A stretch of DNA of 64,000 bases from the NCBI RefSeq assembly GCF_025449215.1, contig NZ_CP104900.1, positions 2,294,001-2,358,000 on the forward strand, given 5' to 3'. A model generated the notes under the pieces. The model did not search any database. It was not told the DNA's origin and was given only the letters and a program-made list of their open reading frames with translations. Both the position numbers and the translations under genes were made by a program. The DNA is from Shewanella seohaensis. Its GTDB lineage: Bacteria > Pseudomonadota > Gammaproteobacteria > Enterobacterales > Shewanellaceae. Shown one piece after another: positions 1-64,000 of the stretch. The stretch's first letter is position 1; each line of letters opens with the position of its first letter.

Positions 1-2
1 AG

Positions 3-128
3 CATGTTATTGATGAAGGTTTAGTTACCGTCAATGGCGAAGTGGAAACTCGCAAACGTAAAAAAGTCGTTGCGGGTGACATAGTTAGCTTTAATGGTGA
101 ATCGGTTCAAATCATTGCGGCTGAATAA
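3..128 (+). CDS. RNA-binding S4 domain protein, C-terminal part (YbcJ-like)
   Basis: Only the last 41 codons are in the window; the start lies upstream. The reading frame opens at base 3 with no stop until TAA at 126-128. The residues resemble the second half of an S4 RNA-binding fold: a VIDEGLVTVNGE segment, a basic RKRKK patch, then GDIV. In small single-domain S4 proteins such as YbcJ this fold binds structured RNA. The rraB gene follows after 22 bases and may be co-transcribed. The family call rests on this fragment alone. Confidence 0.7.
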   Translation, partial: HVIDEGLVTVNGEVETRKRKKVVAGDIVSFNGESVQIIAAE

Positions 129-150
129 GCCTGAAACTGTGGAGTAGGAT

Positions 151-537
151 ATGCAATTTCCAGACGACGATAATGGCAAAATGCTGGCTGCGATGGCCGA
201 AGCCGGAATTGACCTCACTAAAGCCCTCGATGTTGATTTCTTTTTAGTTTTCGATGATCAGCGCGATGCTGAAACTGCACTCGAAGAGTTAGCTAACTCC
301 GATTTAGAAGGCGAAGTTGAGCTGAACCTTAACGATGAGCTCGGTAAGTGGGAAATCATCGTATGCATCAACATGGTGCCAGACTACGATGACTTGGTTG
401 AGCAAGAGACCATTCTCAATGATTTTGCGGCCGAGTTTGGCGGCATGACTGATGGATGGGGCGTAATGCAACATCAAGAAGGTGATGATGAGTTTATGGA
501 TGACGACCATGTTCACGATGAACATTGCCATCACTAA
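151..537 (+). CDS. rraB: Ribonuclease E inhibitor RraB
   Basis: A 128-residue acidic protein of the RraB (YjgD) family. RraB binds the C-terminal scaffold of RNase E and changes its mRNA-decay activity; RNase E itself is encoded near the other end of this window. The start is an ATG preceded by AGTAGGAT. The N-terminus is rich in Asp (FPDDDNGK), a VFDDQRDAE segment precedes the core, and the tail is His/Asp-rich (DDDHVHDEHCHH), which could bind metal but is common in this family. A strong terminator follows. Length fits the family (about 130-140 residues). Confidence 0.85.
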   Translation: MQFPDDDNGKMLAAMAEAGIDLTKALDVDFFLVFDDQRDAETALEELANSDLEGEVELNLNDELGKWEIIVCINMVPDYDDLVEQETILNDFAAEFGGMTDGWGVMQHQEGDDEFMDDDHVHDEHCHH

Positions 538-557
538 GCCTATCGCCGGATAAGCGT

Positions 558-586
558 AAAAAAACCACCGCTCAGGTGGTTTTTTG
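558..586. terminator. Rho-independent terminator between rraB and the LysR gene
   Basis: Inverted repeat AACCACC / GGTGGTT with a 5-base loop, flanked by A and T runs on both sides. It can end transcription of rraB (+) and of the convergent LysR gene (-). Confidence 0.85.
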
Positions 587-590
587 CTAT

Positions 591-1499
591 CTAGGCTTTG
601 TCGATATCTGACGATTGCCGATAGGGGGCAAATAACTCGAGCATCCAATCGATAAAGGCTTGCACCTTTAGCGGTAAGCTAGGGGATTTGGGCGTGAGTA
701 AGTAATAAGCGTATGGGCTGGTAAAAGGTGCTTGAAACGGGATCACTAAGCTGCCATTGGCCAATTGATCTTCGATAAAAAAACGTGGGATCAGTGCTGC
801 GCCCATGCCACTGGCTGCGGCTTGACTCAACATATAAAAATGCTCGACGCCAAAGGTTTGTGCCTGCGTGAGTACCAGTCCCACTTTATCCGCCCAATAT
901 TCCCAAAGCTCTGGCCGTGTGGTGTGTTTCAGCAGCGTAACCTGATTGATGTCTTCGATGCTTTTGAGTTTAGGCGCGAGTGACGGCGCGCACACTAAGC
1001 ACAAGTCTTCATCCATCAGTTTGATGTAGTTAACCCCTTTGGGGAGTTGAGTGCTGCTGCGGATGGCGATGTCGTAACGGCCTTGGCTGAAATCGACGGC
1101 AAAGTCACCAATCGAAAGATCCACATACAAATGCGGATGCCGAGATTTAAATTGCTCCATCCGGGGGATTAACCAGTTGATGGTTAAACTGGGTAACACA
1201 TTGATCGCTAAAGTTTGTGGCCGCGAGCCTTGACTACGTAAATCGGCGGTGGCACTGGATAAGGTTTGAAGAGCCGCTTGCACATGGGGCAAGTAGCGCT
1301 TGGCTTCGTCCGTGAGTGCGACTTTTTTATGCAGGCGCACAAAGAGAGCAAAACCTAAGAATTCTTCTAATACACGGATTTGTTTACTGATGGCGCCGTG
1401 GGTGACATGCAGTTCTTTACTCGCAAGTGTCATGCTTTGCAAGCGGGCGGCAGACTCGAAAGCCCGTAATGCATTGAGGGGCGGCAAGGAAGTAAACAT
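591..1499 (-). CDS. LysR-family transcriptional regulator (GcvA-like)
   Basis: A LysR-type regulator of about 302 residues when started at the ATG ending at 1499 (MFTSLPPLNALRAFE), the usual N-terminus of this family. A longer frame reaches 1553 but adds residues not typical of the family. The winged helix-turn-helix covers roughly residues 6-65 (ASKELHVTHGAISKQIRVLE), followed by a linker helix and a periplasmic-binding-like effector domain. The sequence is closest to the GcvA/AmpR branch. It is divergent from the TSUP permease gene starting at 1641, the usual layout for a LysR regulator and its target; the 141-bp spacer should hold the operator. The effector is unknown. Confidence 0.85.
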   Translation of the reverse strand: MFTSLPPLNALRAFESAARLQSMTLASKELHVTHGAISKQIRVLEEFLGFALFVRLHKKVALTDEAKRYLPHVQAALQTLSSATADLRSQGSRPQTLAINVLPSLTINWLIPRMEQFKSRHPHLYVDLSIGDFAVDFSQGRYDIAIRSSTQLPKGVNYIKLMDEDLCLVCAPSLAPKLKSIEDINQVTLLKHTTRPELWEYWADKVGLVLTQAQTFGVEHFYMLSQAAASGMGAALIPRFFIEDQLANGSLVIPFQAPFTSPYAYYLLTPKSPSLPLKVQAFIDWMLELFAPYRQSSDIDKA

Positions 1500-1640
1500 A
1501 GGCGTATCCGAATCGAGTAAATGAGAAGGGTATTTAGTGTGAGCTTTGCTCACGCTAGCGCGACAATAACTCCTTTGCGTTTATAAGGCAAACGCAGTCT
1601 AATGCGAAGCCTTAGCTCCTATTACTCAATTATAACAATC

Positions 1641-2410
1641 ATGGAATTTGAACTGACTCTACAAATTGCGGCATTACTCTTTGGCGTGGCTATGGTGGCG
1701 GGGTTTATCGACTCTATCGCCGGCGGCGGGGATTGCTGACTATCCCTGCGTTAATGTGGGCGGGTTTACCGCCGGCGGTAGCGCTCGGGACCAACAAATT
1801 ACAGGCCTGCGGTGGCAGTTTTTTTGCGAGCTTGTACTTTGTGCGTAAGGGATTAGTTGATTTGAAGGCCGTTAAACTGTCCCTTATCTGTGCTTTTGCG
1901 GGCGCTGCCTTAGGCACTATTTTGGTACAGTTAGTCGATGCCAAAGTACTGGAGTTAGTCTTACCCTTTTTAATCCTCGCGATTGGTTGTTATTTCTTGT
2001 TTTCGAAAAAGATTTCGGAAGATGACCGCCATCAAGTGTTAACGCCTACCGCCTTTGCCTTTACCGCCGCGCTCGGTGTGGGTTTGTATGATGGCTTTTT
2101 TGGTCCTGGCACAGGGAGTTTCTTCGCGCTGGCCTTTGTGACCTTGGCCGGTTTTGGTCTGGCAAAGGCGACGGCACACGCCAAGGTGTTAAACTTCTCG
2201 ACCAATATCGCTTCGCTTATCTTCTTTACCTTAGGTGGCAAAGTGATTTGGGTGCTTGGTTTAGTGATGCTTGCCGGGCAGGCAATCGGCGCCACCTTAG
2301 GTTCGCGCTTAGTCGTGACCAAGGGCACTAAGATCATTAAGCCTTTAGTGGTGACTATGTCCTTGGCCATGAGCGTGAAGCTGTTAGCCAGCCAATATCA
2401 CCTGTTTTGA
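1641..2410 (+). pseudogene. TSUP (TauE/SafE) family permease, frameshifted
   Basis: The ATG at 1641 opens a frame starting MEFELTLQIAALLFGVAMV that runs into a stop at 1737-1739. The rest of the protein continues in another frame from about 1733 to 2410. Adding one G to the G4 run at 1728-1731 joins them through the family's glycine-rich motif (SIAGGGGLLTIPAL), giving about 256 residues with around eight membrane segments. TSUP proteins export or import sulfur-containing or small organic anions. The divergent LysR gene suggests regulated expression. The break fits a homopolymer undercall (see findings); the gene is probably intact in the cell. Confidence 0.8.
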
Positions 2411-2688
2411 TATAGCCTCTATTATATTTAACTCTCCCTAGTAAGGCCGATTGTCTATTTGTGCTGCATAGTCCATGAGCACAGTTTTCGGCCTTAATGC
2501 TGCAAATCTCTTCACTCCCTTGGTATTCGCTATACTCCGCGGTCATGTTTAGGATAACCTAGCATTTTTAAAGCGTTTTTAGGGGCATTTGGCTGTGTTA
2601 TTGCCTAGCGGCACCTGAGACTTCACACGTTAAATGGTATGCGCCCACGCGATAGAATCGGCTTAGTATCCATTAAGGTTTAGCAACG

Positions 2689-3891
2689 ATGAGATTTATC
2701 CATACCTCGGACTGGCACATTGGTCGCCAGTTACATAATCAATCACTCTTAGAAGACCAAGCCTATGTGCTTGATCAAATCGTGACATTGGCTGAGCAGC
2801 ACACTGTCGATGCGGTGATTATTGCCGGGGATATTTACGATAGGTCGATTCCTCCGGCCAGCGCCGTGGCTTTGCTCGATGAGGTGCTTAATCGCCTCAT
2901 CACCGAGTTAGGATTACAAGTGCTGATGATTGCCGGTAACCACGACGGGCACGAACGTTTAGGCTTTGCGGCTAAACAAATGGCGGCAAGTGGCTTACAC
3001 ATTATTGGGCCGCTTCAGGCTGATTTAACGCCGATCCGCTTAAGCAGCCCAAGTGGCGATGCTTACTTTTATCCGCTGCCTTACGCCGAACCAGCAACCG
3101 TGCGCCAAGTATTTGAGGCGGATGCTAAGGGGCTCAGCGTATCCAGCCATGAAGAGGCGATGTCGCTACTGCTAGAGCAAGTCCGCAGCCACGATAGCCA
3201 AGGGTTACCTAAAGTCGTTGTTAGTCATTGCTTTTTAGATGGTGGCAGTGAGTCCGAGTCCGAGCGGCCATTGAGTATTGGCGGCGCCGATAAAATTTCC
3301 CCACGGCTTTTTAGTGAGTTTGACTATGTCGCCCTCGGCCACTTACACGGTCCGCAATATAAAGGCCGTGAACATGTACGTTATTCTGGCTCGATTTTGA
3401 AATACTCCTTTAGCGAACAGCATCAACATAAGTCTGTCACCTTAGTCGACATCGCCGCGCACACTCCGGCGCAGATCCAACTCTTGCCATTAACCGCGCT
3501 GCGCGATGTGCGGATTATCGAAGGAGAATTGGCGCATTTATTAGATCTTGGGAAGACCGATGCCAAGCGTGAGGATTACCTGATGGTCAGACTCCTTGAT
3601 AAACACGCCATTTTAGATGCCATGGGCAAATTGCGCAGTGTCTATCCCAATGTGCTGCATCTAGAACGTACTGGATTAATGGCGGGCGAACAGGCCGTCG
3701 CACTCAATCGCGACCATATCAAAAAAGGCGAAATGGCCATGTTCCGTGATTTTTTTAGTCAGGTTTCTGGCGAGGAGTTGAGTGATGCGCAGCAAGCGGT
3801 CATGGATGAGATTTTAACTAAGCTTCACGGGGATGAAGGCGATAGCGGTGGATCTACTCGCGTTGCAGCAAAAGGGGAGCAATCCGCATGA
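2689..3891 (+). CDS. sbcD: Exonuclease subunit SbcD
   Basis: The 400-residue Mre11-like nuclease subunit of SbcCD, which cuts DNA hairpins and double-strand ends. The metallophosphoesterase signatures appear in order: DWHIGR near residue 8, GDIYDRS, GNHDGHE, SHCF and GHLHGPQ, supplying the residues that bind the two metal ions. The C-terminal part is the cap and SbcC-binding region. The start ATG is the first in frame and begins MRFIHTSDWHIG as in homologues. The stop overlaps the sbcC start by 4 bases (ATGA), so translation is coupled. Confidence 0.95.
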   Translation: MRFIHTSDWHIGRQLHNQSLLEDQAYVLDQIVTLAEQHTVDAVIIAGDIYDRSIPPASAVALLDEVLNRLITELGLQVLMIAGNHDGHERLGFAAKQMAASGLHIIGPLQADLTPIRLSSPSGDAYFYPLPYAEPATVRQVFEADAKGLSVSSHEEAMSLLLEQVRSHDSQGLPKVVVSHCFLDGGSESESERPLSIGGADKISPRLFSEFDYVALGHLHGPQYKGREHVRYSGSILKYSFSEQHQHKSVTLVDIAAHTPAQIQLLPLTALRDVRIIEGELAHLLDLGKTDAKREDYLMVRLLDKHAILDAMGKLRSVYPNVLHLERTGLMAGEQAVALNRDHIKKGEMAMFRDFFSQVSGEELSDAQQAVMDEILTKLHGDEGDSGGSTRVAAKGEQSA

Positions 3892-6800
3892 AGCCACTCT
3901 CGCTGTCAATGTCGGCCTTTGGCCCTTTCGCCTCGACTCAAACTATTGATTTTACCGAACTGGGGAATAACCCTTTATTCCTGATCAACGGGCCAACAGG
4001 CGCGGGCAAAACCACGCTGCTCGACGGAATTTGTTTTGCGCTTTACGGCAAAACCACGGGTAACGAACGCGAAGGTAGCCAGATGCGCTGCGATATGGCC
4101 GATGATAGCGTACTGACTGAGGTAACCTTTCATTTTCAATTAGGTAGTACGGGTTATCGTATTCGCCGCGTCCCCGAGCAGGAAAGATTAAAGAAAAGCG
4201 GTGATGGCTCAACGGTACAAAAGAGTGAGGCACAGCTGTATAAGATTGCCCAAGATGGCAGTGAAACCCTTATCGTCGCCAGTAAAGTGTCAGACGCCAC
4301 GGCCGAAATTGAGGCATTAACCGGCTTAGATGTGGAGCAGTTCCGCCAAGTGATGGTGCTGCCGCAGGGGAAGTTTCGCGAATTGCTGATGGCCGACTCT
4401 AAGGCGCGTGAGCAGATTTTTAGCCAATTATTCCAAACCCATATCTATAAGCGCATCGAAGATACTCTAAAGGCTAAGGCGGCGGATATTCGCGCCTTAG
4501 TGAAAGAGCAGCGCGCTCGCCGTGACGGTATTTTGCAAACGGCAGCACTCACATCCGATGTTGAGCTTGTTGCTGAGTTTAGTCGCATTGAACCCGAATT
4601 CGCGGCGGCGACGGCAGCAAAGGAGCAAAGTGTTGCGGCGCATTTAGCGGTATTAAAACAGCGTGATAGTGCGCAGCAACTCTTTGCTGAATTTACTCGC
4701 TTACAGGAATTGCAGGCTGAGGCGCTTAGCCTTAATGAACAGCAAGCGCATATTGCAACCCAAACGACACGGCTTGAGGTGGCCAAGCAAGCGCTGCGGG
4801 TAAAACCCTTATTAGATAATGCCTTGTCGCGGGAGCAAGAAGCGAGTGTTGCAGCATTCCAGCGCGATAGTGCGCAGTCGACGCTCGATGCCGCCAAGCT
4901 CGCCCTCGCTCATGCTGAAACTGCGGCGCAGGAAATTATTCCCCTCGAACATAAGCTGCGCGACCTTGAGCAACAACACAGTCATCTCAGTGCGTTAGTG
5001 CCGCAGCTGGCAGAGTTTACCAGTCTTGAACAAGCTTTAGCGCAGGCAAAAGAGATACTGCAACACACTAAGTTGCAGGGACAGGAGAGTAAAAATGCGC
5101 TTGCAGCTTTAGTTGAGCAGCGCAGCCATTGTGAGAATCAACTGCCAGCCTTGCAACAACAAAGTGAGCAGCAACTTGCCACTGCGCAGGCGTTACAGCA
5201 GCACCGTCATATGCTCGAGCAGTTCAAGCAGTGGCAGCAGATCTGTGCCAAAGTTGCGCACACTCAAGGGATTCTTGAGCAGGTCGGCTCACAAGGAAAA
5301 GCACTAAATACCCAATATCAAACTGCCTCAACGGCTTACAAGTCTTTGCAACTGAAGTGGTTTCAAGGTCAGGCTGCTATTTTAGCTAGAGAGTTAAAAC
5401 CCCATGAGCCATGCCCGGTTTGTGGCAGTTCGGCCCATCCGCATCCCGCGGTGAGTCATGAGGATTTACCAACGGATCTACAATTGCAGGCGGCGCAGGA
5501 TGCCGAGGCCTTGGCGCTCGATAATCTCAATAAAGCGCGGGCAGAATATCGTGGGCTGCAAAAGCAATTAGAAACACAGCAACAGCAGGCGAATGAGCTG
5601 GCAACAGCTCTTGGCGATAAGGTTGAGTTGTCGCTCGAATCCCATAGCCAAACCTTAGAAAGACTCATGCAGCAAGCAAAGCAAGCGGATTCTGCGGCGC
5701 AGGCGCTGCAGCAGTTACAGCAACAGATCAAAACCTTGCAGCAGCAAGAGTCGACTTTGACGCAGCAACTGGAACTTGAGCGTGAGCGTTACCGTGAGCA
5801 AGAAGGCAAAGTCGAGCGGCTATCGGGTCAATTTGCGGAAAAAGCGCTGAGGATCCCAGAAGAATACCGAACACTGGAGGTATTGAATCAAGCGATTGCG
5901 AATAACCAGCAACAACTCGAACAGATAAAACGTCAGATTGATGCATTGAGAACCGCGCAGCAGCAGGCAACGCAGCAGAGTGTGGCGGCGCAAACGACAT
6001 TATCGGCGGCAATAGAGCGTTGTCATGCTACGGCAGATCTGCAGGCGCAAGCACAGCAGACACTACTGACGGCGCTCGATAACGCAGGCTTTATTGATAG
6101 GGATGCATTGCGCGAAGCCTTGTTAACCGATGAGCAAATGCAGGTGCTGGCTGAGGGCATAGAAACCTATCACAGACAGTGCGCCTTAAATCAGTCGCAA
6201 CTGACTCAGCTTACAACCAAGTTGAGCGAGTCGACATCACCCGATCTTGACGCCTTAGAGGCCTTGCTCACAGAGCGACTCGCGCAGCTTAAAGCGGCGG
6301 AAGAGGTATGGAGTCAACTCAATACTCGGCTCACCCTGCTTAACAATACCCAAACTCAGCTGGCAGTGGTCGATCAAAAGGCCAAATCCCTCGAGGATGA
6401 ATATGCTGTGGTTGGCACCTTGGCCGATGTTGCCAACGGTAATACGGGCAACAAAATTTCCCTGCAACGCTTTGTGCTCAGTGTACTGCTCGACGATGTG
6501 TTGCTTGCGGCAACGCAGAGGCTGCATTTAATGAGCAAAGGTCGCTACCGATTATTGCGTAAAGAGGACAGGGCGAAGGGCAATAAGGCCTCAGGGCTAG
6601 AGCTTGAAGTCGAGGATGCCTACACCTCTAAAGTGCGTCCCGTGGCGACTTTAAGTGGTGGTGAGAGTTTTATGGCAGCTTTGTCGATGGCCTTGGGCTT
6701 ATCGGATGTGGTTCAAGCTTACGCGGGCGGAATAAAACTCGATACCTTATTTATTGACGAAGGCTTTGGCAGCCTAGATCAGGACTCCCTCGAACTTGCC

Positions 6801-6944
6801 ATTCGCACGCTGATGGATTTGCAGTCGGCGGGGAGGATGATTGGGGTGATTTCCCATGTATCCGAAATGAAAGAACAGATAGGCACTCGAATTGATATCT
6901 TGAAAACCTCCCATGGGAGTGAAATCAAGGTGATTTTGCCTTAG
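3888..6944 (+). CDS. sbcC: Exonuclease subunit SbcC (SMC-like ATPase)
   Basis: A 1018-residue Rad50-like ATPase partner of SbcD. A Walker A motif (GPTGAGKTT) lies near residue 35. Two very long Gln/Ala/Leu/Glu-rich coiled-coil arms flank a zinc hook CPVCG at about residues 509-513. The C-terminal ATPase lobe has the signature LSGGES, a Walker B (LFIDEGFGSLD) and an SHVSEMKEQI segment. Dimers clamp DNA and the hook joins two complexes. It overlaps sbcD by 4 bases. Length matches E. coli SbcC (about 1050). Confidence 0.95.
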   Translation: MKPLSLSMSAFGPFASTQTIDFTELGNNPLFLINGPTGAGKTTLLDGICFALYGKTTGNEREGSQMRCDMADDSVLTEVTFHFQLGSTGYRIRRVPEQERLKKSGDGSTVQKSEAQLYKIAQDGSETLIVASKVSDATAEIEALTGLDVEQFRQVMVLPQGKFRELLMADSKAREQIFSQLFQTHIYKRIEDTLKAKAADIRALVKEQRARRDGILQTAALTSDVELVAEFSRIEPEFAAATAAKEQSVAAHLAVLKQRDSAQQLFAEFTRLQELQAEALSLNEQQAHIATQTTRLEVAKQALRVKPLLDNALSREQEASVAAFQRDSAQSTLDAAKLALAHAETAAQEIIPLEHKLRDLEQQHSHLSALVPQLAEFTSLEQALAQAKEILQHTKLQGQESKNALAALVEQRSHCENQLPALQQQSEQQLATAQALQQHRHMLEQFKQWQQICAKVAHTQGILEQVGSQGKALNTQYQTASTAYKSLQLKWFQGQAAILARELKPHEPCPVCGSSAHPHPAVSHEDLPTDLQLQAAQDAEALALDNLNKARAEYRGLQKQLETQQQQANELATALGDKVELSLESHSQTLERLMQQAKQADSAAQALQQLQQQIKTLQQQESTLTQQLELERERYREQEGKVERLSGQFAEKALRIPEEYRTLEVLNQAIANNQQQLEQIKRQIDALRTAQQQATQQSVAAQTTLSAAIERCHATADLQAQAQQTLLTALDNAGFIDRDALREALLTDEQMQVLAEGIETYHRQCALNQSQLTQLTTKLSESTSPDLDALEALLTERLAQLKAAEEVWSQLNTRLTLLNNTQTQLAVVDQKAKSLEDEYAVVGTLADVANGNTGNKISLQRFVLSVLLDDVLLAATQRLHLMSKGRYRLLRKEDRAKGNKASGLELEVEDAYTSKVRPVATLSGGESFMAALSMALGLSDVVQAYAGGIKLDTLFIDEGFGSLDQDSLELAIRTLMDLQSAGRMIGVISHVSEMKEQIGTRIDILKTSHGSEIKVILP

Positions 6945-7201
6945 TCTAACTTAAGCGGAGAAATATTGGCTTAACACATTGTTTTTATTGAAATGACAAA
7001 CGAGATTTTGCGCTATTTAACATCTATATACAGAACACACAATCGGTTTAAAGTGCTAACTGACGCATGTTTTTAGTAAATAGTGCTATAAAAGTGCAAA
7101 ATAGCGTTTGTCATAATCGGTTTTTTGGGATAAGTTGACAAAATTCGGGCTTCCCCCTGAGGGACTGGTTCAAAAATATAACGCAATAACGATAACAAAA
7201 G

Positions 7202-8506
7202 GTGAAAGCGTTGCAGACAGGTAAACCCAATTTGGCTAATTTTCCGCAAATTCGTTTGCAGAATTTATCTTCAGCCCATAAAAATATTCTCCTAGTTGGT
7301 GGTTTATTAATCGGTGCGGCGATGTTAATGCCGAATGCCAACCATGTGGTTCCTACTGCTCAACGTATTCCAGTCGCGCTCGATCTCGAGACGATTTTGC
7401 CACAGGTTTCAGAGCCTGTTGAAACAGCTCCAATTGTCGATAATACCCCTCATTTTGAACGTGTCATTGCTTCCGGCGATACCTTAAGTGCTTTATTTTC
7501 TAAAGCCGGTGTTGATCAGCAAACCATGTATAAAGTGTTAGAAGCCGACTTAAACATTCTGGCGCTCGATACCTTATTACCCGGTAACCGTATTCAATTT
7601 TGGCTGGATAATGAAGGCCAACTGCAGAAGTTAGAGCTGTATTTTAACGCCGCACGCCAAGTGGTATTTACCCGTTATGAAGATGGCAGCTTTAACGTTG
7701 AAGAAATTAACGTTGAAGGTGTGTGGCAAAACCGTATTCTCACTGGTGATATTAAAGGCTCATTCTACGTTTCGGCGCAAAAAATGGGTTTAGCAGCGGC
7801 GGATATTCAGCGGATTGAAGATTTACTCAAAGAGAAAGTGAATTTTGCACGGGATTTACGTGCAGGTGATAAATTTTCTGTTTTGGTAAATGATCAATAT
7901 GTTGAGGGCGAAGCAACGGGAAGCAGTCAAATATTAGGCGTGAGCATTAAAACGGGTCGCTCCGAAATTAGTGCATTCCAACATACCGATGGCAGTTATT
8001 ACGATGCTAAAGGCCAAAGCTTAGTGCGTGCCTTCCAACGCATTCCATTAGCCAAACAACCACGCATGAGTTCTCGTTTTAACCCGACGCGTAAACATCC
8101 TATTACTGGCCGTATTTCACCCCATAACGGTACCGACTTTTCAGTGCCTATTGGTACTAAAGTTATTGCCCCTGGCGATGGTGTCGTAAGCTTAGTCACC
8201 GATCACCAATTCGCGGGTAAGTATATTGTGATTGAACACGGTGGTAAGTACCGTACACGTTATTTACACCTTTCTAAGGCATTAGTACGTAAAGGTCAAC
8301 GCGTCACACGTGGCCAAGTGATTGCTTTATCAGGCAATACAGGACGTTCTACCGGTCCACATTTGCACTATGAATTCCATGTTAATGGCAAGCCAGTGGA
8401 TCCTATGAGAGCCGATATCCCGATGGCAAGCCAATTAGCGAATCAAGAATTACGTACCTTCACCAATATCGTGAAGAGCCGCCAAGCGTTAATGAATTTA
8501 GGTTAA
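7202..8506 (+). CDS. M23 family peptidoglycan DD-metalloendopeptidase (MepM-like)
   Basis: A 434-residue murein hydrolase resembling MepM (YebA), which cuts peptide cross-links so new glycan can be inserted. A membrane anchor lies at about residues 28-45 (ILLVGGLLIGAAMLM). An OapA/LysM-like domain follows (GDTLSALFSKAGV, LLPGNRIQFWLD). The C-terminal M23 domain has zinc ligands H308 and D312 (HNGTD) and H387/H389 (HLHYE). The start is a GTG at 7202. The gene stands alone with its own terminator. The spacer upstream (6945-7201) is AT-rich and contains a TTGACA at 7135, but I see no well-placed -10 box. Confidence 0.88.
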   Translation: MKALQTGKPNLANFPQIRLQNLSSAHKNILLVGGLLIGAAMLMPNANHVVPTAQRIPVALDLETILPQVSEPVETAPIVDNTPHFERVIASGDTLSALFSKAGVDQQTMYKVLEADLNILALDTLLPGNRIQFWLDNEGQLQKLELYFNAARQVVFTRYEDGSFNVEEINVEGVWQNRILTGDIKGSFYVSAQKMGLAAADIQRIEDLLKEKVNFARDLRAGDKFSVLVNDQYVEGEATGSSQILGVSIKTGRSEISAFQHTDGSYYDAKGQSLVRAFQRIPLAKQPRMSSRFNPTRKHPITGRISPHNGTDFSVPIGTKVIAPGDGVVSLVTDHQFAGKYIVIEHGGKYRTRYLHLSKALVRKGQRVTRGQVIALSGNTGRSTGPHLHYEFHVNGKPVDPMRADIPMASQLANQELRTFTNIVKSRQALMNLG

Positions 8507-8536
8507 TCTATTCATTTACCCGCGCGAACCGAATAT

Positions 8537-8573
8537 AAAAACGCCGATGAATTTGATGTCATCGGCGTTTTTA
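8537..8573. terminator. Terminator after the M23 peptidase
   Basis: Perfect inverted repeat ACGCCGATGA / TCATCGGCGT with a short loop, preceded by A4 and followed by T5. Confidence 0.9.
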
Positions 8574-8828
8574 TTTGCGCGGTGTTTAGCGATAACGGCT
8601 GGAAAATGGGGTATTCATCAAAATACAAGTTTAATGAGATTGATGCTTGGCCGAATAAGCAATGAGTGTTACTGCTTTAATAAGCGTTGAATAGAGTGAA
8701 ACTGGCACTACATAAAGGGTACAAGCAGATATCGCCTTATAGATGGGCCGAGTGCCGATATAAGCAAGTCACTTGGCGCTATATTAGCTTTGATTAAGTT
8801 ACGCAGAATAACCGTCAATTCAAATGAA
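8574..8828. other. Spacer with no recognised feature
   Basis: Spacer between the M23 terminator and the convergent Lys/Cys-rich gene. I see no convincing ORF, hairpin or repeat in it. Confidence 0.5.
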
Positions 8829-9335
8829 TTAACTGGCCTGACGTTTCTGCATTACCTTTAAAGCACATTTACACAGACGACCTTTTAAAGCTGGGCAGCC
8901 TCCGCAGGGGGATTTTTTATAAGGACGAAGTGCAAAACTGCGTTCAGTGGCTAATGGACGGATACGCTTAATAACGGCGGATGATAAAAATTTTGCATCA
9001 TTCGCGGCACTAAAATGGGCTTTAGCTAATTTAAGTTGTTTCTTGCGGGCGGTCTTATCGAGGGTTTGGATTTGCTGTTTCGCCACATATTCGGACAATA
9101 ATTGGCTTAAGTGTTTACGCTGCTGTTTTTTATGTTGAGCGCGAGTCGCATGCATTATTGGGGTATTTGCCGAATAAAGGTTTTGCAATTCAACAGGGCT
9201 ATTAGATTTTGCCTGCTGCTTTTGCAGTTTCTTGGCCTGTTTGTTACACCACTTTTCTAGCTTTTTACCAATCTTTTGCTTTTTCATACGACTTTTTACA
9301 CGGCTTGAGTGCGGTAACGGATAAGACAGTTTCAT
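8829..9335 (-). CDS. Uncharacterised Lys-rich protein with C-terminal Cys cluster
   Basis: A 168-residue very basic protein I do not recognise. The first two thirds are helical and rich in Lys and Gln (KKQKIGKKLEKW, AKKLQKQQAK, ARKKQLKLAK), suggesting nucleic-acid or ribosome binding. The last 30 residues hold four cysteines in the order CGGCPALKGRLCKC, a likely metal or iron-sulfur site. No signal peptide is seen. The start is the first ATG; a later ATG at 9287 is possible because neither has a clear ribosome-binding site. It lies on the same strand as the YgjP-like gene upstream, 78 bases away. Confidence 0.6.
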   Translation of the reverse strand: MKLSYPLPHSSRVKSRMKKQKIGKKLEKWCNKQAKKLQKQQAKSNSPVELQNLYSANTPIMHATRAQHKKQQRKHLSQLLSEYVAKQQIQTLDKTARKKQLKLAKAHFSAANDAKFLSSAVIKRIRPLATERSFALRPYKKSPCGGCPALKGRLCKCALKVMQKRQAS

Positions 9336-9413
9336 TCTAAATGAAAATTATTATCAGTCAACTGCGCGTGATAAATCGACGAGTAAAATGCGAGCTTACT
9401 CGAAAAAGTTTGT

Positions 9414-9923
9414 TTAGTTTGAGTAGGGTGATTGGTTAGCGTCGATACAGGTTAGCAGTAAACGCAGATCGAATTCGAATTGATGGTAATCGGGCTCCAT
9501 ATAAGTACATAACTTATAGAAAGCTTTATTATGATCTTTCTCTTTTAAATGGGCGAGTTCGTGTACCACCACCATTCTAAGCAAGGGTTCGGGGACGCGC
9601 TTTAAACGTGAAGAGATACGGATTTCGTTCTTTGCCTTGATTTTATTCCCTTGCACTCTAGAGACGTAAGAATGTAAGCCAAGTGCATGATGACTCATAC
9701 TAATTTTGTCATCGAAGATCACTTTTGACAGGGGAGAGGATTGGCGTAAAAACTGATTTTTTATCCCTTGGGTATAGTCATAGAGAGCTTTGTCGCTGCG
9801 GATCTCATGGATCGTGGGATGACGACGCAGCAGAACATCCGCAAGCTTTCCACCTTCGAGTAGTTGCTGAACTTGGCGTTGGATATCTGGACTATAACCG
9901 CTTAAATATTTTAAGGTTTGCAT
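9414..9923 (-). CDS. YgjP-like metallopeptidase domain protein (DUF45)
   Basis: A 169-residue protein with the zinc-protease motif HELAH in VVVHELAHLKEKDHNKAFYKL, then a distal MEPDYHQFE segment, typical of the YgjP/WLM-type family. The third metal ligand is probably the His of KDHNKAF. Upstream basic residues (RISSRLKRVPEPLLRMV) also fit. Cellular targets of the family are poorly known. The ATG start has an AGAAG ribosome-binding site. The gene precedes the Lys/Cys-rich gene and follows DUF3010 on the same strand. Confidence 0.8.
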   Translation of the reverse strand: MQTLKYLSGYSPDIQRQVQQLLEGGKLADVLLRRHPTIHEIRSDKALYDYTQGIKNQFLRQSSPLSKVIFDDKISMSHHALGLHSYVSRVQGNKIKAKNEIRISSRLKRVPEPLLRMVVVHELAHLKEKDHNKAFYKLCTYMEPDYHQFEFDLRLLLTCIDANQSPYSN

Positions 9924-9980
9924 TGCTTCTAGCTGTGGAGAAACGAGCTTAGCGCTACAGTTGCGCTAAGCTCACAGGCC

Positions 9981-10418
9981 TTAAGCTTTACCGAAAATAC
10001 GGCGATTTTGCTGAGCGTAGGCCGCTTCAAAGGCGGGTTGTTGGACGCGTTTAAGATCTAAGCTGTCAAAATCAACTTGCGGAGGATTACGCTTGTTTTG
10101 TTCCTTGATAGCAACAGGTGACAACAAGGTCACCGGCAGCTCGCCAAGTTGAATTGCGGCTTCGAGTTTAAAGCTGGTGGCAGAGCCAGCCAGTTTGCCC
10201 TTTTGCTCGCGCTCGATAACGACGATTTCATCGACCTTATAATCTTCCATTAACTTATGGAAAGCGAAGTGAAATTCACGGATAGTTTCCGCTGAGGCGG
10301 ATTGAGCGACGCTAAAAGACACTTTACGGCAGCTTGGTACGTTGAAGGTCTCACCTTCGTAGCTCAGCAGACTGATAATGGCTTCGCCGCCTTTTAATTC
10401 AACACCACAAATTCGCAT
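9981..10418 (-). CDS. DUF3010 family protein
   Basis: A 145-residue cytoplasmic protein matching the DUF3010 family as I recall it (N-terminus MRICGVELKGGEAIISLL; later IVVIEREQKGKLAGSATSFKLE). Function is unknown. The mix of acidic residues on strands (GVELKGG, VIERE) is reminiscent of RNase H-like folds, but this is only a guess. A good AAGGTG ribosome-binding site precedes the ATG. It lies between the DEAD-box helicase and the YgjP-like gene on the same strand. Confidence 0.8.
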   Translation of the reverse strand: MRICGVELKGGEAIISLLSYEGETFNVPSCRKVSFSVAQSASAETIREFHFAFHKLMEDYKVDEIVVIEREQKGKLAGSATSFKLEAAIQLGELPVTLLSPVAIKEQNKRNPPQVDFDSLDLKRVQQPAFEAAYAQQNRRIFGKA

Positions 10419-10516
10419 GTTACACCTTTAAATATCAACATTTCTTACATATGGCAGGAGCATATTCCCACCCGTAATGTCGAGAGTCTGCATTATGGAC
10501 TCTCGCGAGTAAATCA

Positions 10517-11866
10517 TTAACGCTCGTCGTCATGATCCTGCAGCAATGGCGCCGCAGGTTTTTTCCGCATGGGCGCATCACCCACATCAACCCCAGTGAT
10601 AAAGCGTTTGTCACGGGAGGCGGCGGTTTTAACCGTTTTTGACTTGGTTTTCGCTTTGGCTTTTGTACCAGCCTTAGTGACCGCTTTAGTTGCGGCAGTT
10701 TTTGGCTTGTCTTTTAAGCCACTAAATTTAGCTTCGAGGCCCTGAATCACACTGGTCTCAAAGGTCTTTCTGAGGAAGAGTTGTACTTTCTTAAAGTTAT
10801 CCCAATCCTTAGGGCCAACGAGGGAGATTGCATCACCTTTGGCGCCCGCGCGGCCGGTACGACCGATACGGTGAACATATTCTTCGGCAAATTTTGGCAT
10901 GTCGAAGTTAATGACGAGGGAGACATTGAGTAAGTCTAAGCCACGGGATGCTACATCTGTGGTCACCAGAATCTGCTGCTGACCACGGGCAAATTGATCC
11001 ATGATTTGATTACGGGCCGCCTGCTTCAGCTCGCCACTTAGGGCGGCTGTGGCAAAACCTTGCGCCGAGAGTTTGCTCGCTAAGCGCTCGGTGTCGGCGC
11101 GGGTGGCGGTAAAAATAATCACTTGCTTGTGGGTTTCGTCACTGAGCAAACGCGTGAGCAGGGCTTCTTTGTGATCTAAGTGATCACACAGATAAATCCG
11201 TTGGGTAATGTCTTGATGCTCAGTGTGGGCAGCGCCAATCGCCACATGCGACGGATTTTTAAGTAATGCCGCGGCAATCTCATTGATTTCACTGTGATCT
11301 AAGGTGGCCGAAAACATTAAGGTTTGACGACGCTTATGATCGGCAGCAGCGTTGATGGCTTTTAATTGCGGCGCAAAGCCTAGATCCAGCATACGGTCTG
11401 CTTCATCGAGGACAAGCAGTTCTAATCCATTGAGGAAGAGGTTTTTTTGCTCTAAATGATCGGCGATGCGTCCCGGCGTTGCCACGATAAAATGCGGCTC
11501 TTTTGCCAGTGCTTTTGCTTGATCGTTAAAGTTCTCACCACCCAAAACGCTAATGGCTTTGTATTGAGTGTTGGCAACCAGCAAACGTAGCTGGCTATAC
11601 ACTTGGTGGGCCAATTCGCGGGTTGGTAATAAAATCAGTACTCTAGGATCGCGCTTGGTCAAGGCGCGGGTGGAGATAACCCTTTGCATTGCTGGCAACA
11701 AAAATGCCAAGGTCTTACCCGACCCAGTCTTTGATGATGCCATTAAATCTTTACCTGCCAATGCGATAGGCAGTGCTTGTTCCTGGATGGCGGTTGGGGT
11801 TGCAATCCCCATATGCTTTAAGCTTTGTAACAGACGCTGGTCCAGAGAAAAATCAGTAAACTGCAA
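10517..11866 (-). CDS. DEAD-box ATP-dependent RNA helicase
   Basis: A 449-residue DEAD-box helicase of the RhlE/SrmB type. The order is Q motif (FTDFSLDQRLL..GIATPTAIQEQALP), motif I SSKTGSGKT, Ia PTRELAHQV, II DEAD, III SAT, and VI HRIGRTGRAGAKG. A Lys/Thr/Ala-rich tail (about residues 385-425) probably binds rRNA. Such proteins act in ribosome assembly or mRNA decay. The start is TTG at 11866 with GGGGATA upstream. Which E. coli paralogue is the true orthologue cannot be settled by eye. Confidence 0.9.
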   Translation of the reverse strand: MQFTDFSLDQRLLQSLKHMGIATPTAIQEQALPIALAGKDLMASSKTGSGKTLAFLLPAMQRVISTRALTKRDPRVLILLPTRELAHQVYSQLRLLVANTQYKAISVLGGENFNDQAKALAKEPHFIVATPGRIADHLEQKNLFLNGLELLVLDEADRMLDLGFAPQLKAINAAADHKRRQTLMFSATLDHSEINEIAAALLKNPSHVAIGAAHTEHQDITQRIYLCDHLDHKEALLTRLLSDETHKQVIIFTATRADTERLASKLSAQGFATAALSGELKQAARNQIMDQFARGQQQILVTTDVASRGLDLLNVSLVINFDMPKFAEEYVHRIGRTGRAGAKGDAISLVGPKDWDNFKKVQLFLRKTFETSVIQGLEAKFSGLKDKPKTAATKAVTKAGTKAKAKTKSKTVKTAASRDKRFITGVDVGDAPMRKKPAAPLLQDHDDER

Positions 11867-12188
11867 AGGTATATCCCCTAAATCTGAGTGAGGGCAGATT
11901 ATAGCCTTAAATCACTATGCTCAGCTATCTTGATTGGTCATTATCTTACTGAATCCGCTAAATAGCCGCTGTTATGGCTGGCGATTTAACAAAGACGTGA
12001 GTAGTAATCCCCCAACATGCGTATAACGGGCTAGGCAGCTCCTTGGAGGAGTCGCATTCGATGGACCTTGGATTCATTTCCACTGCTGCCTTTTAACGCG
12101 CTAAGTGGAATAAATCCATAAATGATTGACAGTACTTAGGGCGGAATTTAGCTTATTCAAATCATTGAGTTGTTAAGGGAAACATATT
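11867..12188. other. Divergent spacer between helicase and RssA-like gene
   Basis: A 322-bp spacer that must hold both promoters. A small hairpin CTCCTTGGAGGAG lies near 12050, and an imperfect pair TTTCCACT / AGTGGAAT near 12076-12112. No ORF or named RNA is recognised. Confidence 0.45.
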
Positions 12189-13136
12189 ATGGGCAAGGGG
12201 ACAAAACCCACCATTGGAATCGCGCTTGGAAGCGGAGCCGCCAAAGGTTGGGCTCACATCGGTGTACTCAATGGCCTGGCCGCCATGGGAGTCAAACCCG
12301 ATAAAGTGGCTGGATGTTCAATCGGCGCGCTTGTCGGGGCGGCCTATGCCCATAATCATTTGACTGAGCTTGAGGAATGGGTGCGAAGTTTCTCAAGTTG
12401 GGATGTCCTCGGGCTGATGGATATTCGTTGGCGCAAGGGCGGTTTGATTGGCGGTGAGAAAGTCTTCGATGTGCTGCAATCACGTATTGGGGATATCAAC
12501 ATTGAAGATTTAGATCGCCCCTTTGCAGCCATTGCGACGGACTTGTATTCGGGGCAAGAAATCTGGTTTCGTCATGGTGATTTACGCCAGGCCGTGCGCG
12601 CATCTTGCTCTATGCCAGGGATATTAGCCCCCGTGCGTCAAGGGGAGCGTTGGTTAGTCGATGGCGCCGTGGTGAACCCTGTGCCCGTGTCGGTGAGCCG
12701 TGCTATGGGCGTCGATATTGTGATTGCCGTGGATTTGCACGGGTTTCATTCAGGGCGGCTGCAGGTATTGCCCGTCAATATGACCAGCCATAAGGCGCCG
12801 AAGGAAGAAACCGAAATGCCCGCGCGCCAAGAAACCGGCTTTATGGATTTATTTGCTAGGGGGCGGGAGTATGTCAGCAGCTTAACCGACAAGTTTTCCC
12901 TCGGGACTAAATCCAATCCCGGTATGATTGCGGTGATGTCACAGTCGATGGGGATTTTAGAGCAGCGCCATAAGCGGGCACGGTTGATGGGAGATCCTCC
13001 CGATGTCCTCGTAGTGCCAGAAGTGGCCAATATCGGCACTATGGAATTTCACCGTGCCGATGAAGCGATTGCGGCGGGGGAGGCGGCTGTCGCGAAAGTG
13101 GCGCACTTGATTGAAGCCGCGATTTGGAAAGGCTAA
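12189..13136 (+). CDS. rssA: Patatin-like phospholipase, RssA-like
   Basis: A 315-residue patatin-fold serine esterase. It shows the oxyanion loop GSGAAKGWAHIG near residue 14, the nucleophile elbow GCSIGA (Ser in GxSxG) and the catalytic-dyad DGA in VDGAVVNPVPV. This matches bacterial RssA/NTE-type phospholipases, which act on membrane lipids. No signal peptide is visible, so it is probably cytoplasmic or membrane-associated. The ATG is preceded by AAGGGAAAC. It is separated from the next gene by 109 bases. The precise substrate is unknown; the rssA symbol is by similarity. Confidence 0.8.
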   Translation: MGKGTKPTIGIALGSGAAKGWAHIGVLNGLAAMGVKPDKVAGCSIGALVGAAYAHNHLTELEEWVRSFSSWDVLGLMDIRWRKGGLIGGEKVFDVLQSRIGDINIEDLDRPFAAIATDLYSGQEIWFRHGDLRQAVRASCSMPGILAPVRQGERWLVDGAVVNPVPVSVSRAMGVDIVIAVDLHGFHSGRLQVLPVNMTSHKAPKEETEMPARQETGFMDLFARGREYVSSLTDKFSLGTKSNPGMIAVMSQSMGILEQRHKRARLMGDPPDVLVVPEVANIGTMEFHRADEAIAAGEAAVAKVAHLIEAAIWKG

Positions 13137-13245
13137 GTTGTGAGGATACTTAGTCTTCGTATAATAATTTAGGCAAGTGACTGTTTGATTGGCTTATTTT
13201 TTGCTTTAACCCCATCACACAGTGTTAGATGCCGAATTATTGACG

Positions 13246-13940
13246 ATGAATCCTCTTTTAAATGCCTTAAATCTGAACCGTAGCAGTGTTGCTGATGCCT
13301 ATGGCCTGAACAGCAAGAAGACGGACACGAGTAAGACTGACACAAGTAAGACTGAGTCCAGTACGGATGCTAAGTCATCCACCAAGGATACGCCTAAGAC
13401 TGAAGCGAAACCGAGTGATGAGATTGCCTTGTCACCCCGTGCACTTAGGGCGCAAAAAATTCAAGCCATGTCGAAGGATTTTTTGCCGATGGCCAGTTTA
13501 GTGTGTCTGATATTCCGGCCCTAGTGTCTCGGCTGCAAAAGGACGGCATTTTGTCCGATGCACAGGTTGAGCGACTGTCACAAAACGGCATTAATTTGCC
13601 GAGTCAAAAGCCGAGCAAGCAATCCCTGCAGGACTTTATCGACGATGAGCTAAAGTCCTTAGCGGAAAAGTCACCAAACAGTCCTATGATCAACACCTTA
13701 GTTGATGCTAAAAACGTATTGTCGAATATGGATGATGCGCAATCCCCAGTGCTGGCACAAAAAGCCACCAAGGTATTTGGCCAGTTAACCGATTATCTAA
13801 ATAGCAATCCAACACTGAGCGACAGCCAAAAACAGTTATGGCAGGGGCTTAAGTCGACTATGCAAGTGGCTTCCTCCATGGGGATGCAGCAATCGGCATC
13901 GGGGCAACTGAGTAGTTATCTTGCCTTAGCCAAGCGCTAA
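13246..13940 (+). pseudogene. Uncharacterised Shewanella-type protein, frameshifted
   Basis: Two frames, from ATG 13246 and up to 13940, join into about 231 residues if one T is added to the T6 run at 13479-13484, giving the continuous sequence SKDFFADGQFSVSDIPALVS. The N-terminus has Thr/Lys/Ser-rich near-repeats (KTDTSKTDTSKTES, residues about 25-50) and the C-terminal half is helical. I do not recognise a family. A GTG at 13222 could start it earlier. A hairpin at 14002 follows. The single-base homopolymer break suggests a sequencing error. Confidence 0.65.
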
Positions 13941-14001
13941 CCCTGTTTGGGTGTAAACCTTAGCTAAGGGCAAACGCCGAGCTACGGACTGCTTTTATTC
14001 C

Positions 14002-14032
14002 AAGGACTTTGGCTTTCGGGCCAAGGTCCTTT
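14002..14032 (+). terminator. Hairpin, probable terminator of the 13246 gene
   Basis: A 12-bp stem (AAGGACTTTGGC / GCCAAGGTCCTT, one G-T pair) with a TTTCGG loop. Only a short T stretch follows, so termination efficiency is uncertain. Confidence 0.55.
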
Positions 14033-14156
14033 GTCGTGATTAGCGGGCATTTTTAGCGTCCGCTATCCTGCTTTATGGCCAAGGTCAAGGCTTAAAACTG
14101 AGATCATTGGGTTTGGCTACAGTTCTACTTTGTTCTTTTTATCCATCCGATAAATC

Positions 14157-14170
14157 ATGATCTGGATCAT
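14157..14170. promoter_or_regulatory. EtrA/FNR-like palindrome upstream of nrdD
   Basis: ATGATCTGGATCAT is a perfect palindrome close to the FNR consensus TTGAT-N4-ATCAA (one mismatch in each half). It lies about 108 bp before the nrdD start. Oxygen-dependent control of an anaerobic ribonucleotide reductase by the FNR homologue (EtrA in Shewanella) is expected. A CRP-type half-site reading is also possible. Confidence 0.6.
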
Positions 14171-14198
14171 GGAATTTTAGGTGTTAATGCCGCTTAAT

Positions 14199-14245
14199 TG
14201 CCTAGATATTGTGTTTATTGATTATCTAAACACTATATGTAGTGT
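14199..14245. promoter_or_regulatory. Two tandem NrdR boxes upstream of nrdD
   Basis: The second box, ACACTATATGTAGTGT (14230-14245), is nearly palindromic and matches the NrdR consensus ACACWAWATATWGTGT. The first box (14199-14214) matches mainly in its right half (TAGATATTGTGT). Their starts are 31 bp apart, about three helical turns, as is typical for NrdR. NrdR represses ribonucleotide reductase operons when dATP is high. Confidence 0.8.
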
Positions 14246-14277
14246 TAATTTTAATCGGAATGGAGAGGAACTGAACA

Positions 14278-16394
14278 ATGCCAGTCGTGATCAAGCGGGA
14301 TGGTTGCCGCACACCTTTTGATGAAACAAGGATAAGAGATGCAGTGATAGCGGCTGCAAACTCGGTTGGGATAGAGGATGCAGACTATGCCGCGACGGTT
14401 GCCGCTTGTGTGAGGGAGCGAGTGGCCAATCTGGCAGAAGTCGAGATCCACCATTTACAGGATGCGGTTGAAAACCTACTGATGGAAGGACCTTACAAGT
14501 CTCTGGCGCGGGTGTATATCGAGTATCGCCATGACAGAGACATTTGCCGCGATGCGACCAGTAAACTCAATCTCGAAATCCGTGGTTTAGTCGAGCAGAG
14601 CAATGCGGCGCTGTTAAATGAAAACGCCAATAAAGACTCTAAAGTAATCCCAACCCAGCGGGATTTACTCGCGGGTATCGTCGCGAAACATTACGCCAAG
14701 AGCCATATTCTGCCTAAGGATGTAGTGGCCGCCCATGAACTTGGCGAAATCCATTATCACGATCTCGATTATTCGCCGTTTTTCCCGATGTTTAACTGCA
14801 TGTTGATTGATTTGGCGGGTATGTTGACCCACGGTTTTAAGATGGGCAACGCCGAAATTGAGACCCCAAAATCCATCTCCACCGCTACAGCGGTCACGGC
14901 GCAGATCATTGCCCAAGTGGCCAGTCATATTTATGGCGGCACCACGATTAATCGTATTGATGAAGTGCTCGCGCCTTTTGTGGCGAAGAGCTACGACAAA
15001 CACTATCAAGTGGCGCTCAACTGGCAGATTAAAGATGCCAAGGCCTATGCGACGGCGCTCACCGAAAAAGAATGTCATGACGCTTTCCAATCCCTTGAAT
15101 ATGAAGTGAATACCTTACATACCGCCAATGGGCAAACCCCTTTGTGACCTTTGGTTTTGGTCTGGGTACTTCGTGGGAATCGCGTTTAATTCAGCAATCT
15201 ATGTTGAAAGTCCGTATGACGGGCCTAGGTAAAAATCGTAAGACTGCCGTGTTCCCTAAACTGGTGTTTGCGATTCGTGATGGCATTAATCACAAGGCCG
15301 GTGATTGCAACTACGATGTCAAACAAATGGCCCTAAAATGCGCCAGCATGCGCATGTATCCGGATATTTTGAACTACGAGCAAGTGGAAAAGGTCACGGG
15401 GTCATTTAAAACCCCAATGGGCTGTCGCAGCTTTTTAGGCTCCTATAAAGAAAATGGCGAGCTGGTTCATGAAGGGCGCAATAATCTTGGGGTGGTGAGC
15501 TTAAACTTGCCCCGAGTTGCCCTCGAGGCCAATGGTGATGAGGCTGAATTTTATCGCATTTTAGATGAGCGTTTACTGCTTGCCCGCCGCGCATTAGACA
15601 CCCGCATCGAACGTTTAAACGGCGTTAAAGCCAGAGTTGCACCGATTTTGTATATGGAAGGCGCCTGTGGTGTGCGCCTGCGCGCCGATGATGATATCGC
15701 CCAAATTTTTAAAAATGGTCGGGCATCGATTTCATTAGGCTATATCGGTTTGCATGAAACCATCAATGCGCTCTATGGCACTGAAACCCATGTCTTTGAT
15801 GATGCCAAACTTCGTGAAAAAGCGGTGGCGATTGTCGCGCATCTTAAAGCGGCTACCGATGCATGGAAGGCCGAAACCGGTTATGGGTTTAGCCTTTATA
15901 GCACCCCGAGTGAGAGCCTCTGCAGCCGTTTCTGTAAACTCGATGCGCGCCAATTTGGCGTGGTTGCAGGGGTAACCGATAAGGGCTATTACACCAATAG
16001 CTTCCACTTGGATGTTGAAAAGCGGGTGAATCCCTACGATAAAATTGATTTTGAGCAGCCATATCCTGCGATCGCCAATGGCGGATTTATCTGCTACGGC
16101 GAATATCCGAATATGCAGCACAACATCGAAGCACTCGAAAATGTGTGGGATTACAGTTATAGCCGCGTGCCTTACTACGGTACTAACACACCGATTGATG
16201 AATGCTACGACTGCGGTTTTACTGGCGAGTTTAGTTGTACTAGCAAAGGCTTTACTTGCCCTAAATGCGGTAACCATGAGCCAAGCCGAGTGTCAGTCAC
16301 CCGCCGAGTGTGTGGTTACTTAGGTAGTCCAGATGCCAGACCATTCAACCATGGCAAGCAAGAAGAAGTGAAACGCAGGATCAAACACTTGTAA
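14278..16394 (+). pseudogene. nrdD: Anaerobic ribonucleoside-triphosphate reductase NrdD, frameshifted
   Basis: The class III ribonucleotide reductase makes dNTPs without oxygen using a glycyl radical. Frame 1 covers the N-terminal ATP cone (VIKRDGCRTPFDETRI) to 15147; frame 2 continues to 16394. One extra C in the C4 run at 15137-15140 fuses them (NGQTPFVTFGFGLGTS) into about 705 residues, close to the 712 of E. coli. The C-terminus has the zinc site CYDCGF..CPKCGN and the glycyl-radical motif RRVCGYLGSP, with the radical Gly at about 680. The enzyme needs NrdG, encoded just downstream. The break fits a sequencing undercall. Confidence 0.9.
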
Positions 16395-16423
16395 CATTTT
16401 TGCCTTGTTTGTTTTGTTACACT

Positions 16424-16456
16424 GGCACAGTCGCACTGGTGGCGACTGTGCTTTAA
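16424..16456 (+). terminator. Hairpin between nrdD and nrdG
   Basis: A perfect 10-bp stem, GCACAGTCGC / GCGACTGTGC, with a 6-7 base loop followed by TTTAATGTTTA. It is terminator-like and probably lowers nrdG relative to nrdD or stabilises the nrdD 3' end. Confidence 0.6.
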
Positions 16457-16499
16457 TGTTTAGCCCCTAATCATATTGGGCTTTAGCGCGGACGCAGTA

Positions 16500-16961
16500 A
16501 TGAACTATCACCAATATTATCCCGTTGACGTGGTGAACGGTCCCGGCACCCGGGTAACGCTATTTGTGTCAGGCTGTGAGCACCAATGCCGAGGTTGCTA
16601 TAATCAAAGTACTTGGGATGTGCGCTCAGGCCATTTATTTGATAAGACGATGGAAGATATGCTTATCGCCGATCTACAGGATGAGCGCATTGTGCGCCGC
16701 GGCTTGTCACTCTCTGGCGGCGATCCGCTCTTGCCCGCCAACCTTGAGGGGATCCTCGCGTTAGTGAAGCGGGTGAAAACCGAATGTCCGGGTAAAGATA
16801 TTTGGCTGTGGACGGGTTATACCTGGGATGCGCTAACGGATATGCAGCGGGCGGTACTGGAATATGTGGACGTGCTGGTGGATGGTAAATTCGAGCAGAG
16901 CCTTGCCGATCCGAGTTTGCCATATCGCGGCAGCAGCAATCAGGTGATCCGTTTCTTATAA
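16500..16961 (+). CDS. nrdG: Anaerobic ribonucleotide reductase activating protein NrdG
   Basis: A radical-SAM activase that installs the glycyl radical on NrdD. From the ATG at 16500 the protein is 153 residues and begins MNYHQYYPVDVVNGPGTR, almost as in E. coli, which decides this start over an upstream in-frame one. The [4Fe-4S] ligands are C26, C30 and C33 (CEHQCRGC). SGGDPL and WLWTGYTW motifs follow, with VDGKFEQ near the C-terminus. It is 105 bases downstream of nrdD, separated by a hairpin, and probably belongs to the same transcript. Confidence 0.95.
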   Translation: MNYHQYYPVDVVNGPGTRVTLFVSGCEHQCRGCYNQSTWDVRSGHLFDKTMEDMLIADLQDERIVRRGLSLSGGDPLLPANLEGILALVKRVKTECPGKDIWLWTGYTWDALTDMQRAVLEYVDVLVDGKFEQSLADPSLPYRGSSNQVIRFL

Positions 16962-17083
16962 AAGCGGTAACGAGGATCGCTAACTTGCTGTTATAATCCC
17001 ACACCTTGACACAGTGACCCAGACATTCAGGCCCTAAATGGTGCACATATCGACTGGGATTCACTTAAGTAATTTAAGGTAAC

Positions 17084-17443
17084 ATGATGAATTTAAAGCA
17101 AGAACTGCAGCAGCTTAACGATAAGTTAGATAAGTTTCGTCGTAAACTGGCGGCAGCAGAGCAACGTGGCGATGCCGTTATTGTGGCGCAATTTAAACGC
17201 GATATTGCGGCGGTCACTAAGCAAATCAATAGTGTAAAAACGCAGCAGTCGCGTCTTTTACAAAAGCAAGGCACAGATATTCAACACTTGCCATTCCACC
17301 GCGCCCTCACCAAAGCTGAGCAAGCCGACATGGGTCAACTGAAAAAGTCAGTCAAAGGCCTAGTGGTTGTGCATCCTATGACTGCATTAGGACGCGAAAT
17401 GGGCTTAACCGAAGTAACAGGTTTTGCGCCAGCAAAGTTTTAA
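17084..17443 (+). CDS. yibL: YibL family ribosome-associated protein
   Basis: A 119-residue basic protein. The N-terminal 65 residues form a predicted coiled coil (LQQLNDKLDKFRRKLAAAEQRGD), and the conserved C-terminal half contains PFHRALTKAEQADMGQLKKS and VVHPMTALGREMGLTEVTGF, strongly matching E. coli YibL, which co-purifies with ribosomes. AAGGTAAC precedes a double ATG (17084 or 17087). Confidence 0.88.
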   Translation: MMNLKQELQQLNDKLDKFRRKLAAAEQRGDAVIVAQFKRDIAAVTKQINSVKTQQSRLLQKQGTDIQHLPFHRALTKAEQADMGQLKKSVKGLVVVHPMTALGREMGLTEVTGFAPAKF

Positions 17444-17706
17444 GTTTTATTGGCAAGTTATTCATTGAGTTGCAAAATAAGGTACATGCCTATTTTGCAG
17501 CGCCTTGAATGGTTGTTCGACAGATTGAGTTATACCCGTGATAGCGCCGCAGGCTTAGATTTATAGTTGATTAAATTACTAAAGTATTTCGTGATCACGG
17601 AAAACGCTTTAGAATAGGCGCTCAGTAGGCGAAGAGCCCAATCATCGTTTTGTTTATGGATGTTCCTTCCGTCTCATGGAATGAGAGTAGTCGTTAAGGT
17701 TAAGTC

Positions 17707-18318
17707 ATGTCGATAAAATATGTCGCGACGTCAAAATTACCCACTCCCTGGGGCGTTTTTGCCATGCACGGTTTTGAAGATACCGAAACTGGTAAAGAGC
17801 ATGTTGCCCTCACGTTTGGCACCCTAAGTAGCGATGCCCCTGTTTTAGGCCGTATTCACTCTGAATGTCTTACGGGCGATGCCTTGTTCAGCTTACGCTG
17901 TGATTGTGGCTTCCAGCTGCAAACGGCGATGCAAAACATTGCCGAAACTGGCAGTGGATTTATCTTATATTTGCGCCAAGAAGGCCGTGGTATTGGTCTG
18001 CTGAATAAGATCCGTGCCTATGAATTGCAGGATAAAGGCGCCAATACGGTTGAGGCGAACGAGCAATTAGGTTTCCCAGCGGACATGCGTAAGTACGATA
18101 TGATCCAACCTATGCTTGAACAAATTGGCGTGAAGCATGTACGCTTAATGACCAATAACCCTCGCAAAGTCAAAGCGATGAAAGAAATCGGCATCGAAGT
18201 GGTTGAGCGTGTTCCCCTGCAAGTCGGTAAAAACCGCTACAATGAAGCTTACTTAAAGACCAAATCCACCGAACTTGGCCATATGATGTCTGAGTATCAT
18301 TTTACGGATGAAGAGTAA
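17707..18318 (+). CDS. ribA: GTP cyclohydrolase II
   Basis: A 203-residue enzyme that opens the imidazole ring of GTP in the first step of riboflavin synthesis. Zinc ligands are C54, C65 and C67 ([18 protein letters not shown]), followed by the catalytic RQEGRGIGL segment and the NNPRKV motif near the C-terminus. It is a stand-alone RibA with no RibB domain. The ATG has AAGG upstream. No FMN-riboswitch-like structure is seen in the 263-bp spacer before it. Confidence 0.95.
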
Positions 18319-18366
18319 TCTTTAACCCAAGCGATAACCGATTAGGCTTAGCAAATCAGGATCTGT

Positions 18367-19302
18367 TTGCATAAATTGAAGACCATCTTTAGCCGGTTAC
18401 TCGTTAAATGCTTTTCCTGTTCGGCGCTATCAATGGGGTGTGTCTTCCCACTGTTGGCGTCGACCGCTCCCATTGTAAGCCACACCCCACTGCAGACCGC
18501 ACAGCAATCTCAGTCGCTTGCTCAAATGAACCCCGAATCGCCGATTGATGGTCAAAATAATCCTAACTCTGTTTATGCCTTTGGCAGTTATCTAGGTACG
18601 GGTGTGTATCGTGCCGCCGATCAAAATGCCACAGTGGTGAGTATTCCCTTAAGCTTTGATTTCTTAAAGGATGAGAGCAGCCAAACCTGGCTGCGTTTAC
18701 CCTTATCCTTCGGTTTTTTTGACTACTTAGCCAAAGATATTACCGATGGTGAATTGCCTTCCTCGGTCGGCACTATGACGATGACGCCAGGCATAGAGCA
18801 TCATTGGCAGGCAACGGTAAACACGCGGATGGAAGCCTATCTGGATGTGGGATTTGGGACGAATTTCGATACTGATGCGAACGTGGCAATTTTAGCTTCG
18901 GGCGTGAGTAGCTTGTATGATTTCAGCCTTGCGGGCGAAGACAGCGTCTGGGTGTCGAGACTCAGGTTTGCAGGTTACAGTGAGCGGGTCGGGAAATTAA
19001 CCGACCAATTTGCAGTGCTGCAAACTGGGGTGGATATTGGTCTTTCACCGCGCTGGCAATGGTTGAATATTCAGATGCAGCCGAGAGTCTTTGCGGTCGG
19101 TTATTGGTATTTCAACGAGCTGGATTTTAGTCAAGATGCTGAAAATGAAACCATAGTCTCCGGCAGCTATGAGATTGGTGCTACGCTAGCATTTTCTAAG
19201 CCCTTGGGCGGTGAGCTCCTCGGCATAGATAGAATCGGGATCAGTTATCGCACCGGCGATGGATTAAATATCTGGCGACTATTATTTAGTTTTCCGATTT
19301 AA
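18367..19302 (+). CDS. Predicted outer-membrane beta-barrel protein of unknown function
   Basis: A 311-residue protein with an N-terminal signal-like segment (LVKCFSCSALSMGCVFPLLAS) and then alternating aromatic strands (YAFGSYLGTGVY, LRLPLSFGFF, YEIGATLAFS) ending with the C-terminal aromatic pattern LLFSFPI expected of outer-membrane barrels. No family is recognised. The start is TTG at 18367, with AGGA six bases upstream; a later ATG at 18432 would shorten the signal. It follows ribA by 48 bases and could share its transcript. Confidence 0.6.
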   Translation: MHKLKTIFSRLLVKCFSCSALSMGCVFPLLASTAPIVSHTPLQTAQQSQSLAQMNPESPIDGQNNPNSVYAFGSYLGTGVYRAADQNATVVSIPLSFDFLKDESSQTWLRLPLSFGFFDYLAKDITDGELPSSVGTMTMTPGIEHHWQATVNTRMEAYLDVGFGTNFDTDANVAILASGVSSLYDFSLAGEDSVWVSRLRFAGYSERVGKLTDQFAVLQTGVDIGLSPRWQWLNIQMQPRVFAVGYWYFNELDFSQDAENETIVSGSYEIGATLAFSKPLGGELLGIDRIGISYRTGDGLNIWRLLFSFPI

Positions 19303-19367
19303 TTTACTATCCAAATCAAGTGTTAGACGCGACATCGATTGGTCGTTATTTGTGGTTCATCACGTAA

Positions 19368-19826
19368 TTAACCAGCTGATTTTTTGGCTTCACGCACTTT
19401 TTGCTCCATCAAGGTAGTGATTTGACCGCTAAGTTGCATAATTTGATCCTGTAATAGCTTGCGCTGTTGAGCCGCAGCTTCAGAATTATCGCCCTTCAGT
19501 TTAGTGAGTTTTTCTTGCAAGTCTTTGATTTGCTCTTTGATACGTTTAATTTGCTCATCAATAATCGATGTGGGTTTCTCTTCCGTTTCCTTACTTTGTG
19601 ACTGTTGCAGTTTGTCGGCGAACGCGCTCCTTAAGGTCGCACTAAGATCGTTGGCAAGTGCTTGCCTACCCGCATTTGAAATATTCACGCTGGATTGTGT
19701 GTCTGACTCAGGCTCAACGTTTGCCGTCGTATTAGTTGGGGAGGCGGGTGGGATTGAAACATAGGCCGTAGATAAGGACTTTAAGGCGCCGCTGCTTGCC
19801 GCAGTATTTAATCCATTAATGTTCAC
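19368..19826 (-). CDS. FlxA-like family protein
   Basis: A 152-residue protein with a GTG start and a strong AAGGAA ribosome-binding site. It begins MNINGLNTAASSGAL. The C-terminal half is a long coiled coil (IIDEQIKRIKEQIKDLQEKL, then QQRKLLQDQIMQLSGQITTL), the hallmark of the FlxA-like family. FlxA of E. coli is under flagellar sigma control, but its role is unclear. No flagellar promoter was identified here. Confidence 0.72.
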   Translation of the reverse strand: MNINGLNTAASSGALKSLSTAYVSIPPASPTNTTANVEPESDTQSSVNISNAGRQALANDLSATLRSAFADKLQQSQSKETEEKPTSIIDEQIKRIKEQIKDLQEKLTKLKGDNSEAAAQQRKLLQDQIMQLSGQITTLMEQKVREAKKSAG

Positions 19827-20085
19827 GATAGATTCCTTTAATACTTCAAGGTGGTCGCTCAGCTATGTTCAATAGAGTAACAGATGTGAGTGCCAAGTGT
19901 GCTTTAGCGAGTTATCGGCAGCTGGATAAAAAACTCAAGCTGATTTTCCTCCTTATTTTGCAAAGGGCGCGATATGTGGGATTGAAAACAGGGCAAACTG
20001 ACAGTGAGTTATCGCTTAAGGGGACGCCCAGTCGGATTGACCTGCTAAATCAGAGGATTTGGTAATACGGTATATCTAAGGTAAC

Positions 20086-20175
20086 GTAACTAAATTAAGC
20101 GTAGCTAAGTTAAACGTAGCTAAGTTAAACGTAGCTAAGTTAAACGTAGCTAAGTTAAACGAAGCTAAGTTAATT
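20086..20175 (+). repeat. Tandem repeat, 15-bp unit, six copies
   Basis: Four identical copies of GTAGCTAAGTTAAAC (20101-20160) are flanked by one degenerate copy on each side (20086-20100 and 20161-20175). The array lies just upstream of the sugar dehydrogenase gene (start 20213) and has no ORF of its own. Confidence 0.95.
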
Positions 20176-20212
20176 GTACGACAATAATTTTACCCTACTA
20201 GGATGCGAGTCA

Positions 20213-21355
20213 ATGGATCATAAAAAACGCGCCGCACTATTCAATACAGCCATTTTTAAGGCGGTTTCTCTCTTATCCCTCAGTGTCTTGGGTGGCATTT
20301 CAGCTCCGGCGATGGCCAAGAATATCTTAGATAAACTGACGGTTGCCGAAGGTTTTAACGTAAGTTTATTCGCTGATGATGTTGAAAATGCGCGCGAAAT
20401 TGCCGTATCCGACAAAGGCATTGTCTATGCTGGCTCGATGAAGGCAGGGAATGTTTATGCCCTAATCGACCGCAACCAAGACGGCGTTGCCGATGAGAAA
20501 ATTCTGGTAGCCTCAGGACTTAAGCTACCTTCGGGCGTGGTCATCAAAGATGGCGATTTGTATGTCTCTGAAGTCGAGCGCATGATTCGATTCAAGGATA
20601 TAGACAACAACTTAAACTCACCCAAATTTGAGGTGGTCTTCGATGGGTTTCCAAGTGAAACCCACCATGGCTGGAAAGTGTTAGGTGTTTCACCGACAGG
20701 TGAGTTAATCATTCCAGTGGGCGTGCCTTGTAATGTGTGCGCGGAGAATGAACGCTATGGGCGTATTTTCTCGCTGAATCTTGAGACCAAAAAATTAACC
20801 ACTATCGCCCAAGGCGTTCGTAATTCCGTTGGATTTGATTTTCAGCCCGGCACTCAAACTCTTTGGTTTAGCGATAATGGCCGCGACATGATGGGCGATG
20901 ATATTCCTCCCTGCGAAATCAATAAAGTCAGTTACTTGGGTGAACATTTTGGCTTTCCTTATGTACATGCAGGTACGATTCTTGACCCTGAGTTTGGCAA
21001 TGGTAAAGATCCTGCAAAATACACTGCTCCAGCGCTTTCCTTAGGCGCGCATGTGGCGCCGCTGGGTATTCATTTTTATCTTGGTAAACAGTTCCCTAGC
21101 GATTATCAACAGCAGTTGTTTGTGGCCGAGCATGGTTCGTGGAATCGCACTAAGAAAGCGGGTTATAAAGTGGCTGTGGCGACGATAGAGCAAGGCAAGG
21201 TGGTCAAATACACTCCATTTTTAACAGGCTTTATGCAGGATGAACAAACCTTTGGTCGCCCTGTGGCGTTTGCTGAATTGGCCGACGGTAGTCTACTGGT
21301 GTCAGATGATTATGCGGGAGCGATTTACCGTGTGACTTATCCGCAGACAAAGTAG
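20213..21355 (+). CDS. Periplasmic PQQ-dependent sugar/sorbosone dehydrogenase-like protein
   Basis: A beta-propeller protein of about 380 residues of the GDH-B/sorbosone dehydrogenase family. From ATG 20213 (AGGATG eight bases before) it begins MDHKKRAALFNTAIFK, with a hydrophobic core and a signal cleavage site near APAMA-K. A longer frame reaching 20174 runs into the tandem repeat and is less likely. Blade motifs include DRNQDGVADEK, LPSGVVIKDGDLYVSE, WFSDNGRDMMGDDIPPCEIN and FVAEHGSWNR. Members oxidise aldoses in the periplasm using PQQ; the substrate and cofactor here are not shown by sequence. Confidence 0.82.
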   Translation: MDHKKRAALFNTAIFKAVSLLSLSVLGGISAPAMAKNILDKLTVAEGFNVSLFADDVENAREIAVSDKGIVYAGSMKAGNVYALIDRNQDGVADEKILVASGLKLPSGVVIKDGDLYVSEVERMIRFKDIDNNLNSPKFEVVFDGFPSETHHGWKVLGVSPTGELIIPVGVPCNVCAENERYGRIFSLNLETKKLTTIAQGVRNSVGFDFQPGTQTLWFSDNGRDMMGDDIPPCEINKVSYLGEHFGFPYVHAGTILDPEFGNGKDPAKYTAPALSLGAHVAPLGIHFYLGKQFPSDYQQQLFVAEHGSWNRTKKAGYKVAVATIEQGKVVKYTPFLTGFMQDEQTFGRPVAFAELADGSLLVSDDYAGAIYRVTYPQTK

Positions 21356-21408
21356 CCTAAAGGTAAAGTCTTAAACGCTAACCCAGCTGATAAACCGCTT
21401 AAAAAATG

Positions 21409-21443
21409 ATGCGCGGAATAATCGAGTGAATTATCCCGCGCAT
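21409..21443 (+). terminator. Hairpin after the sugar dehydrogenase
   Basis: Arms ATGCGCGG-A-ATAAT / ATTAT-C-CCGCGCAT form a long stem with one mismatch. It is followed by a T-rich but interrupted stretch. It lies between two convergent genes. Confidence 0.6.
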
Positions 21444-21486
21444 TGTTGTCTGTTTCTGTGAATACGCTTTGAATGTGCTCGCGAAA

Positions 21487-21837
21487 TTAGTCGCGCTTGC
21501 CCCAGATATGGCTATTGATCTGGCTATCCGTTGTCGATGCCGCTGCATTCGCCTTAGCAGGTTTCTGCGCTGGTTTTGCAGGCTTTTTGGCCGGTGCGTT
21601 GGATGATTTTGCGGCTGGCAGTGGCAGTTTATTAGTTTTTAAATACAAATATTCCACCTTTTCCCGCGCCCAGTCGGTTTTTCTTAAAAAGCGCAGGCTC
21701 GATTTGATACTCGGGTCTTCGGTAAAACAACGGATTTTGATACGAGCGCCGAGTTCTTCCCAGCCATAGTGTTCCACCAGTTGGGTGACTATGGCTTCGA
21801 GTGTGATGCCGTGTAATGGGTTATTTGATTGAGTCAT
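21487..21837 (-). CDS. VF530 family DNA-binding protein
   Basis: A 116-residue protein with the VF530 (DUF2132) domain in the first 75 residues: [56 protein letters not shown]. The C-terminal third is an Ala/Lys/Pro linker ([16 protein letters not shown]), similar to histone-like tails and consistent with DNA binding. The molecular role of the family is not established. Confidence 0.82.
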
Positions 21838-21905
21838 CTTGAATAAACAGCCGTGAACAATGGCGGGATTATACCAGTATTATGGGCTGAGGCTTAAGAC
21901 GATGG

Positions 21906-21937
21906 ATAAAAAAACGGGCACTATCAGTGCCCGTCCC
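21906..21937 (-). terminator. Terminator of the cstA-like gene
   Basis: ACGGGCACT / AGTGCCCGT perfect stem; on the minus strand it is followed by a T7 run. It lies just beyond the stop at 21975. Confidence 0.88.
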
Positions 21938-21974
21938 ATTTGAATTGCGTTATTTCTACAAGGTTTGCTAGAAA

Positions 21975-23423
21975 TTAGGCTTCATCGGGTAATTCGCTAT
22001 CGCTATCGATTTCGCCTTTACCTTTGGTTTTCACAATCAGTAAGCCTGTGATAACTAAGGTTGAAATGGTTCCAGCAATGGTCGACAGGGTCATAGGTAA
22101 GCCCGCGCCTAAGGTTGCCGAGTTCAGCAGGAAGGTAATAACCACAGTAGTCATAAACATCGCTGGAATAGTGGTGATCCAGTGCAGTTTATTGTGACGC
22201 AGTAGGTAAGCAGAGGCTGTCCAGAGCATCAACACAGCAGTCGCTTGGTTAGCCACACCGAAATAGCGCCAGATCACGCCGAAGTCAACTTGAGTCAGCA
22301 AACCACCAATCACAAATAATGGGATGGCTAGGGCTAAACGTTTTGGTAACGCAACCTGTGGCATTTTAAAGAACTCAGCCAAGATCAAACGGGCAGAGCG
22401 GAAAGCGGTGTCGCCTGAAGTAATTGGCAGAATAATTACCCCAAGGATTGCCATAAAGCCACCTACAGCACCTAATAGACCAGTAGAGGCTTCGTATACT
22501 ACGTTTGCAGGGTTGCCTGCCATGCCAGTGCTTAACCCTTCAACACCGTGGAAGTAAGACAGTGCAATCGCACACCAGAGTAGGGCGATGATACCTTCAC
22601 CGATCATGGCGCCAAAGAACACGAAACGGCCGTTCTTTTCGTTTTCAACGCAACGTGCCATCAGAGGCGATTGTGTCGCGTGGAAGCCTGAAATTGCACC
22701 ACAAGCAATGGTGATAAACAGTGCAGGCCACAGTGGCATGTCTTTAGGGTTTAAGTTTTGGAAGAAGTCACCCGCTTGCACATTGGGCAGCAGAGTATGT
22801 TCGCTCGATAATATGATCGCAAAGGCTAAACCAAAGGACATAAAGAACAGCAGCGCGCCAAAGAAGGGATACAGACGGCCGATAATTTTATCGACAGGTA
22901 CCACAGTGGCAATTAGGTAGTAAACGAAGATAATTGCAACGAAAATGCTGACATCCCAACCAGTCAGCTTGCCTAACAGACCCGCTGGAGCAGAGATAAA
23001 CACCACACCCACAAGCAACAGCAGGATGATGGCAAACACGTTCATAAAGTGTTTGGCGCTCTTACCTAAGTATTTACCCGCAAGGTTTGGCACAGATTGA
23101 CCACCGTTACGGACGGATAGCATGCCCGAAAAGTAATCGTGCACCGCACCGGCAAAAATACAACCGATCACAATCCACAGCATGGCTGCTGGACCGTAAA
23201 GCGCACCTAGAATTGGGCCGAAGATTGGACCCACACCCGCGATATTTAATAATTGGATTAAGTACACTTTGCCTTTCGACATAGGCACATAGTCTACGCC
23301 GTCGGTTTGGCTAAAAGCAGGTGTTTGACGTTTTTCGTTGATACCAAATACCTTTTCAACAAAGGTACCGTAGATAAAGTAACCGCCGATCAATAGACCG
23401 ACGCAGAGTAGGAACCACATCAT
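21975..23423 (-). CDS. Short CstA-family transporter (BtsT/CstA-like, likely pyruvate)
   Basis: A CstA-family carrier of about 482 residues with many membrane segments. Conserved blocks are GVGPIFGPILGALYGPAAMLWI, GAVHDYFSGMLSVRNGG and SGFHATQSPLMARC. It is much shorter than E. coli CstA/BtsT (about 700), lacking the extra C-terminal helices, as in the short CstA subgroup. The start is the ATG ending at 23423, because GGGGAG lies nine bases ahead; an in-frame start at 23465 is less likely. It is downstream of a BtsS/BtsR-like pair, and a BtsR-type repeat lies at 23579-23607, so pyruvate uptake is the best guess. Confidence 0.85.
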   Translation of the reverse strand: MMWFLLCVGLLIGGYFIYGTFVEKVFGINEKRQTPAFSQTDGVDYVPMSKGKVYLIQLLNIAGVGPIFGPILGALYGPAAMLWIVIGCIFAGAVHDYFSGMLSVRNGGQSVPNLAGKYLGKSAKHFMNVFAIILLLLVGVVFISAPAGLLGKLTGWDVSIFVAIIFVYYLIATVVPVDKIIGRLYPFFGALLFFMSFGLAFAIILSSEHTLLPNVQAGDFFQNLNPKDMPLWPALFITIACGAISGFHATQSPLMARCVENEKNGRFVFFGAMIGEGIIALLWCAIALSYFHGVEGLSTGMAGNPANVVYEASTGLLGAVGGFMAILGVIILPITSGDTAFRSARLILAEFFKMPQVALPKRLALAIPLFVIGGLLTQVDFGVIWRYFGVANQATAVLMLWTASAYLLRHNKLHWITTIPAMFMTTVVITFLLNSATLGAGLPMTLSTIAGTISTLVITGLLIVKTKGKGEIDSDSELPDEA

Positions 23424-23455
23424 TTTAGTTATCTCCCCATTTTGAGTTGTGCAGA

Positions 23456-23476
23456 GTGTAAACAAGTTGTTTACAC
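23456..23476. promoter_or_regulatory. 21-bp palindrome upstream of the cstA-like gene
   Basis: Arms GTGTAAACAA (23456-23465) and TTGTTTACAC (23467-23476) are perfectly complementary around a single G. The centre is 43 bp upstream of the start codon. The lack of a T run and its position make an operator more likely than a terminator. I cannot name the regulator. Confidence 0.65.
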
Positions 23477-23578
23477 AAAACAGGGCTAACTGGGTGAGAG
23501 GTCGATAATGCTGACTCAGCGGTAATAGAATGGGGCGAGCGGTTGCATACGTATGTCATTCATAAGTATTAACCGCTC

Positions 23579-23607
23579 TAAGTGGTTCTGATACGAGTAT
23601 GAGTGGT
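23579..23607 (-). promoter_or_regulatory. Putative BtsR (YehT)-type direct repeat
   Basis: On the minus strand ACCACTCA (23607-23600), 13 bases, then ACCACTTA (23586-23579). This fits the E. coli BtsR target ACC(G/A)CT(C/T)A-N13-ACC(G/A)CT(C/T)A as I recall it. It lies about 155 bp upstream of the cstA-like gene and just after the regulator's stop. Weaker copies, ACCGCTCG (23543-23536) and ACCGCTGA (23523-23516), follow. Confidence 0.72.
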
Positions 23608-23618
23608 TGGCTATGGGG

Positions 23619-24329
23619 TTACTGAAAACCAAACAATTGCTTAAGGCTTTTGAGATAGCGGCGGGATACGGGCACTTTGTCGCCAAGCAGAGTGGTGACT
23701 TCGGCGCCAGTATCGAGCAGTTCTATCTCGGCAATGGCTTTGGGCGAAATCAGATATTGGCGATGACAACGCACCAGCGGCGTTTTTTCCTCTAACACTT
23801 TCAGCGTGAGCTGGGTGTGGACCTTGCCTTTGGTGCAGGCGACATGGATACCGCTTAAATCGCTAAAGACATATTCGACATCTTGAATGGGGATGACTTT
23901 TAACTTACTGCCGCTGTAACAGGGCAAATGCTCCAGAGTCGATGGCGCGATCAGATTCACGGCTTGTGGCGTAAGATCCTTACGTACTCGTTTTAAGGTT
24001 TGGCTGAGACGTTCGGCATCAATAGGCTTGAGTAGATAATCAAAGGCGTGATTATCAAAGGCTTTTACTGCAAACTCATCGAAGGCGGTCACGAAGACGA
24101 TTTTAGGCAAAGTGTCGGGATCGAGCATGGCAATCAACTCCATGCCGGAAATCCGCGGCATTTGGATGTCGAGGAAAATCAATTGAGGTTTTTCTTTGGC
24201 AATGGTTTGCAGCGCTTCAATCGCATTGGAGCATTGGCCAATAATGTCAATATCGGCTTCTTGACTGAGCAGATCGGCCAGTTCTTCACGGGCAAACAAT
24301 TCATCGTCGACAATTAAACAAGTGATCAC
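23619..24329 (-). CDS. btsR: LytTR-family response regulator (BtsR-like)
   Basis: A 236-residue response regulator. The receiver domain has DD at residues 8-9, phospho-acceptor D54 (IFLDIQMP) and the FVTAFDEFAVKAF segment. The LytTR DNA-binding domain (about 135-236) has VRCHRQYLISPKAI. It starts with a GTG that overlaps the kinase stop (GTGA), so the pair is translationally coupled. By similarity and context it should answer to the BtsS-like kinase and activate the cstA-like transporter gene downstream. Confidence 0.85.
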   Translation of the reverse strand: MITCLIVDDELFAREELADLLSQEADIDIIGQCSNAIEALQTIAKEKPQLIFLDIQMPRISGMELIAMLDPDTLPKIVFVTAFDEFAVKAFDNHAFDYLLKPIDAERLSQTLKRVRKDLTPQAVNLIAPSTLEHLPCYSGSKLKVIPIQDVEYVFSDLSGIHVACTKGKVHTQLTLKVLEEKTPLVRCHRQYLISPKAIAEIELLDTGAEVTTLLGDKVPVSRRYLKSLKQLFGFQ

Positions 24330-26008
24330 GTGCTAGTTTCCGTCTGTTCTATGGGTAAGCGGATGGTGACTTTGGTGTACTCATCCGGCTCGCATTCCAC
24401 CTGAATGCCATACTGCTCGCCAAACAGGTTTTGGATCCTTTTATGGACTAAATTCATGCCTAGCCCTTCAGAACCAATAATGGGTTGGTAAAGCCCCGCA
24501 TTATCAGTGACTTCTAAGACCAATACCTGTTCTTCCATCCGGCCTGTCACCTTGATTTGCCCTTGCTCAATCATATGGGAGGTGCCGTGTTTGACGGCAT
24601 TCTCAATAATGGGCTGCAGGGTAAAGGCAGGCACTTTACAGTGATAGAGTGACTCAGGGATAGCGATATTGACCTGTAATTTATCAATAAATCTCGCTTT
24701 CTCAATGGTGAGATAGGAGGCGATGTGATCGAGCTCATCCCCGAGTGTCACTAAACCCGTGGTACGTTTTAAATTGATCCGCAAAAACTGCGACAACTGC
24801 TGTAACAGTTGCTTCGACATATCGGGATCGCGCTTGATAATCGCGCTGATGGTATTGAGTGCATTAAATAAAAAATGGGGATTCACTTGAGCTTGCAGCA
24901 ATTTGAGCTCGGCTTGGGTCAGCAGATTTTGTTGCTGTTCAAAGCGGCCATAGAGGATCTGGTTCGACAATAGCCGCGCAATCCCTTCCCCTAAGGTGCG
25001 GTTAATGTTCAAGAACAGTTTATTTTTAGGCTCATATAACTTGATGGTGCCAATGACTTCGGTGTCGCTGCGAAGTGGGATCACCAGGCTAGAGCCGAGT
25101 TTACACTGGCTTGAAATCGAGCAGGAATAGGGCATCTCTACGCCATCGGCGAACATCACCTTGTTTTGGTTAATGGCCTCAAGGGTTATTTTTGAGGAAA
25201 TCGGTGTGCCGGGGATATGATGGTCGGCGCCTATGCCGATAAAAGCCAAGAGTTTTTCGCGGTCGGTAATGGCTACAGCACCGACATTGGTCTCTTGGAT
25301 CACAATTTGCGCGACCTTACCGCTGCTCTCTTCGTTAAACCCCTTGGAGAGCAAGCCCACGCTGCGCTCGGCAATCTTGAGCGCCTTAGTCGAGAAGCTA
25401 GAGGATAGTTTATCGAACATGGTTTTTTGGTCACGGATCATACTCATAAACAGCGCCGCACCGATGGAGTTAACCAAAAGCATCGGCGGCGCAATCTGCC
25501 GAACTAATTCCCAGGCATCATCAAATGGACGGGCGATCAGTAGAATAATGCTCATCTGCATCATTTCTGCGTAAAAGGTGACTAGGCAAACTAACAATGG
25601 ATTGTAGATAAGCTCGCTCTTGCCCGCGCGGCGCAGGTAAAAACTGATCATGCCCGCCGACAGACCTTCGAGGGTCGTGGAGATGGCGCAGGCTAAATCG
25701 GTAAAACCACCCATGCTGTAGCGGTGCAAACCACCCGTGATACCGACGAAAAATCCCGTGACAGGACCGCCGAGTAAGCCACCTAATACTGCGCCCATCG
25801 CGCGAGTATTGGCAATGGCACCCGAGGTTTGCTCGCCAAAATAGGTTGCCATGATGCAAAAGCTTGAAAAAATGAGGTAAATAAATACCTTGTGCGGTAG
25901 GCGTGGCGCGGTTTCGGCGAACAGTTTAAAGAGTGGTGTTTTACTGACCAAATACACTATCACTAAGTAGAGTGACATCTGTTGAGTCAGGAGCAAGATC
26001 AAGGACAT
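24326..26008 (-). CDS. btsS: LytS-family sensor histidine kinase (BtsS-like)
   Basis: A 560-residue sensor, the same length as E. coli BtsS (561). The order is a 5TM-Lyt membrane sensor (about residues 5-195, including GGLLGGPVTGFFVGITGGLHRY), a GAF domain (about 230-355) and a LytS-type kinase with phospho-acceptor H379 in QVNPHFLFNALN; N-box TLQPIIENAVKHG and ATP-lid GLGMNLV follow. BtsS senses extracellular pyruvate in E. coli; the same ligand here is inferred. It overlaps the regulator gene by four bases. Confidence 0.87.
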   Translation of the reverse strand: MSLILLLTQQMSLYLVIVYLVSKTPLFKLFAETAPRLPHKVFIYLIFSSFCIMATYFGEQTSGAIANTRAMGAVLGGLLGGPVTGFFVGITGGLHRYSMGGFTDLACAISTTLEGLSAGMISFYLRRAGKSELIYNPLLVCLVTFYAEMMQMSIILLIARPFDDAWELVRQIAPPMLLVNSIGAALFMSMIRDQKTMFDKLSSSFSTKALKIAERSVGLLSKGFNEESSGKVAQIVIQETNVGAVAITDREKLLAFIGIGADHHIPGTPISSKITLEAINQNKVMFADGVEMPYSCSISSQCKLGSSLVIPLRSDTEVIGTIKLYEPKNKLFLNINRTLGEGIARLLSNQILYGRFEQQQNLLTQAELKLLQAQVNPHFLFNALNTISAIIKRDPDMSKQLLQQLSQFLRINLKRTTGLVTLGDELDHIASYLTIEKARFIDKLQVNIAIPESLYHCKVPAFTLQPIIENAVKHGTSHMIEQGQIKVTGRMEEQVLVLEVTDNAGLYQPIIGSEGLGMNLVHKRIQNLFGEQYGIQVECEPDEYTKVTIRLPIEQTETST

Positions 26009-26136
26009 AGTGGCTCACTTTATCGTCAATGCAATCGGCACAGGCATAGAAATAGGCAGTATGTGCGCAAGATCAGGGTTAAAATTCAACAGTTCGGATA
26101 TAAAGCTTAATCTTTTTTACATCTTTTGGAGAGACT

Positions 26137-26388
26137 ATGTCCGATTCTGTTCACGGTCATGACGTTATGGCGCTGATGGTAGCGCAAGAAAAACCGCTTT
26201 TAAAGCTTGAGTTTATCGCCTTGATGGCACAAACCTTTGGTGACAATGCGCGTTATCATACCTGCAGCGCCGATAATCTAAAGGCAGAAGAGCTAATCAG
26301 TTTATTGATCCGCAAGGGGAAAATGCTGGAGTCTGCGCAAGGGCTCACACTGGTCGCGGGGCGGCAGTGTAATCATTCACACCACTAA
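26137..26388 (+). CDS. yecH: YecH family metal-binding protein
   Basis: An 83-residue protein of the YecH (DUF2492) family. Features are HGHDVMALMV at the N-terminus, ARYHTCSADNLKAEELISLL in the centre and a C-terminal CNHSHH. The conserved His/Cys residues probably bind a metal. The start is an ATG with GGAGAG upstream. It is divergent from the BtsS-like kinase. Function is unknown. Confidence 0.85.
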   Translation: MSDSVHGHDVMALMVAQEKPLLKLEFIALMAQTFGDNARYHTCSADNLKAEELISLLIRKGKMLESAQGLTLVAGRQCNHSHH

Positions 26389-26404
26389 GATGATTGAAGT
26401 ACTC

Positions 26405-26449
26405 TTGTTAATTGAAGCCTTGCTAATCTAAGCCTTGCTAATCGAAGCC
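26405..26449 (+). repeat. Imperfect tandem repeat, 15-bp unit, three copies
   Basis: Units at 26405, 26420 and 26435: TTGTTAATTGAAGCC, TTGCTAATCTAAGCC, TTGCTAATCGAAGCC. They lie just downstream of yecH in the convergent spacer. Confidence 0.8.
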
Positions 26450-26528
26450 TAGCCTAATTGTTGTCTGGCTTCATATGAGCCTCGGCGAACTGACCTTAGT
26501 CTATATAGCGCCAGTCCAGTTTAGCGCC

Positions 26529-26554
26529 ATTGGCCGCATTAGGTTGCGGCCAAT
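26529..26554. terminator. Hairpin in the spacer between yecH and the RHH gene
   Basis: A perfect 10-bp stem ATTGGCCGCA / TGCGGCCAAT with a 6-base loop lies between convergent genes. There is no T run on either strand, so it may be a Rho-dependent end or a stabilising structure. Confidence 0.45.
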
Positions 26555-26672
26555 GAAATCTCCCGAAAGCGCAATTTTATAGAAGGAGAAGGTTGCATCG
26601 TGGCAGTTGCTATTGTGGAATAATTTAATCGGTTATGGATAAATGATTAATATCAATGGATAAAGAGCAGGG

Positions 26673-27014
26673 TTAGCCTTCATCTTTCTTACCTTTATTG
26701 ACTACTTTAAGCTGTTCATCGGCGGTCTTTCGGCTGAATTCATCAATCAAAATACGCAGCAGACGCGATTTGGCGATCTTGGTTTCTTTTGCTAGGCCAT
26801 CGAGCTGGGAAATACTGGTTTCGGTTAAGGTAAAAGTCGCGTGACGGTAAATCTTGGCGGACTTTTTATCTAATCCCTTTGGCTCGGCAGTGGGGATACT
26901 AAGAAGACTCGCCTTACCAAGAGCATAGTTATTGGCATCTTCAATAAAATCATCAACAGAAACCGACTTGATGACTTGTTTGGGTTTCTTACGTTTAAGA
27001 TCAGTTAAGCTCAT
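26673..27014 (-). CDS. Predicted ribbon-helix-helix protein next to ParA
   Basis: A protein of about 113 residues from ATG 27014 (MSLTDLKRKKPKQ). A basic, flexible N-terminus (KRKKPKQVIKSVSVDDFIED) is followed by a strand and two helices, RHATFTLTETSISQLDGLAKETKIAKSRLLRILIDEF, which fits a CopG/RHH DNA-binding fold. It overlaps the end of the parA gene by 14 bases, so they are translated together. An RHH protein beside a ParA ATPase is the arrangement of small partition systems. A longer frame to 27092 lies inside parA and is unlikely. Confidence 0.68.
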   Translation of the reverse strand: MSLTDLKRKKPKQVIKSVSVDDFIEDANNYALGKASLLSIPTAEPKGLDKKSAKIYRHATFTLTETSISQLDGLAKETKIAKSRLLRILIDEFSRKTADEQLKVVNKGKKDEG

Positions 27015-27668
27015 AACTATTTTCTGGAGGTAAGGTGAACAGCTCATCCACAATTGCGCGGATTTCGTCGGCCGCTTTTCCATCGGGCTCAATTTCCATC
27101 ACGGACGATCCTTTTTCCTCACTGTCATCGTAAATATTGCGGCAGAACGTGACCGAGTTGAGCACGCGTAGGCCAAAGGATTGGACAACTTCTTTCGCCT
27201 CAAGGATCCGTTTGACCTGTGTGGGTAGTGCGGGACATTGGGTGAGGACTATGGTGGCCACCATTTTGGGGTTAACCATCTTACAGGTGCTGAGCATGTC
27301 TTCCATATGGGGCAAGGTTTTTAGATCGCGACGCTTAGGCCTTAAGGGGATCACCACGTAAGTGGCTACCGACATCGCGGCACGCATAGCAAGGTTATCT
27401 TGGCCACCACAGTCGACAATCACATAGTCGAAACGCTCATTGAGACTGAGCAAATCGTTACGAATTTTGCCGTAGAGTTGAATACAGTTAATGGCAGGGA
27501 GGCTAGGGTCGTTGTTTCGGGCTTGATCCAATCGGATGTGGTACGTTGTGGGTCACAGTCGACCATCAGCACATTGGCGTCAAATTTCTGTTTTATATAA
27601 ACCGCCAGATTTTGCGCGAGGCAACTCTTGCCACTGCCACCTTTTTCACCACCCACCAGCAATATCAT
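27001..27668 (-). pseudogene. ParA/MinD-type ATPase, frameshifted
   Basis: The N-terminal frame (27668 down to about 27529) begins MILLVGGEKGGSGKSCLAQ, with the deviant Walker A KGGSGKS and Walker A' VDCDPQRTTSDW. The rest continues in another frame to 27001, with IVDCGGQDN and VVIPLRPKRRDL. Adding one base to the CC at 27528-27529 on the plus strand joins them (SDWDQARNNDPS) into about 222 residues. ParA ATPases move or anchor cargo on the nucleoid. The RHH gene overlaps its 3' end and a PilZ gene lies 77 bases upstream, all on one strand. Confidence 0.8.
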
Positions 27669-27745
27669 AGCTATGTCCCCTGTACGAATAGTTCAACTAA
27701 TTCAGTGTAGAACAGCTCAATCGACCCTGCGTAGCTGGATTGAAA

Positions 27746-28048
27746 TTAAAGCAATTGCATGGCGACATGATAACTTTGATCATGACGTTTAGAGCAGCGG
27801 CAGACCTGACCTTTAACACTATTCTCATGATCTGTGTCTGGATTAAAGGTCACGCTAACTAAATCACCCAATGTGAAGGGTTTTTTGTAATCAAACAGTA
27901 TGCCTCGGCGGGCTAAATCGATGCACACACCTTGGTCGGTATGCTCTATACCGTCATTATCAGTCCAATGTAAAACTACACGCTCGGCTTCCATATCCAC
28001 GCGAAGCGACCCACGTTTTTCTTCAAATCCTGTTGGATGGTCACCCAT
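27746..28048 (-). CDS. PilZ domain protein
   Basis: A 100-residue single-domain PilZ protein. The c-di-GMP-binding RxxxR-type element appears as EEKRGSLRVDME near residue 10, and the second D/NxSxxG-type motif as DLARRGI with Ala replacing Ser (about residue 44). PilZ proteins pass c-di-GMP signals to motility, biofilm or other targets. The Ala substitution could weaken ligand binding. It sits directly upstream of the ParA and RHH genes on the same strand. Confidence 0.78.
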   Translation of the reverse strand: MGDHPTGFEEKRGSLRVDMEAERVVLHWTDNDGIEHTDQGVCIDLARRGILFDYKKPFTLGDLVSVTFNPDTDHENSVKGQVCRCSKRHDQSYHVAMQLL

Positions 28049-28160
28049 AACTCAATTGCCCCGTAAATAATTGATCTCAGTAAAACTAGCATAATTGCTT
28101 TTTGGCAGAATACCAATGTGAAAGCGAGGTCTTTGACGGGGATTTTACTGGCAGGAACAA

Positions 28161-28191
28161 CGCGCCATTGCGTTTGGCTGGCAATGGCGCG
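28161..28191. terminator. Strong hairpin downstream of psiE
   Basis: A perfect 11-bp GC-rich stem CGCGCCATTGC / GCAATGGCGCG with a 9-base loop lies just past the psiE stop. No T run follows on the minus strand. Confidence 0.5.
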
Positions 28192-28199
28192 CGGGAGAG

Positions 28200-28604
28200 T
28201 TAATTATCGTATTCTTGATTTTTAGGGTAAGGCATTTTTAATTGGCCCCAACGGATAACGATAACCGTAGCCGCTAAGATCAACGTAGAGAGTGAAATGG
28301 CGGCAATTCGCCAGTCATCCATGCTCTTCATATCTAAAATTAAATACCGCGCTAGAGCGACAATCGCAATGTACAGCGGCATACGCACGGGTAATTTGCC
28401 CGATTCGGCGTAGTTGGCCACCATGGCGAGCACTTCTAGGTAAATAAACAATAACAGCAGATCGGCAAGCGCTACGGCGCCGACATTAAAGACATGGACA
28501 ATTTCTTGGCCGATGGCGACAACGGTCGCAATCGCAATGATGATTAATACTAGATGCTCAACGGCTTTTAAGCCCTTAGCACCGTATTGACGATAAAATG
28601 GCAT
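28200..28604 (-). CDS. psiE: PsiE family inner-membrane protein
   Basis: A 134-residue protein with four predicted membrane helices (LVLIIIAIATVVAIG; DLLLLFIYLEVLAMV; PLYIAIVALARYLIL; LSTLILAATVIVI). The central LADLLLLFIYLEVLAMV and RMPLYIAIVALARYLILDMK segments are typical of PsiE, a phosphate-starvation-inducible protein in E. coli. The ATG has GGGAG upstream. No Pho box was identified. Function is unknown. Confidence 0.85.
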   Translation of the reverse strand: MPFYRQYGAKGLKAVEHLVLIIIAIATVVAIGQEIVHVFNVGAVALADLLLLFIYLEVLAMVANYAESGKLPVRMPLYIAIVALARYLILDMKSMDDWRIAAISLSTLILAATVIVIRWGQLKMPYPKNQEYDN

Positions 28605-28752
28605 AGGTACTCCCTACTGAATATTTTTATAAATAGTAACAGTAAAAATACCTTAGGTAGGGAAAAGAGGCGTGATTCTCTGTGACTCAATTCACAAGAT
28701 AACAAATGCTCGTTGAGCCACAGAATCAAGCGTCACGATTTTAGACGCCGCT

Positions 28753-29924
28753 TTAGCCTGGGCGTCCATCGGCTCTTACGCGACAAAGCATGGGCCCATA
28801 GCAGTAACAGAAACAACCAAAGGCTATCATCCACAGCGCAACGGCGGCGAGCATGAGTTCGATAAACCAGGCACTTAACAAGCCCGCAAGGACGCGCAGC
28901 ACTGTGGCGAAGAGGATCAAGGCAAAAGCCAACGTCATGGGTCGTGGCGGTGTTAGCGTGCGGCCAGTATGTCCGAGTGAGACCCGTGACATCATAGCGA
29001 GGATCATTCCGCCTAATCCCCCAACAGTAATAGCATGCATGCCAACGGAAAGTGGCAATCCCGCTGCAATCATCCCTAAGCCGATGGGGATGCATAAGTA
29101 ACTTAAATGCAGCGACCATAATAGTGGCACGGGCCAACTCGCGCGCCATCCCCAACGTGACCAGCGAAATAACAGGACTACGCCTGCTACGCCCGCCAGA
29201 AGGCGAGTTAATAGGGTTTCAGTGAAAAAGAGGCTCAGCACGAGAGCAAAGAGGCTCGCAAAACTGACAAACTCAATGGCTGGGATCGGGGCATGCTTTT
29301 GCCATTGGGTTGCGCGCTCAGTGAAAATGGGATCACCCGTCCACCGAGCAGCGCGACGATCACGGCGACCAATATCACTGCGGCATAGAGTCCGTTATTC
29401 ATCCAATTCAATTGATTCGTCATTAAGCCGTAATAACTCACGCCGTTGAAGAGGGTGAGTAAACTCAGAATGGGAATAAACACAAAGTTGCGCCACTGGC
29501 GAACCTCAATCACCGAAATGGCTAACAAGATCGCCGTTAAGGGTAAAAACAGCAGATCGATGATCATAATCGCAACAAACGGAATGTTGAAGGGCAATAT
29601 GAACAGCAACCGAGGCAGTAGCCAGACTAAAAATAGCCCAGCTAAAGGCAAGCCTTTAACGCCGGGGCGGCCCGTCCAGTTTTGAACGGCCGTCAGTAAA
29701 AAGCCTGCAACCACTGCGCAGACAAAGCCAAAAATCATCTCATGGCCATGCCACCAGAGTGAATTGAGTGTGCTTGGCAGTAACGACTTGCCTGAGAGCA
29801 AGCCGCCCCATATGCCCAAACTTAAGAGACTAAACAGGCTGGCAAACAGGAAAAAGGGTCTAAAACCTAAGCGAAACAAAGCTACTTTGGGTTGTAAGTG
29901 TGCGGGTTCATCAATATTCAGCAT
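28753..29924 (-). pseudogene. nnrS: NnrS family membrane protein, frameshifted
   Basis: NnrS is a haem- and copper-containing membrane protein that helps bacteria tolerate nitric oxide. The first frame (ATG 29924, or TTG 29969) contains LFRLGFRPFFL, WWHGHEMIFGFVCAVVAGFLLTAVQNWTG and GGRVIPF; after a break at the A4 run 29324-29327 the second frame continues with SLFFTETLLTRLL to 28753. One more A on the plus strand restores IPFFTERATQW and a protein of about 390 residues with around 12 membrane segments, the family length. A sequencing undercall is likely. Confidence 0.85.
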
Positions 29925-29969
29925 ACAGAGCAGTGGTGAAGGTGAACATGGGAATATTTTAAGCTGCAA

Positions 29970-30333
29970 ATAAAATGAATGTATATATCTCCTTTTGAGT
30001 AACAGTCAGTTTACTGCGGTGAAAGCTGTTTATTTTGCTGTTAGATGCAACAGATTGGCTCTTAGATGCGAGACGAGATAGCAGGCTGCTTTACGATTCA
30101 AGTTTAGCAAGCGGCAAGTGTTACAAGATTTGGGAGGAGAAAGCACGAGGAGTTAACTGGTTCTATATCTTGGGGATGAGTCGGAGAAACTCGATACTAC
30201 AGATTAAGCTAATGTATCTAAGCTGAATTAATAACAAGGCATCTAAGCGCTAGTCAAAGTGCTTAGATGCTATTGGATGCGCTTAGATACAATCCGGGTG
30301 AGCTATGGGATAGTGCGGCAAAAATTCGACAAA
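29970..30333. repeat. Spacer with six copies of a TTAGATGC-type motif
   Basis: Copies: TTAGATGC at 30041-30048, 30062-30069 and 30263-30270; TTAGATAC at 30283-30290; inverted copies at 30214-30221 (GTATCTAA) and 30239-30246 (GCATCTAA). The copies at 30239 and 30261 form a hairpin with a perfect 10-bp stem, GCATCTAAGC / GCTTAGATGC. The spacer is upstream of nnrS. The shared AGATGC core resembles half an NsrR site, but this is weak evidence. Confidence 0.6.
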
Positions 30334-30843
30334 TTATTTTGTCTTACGCTTTTGCCATTTAAACATGATGGAATATTTCCACAGATTACTGATCGTCAGG
30401 TATCCCACGGCGGAAAATATTACCCCTAACACTAAGCAACCAAGCAAAAATGCGGGGCCAATGGTGGCTAGTGAGGATTCAATCCATTGCCAGCTGGCTT
30501 CAAAGGCAAACTCCTGCGGCGCATGGCCCAGAATTTTTGCGCCCAATAAATAAGCGCCATAAAACATCACGGGCATGGTGAGCGGATTGGTGATCCACAC
30601 TAATGCAACAGAGACAGGAATATTGACATTAAACAGGATAGCGAAAGCGGCTGCGACGACCATTTGAAACGGCATTGGGATCCAAGCGACAAACAAACCT
30701 ATGGCAAAGGCCCCCGGGGCTGAGCGGCGATTAAGCGCCCACAGATTGGGGTTATGTAATAAGCGACCGAAAATGCGTAGGTGTTTGTGCTCACGCAGGG
30801 TTTCAGGCTTAGGCATATATTTTTTGATTAATTTTTTTGGCAT
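30334..30843 (-). CDS. DUF2062 domain protein
   Basis: A 169-residue membrane protein with a basic N-terminus (MPKKLIKKYMPKPETLREHK) and the DUF2062 core: LWALNRRSAPGAFAIGLFVAWIPMPFQM, VWITNPLTMPVMFYGAYLLG. Three or four membrane segments are expected. Function is unknown. It is divergent from comEC with only 32 bases between the two start codons, so the promoters must overlap or lie inside the genes. Confidence 0.85.
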   Translation of the reverse strand: MPKKLIKKYMPKPETLREHKHLRIFGRLLHNPNLWALNRRSAPGAFAIGLFVAWIPMPFQMVVAAAFAILFNVNIPVSVALVWITNPLTMPVMFYGAYLLGAKILGHAPQEFAFEASWQWIESSLATIGPAFLLGCLVLGVIFSAVGYLTISNLWKYSIMFKWQKRKTK

Positions 30844-30875
30844 AGGCTGAAATTGCTGTCTTAACTTAATTCACT

Positions 30876-33197
30876 ATGAATGGATTCATTTTTGGCTTTA
30901 GTGCCACCTTATTATCAGCGATGTTGTGGCCCTCGCTGCTGCCAATCAATTGCTTACCCTACCTTTGCCTTGGGGCACTCATCTTATTCAAAAAAGCGCC
31001 TAGTTTGTCTGGCGTGCTTTTCGCGATGTGTTGGCTCACGGGGTTTTGCTTAGTCTTATCTCGGCAGGATCTTCCTTTATCGCAACAGCCAATTCAAGTG
31101 AGGGCCGAAATCATATCACTAGTTAGTCAAAACAGCGACTGGGTTAGCTTCGATATTATTGTCGATAAACCAAATTTAATCTTTTGGCCAAGGGCTAAGT
31201 TGCGACTCACTTGGCAATCTCCCGAAGCGGTGCAAGTGGGGCAAGTTTGGTCATTTACGCTGATGCCTAAAAGTATCTCAAGCGTGTTAAATCAAGGCGG
31301 TTACAACGAACAAAAGCAATTGATTAGTCAGCATATTGTTGGCAAGGGACGAGTCATTCATGCCCAACTGCTCACGACTCATTTTTCATTAAGGAATCAC
31401 CTGATTAGCCAATTATCCCCTAAGTTGTCGACATTCGCGCAGGGGGATATTTTGCTGGCGCTGATTTTGGGCGATAAGCAACTCATACCCGCCAGTAAGT
31501 GGCAGGCATTAAGGCAAACGGGAACCGGGCATTTAGTGGCGATATCTGGGCTGCATTTATCTGTGGTCACCGCCTGGGTGTATGTGTGTACGCTGTTTCT
31601 ATTGAGCCGCTTCGCGGCGCATCCCAGTCGGCGCAATCTAGTGATTGCACTATTGCTCGCTGGAGGCTGTGCCTTATTTTATAGCTATTTAGCGGGATTT
31701 GCCGTTTCGACCCAACGTGCGTTAGTGATGATCCTATTGATCATGCTTCTGAGTTTATTAAGACGCTACTCAAGTGCGTGGGATCGTTTACTGTTTGCAC
31801 TTTTTATTGTGCTTTTGCTCGATCCGCTTGCCTGTTTGAGTGCCGGTTTTTGGCTATCGTTTTGCGCCTTGGCGATTATTTTGTATACCTTGGAAAGCGT
31901 GCCGCGTATTCAGCCCGTTGAAGGTAACGCGAGCTTTATCACTAAAGCGAGAGGGAGACTAGCGCAGTTTTGGTCGATTCAATGGCGTTTAAGTCTGGTA
32001 TTAGGGCTGGTGCAGGCGGTGTTTTTCGGCGGCCTTAGTGTACACAGTCTGTGGATGAATATGCTGGTGGTGCCGTGGTTTAGCTTAATCGTTATCCCCT
32101 TGTCTATGCTGGCGTTTATCCTCTGGTGGTTGGGTACACTTTTTGGTCAAGCATGGTTTGGGGTGTTCCATCTGGCTGATTTAACACTGTTACCCTATGG
32201 CTGGTTGCTCGAACTCAGCGGTGATTTACCCGCCCATTGGCATCCGGTTTCTGAGACCTTGCTCGGGGCCAGTTTGTGTGTACTGCTGGCCTTGATACTG
32301 TGGCGTTACCTTCCGCATCATAGTCGATATGGGCTATGGCATTTACCCCTAGTCTTGCTGTTTATTCCGTTCATATTAGTGATTTTTCCACGGGTGACTG
32401 AGTCATCTTCACCTCAGTGGACGCTGCATCTTCTCGATGTCGGACAGGGCTTAGCCGTGGTGATTGAACAGGATAAACGGGCACTTATTTATGATACGGG
32501 CGCCGCCTTTGGTGAGGATTTTAGCTATAGCGAACGGGTGATTATTCCGTTTCTTAACAGCAAAGGTTTAGCTCAGGTGGATTATATTGTTGTGAGTCAT
32601 GGCGATAACGATCATGCCGGCGGTGCCGAGGTGTTGGCCAGAGCCTATCCAAGGGCAAACTGGATAACCGATATGGCTCATTTAGCTGGCATGCCCTGTT
32701 TGCCGCAGCAAATTCAGTGGCAGCAATTAACGTTTAACTTTATTTCCACGCAGACAGCGCTGGGTGGGAATAACGCCTCTTGCGTGCTGCGCATTGAGGA
32801 TAGCGCGCACAGTGTGTTACTCAGTGGTGATATTGAGAAGGAAACCGAAGCGGTATTGATTGAGCAAGCACTCAAAGGCGCCGAGCTTAAAAGCCAAGTG
32901 CTTATTGCACCGCACCATGGCAGCCGCACCTCATCAACCCCCGCCTTTATCGATGCGGTCGCCCCTGAGTTAGTGTTGTTTCCGGCAGGTCTCAATAATC
33001 GTTATGGTTTCCCAAAGCCCGATGTGGTTGCGCGTTATCAGGCGCGGGGGATTGCTTATTTAACGACGGGGCGAGAAGGGCAGATCAGCGTTTCTTTTGG
33101 TGCTGAACGATTGGAGGTGAAGACCTATCGGCGTGATTTTGCGCCATTTTGGTATAACCGCTTGTTTAGATTTGGTGACTTGATTAATCCAGAGTAG
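30876..33197 (+). CDS. comEC: ComEC/Rec2 DNA uptake channel
   Basis: A 773-residue inner-membrane protein that carries single-stranded DNA into the cytoplasm during transformation. N-terminal helices are followed by an OB-like soluble part, the Competence domain (GDKQLIPASKWQALRQTGTGHLVAISGLHLSV, then many helices) and a C-terminal metallo-beta-lactamase-like domain with LDVGQGLAVVIE, SHGDNDHAGG and APHHGSRTSS, whose metal-binding residues are intact. Full domain set and length suggest a working gene. msbA follows after 32 bases. Confidence 0.92.
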   Translation: MNGFIFGFSATLLSAMLWPSLLPINCLPYLCLGALILFKKAPSLSGVLFAMCWLTGFCLVLSRQDLPLSQQPIQVRAEIISLVSQNSDWVSFDIIVDKPNLIFWPRAKLRLTWQSPEAVQVGQVWSFTLMPKSISSVLNQGGYNEQKQLISQHIVGKGRVIHAQLLTTHFSLRNHLISQLSPKLSTFAQGDILLALILGDKQLIPASKWQALRQTGTGHLVAISGLHLSVVTAWVYVCTLFLLSRFAAHPSRRNLVIALLLAGGCALFYSYLAGFAVSTQRALVMILLIMLLSLLRRYSSAWDRLLFALFIVLLLDPLACLSAGFWLSFCALAIILYTLESVPRIQPVEGNASFITKARGRLAQFWSIQWRLSLVLGLVQAVFFGGLSVHSLWMNMLVVPWFSLIVIPLSMLAFILWWLGTLFGQAWFGVFHLADLTLLPYGWLLELSGDLPAHWHPVSETLLGASLCVLLALILWRYLPHHSRYGLWHLPLVLLFIPFILVIFPRVTESSSPQWTLHLLDVGQGLAVVIEQDKRALIYDTGAAFGEDFSYSERVIIPFLNSKGLAQVDYIVVSHGDNDHAGGAEVLARAYPRANWITDMAHLAGMPCLPQQIQWQQLTFNFISTQTALGGNNASCVLRIEDSAHSVLLSGDIEKETEAVLIEQALKGAELKSQVLIAPHHGSRTSSTPAFIDAVAPELVLFPAGLNNRYGFPKPDVVARYQARGIAYLTTGREGQISVSFGAERLEVKTYRRDFAPFWYNRLFRFGDLINPE

Positions 33198-33229
33198 AAT
33201 GGCCACTTTGCCATAATTTAGTGTTTTCA

Positions 33230-35032
33230 ATGACAGCATCTCCTAAAGACGAAATGTGGACAGTTTTCAAGCGACTACTGAGCTACCTCAAACCGATGAA
33301 GGGCATGTTTTTGCTTTCAGTTGCCGGCCTGATTGTATATGGGCTTGTCGACGCGGCCTTTATTTCTTTTATCGGTCCTTTTATCGATAAAGGCTTTTCC
33401 AGTGCTCCGGCGATCAGTAACGGTATCGCACTCCCCACTAGCCAAGGCTTTCATGCCGATAACCAAGTGTTATTAATGGCACCGATAGTGGTTATTTTGA
33501 TGTTCTCCCTGCGCGGTTTTGCGAACTTTGTCTCCACCTACGGCATTTCTTACATGAGTGCGCGTTTGATCATGGATATGCGTCAGCAGGTGTTTGAGCA
33601 CTATCTGAGCTTGCCCGTGAGCTACATGGACAAAGAAAACACCGGGAACTTGATTTCAAAAGTGACCTTCGATACCGAGCAAATTGCCCGAGCATCGGGA
33701 AGTGCCTTGATTTCCATCGTGCGTGATGGGGTGACGGTTATCGGTATGCTTGCGCTGATGTTTTATAACTCTTGGAAGCTTTCCCTGTGCATTTTAGTGA
33801 TTGGCCCGATTATGGGGCTAGTGATCACTATTGTCAGTCGCCGCTTCCGTAAGGTATCGAAACAAATCCAAACGGCGATGGGCGATGTCAGTGCCGCGAC
33901 CGAGCAGATGATCAAAGGCCATAAAAACGTCTTGGCCTTCGGTGGACAAGAAACCGAAACGGCGCGTTTCGCCAAAATTAATGACAGAAACCGTCATCAA
34001 AACATGAAACTCGCCGTGGCGCAGGCGATTAGCCAGCCGCTTATCATGGTAATTGGCTCCTTTGCCTTGGCCTTTGTGCTGTATGCTGCGAGCCTTGACA
34101 GCATGAAAGCCGATTTGACCGCAGGTACCTTCGCGACCATCCTCGGCGCTATGATGGCAATGCTACAACCGATCAAAAACCTCACCCGAGTAAATGCCGA
34201 ATTTCAGCGCGGTATCGCGGCCTGTACCACGGTCTTTGAATTGTTAGACACTTTGCCTGAATCCGATACCGGGACTTATACCGTCAAGCGTGCTAAGGGC
34301 AACTTACGATTTGACCATGTTTCTTTCAGCTACGATGGGCAGGAGCGCCGCGCCTTAGATAAAATCGACTTCGAGGTCACCCAAGGGCAAACCTTGGCCT
34401 TAGTCGGACGTTCTGGCTCGGGTAAATCCACTATCGCCAGTCTGGTAACGCGTTTTTATACTGGCTTGGAATCTGGTGACATTCTGCTCGATGATGTGAG
34501 CATCTATGATTACTCATTGAAATCATTGCGTAATCAAGTGGCACTAGTGTCGCAGCAAGTGACACTATTTAACGATACCATTGCCAATAACATCGCCTAT
34601 GCCTATCCCGGTGAAGCGACCCGCGAGCAGATTATTCAGGCGGCGACCTTGGCCCATGCGATGGAATTTATCGAGCAATTGCCCGAAGGTTTAGACACCC
34701 AAGTGGGTGAAAACGGCGTGTTATTATCGGGCGGCCAGAGACAACGTATCGCGATTGCCCGCGCTATGTTGCGTGATGCGCCAGTGCTGATCCTCGATGA
34801 AGCCACCTCGGCACTCGATACCGAATCTGAAAAGGCGATTCAACAGGGACTCGATAATCTACGTCAAAACCGTACCTCGGTTGTGATTGCCCACCGTTTA
34901 TCGACCATTGAAAGTGCCGATCAAATTTTAGTGGTCGATCAAGGCCGTATCGTCGAGCGCGGTACCCACAAATCCCTGCTGGAACTTGGCGGCATGTATG
35001 CCAAGTTATACCAAATGCAGTTTGGTAGCTAA
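33230..35032 (+). CDS. msbA: Lipid A export ABC transporter MsbA
   Basis: A half-transporter of about 600 residues that flips core-lipid A across the inner membrane. Six membrane helices occupy about residues 20-320; the nucleotide-binding domain has Walker A GRSGSGKST, Q-loop VSQQVTLFND, signature LSGGQRQR, Walker B VLILDEATSALD and switch His in IAHRLSTIE. The ATG at 33230 is preferred over a GTG at 33221. The stop is directly followed by the lpxK ATG. Confidence 0.93.
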   Translation: MTASPKDEMWTVFKRLLSYLKPMKGMFLLSVAGLIVYGLVDAAFISFIGPFIDKGFSSAPAISNGIALPTSQGFHADNQVLLMAPIVVILMFSLRGFANFVSTYGISYMSARLIMDMRQQVFEHYLSLPVSYMDKENTGNLISKVTFDTEQIARASGSALISIVRDGVTVIGMLALMFYNSWKLSLCILVIGPIMGLVITIVSRRFRKVSKQIQTAMGDVSAATEQMIKGHKNVLAFGGQETETARFAKINDRNRHQNMKLAVAQAISQPLIMVIGSFALAFVLYAASLDSMKADLTAGTFATILGAMMAMLQPIKNLTRVNAEFQRGIAACTTVFELLDTLPESDTGTYTVKRAKGNLRFDHVSFSYDGQERRALDKIDFEVTQGQTLALVGRSGSGKSTIASLVTRFYTGLESGDILLDDVSIYDYSLKSLRNQVALVSQQVTLFNDTIANNIAYAYPGEATREQIIQAATLAHAMEFIEQLPEGLDTQVGENGVLLSGGQRQRIAIARAMLRDAPVLILDEATSALDTESEKAIQQGLDNLRQNRTSVVIAHRLSTIESADQILVVDQGRIVERGTHKSLLELGGMYAKLYQMQFGS

Positions 35033-36040
35033 ATGCAGGCGCTGGTGAATAAAATTTGGTACGAGGATCACCCATTGCGGTGGCTCTTACTGCCGTTTTC
35101 AGTGCTATTTGCCTTGATAACTGCCATTCGACGCAGCCTGTTTCGCTTGGGACTCAAATCCCAAACCCCATTCCCCGTGCCCGTTATTGTGGTGGGGAAC
35201 ATTACCGTTGGTGGCAGCGGTAAAACCCCTACAGTTATCTATTTGATTGAATTGCTACGGCAACAGGGGTTTAACCCTGGCGTTATCAGCCGGGGTTATG
35301 GCGCGGATATCCAAGGAGTCAAAGTTGTTACTGCGGCGGACAGCGCGGCGGCTGTGGGCGATGAGCCCGCCATGATAGTGGCACGCACCGGCGTGCCTAT
35401 GGTGGTGGGTGCAAAACGTGTCGATACCGCCAAGGCGTTGCTGGCACAGTTTGCCGTGGATGTGATTATCTGTGACGATGGCTTGCAGCATTACGCCCTC
35501 GGCCGTGACATTGAGCTGGTGGTGATTGATGGAAAACGCGGTTTAGGGAATCGTCATTTGCTTCCCGCAGGGCCGCTACGGGAAGGTGCTTGGCGACTAA
35601 ATCAAGTGGATTTTGTGGTGGTCAACGGTGGGCCCGCGCAGGCGAATCAATATGAGATGCAGCTCAGTCCTAGCGCTGTGCTGCCGGTAAATCCCAAGGC
35701 TGAGGCCGTGTTTGACCCGACGCAACCCGTGGTGGCGATGGCGGGCATTGGTCATCCGGCGCGTTTTTTTGAGACGTTAACGCAGCAAGGTATTCAACTC
35801 GCGTTATCCCATGGTTTTGATGATCACCAAGCCTACGATAAACACGTGTTATGCGAGCTTGCGGCATCTCGCCCGCTGATGATGACAGAAAAAGATGCGG
35901 TTAAATGTCGCGATTTTGCACAAGAAAACTGGTGGTATTTGGCTGTGGATGCCAAGCTATCGCCACAATTTGATCAACAGCTGCTGAGCCGTGTGCGCTC
36001 TGTGGCTGCAGCTAAACAAGGAAAATCCTATGGCGTTTGA
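35033..36040 (+). CDS. lpxK: Tetraacyldisaccharide 4'-kinase LpxK
   Basis: A 335-residue kinase adding the 4'-phosphate to lipid A precursor. An N-terminal membrane helix ([18 protein letters not shown]) precedes the P-loop [14 protein letters not shown] (about residues 54-67). Later [21 protein letters not shown] and MTEKDAVKC match the family. The ATG abuts the msbA stop without a gap, and the end overlaps the Trm112-like gene by 11 bases, forming the msbA-lpxK-ycaR layout of E. coli. Confidence 0.95.
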
Positions 36041-36209
36041 TAAAAAACTGTTAGACATAGTCGCTTGCCCAGTGTGTAAGGGAAAATTGGAATACGATAA
36101 AACAACGCAGCAGTTGATTTGTAAGGCAGACAAATTAGCCTATCCAATCACGGATGGGATCCCTGTGTTACTCGAAAACCGTGCCGTTCCTTTAAACGAA
36201 GCGGTTTAA
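36030..36209 (+). CDS. ycaR: Trm112 family protein (YcaR-like)
   Basis: A 59-residue protein from ATG 36030 ([20 protein letters not shown]). It has the Trm112 zinc-ribbon half CPVC, IC, and the conserved [11 protein letters not shown]. Trm112-like proteins activate methyltransferases in eukaryotes; the bacterial role is unsettled. Overlap with lpxK by 11 bases implies coupled translation. Confidence 0.9.
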
Positions 36210-36281
36210 TCTGCTGGGCCATTGTGAATCATCGGTAGGCCATTTGGGGCTTAAGATGCATTCAGTCTATAAATGGCAAGC

Positions 36282-36310
36282 TTAAGAGGGCGATAATCTC
36301 GCCCTCTTAA
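36282..36310. terminator. Bidirectional terminator between ycaR and the lipoprotein gene
   Basis: Perfect stem TTAAGAGGGCGA / TCGCCCTCTTAA with a 5-base loop, between convergent genes. Confidence 0.8.
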
Positions 36311-36314
36311 TGTT

Positions 36315-36779
36315 TTAAAAACGCACGAATTTTTGTTTGTCTTCCTCGGTGGCGCCTTCTTTACATTCTCCGCGAATTTCGCCACGTCCCGATTCAATAT
36401 TTCGACTCAACTCGAAATAACCCTCGCGGCAATATCCTGTCATTTCTAAGGTTTTATCTAATCCCAGCTCGACTTGTTTGCCCCAAATCTCGAGTGAGTC
36501 GGCCTGCTCTTTGCGGCTACGACGTTGCTCTCTAGGATCTTGGGCGACTTGGCGCATGCGTTCTTCGTGGGGGAAGGGGCGCTCAGCATTATCCTTTTTC
36601 GATTTGTCTTCGGCTAAACCGGCTTGATAGGTAAAGAGTTTCAGGCCATCGGCGCGGATATCTGTGGTGAGCTTATCTTTAAACTTACCCGCAAATTCAG
36701 CGGGATCTATCGGGGCGCTGCTACAGGCGAGTAGGGTAAAGCAGCTCAGCAGTGTCAGACTTAACGATCTTAATGGCAT
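36315..36779 (-). CDS. Predicted lipoprotein of unknown function
   Basis: From the ATG at 36779 the protein is about 154 residues: MPLRSLSLTLLSCFTLLAC-SSAP is a typical lipoprotein signal peptide with lipobox LLAC. The mature part is charged (EDKSKKDNAERPFPHEERMR, DPREQRRSRKEQADS) and has two further cysteines (GYCREGYF, GECKEG). An in-frame start at 36806 is possible. No family is recognised. It is divergent from the ECF-type permease gene. Confidence 0.7.
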   Translation of the reverse strand: MPLRSLSLTLLSCFTLLACSSAPIDPAEFAGKFKDKLTTDIRADGLKLFTYQAGLAEDKSKKDNAERPFPHEERMRQVAQDPREQRRSRKEQADSLEIWGKQVELGLDKTLEMTGYCREGYFELSRNIESGRGEIRGECKEGATEEDKQKFVRF

Positions 36780-36862
36780 ATGAGGGATTACTCTCAGGTG
36801 ATTCACTTATCGAAGAATACCTTAATATGCCGCGAAATATCATGCAATTATGGGTTTTATTC

Positions 36863-36888
36863 GCGATATACTCACTCTCGTATATCGC
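36863..36888. promoter_or_regulatory. Palindrome between lipoprotein and ECF-permease genes
   Basis: Perfect 9-bp arms GCGATATAC and GTATATCGC separated by 8 bases. It lies 55 bp upstream of the permease start and 84 bp upstream of the lipoprotein start, a plausible shared operator. The regulator is unknown. Confidence 0.6.
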
Positions 36889-36942
36889 TTATCTTTACCG
36901 CTTTAGCACGCCGAATGGCGCTGTACCGAGGGAGCCTTACTC

Positions 36943-37632
36943 ATGTTGGACTTTTGGGCGAATCGTTTTGCACAAATCGAATGGGATATCAGCCCATTGC
37001 AGTGCCTGAGTTTGTTGCTGCTGGGACTGTGGATTTATGCCATCTGGCCCAAGGAAGAGTTACAACAGGTACTGAAGGACAAAGGCCTACAATGGCGACT
37101 GTTACTGACCTTGATTGCGGTGAATACCCTATGGTTGCTCAATGCCAGTATTCAAGTGGGATTGCATTTACACTTTTTAGGCATAGTCACTTGCCTACTG
37201 ATGTTTGGTTGGCGTTTAGCCACGGTTGCCTTGCTGCTACCGAGCGCTTTTTTCAGTGTCTTTGTGTTAAAGCAGCCTGCCGAGTTTGGTGCCTTTAGCC
37301 TGTTTGCGATTGCGATTCCGCTGTTCTGCGCCTTTATTCTCTACAGCCGTAGTTATCATTTGTTTCCTAAGCATATTTTTGTTTTTATTTTTGTCGGCGC
37401 TTTTATTAATGCTGGCTTGTCGACGGTTTTTCATCAATTCAGTTGGGCATTCTGGCTGTGGTGGTCAATGGATTATGACTGGGGCGTGTTGATTGATAAC
37501 TATCTGATGTTAATCCCGCTATTAGCGTTCCCCGAAGCGCTGCTCAATGGCATGGCGGTGACGCTTTTGGTGGTATACCAACCCCAGTGGTTGTTTGACT
37601 ATTCCGATCGCGAATATCTTTGGCGTAAATAA
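36943..37632 (+). CDS. Energy-coupling factor-type permease, CbiM-like
   Basis: A 229-residue polytopic membrane protein with about seven hydrophobic segments (LSLLLLGLWIYAIWP, LLLTLIAVNTLWLL, IVTCLLMFGWRLATVALLLPSAF, and later ones). The C-terminal LIPLLAFPEALLNGMAVTLLVVYQPQWL resembles the CbiM substrate-capture protein of cobalt/nickel ECF transporters, as such Shewanella proteins are often annotated. No CbiN, Q or O partner gene is nearby and the N-terminal metal-binding MHI motif of true CbiM is absent, so its substrate is open. Confidence 0.6.
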   Translation: MLDFWANRFAQIEWDISPLQCLSLLLLGLWIYAIWPKEELQQVLKDKGLQWRLLLTLIAVNTLWLLNASIQVGLHLHFLGIVTCLLMFGWRLATVALLLPSAFFSVFVLKQPAEFGAFSLFAIAIPLFCAFILYSRSYHLFPKHIFVFIFVGAFINAGLSTVFHQFSWAFWLWWSMDYDWGVLIDNYLMLIPLLAFPEALLNGMAVTLLVVYQPQWLFDYSDREYLWRK

Positions 37633-37660
37633 ACGTGGTGCCTGTAAAGCAAGAGGAAAA

Positions 37661-37688
37661 TAAAAAGCGCGCCATAAGGCGCGCATTT
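37661..37688. terminator. Terminator between ECF-permease and glutaredoxin genes
   Basis: Perfect stem GCGCGCC / GGCGCGC with a 4-base loop; on the minus strand a T5 run follows. It lies between convergent genes. Confidence 0.8.
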
Positions 37689-37691
37689 CAC

Positions 37692-38048
37692 TTAGGCAAA
37701 GCGTTGATCTAAGTAATTAATAATTTCTTTCGATTCATACAGCCATTGCACTTGACCATTTTCTTCGATGCGTAAACAAGGAACCTGTTGTTTACCACCC
37801 TTTGCGATGAGCTCATCTTTGTGCGGGGATTGTTTTGCATCAACCGTTTGAATATTCAGTCCTTGACGACGCATGGCGCGGCGCACTTTTACGCAGAAAG
37901 GGCAGGCATTGTACTGATATAAGGCCAGTGCTTGGGTCTGGGCGTCAATCCGTTGTTGTTCTGCCTGTGGGCGCTTGCGCTTCTTTGGAGTGAACACAAA
38001 GTTCAGTAACAAAATGATCCGACCTAAAATCCAGCGAATAATAAACAT
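37692..38048 (-). CDS. Membrane-anchored glutaredoxin-like protein
   Basis: A 118-residue protein with an N-terminal hydrophobic anchor (MFIIRWILGRIILLLNFVF), a basic stretch (KKRKRPQ) and a glutaredoxin/GST-N fold: LYQYNACPFCVKVRRAM with redox CPFC, cis-Pro loop QQVPCL and the C-terminal LYESKEIINYL. It probably acts as a thiol oxidoreductase at the cytoplasmic face of the inner membrane. Confidence 0.85.
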   Translation of the reverse strand: MFIIRWILGRIILLLNFVFTPKKRKRPQAEQQRIDAQTQALALYQYNACPFCVKVRRAMRRQGLNIQTVDAKQSPHKDELIAKGGKQQVPCLRIEENGQVQWLYESKEIINYLDQRFA

Positions 38049-38224
38049 AATTACCTCGAATAAAGTGTGTTAGCGCGCCGCAGTATGGGTGGTGCAAAAG
38101 GACATTTCGTTGTCGAAAAGACTTGGCGAAATGTGATTCCGCTCGCACAAAGCCGCAGAGTGTAACCTAAGGGATGCGTGAGGCCAAGCAATTGAGAGTG
38201 AGGCTGTTTGTCGACTTGCGGTAT

Positions 38225-38254
38225 AAAAACGCCCAGTGGGCACTGGGCGTTTTA
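38225..38254 (-). terminator. Terminator of the DUF748 gene
   Basis: AAAACGCCCAGTG / CACTGGGCGTTTT nearly perfect stem, T-rich on the minus strand, 28 bases beyond the stop at 38282. Confidence 0.85.
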
Positions 38255-38281
38255 TTATTCATGTTTTGATATTGGTGAGTA

Positions 38282-41200
38282 TTAGTTCGCGTCGATGCTC
38301 ATATTCACCTGCGCCGCATCTTGGTTCAAGGTCACGCGGCTCTCGAGTAGGAAAATCCGCTCTGGCGCGATCCCTTTACTGTCGACAAGATAGGCCTTCA
38401 CCGACTTCGCCCTCTCTTGGGCTAAATCACCAAGCATACCTTGGCTGACGTTTTGCGCTTTTTCTGTGAGGTTATACAGGGCGATGTGCCAACGGGTGGT
38501 GAGTTCCTCTTTGCTGAGTGGTGCATCTTTGGTCTCGGCAATAATAGTGTCTTTCACATCATCCGGATTGGTTTTGACTTCCTGCTCGTACAGTTTGACC
38601 AGAGCATCGGCCAGTGGACCTTCGGTTGGGAATTGGCTCGGACTGAGATCCGCGGGTAATTCTGTCAGTGGCAGATTGGCTAGTGTGGCCAGCTTACGCT
38701 TCATCATACGCTCGGCAATCGCTTGGCTATCCTTGACGGCATCCACGCTACCCTCGAGGCTCAACTTGAGCATTGGGCGATCGTCTAAGCCTTTAGCGAG
38801 TTTATCTAAGCTTTCCTGCTCATGTGGACTGAGTACAAATTGCCCTGGATTGAAGGGGATTTTATCCAAGGTTTCATCGGAGCCCACCAGACCCGCAAGG
38901 AAAGAGAAGGGCGCAGTTACGGCCTTAGTGATCACATTGGTGATGGCCGTCATGATAATACCGCCGACACTAAAGCTGGGTGAGTCTAAGTCGCCGGAGA
39001 CTTCCATACCAAGGTCAATCACGCCGTGGCGGTCCTGCAACAGGGCAATCGCTAATGTCACCGGTAAACTGGTGGCTAAGTCACTGTTGCTGCGTTTACC
39101 CAGTTTGAGCTGATCAATCACTAGGTGGTTGCTGCCCTTGAGTTGGTTTTGCTCCAGTTTGTAGTTAAGTGCTAAGGATAATTGCCCTTTATCGATGTAA
39201 TAGCCTGCATAGGTGCCTGAATAAGGATTCACTGAGGTTAGCTCGACACTCTTAAACACTAGGTCTAAGTCAAGATAAGGCTTATCCAGCAGTGGGTTAA
39301 TATCCCCTTTTAGGGTCACTGGCGCATAACGGTCAATTTTACCCTTAATATCGACCGATGCCTTAGTGCCGGGTTTAGAGGATAAGTGACTGATATTGCC
39401 TTCAAGCTGCTCAATGCCTGAGGCAAAGTTAGGCGTGAGGGAGTTATCGGCGAAAAACGCCGAGCCTTGGTTAAAGCTGATTTTCTGAATATCTAAGCTT
39501 AACTCGGGCTGCTTCGCCGTTGCATCGGGGCTGCTCTGCGGCTTAGCCACTGTCTTTGCCGTTGACGCAGTAGTCTTAGCTGCGTCGGTCGCAGGCGTTT
39601 CAACTATCAGATTACTGATATTGGTCGTGCGATCCTTAGCGATAACCACTTTAGCGTAGGGCTGATCAAAGCTTAAATGATCGATATTAATTTTATTCAG
39701 CTGTTGGTCAAAATCGAGCTGATTAATATGCATTTTTTGCCATTTAACCAAGGGCGCTTTGCGAATGTTGTCGAGGATACTCAGCTCATCCAGCTCAACA
39801 CTGCCTTGATAAATCGCCTTACCTTTGCCATCGGCGTTTAGCTTACCCTCACTGCTGAATAGGCCGCTGCTGAGCTGCATATTCACATAGGGCGCAAGGT
39901 AGGGTTGGAATTGGGCTAAGGCGAGCTGCTCGACTTTCAGGTTTGCACTAATGGCTTCGCCTGGCACATCGACCTGCCCTTGGGAGAGGAAGCGCCCTTT
40001 GTCATTCAGACCAAAGGAAAGTTCGTAGTCGATGGGTGCCTTTAAATCACTCACAATGGCTTGTGTTGCAAAATTAAGGGGATAAACACGCCATTGCTGT
40101 GGGGTTTGGGTGAGTTTATGTTCCTCAAGGTGAATATCGTAGTTTTCGATACTCAGCCCGCCCAGAGTCACTAACCAAGCATCTTGCTGTTCAGTGGCGC
40201 TCTTTTCCGAGATCGTTTGGGAAGGCGATGCGGCTGACGTGTTCGTTTCTGCTGGCGCTTCTGCTGTTTGCGATTCAGCAGGCGAGTTCGGCGTTGCGGT
40301 ATCTGGGCTGGCAGCCATAGATTTTGGCATTAACAGCTGCGCTAAATCGATGCCTTGTTCGTCCAGCTTGGCTTTAAGGCTTAAACCTTCACTGTGGATT
40401 TGCTTAATGTCGACGAGCTGCTTGGCAAGGTTGAGGTTAATTCCATCAATCGCCAGCAAGGGTAAGGCGATAACGGACTGGTCACCGTTGAGTAAATCAA
40501 CTTTCTCTACAATCACTTGGCCGCGATCGGCCGTGAGTTGTACGTTTCCATCCGCTGGCAACTCAACTTGGTAATGACTGTTGATACTGAGTTCACCCGC
40601 TGCCAGTTTTACCTTGAATCGCTCAGCAACAAATGGCCAGAAGGGGGCGAGTTGCAGTTTTGCGAGCTGTACATCCCCGACAAGTTTAAAGGGGAAAAGC
40701 TGGAATTGTCCGGCAAGGCTGACTTCACCCGCATGGGCATCCTGTAGCTGGGCGACAAATTGGTTGTGCAGGATGCTCGGAGGATTTGATGCCGTGTTGG
40801 CCTGAGCCGTAGGCGCAGCCGTTGCAGGCTTATTCTGAGATTGAGTCGGTTGACTATTTGCAGGACTAGTGGGTTTGGCCGTCATCAAATACTCAGTATC
40901 TAACTGACTGAGTTTGAAATTGATATTGGGATAATCAACCAAAGCATGGGTGATGTTATCCTCAAATTTGACCTTACCCGCCGTTAAGCTGAATTCACCT
41001 AATATTACTCGCAGTGGGCGGGTATTTTCAGTGGTGGTTTCTGGCTCATTCGGGGTTTTCGCCTGATTAAGCCGAGTCAGGATGTCGTCAAAATTGAACT
41101 GAGTTGTCCCTTGAGATTGAAAACGGCTGACATTGGCGAAGGGACCTTGCAGCTGGATATGGTCAATCACCAAGGCTTGATTAAACACGGATTGCCAGAA

Positions 41201-41500
41201 GTTCACTTCAAATTGAAGTTGAGATAATCCCGCAAAGGCTTGATTGTCTTTCTCTTTAACTTCGAACTGTTCGATATTGACTCTATAGGTAAAAGGATTA
41301 ATTCGCAGATCCTGTAATGTCACAGGACGGCCCAAGACTTCGGTAAGCTTCTCTGGGGCGAAAGACACTACGGCCTTGGGAAGTACCAGTCCAAGGATAA
41401 TCAGGTAACTTAAGTAGGTTATCGCTAAATAGGCGAGAATTCGTTGGTATCGTGGGCGGCTAAAGAACGCGAGTTTTAACCGTGATAGCTGAGTCAACAT
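38282..41500 (-). CDS. Large DUF748/AsmA-like envelope protein
   Basis: A 1072-residue protein anchored by a helix at about residues 22-45 (LAYLAITYLSYLIILGLVL), followed by a very long periplasmic region of repeated beta-strands (LQDLRINPFTYRVNIEQFEV; GELSINSHYQVELPADGNV; LDLDLVFKSVELTSVNPYSGTYAG) typical of DUF748/AsmA-like proteins. Ala/Thr/Pro-rich linkers occur near 210-240, 395-440 and 640-665. The end (SVKAYLVDSKGIAPERIFLLESRVT) resembles an OmpA-like peptidoglycan-binding end. AsmA relatives are proposed to bridge lipids between membranes. Monocistronic, with its own terminator. Confidence 0.82.
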   Translation of the reverse strand: MLTQLSRLKLAFFSRPRYQRILAYLAITYLSYLIILGLVLPKAVVSFAPEKLTEVLGRPVTLQDLRINPFTYRVNIEQFEVKEKDNQAFAGLSQLQFEVNFWQSVFNQALVIDHIQLQGPFANVSRFQSQGTTQFNFDDILTRLNQAKTPNEPETTTENTRPLRVILGEFSLTAGKVKFEDNITHALVDYPNINFKLSQLDTEYLMTAKPTSPANSQPTQSQNKPATAAPTAQANTASNPPSILHNQFVAQLQDAHAGEVSLAGQFQLFPFKLVGDVQLAKLQLAPFWPFVAERFKVKLAAGELSINSHYQVELPADGNVQLTADRGQVIVEKVDLLNGDQSVIALPLLAIDGINLNLAKQLVDIKQIHSEGLSLKAKLDEQGIDLAQLLMPKSMAASPDTATPNSPAESQTAEAPAETNTSAASPSQTISEKSATEQQDAWLVTLGGLSIENYDIHLEEHKLTQTPQQWRVYPLNFATQAIVSDLKAPIDYELSFGLNDKGRFLSQGQVDVPGEAISANLKVEQLALAQFQPYLAPYVNMQLSSGLFSSEGKLNADGKGKAIYQGSVELDELSILDNIRKAPLVKWQKMHINQLDFDQQLNKINIDHLSFDQPYAKVVIAKDRTTNISNLIVETPATDAAKTTASTAKTVAKPQSSPDATAKQPELSLDIQKISFNQGSAFFADNSLTPNFASGIEQLEGNISHLSSKPGTKASVDIKGKIDRYAPVTLKGDINPLLDKPYLDLDLVFKSVELTSVNPYSGTYAGYYIDKGQLSLALNYKLEQNQLKGSNHLVIDQLKLGKRSNSDLATSLPVTLAIALLQDRHGVIDLGMEVSGDLDSPSFSVGGIIMTAITNVITKAVTAPFSFLAGLVGSDETLDKIPFNPGQFVLSPHEQESLDKLAKGLDDRPMLKLSLEGSVDAVKDSQAIAERMMKRKLATLANLPLTELPADLSPSQFPTEGPLADALVKLYEQEVKTNPDDVKDTIIAETKDAPLSKEELTTRWHIALYNLTEKAQNVSQGMLGDLAQERAKSVKAYLVDSKGIAPERIFLLESRVTLNQDAAQVNMSIDAN

Positions 41501-41767
41501 AGTGAGATTAAGGCTCCAATACGCACGCTGGCGCGAAATCTATCAATTAATGCGGCTATTCTAGCGAATAATGCTTAAGTGTGCATGGTTTGTTTTGATT
41601 TTTCCCAATAAAATCTGAGCATTACCTTGCGATAACCCATTTATGTGATAAGCGATATTAAGTGATAACCCGAGATTCACAGGGGCAACATTTTTGTGCC
41701 GCTCAACTTTGGCTGACAAGTTTCGCCCCATATCAATAATCAGAAGACGTTCGAACCCAATACTCTG

Positions 41768-42148
41768 TTATACCGAGAGATAACTTATCGCCGCGATAAT
41801 GGCACCCTGTGGATCTTTTATCCAACAAAAACGACCTACTTTGGGAATATCCTCTGGGCCAAAGAGAATGTCACCACCAAGCTTTTTGGCATTAATTGCC
41901 ACTATATCGACATCGGCGACTGTGACATAACCGGTCCAATGGCAAGGCAATGCGGGGATAAGATTATCTGTGATCCCACCGATGCCTACACCTTGGTTTT
42001 CAATGAGATGATACTGACCATGGGGCATTTTGACCGTTCTAAACTGCCAACCAAACACTTCGCCATAAAAGCGCATGGCTTCTTCGGAATCGTGGGTACT
42101 GAGTTCATGCCAACCTAAGGCACCAGCGGTATTAAATGCAGAGTCCAT
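41768..42148 (-). CDS. VOC family (glyoxalase-like) protein
   Basis: A VOC-fold protein of about 126 residues from ATG 42148 (AGGGATG six bases before), longer frame to 42202 being less likely. Paired beta-alpha-beta motifs: LGWHELSTHDSEEAMRFYGEVFGWQF and YVTVADVDIVAINAKKLGGDILFGPEDIP, ending with WIKDPQGAIIAAIS. Metal-binding residues may be partly present. Reaction unknown. Confidence 0.8.
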   Translation of the reverse strand: MDSAFNTAGALGWHELSTHDSEEAMRFYGEVFGWQFRTVKMPHGQYHLIENQGVGIGGITDNLIPALPCHWTGYVTVADVDIVAINAKKLGGDILFGPEDIPKVGRFCWIKDPQGAIIAAISYLSV

Positions 42149-42500
42149 AAGCGCATCCCTTATGTTTTGAGTAATTGAGCAAACGGGTGAAGTAATAGCC
42201 ACCTTGAGTGTAGACGATGCTTTTCAATAATTCCTAAGCGCCTTGAGAAATGTGCAATTATTTTTGTCTAATAATCATTAAACTAAGTTAATGTTAATTA
42301 ATGAAATAACCTCATTCGCTTCGCTCATCATTATCTAAGTAACGCCGGTTCGGTACCGCTTGAGTTAGCTGGTTTTTCGCGATGTTTTATTGGCCTTTGG
42401 CTACGCTTCGCAACTCTTTTCAGCATTAGACCTGCATCCCCTTCGCTTGCTAAACTAGCGCCATTTGCAATCGCATCGATAGCTTAAGAGGGGAGTAAGA
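42149..42500. other. Divergent spacer with no recognised feature
   Basis: Promoters for the VOC gene and the DUF445 gene must lie here. The stretch 42300-42480 has CTTCGC-rich segments that look like decayed repeat sequence, but I cannot support a specific element. Confidence 0.4.
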
Positions 42501-43205
42501 TTGAATAAGAGTTTAGTGACAAATGTGTTAGCGGCCATTTGTGTGATTTTGGGATACACATTGAGCTTACCCATTCTGTTTAATGTGGGTTTGTTTGCCC
42601 TATCTGGCGCCATAACTAACTGGCTTGCGGTGTATATGCTGTTTGAGAAGGTCCCAGGTTTATATGGTTCTGGCGTGGTGCCATCGCGTTTTGAAGAGTT
42701 CAAAGCGGGGATTGCACATCTTATGATGAAGCAGTTCTTCACCACAGAGAATATTGACCGTTTTCTGTCGGAAAAAGAGGGTATTAGCCAAATCGATTTG
42801 GCGCCAGTGATTGATAAAGTCGACTTAGCACCTTCTTTCGATGCCTTAGTTAACACTGTGGCACAATCTTCCTTCGGTGGCATGTTATCCATGTTTGGCG
42901 GCACAGAGGCGTTAATGCCGTTAAAGGAACCCTTTATCGAGAAAATGAAAGCCTCTTTGGTGGAAATGTCCGAGAGTGAACAGTTCCGCAACTTATTGAA
43001 ACAAGAGATTGAACAGCCGAGTGTGATGGCCGATCTGCAAACGAAGATCGCCAATATCGTTGAACAACGCCTGAATGAATTAACGCCGCAAATGGTTAAA
43101 CAAATCGTGCAGGAGATGATCCAGACACATTTAGGTTGGTTGGTCGTGTGGGGCGGGGTATTTGGTGGCGCCATCGGACTTGTCGCCGCCTTAGTACAAG
43201 GTTAA
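42501..43205 (+). CDS. DUF445 family membrane protein
   Basis: A 234-residue protein with N-terminal helices (LVTNVLAAICVILGYTLSL; GLFALSGAITNWLAVYMLFE), a conserved DUF445 start (GAITNWLAVYMLFEKVPGLYGSGVVP), a helical cytoplasmic middle and a C-terminal membrane helix (LVVWGGVFGGAIGLVAALVQG). Start is TTG at 42501 with GGGGAG upstream. Function is unknown. Confidence 0.83.
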   Translation: MNKSLVTNVLAAICVILGYTLSLPILFNVGLFALSGAITNWLAVYMLFEKVPGLYGSGVVPSRFEEFKAGIAHLMMKQFFTTENIDRFLSEKEGISQIDLAPVIDKVDLAPSFDALVNTVAQSSFGGMLSMFGGTEALMPLKEPFIEKMKASLVEMSESEQFRNLLKQEIEQPSVMADLQTKIANIVEQRLNELTPQMVKQIVQEMIQTHLGWLVVWGGVFGGAIGLVAALVQG

Positions 43206-43225
43206 TCTGGCAATAGCCAGCATAC

Positions 43226-43251
43226 TAAAGGGAGCATTGGCTCCCTTTTTT
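43226..43251 (+). terminator. Terminator after the DUF445 gene
   Basis: AAGGGAGC / GCTCCCTT stem with a short loop and T6. Confidence 0.9.
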
Positions 43252-43280
43252 AGTTTGATTAATCATGAGCAGGGAACGTT

Positions 43281-43627
43281 ATGGACCATCACAGTATTAA
43301 TTATTTAGAAATCCCCACCACAGATATTGGCGGCTCCAAGGCCTTTTTTAATACGGTATTTGGTTGGCGCTTTGAAGATTACGGCCCGCAGTACAGCTGT
43401 TTTATTGATGCGGGGATCACGGGAGGGTTTTATCAAGCAGAGGTGAATTTTAACCTCGAAAAGGTTGCCCGCTCATCGTGTTGTACAGCAAGGACTTAGA
43501 ACAGACTCAAGCGGCGGTGAAGGCGGCGGGCGGTGTAATCAGTACGGCGATTTTCAGCTTTCCCGGTGGACGGCGTTTCCACTTTATCGAGCCTGCGGGC
43601 AACGAATATGCGGTCTGGTCAGAGTAA
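43281..43627 (+). pseudogene. VOC family protein, frameshifted
   Basis: The first frame from ATG 43281 (HSINYLEIPTTDIGGSKAFFNTVFGWRFEDYG) ends early; the second frame resumes with PLIVLYSKDLEQTQAAVKAAGG and FPGGRRFHFIEPAGNEYAVW, stopping at 43627. Adding one G to the GG at 43463-43464 joins them (NLEKGCPLIVLY) into about 115 residues, the normal single VOC domain. A sequencing undercall is likely. The DUF1289 gene overlaps the end by 20 bases. Confidence 0.82.
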
Positions 43628-43814
43628 TCACCTCGAACATCCCTGCGTACGAAATTGCTGCCTCGATCAGCAGGATATCTGCATGGGCTGCTTTAGGCAT
43701 TTGGATGAGATCTTAGCGTGGCGCACCATGACACAGGCGCAGCGCGATGATTGTTACTTGAGAATGGCTGAGCGAAAGGCGTTGTTCGAGGCCAAACGAA
43801 GCGCAAATCCTTAA
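43608..43814 (+). CDS. DUF1289 domain protein
   Basis: A 68-residue protein from ATG 43608 (MRSGQSNHLEHPCVRNCC). It carries the DUF1289 Cys signature C-x3-CC...CMGCFRHLDEILAWR, probably a metal or Fe-S site, followed by a short helical part. It overlaps the end of the VOC gene by 20 bases, suggesting translational coupling. Function unknown. Confidence 0.82.
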   Translation: MRSGQSNHLEHPCVRNCCLDQQDICMGCFRHLDEILAWRTMTQAQRDDCYLRMAERKALFEAKRSANP

Positions 43815-43912
43815 GTTGTAGGCGGTAAATTAAGGGTATCTTATTGTAACAGCTAGAAAAACGGCGCCCAGCAAATACACGTGTATAAAGCTAAAGCGCC
43901 GCTAGACTCGCG

Positions 43913-44803
43913 TTAGACAGGGTCGACCACAATGTGCTCAAGTTCGATGGCCGCAACGGCATGTAAAGCATCCATGGTTGCGCCCACTAAACTGATTTTC
44001 CCCTGTGATGATTCGACCAACACCGCACGGCGGATCTCGCCAAAATCACGGTTATGTCGAGTCAGATTCGATAAGGCCATCTGCATTGGCAGCATAGAAG
44101 GGTTAAACGCCGCGTTTTCAGCGTAGCGACCACAATAGGTTGCACCATCTGCCGTTTCTAATACGACGGCCGCGTAACTTTGGGTATAAGGTGCATAGCT
44201 TAACCCCGCATGATCTAACGCCTCAATCACCATAGGATCGCTGCTATCGAGGGCAAATTCGGTTTCATGCTTGACCAGCAAGGGCGACTGTACATTTAAG
44301 TCCTTTGGCCCAAATGCGTAGGGTAAGTAATAGGACAGTAAATGGCTGTCTTGCGATGGCAGATGGATCTTAATTTGGCCACCCTCGACGAGTTCGTTCA
44401 TAAACTGACGGCAATGACCACAGGGGCTGGCATTGACTATCATGTCGACAATTTGGCTCTCACCACTTAACCATGCGTGGCTGATGGCGCTTTGCTCCGC
44501 ATGCACTGAGTGAAACAGGGCCTCGCCGGGCAGTTCTAGGTTGGCGCCCATATAGATGTCGCCACTTTTGCCTTTGGCAATCGCTCCCACATAAAACTCG
44601 CTGATCGGCGGTTTTGCTAAGGCGGCGGCAATAGGCAGCAGTGCCAGTAACACTTCGGCTTCGGTCATTTTGCTGCTTTGGACTAACTCTGCCAGTTGCT
44701 GTGCATCAATATGTCCCGCAAAGTTTTGATGTAATAGGGGAATTAATGCGTCAGCCAATGGTGTTGGCAGCTGGGTTATGCTTCTGATAAATCTATCTTG
44801 CAT
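43913..44803 (-). CDS. cdd: Cytidine deaminase
   Basis: A 296-residue deaminase (E. coli 294) converting cytidine and deoxycytidine to the uridine forms for pyrimidine salvage. Zinc and catalytic motifs are HAEQ (catalytic Glu) and PCGHCRQ. The long form carries a second, inactive-looking domain (about residues 180-290) as in E. coli. The ATG has GGAG upstream. Confidence 0.93.
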
Positions 44804-45015
44804 TTCCCGACTCCTTGTTTGTTAAGTTCATGGAAGAACATTCTAGTAATTTTGTTACGGTATAAATGCGAGTTAGTTCGCGTTTACACCTCAATTTAAC
44901 GCCAGATAGGTTACATCTGAAAGTAGTTATCACTGTCTGGCGTTAAATAACTGTCTTATTTGATAGAACTCTCTGCTTAGCAATTCACTATCGGTGTTGT
45001 AGCGTTCGCGTCGCT

Positions 45016-46428
45016 TTAGAGCCCGCGTAAATAGTGACACAGGGCCGCGAGTAACTTCTGTTTATGTTCGTCACCTTCGGTATCTTGCAGCAGATTTTCA
45101 AGCTTCAGTAAATAATCCTGATCGCTCAAACGTTGCTGGCAGAAGGTGCGCCAACGCTGGGCTTCTTGATCATTTAGCAGCTCTGGGTAGTTACGTGCCC
45201 GATAGCGAAACAGCATCTCGGGGATACGTCCATCGTCAAACTGCAGATCCAGCGCCGCTAGATTTTGTGGCAAGGTATGGCGAATGATCTCCATCTTGGC
45301 TTTATCGGCGGGGCTGAAAAAACCACCGGAATACAGCATCAAATCGGGATCTGTGGTTGTCACTTCGCCTTCATGCTCAAAGAGTTGCGCGAGTTTTTCC
45401 CGCAATTCAGGGTGAGCCTTTAAACGCTTGTATTGCTCTCTGGCAAAGGCTTTATCGATATTGAGTCTTTCAGCCTGGGCATCATCCAAAATCTTGGCCG
45501 AGGTAATAAAAGGACATTTGTTAAGGTGAACTTGTTTGACTGGGATAGGTAACTCATCCGCGGCAAGTTCGGCTCTTGGTGTATACATGCGAGTTTTTAT
45601 TTGCTCGACATCCAGCTCAAACAGCGGGCTTAAATCCATCGCTAAGTTAACGCAAATAATGGCGTTTTTGTTGCTTGGATGGTGTGCTACTGGGGCAATC
45701 AGCGTCGTACAACCCTGCAGCGCACTGATTTTGGAACTCACATGGGCAAGCGGTTGCATATTCAATACATCTATTTGTGCACTCACGGCCTGTTTACGGC
45801 GCAGCTCAAAATAGTATTGATATAACTTGGGTTGCTTTTCTTTAATTAGTTTGGCCATGGCGATGGTGGCGTACACATCGGACATGGCATCGTGGGCTTT
45901 TTCATGGCTTAAACCATTGGCTTGCGTCAAGTGCTCTAACTTAAAACTGGGTGAGCCATCTTCTTTTAATGGCCAATGGATCCCGTCTGGCCTAAACGCA
46001 TAGCAAGCTCTGACTAAGTCGATGATATCCCAACGTGTATTGCCATTTTGCCATTCGCGAGCATAGGGATCGATAAAGTTACGGTAGAATCCATAACGGG
46101 TGACTTCATCGTCAAAGCGTAAGGAGTTATAGCCTGCGACACAGGTATTCGGTTGGCTAAAGAGTGCATGAATGCGCCCCATAAACTCGGTTTCAGGCAA
46201 CCCCTTTAAGTTGGCTAATTGTGGTGTGATCCCTGTGATTAAAATGGCTTCGGGCGAGGGGAGATAATCCGTTGATTGTTTACAGTAAAAAGTCTCGGGT
46301 TCACTGATGATATTGAGATCTAAGTCTGTACGGATCCCGGCAAATTGGGTCGGTCTATCCTTAGCGGGATTGGCTCCGAAGGTTTCATAATCGTGCCAAA
46401 AAATACTTGGCTGAGATGCTGTATACAT
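45016..46428 (-). CDS. sbcB: Exodeoxyribonuclease I
   Basis: A 470-residue 3'-5' single-strand DNA exonuclease. From ATG 46428 it begins MYTASQPSIFWHDYETFGAN, with DEDD acidic residues D13 and E15, later YNSLRFDDEVTRYGFYRN and HDAMSDVYATIAMAK. The SH3-like and helical C-terminal domains follow (KCPFITSAKIL). Length is close to E. coli ExoI (475). An in-frame TTG at 46440 is a less likely start. Confidence 0.93.
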   Translation of the reverse strand: MYTASQPSIFWHDYETFGANPAKDRPTQFAGIRTDLDLNIISEPETFYCKQSTDYLPSPEAILITGITPQLANLKGLPETEFMGRIHALFSQPNTCVAGYNSLRFDDEVTRYGFYRNFIDPYAREWQNGNTRWDIIDLVRACYAFRPDGIHWPLKEDGSPSFKLEHLTQANGLSHEKAHDAMSDVYATIAMAKLIKEKQPKLYQYYFELRRKQAVSAQIDVLNMQPLAHVSSKISALQGCTTLIAPVAHHPSNKNAIICVNLAMDLSPLFELDVEQIKTRMYTPRAELAADELPIPVKQVHLNKCPFITSAKILDDAQAERLNIDKAFAREQYKRLKAHPELREKLAQLFEHEGEVTTTDPDLMLYSGGFFSPADKAKMEIIRHTLPQNLAALDLQFDDGRIPEMLFRYRARNYPELLNDQEAQRWRTFCQQRLSDQDYLLKLENLLQDTEGDEHKQKLLAALCHYLRGL

Positions 46429-46594
46429 AATTTCAATCAAATGACGGTTTTGTCGAATGATAGCATCTTAACACTTAAACTCACCGCAATATTCATTAGC
46501 AAAAACCGAGATTGAGAAATTATATTGAAAAGATAAGCGCTTAAGAGGTGATCTTTACCTCGGTTGGCAGTTACAATTCCCCTTCGAACAGGGA

Positions 46595-47410
46595 ATGAGT
46601 CTTATGCATCATCAATATCTTAATGAACCTATGGTACTCGACGTCGGGCAGAGCTCGACGCTGACCTTAACCTTGCCCGGCAATATCAGCGATTTTATTG
46701 TGCTTGAGGCGATGGGGGCACCATTGCTTGAGTTGATTGTGGTGTCTGAAACACCGCAGCCACAGATTGCTGTCCGTTTTCAACCCATCTTAGGACTTAA
46801 ACTCAATGCCGCGATAGTGGAAGCGACAAGTTTTGCCGCATCGACGTCAAGATCTTTAGGGCAAGGAGTTCGGCTTTACCATCGTCTAGGCACTGCACCT
46901 AAATTTTGCGCGCAGGAACTGCGGGCAGGCATTGCCATTAAGATCGATGCACAGGCTGGGATCAGTGTGTCACTGCAAACAGCATCTAAATTTGAGCTCG
47001 TCGCACTCGAGTCAGATGGCCGAGGTTTGCATGAGCCCAAAGTGTTGATGATGGCAAAAGCGATATTAGCGCGGGAATATGACTATAATGCTACCGCTGA
47101 ATCCTTGGCCGTATGCTTGACTGAAATAGAACAAGTGCGGCTCGAGCTACAAGCGTTTTTGCGCGGAGACTTGGGGCATTGTCATACGGGGTTAGCCGAA
47201 GAAGCGGTGCGACTTGACCCCTTGCTGCAACAAAAGCGTCAATGGTTATTTCGCACTTATACTCATATGTTCGAACGACCTAACTTCAGCCGTGCGGCCA
47301 ATGACGGTGTGAATATCGATAAAGCCTTAAGGAAGCTCGAGTGTTTTGAGCTGCTCGCCTCCCCAGAATTACTGCAAATGGTGGAGCGACTCATGGAAGA
47401 TGAGGCATAA
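46595..47410 (+). CDS. Uncharacterised protein upstream of rlmA
   Basis: A 271-residue cytoplasmic protein I do not recognise. The first half appears rich in beta-strands (TLTLTLPGNISDFIVLEAM, LIVVSETPQPQIAVRFQPI); the second half is helical (AESLAVCLTEIEQVRLELQAFL, LRKLECFELLASPELLQMVERL). No signal peptide or membrane helix. The ATG follows AGGGA. It ends 33 bases before rlmA and may share its transcript. Confidence 0.65.
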   Translation: MSLMHHQYLNEPMVLDVGQSSTLTLTLPGNISDFIVLEAMGAPLLELIVVSETPQPQIAVRFQPILGLKLNAAIVEATSFAASTSRSLGQGVRLYHRLGTAPKFCAQELRAGIAIKIDAQAGISVSLQTASKFELVALESDGRGLHEPKVLMMAKAILAREYDYNATAESLAVCLTEIEQVRLELQAFLRGDLGHCHTGLAEEAVRLDPLLQQKRQWLFRTYTHMFERPNFSRAANDGVNIDKALRKLECFELLASPELLQMVERLMEDEA

Positions 47411-47443
47411 GCCAGACATTCCAATCATTTATAGAGTTAACCA

Positions 47444-48259
47444 ATGCAATATATATGTCCTTTGTGTGCCTTACCGCTCACCTTGACTGAACGAACTTGG
47501 GGATGCCCGCAGGCACACAAGTTCGACATGGCCAAAGAAGGCTATGTGAATCTGCTTCCCGTACAGAAGAAAAATTCCAAAGATCCCGGTGACAATCAAC
47601 AGATGATGTTGGCTCGCAGGGAGTTTTTAAATGCGGGTTACTATCAAAGTTTAAGTGACAGAGTGAATGCGTTGGCACTTGAGTATGCCAACGAGGCGCA
47701 GCAGATCCTCGATATCGGTTGTGGTGAGGGGTATTACAGCCATCGTTTATACAATGCGCTTGTTGCCGAGCATCCGTGCCAGTTACAGGGCGTGGACATC
47801 TCCAAATCGGCGATAAAATATGCGGCTAAACGGTACCCGAATCTCAGCTTTTGTGTGGCGAGCGCCTACGAAATGCCGATCCCATCAAAGAGTATCGATT
47901 TAGCGATTCGTATTTATGCGCCATCGAAGCTGGAAGAGTTACAGCGGGTCATGGCGCCAAATGGCATTTTGATCACAGTATCGCCAGGACCTTTACATCA
48001 TTTTGCGCTAAAACAGCAAATTTATGCCGAACCGAGATTGCATCCAACGTCCGATGCCAAGATTGAGGGGTTCGAATGTTTACACCAAGAGCGGCTTAGG
48101 TCACAACTTGAGCTAAATAACAGCCAAGATATTAGCCATTTTCTGGAAATGACGCCCTACGCTTGGAAGTTTACGGCCGAGCAAAAGCACCTATTTGCAC
48201 AGAGCGGATTAAGCTGCGAATTAGACTTTCAGATTGAAGTACATCGCATTTCAGTCTAG
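47444..48259 (+). CDS. rlmA: 23S rRNA (guanine-745-N1)-methyltransferase
   Basis: A 271-residue RlmA (RrmA). N-terminal zinc finger C5-x2-C8, C21, H25 (CPLC...GCPQAHKFD), then conserved AKEGYVNLLPVQKKNSKDPGD and a SAM-binding motif ILDIGCGEGYYS (about residue 88). It methylates G745 in helix 35 of 23S rRNA, using SAM. Start ATG 47444. Confidence 0.92.
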   Translation: MQYICPLCALPLTLTERTWGCPQAHKFDMAKEGYVNLLPVQKKNSKDPGDNQQMMLARREFLNAGYYQSLSDRVNALALEYANEAQQILDIGCGEGYYSHRLYNALVAEHPCQLQGVDISKSAIKYAAKRYPNLSFCVASAYEMPIPSKSIDLAIRIYAPSKLEELQRVMAPNGILITVSPGPLHHFALKQQIYAEPRLHPTSDAKIEGFECLHQERLRSQLELNNSQDISHFLEMTPYAWKFTAEQKHLFAQSGLSCELDFQIEVHRISV

Positions 48260-48403
48260 AGGTTGATTTTAAGCTATTGAAATAAATTATTTAAAATGCT
48301 TAACTGTCGATGCTTACGCCGTAAGAACATGCTGTTCTGCGAGCCGGTAGCAAAACCTGAGATTGGCTTGGTTTAAATAAATTTTTCAAAGTGTCGCAGT
48401 ATG

Positions 48404-48431
48404 TTGACTTATCTTTAGAATGGTTTATAGT
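48404..48431 (+). promoter_or_regulatory. Sigma70-like promoter for the cold-shock gene
   Basis: TTGACT (48404-48409), 16 bases, TATAGT (48426-48431). Transcription would start near 48438, giving a leader of about 130 nt before the ATG at 48568, typical of the long regulatory leaders of cspA-type genes. The rest of the 308-bp spacer shows no other feature. Confidence 0.55.
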
Positions 48432-48567
48432 TTTACTAGCTTGAAGGTTGGGCTTATATTTATGTGTTCAATACGACCAGTTCGTCCTGTTAACATAAGT
48501 AATACCGGCATTTTCCAGCTCTACTGCCGTTTAAGGCTTTATTTTATTTAGTTACAGGATTTATATC

Positions 48568-48777
48568 ATGTCTCAAGTTACTGGCGTTGTTAAGTGGTTC
48601 AACTCTGACAAAGGTTTTGGTTTTATCGAGCAAGAGTCTGGCCCAGACGTTTTCGTACACTTCCGTGCGATCAACTCTGACGGTTTCAAAACTCTAGACG
48701 AAGGTCAGAAAGTGTCTTTCACTGTGACTCAAGGTCAAAAAGGTCCACAAGCTGAGAACGTAACCGTAATCGGTTAA
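48568..48777 (+). CDS. CspA-family cold-shock protein
   Basis: A 69-residue single cold-shock domain: [19 protein letters not shown] (RNP1), DVFVHFRAI (RNP2), then [21 protein letters not shown]. It binds single-stranded RNA or DNA and melts structure. Highly biased codons suggest strong expression. Which csp paralogue it is cannot be told by eye. Confidence 0.92.
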
Positions 48778-48817
48778 TTTTCAGTGCTGTTAGCCTAGCG
48801 CTGATAGCAATGGATTT

Positions 48818-48849
48818 AAGAGCTGTGGTTTATACCATGGCTCTTTTTA
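48818..48849 (+). terminator. Terminator after the cold-shock gene
   Basis: AGAGC...GGTTTATACC...GCTCT stem with wobble pairs, followed by T5. Confidence 0.7.
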
Positions 48850-48917
48850 TTTGTGCCGCGTTTAAGTTTTCTGCGTTATTGCTTTACGTCCCCGCGTGTT
48901 GATTCGATAGTTTTCTT

Positions 48918-48987
48918 GCTCACAGCTCACAGCTCACAGCTCACAGCTCACAGCTCACAGCTCACAGCTCACAGCTCACAGCTCATA
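48918..48987 (+). repeat. Tandem repeat, 7-bp unit GCTCACA, nine perfect copies
   Basis: Nine exact copies (48918-48980) plus a tenth variant copy GCTCATA (48981-48987). It lies in the 381-bp spacer between the cold-shock gene and SulP, away from start codons. A short frame across it has no family match and is not called. Confidence 0.95.
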
Positions 48988-49158
48988 ACTCGTTTTCTCA
49001 ATTGTTTGCTCCTATTGAACAAACCTAAGTTTGGGTGTGATGTTAAGTCATCAGGTGTTTATACACATCAAGTCTTGTTTTCAATATAAAAATAAACCCA
49101 CGATCTTTTGTGAAGTTATCCTTCAGACCGTGGGTTATGCAGCTTTATTAGGTGCTTT

Positions 49159-50718
49159 TTAAGAATCTAGCTTATCGTCCGCGACTTTATAGTGGGGATC
49201 GTCTAGCAAATTCACTTCAACCAGATCGCCCGCTTTGTGAAGTAAGGCCTTGCAGTCGGCACTTAAATGCACCAAATGCAGCTTTTTCCCCAGTGTGACA
49301 TAACGTTCAGCAAGCGTATCTATGGCTTCTAGCGCCGAGTGATCGGCTACACGTGAATGTTTAAAGTCGATGATAACATCTTGGGGATCCTGCGAGGCAT
49401 CGAAGAGTTCGAGGAAGCTGGCCACTGAGCCAAAAAAGAGTGGGCCGTTCAGCTCATAGACTTTCCAGCCAAGGCTATTTGAGGTTACTTTTACGCTGAT
49501 GTGCTTGGCATGTTGCCATGCAAACACAAGCGCTGACACCACGACACCGACAAAGACGGCAAAGGCGAGATCGGTAAAGACGGTCACAGTGGTCACGAGC
49601 ACAATGACAAAGGCATCATGTTTCGGCACTTTGCCCATAAACTTAAAGCTTGCCCATTCGAATGTGCCTAGCACCACGATAAACATCACGCCAACCAGAG
49701 CGGCAAGCGGAATGATCTCGATAAAAGAGGCGCCAAACAGGATAAAGGTCAGTAAACCTATAGCCGCGGTAATTCCGGATAATCTGCCACGTCCACCCGA
49801 GTTAATGTTAATCATCGATTGACCAATCATAGCGCAGCCGCCCATGGCTCCAAAAAAGCCGCTGGTGATGTTGCCCACGCCTTGGCCTATACATTCTTTA
49901 TTGCTACGTCCGCGGGTATTGGTCATCTCATCGATAACCGTTAAGGTTAACAGGGATTCGATTAATCCGACGGCGGCTAAAATAAAGGAATAGGGCAGGA
50001 TAATATAGAGTGTCTCAAGGTTAAACGGCACCTGTGGGATCGTAAAGCTTGGGAGTGAACCTGCGATGGTCGCTTGTTCATCGCCACTCATGGTTTTAAG
50101 AAAATCCAACACATTTCGGGTGTCTAAGTCAAAACCGACCACAATGGCAGTCACGCTTAAAATCGCAACTAACGATGAGGGGACCGCTGTAGTCAGTTTG
50201 GGAAGAAAGTAAATAATTGCCATGGTCAGTGCGACTAACCCTAACATCAGCACCAAAGGCTCTTGCGGTAGCCAGACTAATTCCCCAGCGGCATTTTTGA
50301 CTTTAAATTGCCCGAGCTGAGCCAAGAAAATCACAATGGCGAGGCCGTTCACAAAACCTATCATCACAGGATAGGGGACAATCCGAATAAACTTACCCAG
50401 TTTAAATATCCCTGCGCTGATTTGGATTAACCCCGCCAGCACCACAGCAGCAAACAAGTATTGCACACCATGTTCAACCACGAGGGACACCATCACCACG
50501 GCCATTGCACCCGTCGCGCCAGAAATCATGCCTGGGCGTCCGCCAATTAATGCGGTAACTAATCCCATAATAAAGGCTGCATAGAGTCCGACCATAGGTT
50601 CGACGTTGGCGACGAAGGCGAAGGCTACGGCCTCAGGGATCAGCGCTAAGGCGACCGTCAGTCCCGAGAGAATATCGGCTTTGTGACTAGATGTTTTGTG
50701 GCGAAAGAGATCGAACAT
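49159..50718 (-). CDS. SulP family anion transporter
   Basis: A SulP/SLC26 carrier of about 519 residues with around 12-14 membrane segments and a C-terminal STAS domain (about 405-510, [20 protein letters not shown]). Conserved regions: [37 protein letters not shown] and [35 protein letters not shown]. Start is ATG 50718 with AGAGGT upstream, not the longer frame to 50769. Related proteins carry sulfate or bicarbonate; this substrate is unknown. Confidence 0.88.
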
Positions 50719-50816
50719 GAAACCTCTGTTAATTATTTGTGTTGGCAAAATAGCCGCGAATACTAACAAAAAAGCCGATTCAGCTAAACCTTAAATATGG
50801 CTTAATTTGCTGAAAA

Positions 50817-50848
50817 TAAAAAAGCCATGCGAGTGCATGGCTTTTTTC
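50817..50848. terminator. Terminator of rne (bidirectional)
   Basis: Perfect AAAAAAGCCATGC / GCATGGCTTTTTT stem with a GAGT loop, 17 bases past the rne stop on the minus strand. Confidence 0.9.
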
Positions 50849-50863
50849 ACAACAGCTTGAGGA

Positions 50864-53800
50864 TTATGGACGAGCCATATCCGATTCGGCGCTGTTGCTG
50901 TGTTTCAGTTTAGGCGCAGCGGCTTCGGCGGAGGCGACATTGTCATACTCGCGGCCTTTCGGCACTTCAACCTGAGCTCTAACTTCTACCGTTGGCTTGG
51001 TCATTTCAGATGACACCATTGAACCAAAACGGCTCGCCGCTTTGGGCTTGCTCACCACGGTTTCAGCTGCAGGAGCTGCGACAGCTTGAGCCACAACGGG
51101 TTTCGCCTGAGGTTTAACGATAGGTGCAGGTTTTGCCATTGGAGCCGAGGCCACAGACTTCACGGCATCTTTCACTTCGGCTTTTTCCACTTCGGGCGCG
51201 ACAGCTTCAACTGCGACAGTTTCTGTTTTCGCTTGAGCAACTGGAGTTTCAGCTGGGGTCACAATGGCTTCTGTAACCGTTTCTACCGCTTTAGCTGGCT
51301 CAACAGCAACGTCTTCAGCCTTAACGCTCGTCTCTGGCTTGTTATTTACCGCAGTGTCAGCAGGCGCTTCTGTTACTGCAACTTCAGCTTTAAGCTTGGC
51401 CACTTGCTCGGTAGCTACTGACTCAACAACTTCAGTCTCAACAGCTTTATTGGTTTCAGCAACCACACTGACATCTGCCGTTTCTACTACAGCTGCAGGA
51501 GAAGTGACAGTCGGTTCAGCGGCAACTTCAGTTGCTTTTGCTTCTGTGGTCTCAGCTGCTTCTGCAGTTTGAGCGGTTGGCGCAGGGTAGTCTTGAGCAT
51601 CACCGAGTGCATCGTTTGGTACGAATTGCGCAGGTGCAGAGACGCCTTGCTCATCTTCATCACGGCGACGACGTTGACCGGCCGCTCTTAAATGACGTGG
51701 GCTACGGCGACTACGACGTTGTCCATCGCGAGATTCGCGTTTCGCTTTATCATCCGCATCGGCACTGACTTCTGCGTTATCAGCATCGGTCTCGGCTTCG
51801 GTTTTCACTTCGATTACGTCAGCTGGGGCCTCAGCATGGTTTTCAACCACTGGCTTTTCAGCGCTAACTTCAGCGTTTGCTTCCATTTGGCTCACTGCGT
51901 CAGTCGCTTCTGCTGACTCATTGGCAACAGCGGCTTCTTTGCGTGGCTGGCGACGTGAGCGCGGTGCTTTCGTCTCAGCTTGTGGCTCAGTTGCAACGTC
52001 AGTATTGGTTGCATTAACGGCAGCCACTTCGGCTAATACCACTTCTTCTTGAATTGGCGCTTCGGTCGTTTCATTGGCGTTATCGATGCGTACTTTACGA
52101 CGCATGTTACGGCGCTGACGACGCTCACGGGCCACTTCTTGCTTTGGTGTGTCGTCTTGAGACTCGGCTACCACTTCTTTTGGTGCTTGATTACGGCTCT
52201 TAGGCTCTGGCTTAGTACGCTTTGCATTCTCGTCTTTTTCACGAGCTGGACGCTCTTGAGCCTGAGGTGCATCAGCTGACTTCTTGGCATTGCGAGTGCG
52301 TGGCTCGCGGGTGCCTTCTTTCGCTTTGTCAGTATCTTGGTTATTGCGAGTGCGGCGAGTGTCATTACGACGATTACGACGGTTCGCATTGGCCGTTTGG
52401 CTGTCAGACTTTTTGGTTTCTGTGGTCTTTTCTGCCGCAGGCTTATCGCTTGAGCTGAAGAAGGCGCCAATGGCACTGAACAGTTTGCTGAAGAAACCTG
52501 GCTCAGCTGCTTCCACTTTGTTGGCAACAGGTGCAGCGGCTTGTTCGACTTTCTGCGGTGCGGTGAAGCCTTTTAGGGCTGGTGCTGGCGCCGCAGTGCG
52601 TTCCAGTTTACGGGGTTCGTATAACTTGGCTTCTGGCTGTTCGATGCGCTTGTAGCTGGATTCATCGATTTCATCGTCAGTGCGGTGACGAATAACGCGA
52701 TAATCAGGAGTCATCATATGTGGATCTGGGATCACATAGACTTCTACATCATGGCGTTGCTCAGTGATACGAATCGCTTTGCGTTTTTCGTTCAGCAGGA
52801 AGGCCGCCACATCGACAGGCACGATGGCTTCGATTTGTGAGGTGTTTTCCTTGATGGCTTCTTCTTCCATCAAACGCAGAATCGACAGCGCTAAAGATTC
52901 GGTACTACGAATCGTGCCTTGGCCATGACAGCGAGGGCAGATATGTGCAGCTGATTCTTCTAAGGATGGACGCAGACGTTGACGCGACATTTCCATCAGA
53001 CCGAAGCGAGAAATGCGGCCTAATTGTACGCGGGCACGGTCGTGATGTACGGCATCACGCAGGCGGTTTTCTACTTCACGTTGATGGCGCACTGGCGTCA
53101 TATCGATAAAGTCGATCACGACCAGACCACCTAAGTCACGCAGACGTAATTGACGGGCAATCTCATCGGCGGCTTCAAGGTTGGTATTTAATGCGGTTTC
53201 TTCAATATCGCCGCCCTTAGTTGCACGGGCAGAGTTGATATCGATTGAGGTTAATGCTTCAGTTGGGTCGATAACAATCGAACCCCCCGATGGCAGGCGC
53301 ACTTCACGTTGGAACGCCGACTCGATTTGCGACTCGATTTGGAAGTGAGTGAACAATGGCACTTCGGCTTCGTAGAGTTTTACGCGTTCGACGAAATCAG
53401 GGCGCACCAGTGCGATATGTTGTTTGGCTTCTTCAAAAATGCGAGGGTGGTCGATGAGGATCTCGCCCACATCACGGCGCAGATAATCACGAATTGCACG
53501 TACAATCACGTTACTTTCTTGATGAATTAAGAAAGGAGCGGCTTTGCTTTGTGCGGCTTCGGTAATGGCAGCCCAGTGGTGTTGTAGAACTTTTAAGTCC
53601 CACTTCAGTTCAGTCGATTCTTTGCCAACACCCGCAGTACGCACGATAAGTCCCATACCCGCTGGTACTTCTAAATCGGCCATGGCTTCTTTTAATTCGG
53701 TGCGCTCATCACCTTCGATACGGCGTGATATACCGCCAGCACGAGGGTTGTTAGGCATCAGGACTAGGTATGAACCTGCCAGGCTGATGAAGGTGGTAAG

Positions 53801-54145
53801 GGCCGCGCCCTTGTTGCCACGCTCTTCTTTATCAATCTGAACAATGACTTCTTGTCCTTCACTGACCACTTCTTTGATGTTTGGGCGACCTTGGAAAGAA
53901 TAACCTTTAGGGAAGTATTCTCTGGCGATTTCTTTTAGTGGTAAAAAGCCGTGGCGCTCTGCACCATAGTCAACGAAAGCTGCTTCTAAAGAGGGTTCTA
54001 CGCGGGTAATTTTACCTTTGTAAATATTGGCTTTTTTCTGCTCGTGACCTGGACTTTCGATGTCTAGATCGTACAGTTGTTGCCCATCAACTAGGGCAAC
54101 GCGCAACTCTTCAGATTGAGTCGCATTAATTAACATCCGTTTCAT
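50864..54145 (-). CDS. rne: Ribonuclease E
   Basis: A 1093-residue endoribonuclease central to mRNA decay and rRNA/tRNA maturation. The catalytic half (about residues 1-520) has the S1 domain ([21 protein letters not shown]), the RNase domain ([36 protein letters not shown]) and the zinc link C403-PR-C406. A membrane-targeting helix [16 protein letters not shown] lies near residue 555. The C-terminal half is a disordered scaffold with Arg-rich blocks and Ala/Glu/Val/Thr repeats, ending in an element similar to the PNPase-binding tail. Its long 5' region suggests autoregulation, as in E. coli. Confidence 0.95.
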
Positions 54146-54739
54146 GATGACGTCATTCTTCTTAAAATAAGGTCATCAAACAATCGCGTTTCGCTGCATT
54201 ACGGGCCTAGCAGTAGGTCAACGAAGCCTCACGGCTGGTGGCTAGGCAAGGTGCGCATTACTGTTAGACGCAATCGCTGCGTGTCGCATCCTATTTATGG
54301 CTTATTTTTTAATGATTACAAAAACAAGGAATTCGTTGTAAAACGTCAACCAACCCCATAAATTCTTTAATTTCGTTCCGGTAATGCCCAAGTCGAATCG
54401 GTTTGTCTGACGACAAGTTAAAATATATTTCGAAATCGGTGAGAAAAACTTTAGATAAACCTAGTCAAAGTAAGGTTAGATTCTCGATTTAATCGTAAAA
54501 AACGCATTTGTGGTATTTTTACTCAGTATACGATTTGCAAATCAATGAGTTGCTATCAAGAAAATCTTTTTTAATCTATAAAGCTTTTCACTTGGGACTG
54601 GGACCTTGTGAACACTTTATTCACGGCTTATCCCTAATCGCTGGTGAAATATAGCAATAATCAAAAAATTCAGCAATGGAAAGGCACAATTCTTCTTAAG
54701 TGTTGTACAATGGCCGCCGTTTTAAGCAGATGGCACATC
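54146..54739. other. Divergent control region of rne and rluC
   Basis: A 594-bp spacer. The part next to rne is probably its long 5' UTR, which in E. coli is cut by RNase E to limit its own synthesis. A TACAAT (54706-54711) about 30 bp before rluC is a possible -10 box. No protein or tRNA is recognised. Confidence 0.6.
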
Positions 54740-55699
54740 ATGAATACAGAATCTCCACAGCTACAGGTGCAGTTGATCACGATTGACGAAGACCACCTCG
54801 ACCAACGAATCGACAATTTTTTAATCACAGTGCTAAAGGGCGTCCCTAAGAGCATGATTTACCGTATCGTCCGCAAGGGTGAAGTACGGGTGAATAAAAA
54901 ACGCATTAAGCCTGAGTACAAATTGCAAATAGGTGATGTGGTCCGTGTGCCGCCGGTCAGAATGGCTGAGCAGGATAATCGCACCGCGCCTTCTGCAAAC
55001 TTGAGCAGAGTCTCGCAGCTTGAAGACCGTATTTTGCATGAAGACAATCATCTGATTGTATTGAATAAACCTGCTGGCATTGCGGTACATGGTGGCAGTG
55101 GTGTCGATTATGGTGTGATTGAGGCGCTACGCTCCTTACGTCCGCAACAAAAGTTTTTAGAGCTGGTTCATCGTCTCGATAAAGACACCTCGGGTGTGTT
55201 GTTGGTGGCCAAAAAACGCAGTGCCCTTAAACATATGCACGATCAGTTGCGTTATAAAAAGATGCAGAAGGATTACTTGGCCTTAGTCAAAGGTGAGTGG
55301 TCGGCGCAGGATAAAGTGGTTAAACAGCCGCTATTAAAATTAACGCTTAAGTCGGGCGAGCGTATCGTTCGAGTCAATGCCGAAGGCAAACCCTCGGAAA
55401 CGCGCTTTAAAATTGTACAACGTTATCAAGGTTGTACTCTGGTGCAGGCGAGCCCTGTGACTGGACGTACTCATCAGATTCGTGTGCATTGCCAATATAT
55501 GGGGCATCCTATCGCCTGTGATGAGAAATACAGCGAGCAGGCGTTTGATGACAGTATGCGTGCACTCGGTCTGACCCGGCTGTTTTTACATGCGGCAGAA
55601 TTAATGTTTATTCATCCTGAAAACGATGAGGTGATGCGAGTCTCTGCGCCGCTCGATGATAATTTGCAGCAACTGCTAGGCAAGTTAAAGCGTGCTTAG
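54740..55699 (+). CDS. rluC: 23S rRNA pseudouridine synthase RluC
   Basis: A 319-residue enzyme (E. coli 319) that makes pseudouridines 955, 2504 and 2580 in 23S rRNA. From ATG 54740 it starts MNTESPQLQVQLITIDED; a longer frame to 54644 lies in the rne promoter region. The S4 domain covers about 12-75 (DNFLITVLKGVPKSMIYRIVRKGEVRVNKKR), catalytic D147 sits in HRLDKDTSG, and GRTHQIRVH follows. The divergent rne-rluC pair is conserved. The stop lies inside a tandem repeat. Confidence 0.94.
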   Translation: MNTESPQLQVQLITIDEDHLDQRIDNFLITVLKGVPKSMIYRIVRKGEVRVNKKRIKPEYKLQIGDVVRVPPVRMAEQDNRTAPSANLSRVSQLEDRILHEDNHLIVLNKPAGIAVHGGSGVDYGVIEALRSLRPQQKFLELVHRLDKDTSGVLLVAKKRSALKHMHDQLRYKKMQKDYLALVKGEWSAQDKVVKQPLLKLTLKSGERIVRVNAEGKPSETRFKIVQRYQGCTLVQASPVTGRTHQIRVHCQYMGHPIACDEKYSEQAFDDSMRALGLTRLFLHAAELMFIHPENDEVMRVSAPLDDNLQQLLGKLKRA

Positions 55700-55741
55700 T
55701 GGCTTAGTGGCTTAGTGGCTTAGTGGCTTAGTGGCTTAGTG
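55695..55741 (+). repeat. Tandem repeat, 8-bp unit CTTAGTGG, five perfect copies
   Basis: Copies begin at 55695, 55703, 55711, 55719 and 55727, with a partial sixth. The first copy contains the rluC TAG stop (55697-55699), so the array begins in the last codon of the gene. Confidence 0.95.
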
Positions 55742-55780
55742 TTTGTGTCTGCGCCTATTACCTACGGATAACCTGAGAGC

Positions 55781-56526
55781 ATGAAAGTGTCAGTGAGTCA
55801 TTCAAGCCAACGAAAATATGATTTAGTGATTTTTGATTGGGATGGCACGTTAATGGATTCCATCGGTAAAATCATTGTTTGTATTGAGAATATGGCTAGG
55901 GCGCTGGCGCTACCAGTGCCTGCTGAGGCGGATATTCGCAATGTGATTGGCTTGTCGATGACGCAGGCGTTACAGGTGTTATTTCCCGAAGGTTTGACTT
56001 CAGTGCCGCCGCGTAACGGATCTGCAAGCAGCGCAGCACAAGCGGGGGCGACTCAAGCGCTTGTTGGCACTGATGATTGCTATATTAAGATGCGCGCTGA
56101 GTTTAAGACGCAGTATTTGCACCTTGATACCACGCCGACGCCGATTTTTAACCAAGCCCCCAACTACTCGAATCATTATCAACAGCAGGATATCAACTTG
56201 CTGTCGCAACGGGTAAGGCGAGAGCAGGCTTAGTGCGCGTGTGGGAGCAATCCGGCTTAGGTCACTACTTTATTGCTTCGCGCTGCGCCGATGAGGCGCA
56301 GAGTAAACCTCACCCAGAAATGATCTTAAGTTTGCTGCAGGAGTTAGGTGTTCCGCCTGAACGCGCCTTGATGGTCGGAGACTCTTTGTTGGATTTAACC
56401 ATGGCGGCGAATGCGGGTATCGACGGTGTGGGTGTCACTTACGGCGCTCATAGAGAAGAAATGCTCAAGCAAGCTAATCCCATCGCCTTAATTGATTCCC
56501 CTGAAAAACTCTTGCTGCATTTATAG
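55781..56526 (+). pseudogene. HAD family hydrolase (phosphoglycolate phosphatase-like), frameshifted
   Basis: The frame from ATG 55781 has motif I DWDGTLMDS and runs to 56233; a second frame ends at 56526 with KPHPEMILSLL and MVGDSLLDLTMAANAG (motif IV). Adding one C to the C5 run at 56157-56161 joins them through NQAPQLLESLSTAGYQLAVATGKARAGL (motif II region) into about 248 residues. A small Ser/Ala/Gly-rich insert (NGSASSAAQAG) lies in the cap. HAD-IA phosphatases of this type act on small phosphorylated molecules. Probable sequencing undercall. Confidence 0.82.
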
Positions 56527-56688
56527 TGATTGACTCATCAGCGCCGATTAATGAAGAATGCTGAGCTGAATCGCTAATAACCTAAGTGCTTGTTGAGTTA
56601 TCTAGGCAAGCGATTATGGATAACAGTGCCATCTCGCTTGCCCATCTCGAACCGCACTTACGTCAGCCACCTTAATAACCACTTCACA

Positions 56689-57276
56689 CTAGTCGGCTAA
56701 GACATCGATTCCATGATTGAGCAGCATTTCAGTTAACAGTATTAAGGGCAGCCCAATCAGGGTGTTAGGATCTCGGCCCTCTAAGCGAGTAAACAAAGCA
56801 ATCCCTAAACCTTCACTCTTAAAGCTACCCGCACAATAAAAAGGTTGCTCTTTATCGACATAAGCGGCGATTTGCGCGGCCGTCAGCTGACGAAAATGCA
56901 CGGTGAAAGGTTCGACCTGAGCCGTCACTTCTCCAGTCTTAGCATGGTAGAGCGCAAGACCCGTATAAAAGGTAATAGCTTTGCCCGAGGCTTGGCTGAG
57001 TTGCTTAATCGCATTGTCTCGATTTAATGGCTTACCAATAATCTTGCCGTCAATCACAGCGACCTGATCTGAGCCTATAATTAATCCATGTGGAAAATGG
57101 CTTGCACCTGCCTTGGCCTTAGCTTTTGCGAGTCGTAAGACTAAGTCTTGGGCGGACTCATTTGCCATGGGGCTTTCATCGATATCCGGATTGCAAGTCT
57201 CAAAGGCTAAGCCTAACTTTTGCAATAGTGCTTGTCGGTAAACAGAGGTAGAAGCGAGGATTAACTGGGGCGTCAT
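56689..57276 (-). CDS. yceF: Maf-like nucleotide pyrophosphatase YceF
   Basis: A 195-residue Maf-family enzyme (7-methyl-GTP pyrophosphatase type) with [15 protein letters not shown], the conserved [18 protein letters not shown] and [15 protein letters not shown]. It removes non-canonical nucleotides. It is divergent from yceD, as in E. coli, which favours YceF over other Maf members. Confidence 0.9.
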
Positions 57277-57524
57277 CGGTAAAAATCCATAAGAAAACCT
57301 GACTTATTGTCGCTAATCGTCACGCTTGAATGCAAGCGAGTGGTGGCAGATCGCATGACTTTAGGGCGGTAATCGGGGATTCTTACGATGAGTGCGGCTA
57401 TTTTAGACGGCTTACGCTTGTGCGCCGCCCCGTGCTTGGGTAAAATTTCGCTTCCGTTAATTTCAATGTTGGGGCTAGAGAATCACTTAAGTCGCAAACT
57501 GGGACTTAAGTTAGAAATTTTTCT

Positions 57525-57551
57525 TTGACTCTAGCGTTTTCAAACTATAAT
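57525..57551 (+). promoter_or_regulatory. Sigma70 promoter of the yceD-rpmF-fab cluster
   Basis: TTGACT (57525-57530; or TTTGAC one base earlier), 15-16 bases, TATAAT (57546-57551). The expected transcription start is near 57558, only about five bases before the yceD ATG. Confidence 0.72.
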
Positions 57552-57562
57552 ATGCGCGCCTT

Positions 57563-58087
57563 ATGCAAACAGTAAAGATACCGGTTTCAATTGATCCTAT
57601 ACGCGCCGCCTCGAGCCGTTCTACCTATGAGGGGATAGTGCCAGGGCAGCAATTGAAAAGATTAAATGAGTTATGTGCCGGCGACTGTTCCGATGTGGCA
57701 GTGTCGCTTGAATGTGGTGTGGATATACAGGGGATAGTCTACCTGAAAGGGAAGGCTGTGACGGAGCTCACTCTGAATTGTCAACGTTGCATGACGCTAT
57801 TTACCACTGAGGTTACGGTCGACTTTTGTTTCGGTCCTTGCGGGTCTGAGGCAGAAATCGATGAGCTCCCGGATGCGTATGACCCTATTGAGTGCAATGA
57901 GATAGGTGAAATTCGTCTGCATCAATTGATTGAAGATGAATTGATAGTAGCTATGCCTATCATCCCGATGCATGAAGAAACTGATTGCAACATCGGGTCA
58001 ATGGACATAGTGGTAGGCGAGATTGAACCCGCTCAAGAGGAGCGTCCAAATCCGTTTGCAGTGTTAGAAAAACTGAAGAGCAAGTAA
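57563..58087 (+). CDS. yceD: YceD family protein (DUF177), rRNA-linked
   Basis: A 174-residue acidic protein that begins MQTVKIPVSIDPIRAA, matching the E. coli YceD start. The conserved LNCQRCMTLF and CNEIGEIRLHQLIEDELIVAMPIIPMH are present, ending with PNPFAVLEKLKSK. YceD homologues are tied to 23S rRNA accumulation. No Shine-Dalgarno precedes the ATG. It is followed by rpmF after 17 bases, as in most bacteria. Confidence 0.88.
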   Translation: MQTVKIPVSIDPIRAASSRSTYEGIVPGQQLKRLNELCAGDCSDVAVSLECGVDIQGIVYLKGKAVTELTLNCQRCMTLFTTEVTVDFCFGPCGSEAEIDELPDAYDPIECNEIGEIRLHQLIEDELIVAMPIIPMHEETDCNIGSMDIVVGEIEPAQEERPNPFAVLEKLKSK

Positions 58088-58104
58088 TCTAGGAGACAGG
58101 TCAA

Positions 58105-58275
58105 ATGGCTGTACAACAGAATAAAAAATCTCGTTCAAAGCGCGGTATGCGCCGTTCACACGATGCATTGAGCACTGCTCAACTGTCTGTGGATGCAACG
58201 AGTGGTGAAATCCATATGCGTCACAACGTGACTGCAGACGGTTTCTACCGCGGTCAAAAGGTTATCAACAAGTAA
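58105..58275 (+). CDS. rpmF: 50S ribosomal protein L32
   Basis: A 56-residue protein: [20 protein letters not shown] at the N-terminus and [11 protein letters not shown] at the end. Start ATG 58105 has AGGAGA eight bases before. It sits between yceD and plsX, the conserved place for L32. This L32 lacks the zinc-binding cysteine pairs, as in many proteobacteria. Confidence 0.96.
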
Positions 58276-58285
58276 TCTGTTGATA
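58263..58285 (+). promoter_or_regulatory. Small hairpin over the rpmF stop, next to the plsX start
   Basis: A perfect 7-bp stem TATCAAC / GTTGATA with a 9-base loop containing the rpmF stop, ending four bases before the plsX ATG. plsX has no clear Shine-Dalgarno, so translating ribosomes finishing rpmF may open the site. Confidence 0.4.
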
Positions 58286-58289
58286 GCTA

Positions 58290-59318
58290 ATGACTAATCT
58301 GACGCTTGCGTTAGATGCGATGGGGGGCGATCATGGCCCCCACGTCACAGTGCCTGCAACCTTGCAGGCACTAAAATCTCACTCTTCTCTTAAAATTATT
58401 TTAGTCGGCGATAAGACTGAAATTGATGTCTATCTGCGTCAAGCAGAACAACTGTTACTCTCACGTATTGAAGTCATTCACACCGATGAAGTGGTGAGCA
58501 TGTCCGATAGACCCGTGCACGCTTTGCGTACCCGCAAGAATAGTTCGATGCGCTTGTCGATTGAGCTGGTGCGTGACGGACGAGCGGCGGCGTGTGTGAG
58601 TGCGGGCAATACTGGTGCCTTAATGGCCATGGCCAAGGTGTTATTAAAAACCTTGCCCGGCGTAGACAGACCCGCGTTGGTCAGTTGCTTACCCTCGGTC
58701 ACGCAAAAGCCAGTTTATTTATTGGACTTAGGTGCCAATATCTCCTGCGATTCAGAAACGCTTTTCCAATTTGCCGTGATGGGCTCTGTGCTGTGTGAGG
58801 CGGTGGATAAAAAATCCCGCCCTAAAGTTGCACTCCTTAATGTGGGCACAGAAGAAATCAAAGGCAACGATCAGGTTCAACAAGCGGCGCAAATACTGCA
58901 AAACACCGATCAGATTAATTACACCGGCTTTATCGAAGGTGATGAAATCTATTCTGGGAATGTTGATGTGATCGTTTGTGATGGTTTTGTGGGTAACATC
59001 ACGCTCAAAACCTCTGAAGGCATTGCCAAGTTATTGGTCCATCAGTTAAAACGTGGCCTAACCCAAGGTTTCTTCGTGCGTTTTTTGGCAAAACTCATCG
59101 CCCCACGCATTCAGGCGGTCCTCAGCCAGATGAACCCCGACCACTATAACGGAGCAAGTCTGATAGGATTGCGCGGCATTGTAGTAAAAAGTCATGGAAG
59201 TGCGGATGAACCTGCCTATTTACAAGCAATTAGTTTGGCAGTGACCGAAGCACAACGTCGACTCCCTAAGATGATAAAAGAACGTTTGGAGTCGATCCTT
59301 TTAGACATAAATAACTGA
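58290..59318 (+). CDS. plsX: Phosphate acyltransferase PlsX
   Basis: A 342-residue enzyme that turns acyl-ACP into acyl-phosphate for phospholipid synthesis. [19 protein letters not shown] at the start, [27 protein letters not shown] and [15 protein letters not shown] are family blocks. It ends 9 bases before fabH. Confidence 0.95.
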
Positions 59319-59327
59319 TTCCTCCTT

Positions 59328-60286
59328 ATGTATACAAAAATTCTCGGAACTGGTAGTTATTTGCCAGCGCAAGTCCGTAGCAATCAAGATCTGGAAAAGA
59401 TGGTGGATACCAATGACCAGTGGATTGTTGAACGTACCGGTATTTCAGAGCGTCGCATCGCGGCGCAAGACGAAACTGTCTCAACTATGGGCTATCAGGC
59501 GGCATTAAAGGCGCTCGAGATGGCCGGCATAGAAGCATCAGAGTTAGATATGATCATTTGTGGCACCACCAGTGCGGCAAATGCGTTCCCTGCGGCGGCC
59601 TGTGAAATCCAAGCCATGCTCGGCGTACATACCATTCCAGCCTTTGATATTGCGGCGGCTTGTTCAGGTTTTGTGTATGCCTTATCCGTGGCGGACCAAT
59701 TCGTTAAAAATGGTACCGCGAAAAAAGTATTAGTGATTGGTGCTGACGTATTATCCCGTCTGTGTGAGCCAGAAGACCGTACTACTATCATTCTGTTTGG
59801 GGATGGTGCAGGTGCTGCGGTTATCGGCGCTTCCGATGAGCCAGGGATTATTTCAACCCATATTTATGCCGATGGTCGTCAAGGTGACTTACTCAAGTGT
59901 GCCTTCCCACCTCGTCAGGGGAGACCTCTGAAGCGGTTGGCTTTATGACCATGAAAGGTAATGACGTCTTTAAAGTGGCGGTGACTCAGTTATCCCATGT
60001 CGTTACTGAAACATTGCGCCTGAATAATATCGATAAGTCGGAAATCGACTGGTTGGTTCCCCATCAGGCTAACTTCCGCATTATTAATGCCACGGCGAAA
60101 AAGCTAGATATGAGCTTAGATAAAGTGGTGTTAACCCTTGCTAAACACGGTAATACCTCGGCGGCGTCGGTACCGATTGCCTTAGACGAAGCTGTGCGTG
60201 ATGGCCGGATCCAACGTGGCCAGCTATTGCTACTTGAAGCCTTTGGTGCCGGTTTTGCGTGGGGCAGTGCGCTCGTCCGTTTTTAA
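59328..60286 (+). pseudogene. fabH: 3-oxoacyl-ACP synthase III FabH, frameshifted
   Basis: FabH starts fatty-acid synthesis by condensing acetyl-CoA with malonyl-ACP. The first frame contains catalytic C112 (DIAAACSGF); after about residue 197 it goes out of frame. The second frame carries the His of PHQANFRI and the Asn of KHGNTSAAS. Adding one G to the G4 run at 59918-59921 joins them ([16 protein letters not shown]) into about 319 residues, close to the E. coli 317. The enzyme is important for growth, so an error in sequence is far more likely than a real break. Confidence 0.92.
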
Positions 60287-60318
60287 CCGTATCTGGATAC
60301 GACTAAATTCCTAATTAT

Positions 60319-60348
60319 CGTTATCTTGGTTTGCTGTCCAAGATAACG
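60319..60348 (+). terminator. Hairpin between fabH and fabD
   Basis: A perfect 11-bp stem CGTTATCTTGG / CCAAGATAACG with an 8-base loop. No T run, so it may slow or process rather than end the transcript. Confidence 0.5.
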
Positions 60349-60390
60349 GTTTAGTGTTCAATAAATTAAGTTCGCCATAGGTAATTTGAT

Positions 60391-61317
60391 ATGGAAAATG
60401 TTGCTTTTGTATTCCCAGGCCAAGGTTCACAGGCTCTAGGCATGTTAGCCGAGCTGGCTGGTGCACAGCCGATTGTGGGACAAACCTTTGCCGAAGCGAG
60501 TGAGTTGTTAGGGTATGATCTGTGGGCATTAGTGCAAGACGGCCCCGTTGAAACCTTAAATGAAACCGATAAAACCCAACCTGCTTTATTAGCGGCAAGT
60601 GTGGCCATTTGGCGCGCTTACGTTGCTTCAGGTAAAGCTATGCCTGCGATGTTAGCGGGTCACAGTCTAGGTGAATATTCTGCATTAGTTTGTGCTGGTG
60701 TCATCGACTTTAAAGATGCGATCAAACTGGTTGAGCTACGTGGTCAACTGATGCAGCAAGCCGTGCCAGCGGGTACTGGTGCTATGTACGCGATTATCGG
60801 TCTTGATAATGACGGTATTGCTAATGCGTGTATTGAAGCTGCCCAAGGCGAAGTGGTGAGCCCAGTTAACTTCAACAGCCCAGGTCAAGTGGTTATCGCC
60901 GGTCAAAAAGAAGCGGTTGAACGTGCTGCTGCGGCCTGCAAAGCGGCGGGCGCCAAAATGGCGGTTGCCCTGCCTGTCAGCGTGCCATCACACTGCGCAT
61001 TAATGAAACCTGCTGCTGATAAACTAGCCCTTGCTTTAAACGATGTGCAGTTTAATGCGCCAAACATCACTGTTATCAATAACGTAGATGTGGCATCACC
61101 CACTGAGGTTGCCGACATTAAAGATGCGCTGGTTCGTCAACTGCATTGCCCAGTGCGCTGGAGCGAAACCGTTGAATTAATGGCCGAAAAAGGTATTACA
61201 CAGTTAGTTGAGTGTGGTCCTGGTAAAGTATTGACAGGTCTTGCGAAACGCATTAATAAATCTCTTTCTGCCCAAGCAGTTAATGACGTTGCATCCCTTG
61301 CCGCGTTAACTGAATAA
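60391..61317 (+). CDS. fabD: Malonyl-CoA:ACP transacylase FabD
   Basis: A 308-residue acyltransferase that loads malonyl onto ACP. It has FVFPGQGSQALGML at the start, nucleophile S92 in GHSLGEYSAL, and the catalytic-His region VPSHCALMKPAADKL. Length equals E. coli (309). Confidence 0.95.
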   Translation: MENVAFVFPGQGSQALGMLAELAGAQPIVGQTFAEASELLGYDLWALVQDGPVETLNETDKTQPALLAASVAIWRAYVASGKAMPAMLAGHSLGEYSALVCAGVIDFKDAIKLVELRGQLMQQAVPAGTGAMYAIIGLDNDGIANACIEAAQGEVVSPVNFNSPGQVVIAGQKEAVERAAAACKAAGAKMAVALPVSVPSHCALMKPAADKLALALNDVQFNAPNITVINNVDVASPTEVADIKDALVRQLHCPVRWSETVELMAEKGITQLVECGPGKVLTGLAKRINKSLSAQAVNDVASLAALTE

Positions 61318-61326
61318 GGAGTTTGT

Positions 61327-62073
61327 ATGAGTATCAATCTGAGTTTAGCGGGCAAAGTTGCCTTAGTGACAGGCGCGAGCCGTGGTATCGGCCGTGCGAT
61401 TGCTGAAACCTTAGTCGAAGCCGGTGCGATTGTGGTAGGAACTGCCACAAGTGAGAAGGGCGCCGCAGCAATTCAAGAATATCTGGGTGACAAAGGTTTT
61501 GGTTTAGTGCTTAATGTTACCGATAGTCAATCCGTCACCGATTTATTCGATTCGATCAAAGAAAAAGCGGGTGAAGTTGATATTCTAGTCAACAATGCGG
61601 GTATCACCCGTGATAACTTGCTGATGCGAATGAAAGATGATGAATGGAACGATATCATCGATACCAACCTGACATCATTGTTCAGACTATCAAAACCTGT
61701 GATGCGTACCATGATGAAAAAGCGCTTCGGCCGGATCATCAATATAGGTTCAGTGGTAGGCACTATGGGCAATGCAGGTCAAGTTAACTACTCGGCAGCA
61801 AAAGCTGGTTTGATTGGATTTACAAAATCTCTTGCAAGAGAGGTTGCATCTCGTCAAATAACAGTGAATGCTATTGCTCCTGGGTTTATCCAGACAGATA
61901 TGACGGATGAGCTGACGGAAGAGCAGCAAAAAGGTATTATGTCACAAGTTCCAATGGAAAGATTAGGGCAGCCGCAAGAGATTGCAAATGCTGTACTGTT
62001 TTTGGCATCGGATTCAGCGGCTTACATTACAGGGGAAACTCTGCATGTAAACGGCGGCATGTACATGGTTTAA
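61327..62073 (+). CDS. fabG: 3-oxoacyl-ACP reductase FabG
   Basis: A 248-residue NADPH-dependent short-chain dehydrogenase. TGASRGIGRAIA binds the cofactor, VNNAGITRD follows, and Y155/K159 lie in the YSAAK motif. AAGGAG precedes the ATG nine bases after the fabD stop. Confidence 0.95.
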   Translation: MSINLSLAGKVALVTGASRGIGRAIAETLVEAGAIVVGTATSEKGAAAIQEYLGDKGFGLVLNVTDSQSVTDLFDSIKEKAGEVDILVNNAGITRDNLLMRMKDDEWNDIIDTNLTSLFRLSKPVMRTMMKKRFGRIINIGSVVGTMGNAGQVNYSAAKAGLIGFTKSLAREVASRQITVNAIAPGFIQTDMTDELTEEQQKGIMSQVPMERLGQPQEIANAVLFLASDSAAYITGETLHVNGGMYMV

Positions 62074-62133
62074 GGGCGGATGGCAGGGATACTGTCGCAA
62101 CTGAGTAGTGATCTGTATCAATTGGTCGCTAAA

Positions 62134-62154
62134 TTTCGTGGTTAGACCACGAAA
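62134..62154 (+). promoter_or_regulatory. Small perfect hairpin in the fabG-acpP spacer
   Basis: TTTCGTGGT / ACCACGAAA, 9-bp arms with a 3-base loop. It lies in the 163-bp spacer where acpP is expected to have its own promoter; it may be an operator or an RNA structure. Confidence 0.4.
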
Positions 62155-62236
62155 ACTAAGCTTGCATTGTGTGCCAAATCTAATAAACTACTCGCAATCT
62201 TACGCAAGTGCGTAATTTGAATAGGAAAGAAAACTA

Positions 62237-62470
62237 ATGAGCAACATCGAAGAACGTGTAAAGAAAATCATTATCGAGCAACTGGGCGTTAAAGAAGAAG
62301 ACGTAAAACCAGCAGCATCTTTCGTTGACGACCTAGGTGCAGATTCTCTGGACACCGTTGAGTTGGTAATGGCTCTAGAAGAAGAGTTTGACACTGAGAT
62401 CCCTGATGAAGAAGCTGAAAAGATCACTACTGTTCAAGCAGCGATCGATTACGTTTCTAAGAATCAGTAA
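62237..62470 (+). CDS. acpP: Acyl carrier protein AcpP
   Basis: A 77-residue acidic carrier with phosphopantetheine site S37 in [16 protein letters not shown]. It carries acyl chains between Fab enzymes. AGGAAAG lies before the ATG; codon bias suggests very high expression. A strong terminator follows. Confidence 0.97.
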
Positions 62471-62484
62471 TACTGAATTCTAGA

Positions 62485-62514
62485 GAACAGGCGGCAATTA
62501 TGCCGCCTGTTTTT
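62485..62514 (+). terminator. Terminator after acpP
   Basis: AACAGGCGGCA / TGCCGCCTGTT perfect stem with a short loop followed by T5-G-T4. Confidence 0.92.
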
Positions 62515-62677
62515 GTTTTAGCCCCGCCTCATTCTGCAATAGTGCCATTCAATCGTCTCTGGAACCTGTGCTGCATTTGTCCATGAGATGCTCGCCGCAG
62601 ATTGGCGAAGACTCTTTATGATAGAAACACCATTATCTGTCATAACCTTATCTATTTAGCATTAAAAGGTGACTGCC

Positions 62678-63916
62678 GTGTCTAAACGTCGTGTAGTGGT
62701 AACCGGTTTAGGGTTAGTAACTCCCGTGGGTAATACTGTCGATACTACTTGGAAGGCGCTGCTTTCGGGTAAGAGTGGTATCGCACCAATAACCAAATTT
62801 GATGCCAGCGAATTCACCACTCGTTTTAGCGGTTCAGTCAAAGATTTTGATGTTGAGCAGTACCTACCTAAGAAAGAGGCCCGTAAGATGGATCTCTTTA
62901 TTCAATACGGTATGGCGGCTGGCATCCAAGCTATCCAAGACTCGGGTCTGGATATGAGCAAAGAAAACCCAGGCCGCGTCGGTACCGCTATCGGTGCGGG
63001 CATGGGCGGTATGTGGCTGATTGAACAAAACCACAGCGCGCTATTAAGCGGTGGCCCTCGTAAAATTTCGCCTTTCTTCGTGCCAAGCACCATTATCAAC
63101 ATGATTGCCGGCCATTTATCGATTATGTACGGTATGACAGGTCCTAACTTTGCCGTCACGACCGCTTGTACTACTGGTGTGCACAACATCGGTTTTGCGG
63201 CGCGCACTATCGCCTATGGCGATGCTGACGTGATGGTTGCCGGTGGCGCTGAAGATGTGACTTGTCCATTAGGCGTTGGTGGTTTTGGCGCGGCCAAAGC
63301 CCTATCAACCCGTAATGATGACCCAACGGCGGCTAGCCGTCCGTGGGACAAAGACCGTGATGGTTTCGTCATCGGTGATGGCGCGGGTGTGATGGTGATG
63401 GAAGAATACGAACATGCTAAAGCGCGCGGTGCGACCATTTATGGCGAACTCGTTGGCTTTGGTATGAGCGGTGATGCGTTCCACATGACATCGCCTCCAA
63501 GCGATGGTGCGGGCGCTGCGGCGGCTATGGTTAATGCGGTGAATGATGCCAAGCTGCCATTTGAAAAAATTGGTTATATCAATGCGCACGGTACTTCAAC
63601 ACCTGCGGGCGATAAAGCCGAAGCGGCAGCGGTGAAATCTGTATTTGGCGACCACGCTTATAATCTGCTAGTTAGTTCGACTAAGTCTATGACGGGTCAC
63701 TTGCTGGGCGCTGCGGGTGCGGTTGAAGCGATTTTCACTTTGCTTGCGCTGCGCGATCAAGCCGTACCGCCGACCATCAACCTCGATAATCCAGACGAAG
63801 GTTGTGATTTAGACTTCGTGGCACACACTGCCCGCGATGTGAAGTTAGATTACGCCCTGTGTAACTCCTTCGGTTTCGGTGGCACTAACGGTTCATTGCT
63901 GTTTAAGAAAGTCTAA
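62678..63916 (+). CDS. fabF: 3-oxoacyl-ACP synthase II FabF
   Basis: A 412-residue elongation ketosynthase. The GTG at 62678 gives the E. coli-like start [12 protein letters not shown], with AAGG eight bases ahead; a GTG three codons earlier is also possible. Catalytic C164 ([10 protein letters not shown]), His in [11 protein letters not shown] and in [14 protein letters not shown]. FabF makes cis-vaccenate precursors and has a role in temperature control of lipid composition. Confidence 0.95.
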
Positions 63917-63933
63917 ATAGCGATAAGCTCGAT

Positions 63934-63963
63934 AAAAAATGCGCCTATGGGCGCATTTTTTAT
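63934..63963 (+). terminator. Terminator after fabF
   Basis: AAAAATGCGCC / GGGCGCATTTTT stem with a TAT loop; runs of A and T allow function in both directions. Confidence 0.9.
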
Positions 63964-64000
63964 GCTCGAATTGTGCCGAATATCACTTTCTAACATGCTG

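Follow-up and report, generated by a model that had tools for sequence, protein, structure and literature searches.

Single-base deletions breaking genes in a Shewanella seohaensis assembly as probable residual consensus errors

Eight genes in the window, i.e. the whole 64-kb stretch of Shewanella seohaensis DNA analysed here, are each interrupted by one missing base, and by comparison with related sequences they are almost certainly intact in the organism, the breaks being residual consensus errors of a poorly corrected or uncorrected single-contig long-read assembly. The assembly is a single 4.75 Mb contig, which points to long reads, and the read type was most likely nanopore (R9-like). A fault of quality, not of biology, was supported by the tests and fits them better than any rival considered. 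Systematic sequencing error in an unpolished assembly had been proposed from the window's letters (hereafter the sequence-only reading), and the proposal gained support from the deletion bias, the dependence of losses on run length, the indifference of long-run losses to coding status, and the breakage of essential genes.

Comparison with close Shewanella genomes, as the sequence-only reading had suggested, was made against syntenic 80-kb blocks of four relatives (G122, G121, G070 and G092). It revealed one one-base gap per gene in the eight genes, all deletions as claimed, and the frames of all eight were open in both G122 and G121. At seven sites the gap position was identical in all four relatives; at 29324 it was the same in three, and in G092 the gap was shifted left by one base. 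Six sites were losses from runs, five of them from runs of five or six bases (1728, 29324, 43459, 56157 and 59918) and one from a pair only (27525). The claim of a homopolymer at every site, restored by adding back the same letter, is wrong for 13479 and 15138. Positions or letters were corrected at four sites (13479, 15138, 27525 and 43459): the parA loss had been placed in CC at 27528, a few bases to the right of the G pair concerned, and the VOC loss in the GG at 43463 in place of the neighbouring A run.

Genes of the window interrupted by a one-base deletion, with the position and nature of each break.
Gene	Coordinates	Strand	Break
TauE/SafE (TSUP) permease gene	1602..2410	+	1728; G run one base short against 4/4 relatives
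Gene with no NCBIfam/Pfam match at E 1e-5	13189..13940	+	13479; missing base adjoins T6 run, different letter
nrdD, anaerobic ribonucleoside-triphosphate reductase	14278..16394	+	15138; different letter missing inside present-day C run, not a homopolymer loss
ParA-like ATPase gene (NCBIfam ParA_partition, under its cut-off)	27001..27668	-	27525; G pair read as single G
nnrS	28753..29969	-	29324; A run
VOC (glyoxalase-fold) gene	43281..43627	+	43459; A run next to GG at 43463
HAD hydrolase gene	55787..56526	+	56157; C run
fabH, beta-ketoacyl-ACP synthase III	59328..60286	+	59918; G run

Alignment of 32 of 79 relative loci showed the relative one base longer in all four usable loci at 43459 and likewise in all four at 56157 (28 without a match at each), and in 22 of 23 usable loci at 59918, where the remaining one was longer by seven and nine had no match. 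In all, ten reference frames in the window carried frame-changing gaps. Neither of the two beyond the eight is a clean break: a small frame (19368-19826) contained seven clustered gaps with a net in-frame result, and another carried a one-base insertion at 42165, present against three of the four relatives, which we judged to sit upstream of the likely true start and which is still included in the 118 out-of-frame genes counted below.

For the genome-scale counts, 864 kb of this genome was compared with two close relatives, of which 753,644 bases aligned to both and about 110 kb of unaligned own DNA was left out. Gaps were left-aligned and counted only if common to both comparisons, and coding refers to open frames of at least 100 amino acids in both relatives. 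Frame-changing coding gaps in these ca. 754 kb included 137 one-base deletions and 18 one-base insertions, a rate for which the eight deletions in the 64 kb of the window are ordinary. Among genes with a single gap there were 92 one-base deletions, six one-base insertions, four two-base deletions and one eleven-base deletion. Such a strong excess of deletions is expected of long-read homopolymer consensus error. The premise of the sequence-only reading that insertions are absent proved too strong genome-wide in view of the 18, though only six of them were a gene's sole gap. Net out-of-frame genes numbered 118 here; when the two relatives were taken in turn as focal genome, the counts were 7 and 8. 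Of the 588 fully aligned reference frames, 114 were net out of frame. In 103 of the 118 genes the first shift fell within 5-95% of the gene length, and in 15 it fell in the outer 5%. The errors were spread over the 864 kb examined and were also seen at some distant loci.

Run lengths were tabulated for runs that the two references share in length and flanks and whose flanks are unchanged in the focal genome. Of 1608 conserved coding runs of at least five bases, 74 were shorter and none longer. With the relatives as focal genomes the shortened runs were 0/1540 and 0/1534, totals slightly lowered by the present genome serving as one reference, so that runs shortened in it drop out. Coding A/T runs were shortened in 4/1092 cases at length five, 29/293 at six, 9/32 at seven and 3/3 at eight or more, and G/C runs in 2/1177 at four, 22/179 at five, 6/8 at six and 1/1 at seven, with none longer in either class. 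The loss rate thus climbs steeply with run length, as expected of long-read homopolymer consensus error, with an onset at shorter runs in G/C than in A/T.

Real and recent gene decay, through a mutator or relaxed selection and with about a fifth of the genes inactivated, would account for the broken frames of the given sequence and for the far more numerous shifts than in the relatives, yet slippage should also lengthen runs, and no long coding run was longer. Decay would moreover have killed rpoB, rpoC, dnaE, dnaX, lpxA and tilS, which are indispensable. Both rpoB and rpoC were matched in two frames here and in single frames in five of five relatives, and whole-genome searches found no second copy of either; dnaE was split into frames of 561 and 644 amino acids and tilS into 190 and 247, both being whole in G122; and the shifts in lpxA and dnaX were at 69% and 12% of their lengths. 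Hits on such genes are expected of consensus error. A break in lpxB was dropped as an essential case, the shift being at 99% of the gene with a frame of 383 amino acids against 385, and it remains within the 118. Also among the broken genes were lolC, lpxH and iscS, with shifts at 8%, 5% and 16%, which were not leaned on because the first two shifts are near the gene start.

MutS (888 aa) and MutL (665 aa) were encoded in single open frames, against the loss expected of a mismatch-repair mutator. Relaxed constraint downstream of the breaks, expected of genuine pseudogenes, was likewise absent: the nonsynonymous share of codon changes private to this genome was 0.178 downstream of the break, 0.174 upstream and 0.161 in genes not net-broken, and in the relatives the same gene sets differed by about as much or more. 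Private nonsense substitutions numbered 14 here, under a slightly stricter rule, against 9 in G121, the relative counted. Taken with these observations, decay is very improbable.

Consensus error as the preferred explanation also agrees with the indifference of long-run losses to coding status. A/T runs of at least six bases were shortened in 41/328 coding and 17/163 noncoding cases, and G/C runs of at least five in 29/188 and 7/28, respectively; loss in these long runs is similar in coding and noncoding DNA, with no sign of selection. Short runs were shortened more in noncoding DNA, e.g. single G/C bases in 4/78,081 coding against 13/10,914 noncoding cases and A/T runs of five in 4/1092 against 7/302. 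Since the controls show the same, we read this excess as real noncoding change added to the errors, and the test of blindness to coding is clean for long runs only. By conservation quartile, one-base deletions did not fall with conservation (0.174, 0.200, 0.205 and 0.240 per kb). A point against is that deletions in runs of at least five alone were at 0.105, 0.129, 0.112 and 0.080 per kb, lowest in the most conserved quartile.

Not every error lay in a homopolymer. Of the 92 single-hit coding deletions, 50 were in runs of at least five, and 31 had a true run of one or two, which the word homopolymer alone does not cover; two of the eight window sites are not run losses. Within four bases of GGG or CCC lay 18 of these 31 (background 0.131), as counted on the reference; a count on the genome's own sequence, where the loss itself can create a tract, gave 20.

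The DNA frames might instead be truly shifted, with slippage on runs, in transcription or at the ribosome, rescuing the product; such rescue is known for A/T runs in some reduced genomes and for which the 50 deletions in long runs would offer sites. For the 31 short-run deletions, however, there are at most two bases to slip on, and G/C runs of length five or six were hit more often per run than A/T runs of equal length; rpoB and rpoC were whole in all five relatives tested, and noncoding losses likewise rose with run length. Such rescue is extremely improbable, and slightly less credible still is a cell in which the shorter runs are real and hundreds of frameshifts, RNA polymerase included, are tolerated through pervasive slippage in transcription or translation.

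Other platforms lose bases in runs too, and consensus error from another technology, e.g. PacBio CLR without enough polishing, is an unlikely but appreciable possibility. Against it stand the absence of any lengthening among long coding runs, the start of losses at five bases for G/C and six for A/T, the losses adjoining short G/C tracts, and an A inserted between CC and GTGAA in three of the six single-hit insertions. The error profile looks more like nanopore, a matching of patterns and not a proof.

A motif or methylation cause was considered and rejected, as 7-mer tables of gaps and substitutions private to this genome did not bring out any single prevailing motif. Among 7-mers lacking a run of five, the worst hit carried a deletion in 5 of its 38 conserved occurrences; CCGTGAA had an insertion in 3 of 78, and the best substitution 7-mer reached a P of 3.4e-4, uncorrected for the many tests made. 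The 16S copies as an internal replicate were set aside as evidence. Three one-base length differences were present among the nine own copies, and a conserved G6 was read as G5 in six of the nine; because this difference, the main one of the three, is also mixed in G070 (five of nine copies), which has no excess of such errors in its 80 kb, the copies were not used.

Published long-read errors are similar in several respects. In the nanopore R9 assemblies treated in the Homopolish paper, homopolymer indels shift frames, as here, and its R9.4 cases after Racon-Medaka list 151-5298 pseudogenes; false pseudogenes in the hundreds or more per genome are also a shared trait (PMC8011154). For the two bacteria it lists as examples, deletions likewise exceed insertions after some polishing steps (PMC8011154); unlike for those cases, platform and polishing history are here inferred. 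The Kastor paper links deletions to runs between two and eight bases long and, in a small share, to non-repeated bases, both of which are lost here too (PMC12007338). Errors of this kind thus need not be confined to homopolymers, although the share outside runs (31/92, true run of one or two) seems larger here than in that paper (PMC12007338). By count it reports more deletions in A/T than in G/C runs, to be compared with 45 and 29 here in coding runs of at least five (PMC12007338). One uncorrected draft in the same paper had 1234 pseudogenes (23.3% of genes), similar to the fragmentation of about a fifth of the genes here, and adenine insertions near CC are common to both, with the extra adenine after CCA there and between CC and GTGAA here (PMC12007338).

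Under consensus error, a run of at least five identical bases would give a near-constant nanopore signal and a consensus one base short, and in short G/C-rich contexts a neighbouring base may be lost in a similar way. The comparison of run lengths with two relatives offers a read-free way to separate base loss from gene decay, and the listed completeness of 99.83% fails to reveal the base loss. Taken as the species representative, this genome would contribute about 700 false pseudogenes if the 118 counted in 754 kb are simply scaled up to 4.75 Mb (15 of those 118 genes are shifted within their outer 5%), and the apparent losses of NrdD, NnrS, FabH and others would be misread as biology.

The window covers bases 2,294,001–2,358,000 of a single contig of 4,751,888 bases, and among 129 genomes of the genus searched with the DNA of the nnrS region, the nearest relatives were G122 (95%), G121 (90%), G070 (90%), G041 (85%) and G092 (84%). 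The Shewanella decolorationis S12 record contained a 13.2-kb stretch aligning to the window at 92.8%, and RNase E of the window was 94% identical to that of S12 over the best segment. The window was compared with 80-kb blocks spanning the syntenic locus in each of G122, G121, G070 and G092, all gaps being left-aligned before they were listed, and eight genes each carried one deletion common to the comparisons with these relatives. At the NnrS site, three of the four relatives placed the gap at the same base and the fourth placed it one base to the left.

Deletions in eight genes of the window, common to comparisons with relatives
Gene	Window position	Change
TauE/SafE permease	1728	one-base deletion
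Unassigned protein	13479	one-base deletion
NrdD	15138	one-base deletion
ParA-like ATPase	27525	one-base deletion
NnrS	29324	one-base deletion
VOC protein	43459	one-base deletion
HAD hydrolase	56157	one-base deletion
FabH	59918	one-base deletion

The sequence-only reading, which had every gap lying in a homopolymer and filled by an identical base, was borne out for the permease, NnrS, HAD and FabH genes, and also for the VOC and ParA-like genes, although in other runs than those named; it failed for NrdD and the unassigned protein. Two more frames of the window had gaps, neither of them a clean break: one with an insertion at 42165, and a small open frame at 19368–19826 where the alignments to the relatives show a cluster of seven indels, which is local divergence and not a single-base error.

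The wider count drew on 864 kb of the S. seohaensis chromosome, of which the window is a part, and on 880 kb from each of two relatives, G122 and G121; 753,644 S. seohaensis bases aligned to both relatives, and gaps were counted when common against both and within frames of at least 100 amino acids open in both. Among the frame-changing coding gaps, those of one base were 137 deletions and 18 insertions and those of two bases were 13 deletions and 8 insertions, the remainder being longer. Gaps were present in 133 genes, 118 of them net out of frame, compared with 7 and 8 genes when G122 and G121, respectively, were made the focal genome under identical rules; of 588 reference frames that could be aligned over their full length in the three genomes, 114 were out of frame in S. 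seohaensis. Branch lengths do not explain this excess, because over an inner stretch of 464 kb S. seohaensis has 12,040 private substitutions, G121 has 10,865 and G122 has 6,909. Coding deletions were spread approximately at random over the same stretch (variance to mean 1.09, 16 bins of 29 kb). Frame splitting seems to occur also far from the window, since matches to rpoB and rpoC near 0.30 Mb, and to ABC transporters at 1.73, 2.88 and 4.33 Mb (the latter from the S. seohaensis sequence alone), were each divided between two overlapping or adjoining frames.

Coding runs were scored where the run and its flanks were alike in both relatives. Shortening in S. seohaensis affected 4/1092, 29/293, 9/32 and 3/3 A/T runs of 5, 6, 7 and at least 8 bases, and 2/1177, 22/179, 6/8 and 1/1 G/C runs of 4, 5, 6 and 7 bases, with no run lengthened. 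Thus, 74 of 1608 coding runs of at least five bases were shorter and none longer, against none shorter and two longer of 1540 in G122, and no change in 1534 in G121. Noncoding runs of this length changed both ways in the controls (among 464 in G122, 4 were shorter and 6 were longer; among 470 in G121, 5 and 8). In S. seohaensis, base loss in long runs was about equally frequent in coding and noncoding DNA (A/T runs of at least six, 41/328 versus 17/163; G/C runs of at least five, 29/188 versus 7/28), and therefore selection against frameshifts is not visible at these runs. A/T runs of five were shortened more in noncoding DNA (7/302 versus 4/1092 coding), as were runs of one to four bases in most classes; the controls share this noncoding excess at short runs, and real noncoding change therefore contributes at these lengths. 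The density of one-base deletions was no lower in more conserved genes (quartile values of 0.174 to 0.240 per kb); deletions in runs of at least five were lowest, 0.080 per kb, in the most conserved quartile and 0.105–0.129 in the others.

Among genes with a single frame-changing gap, the true run length was one or two for 31 of 92 coding deletions, and 18 of these 31 were at most four bases from GGG or CCC in the reference (expected fraction 0.131). Six such genes had insertions: in three of them an A stands between CC and GTGAA, and in another a T precedes CAGTGAA. A gene with two gaps has a further A insertion like these three. The four A insertions, each in a different gene, are at 2218587, 2237515, 2398249 and 2637154 of the contig (G000:C1) and perhaps reflect a basecaller context; 3 of 78 conserved CCGTGAA sites had an insertion. 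Adenine insertions near CC and a small share of deletions at non-repeated bases are described for long-read drafts in the Kastor paper (PMC12007338), a pattern like the present one but not identical to it.

Real decay of the broken genes is disfavoured. MutS and MutL each read as one uninterrupted frame, and the nonsynonymous share of private codon changes was alike after the break (0.178) and before it (0.174) and close to that in other genes (0.161). In the relatives these sets of genes show differences of about the same size or larger (G122, 0.170 and 0.173 versus 0.136; G121, 0.158 and 0.157 versus 0.143). Private nonsense substitutions numbered 14 in S. seohaensis and 9 in G121, the two genomes counted.

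The nine 16S rRNA copies were considered as internal replicates and dropped. A conserved G6 appears as G5 in six of them, and is G6 in all 59 matches from seven other relatives; G070, with few private one-base gaps (three deletions, one in a run of at least five, and one insertion in its 80 kb) and no excess of base loss there, also mixes five G5 and four G6 copies among nine. As the difference may be real, it was left out as evidence. One copy, at G000:C1:321810-323352 (locus L209), departs from the nine-copy consensus at 42 positions, whereas the two copies ranking after it depart at 10 and 5. A search of 125 other genomes of the genus for 33 bases of its variable region gave no exact match; horizontal acquisition, recombination or an assembly fault could explain this copy.

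The genes rpoB, rpoC, dnaE, tilS, lpxA and dnaX are essential in E. coli and presumably so here. The split rpoB and rpoC are single frames in five of five relatives; dnaE (561 and 644 amino acids) and tilS (190 and 247 amino acids) are divided into two frames and whole in G122, and lpxA and dnaX are shifted at 69% and 12% of gene length. Because no free-living cell can do without RNA polymerase and replicase, at least these frameshifts must be false, and no feature was found that separates the eight shifts of the window from those in essential genes. The sequence-only reading stands in substance, if not in some details: the breaks in the eight genes are artefacts of base loss in the consensus, an error kind already described in PMC8011154 and PMC12007338, and its source was most likely nanopore reads without adequate polishing.
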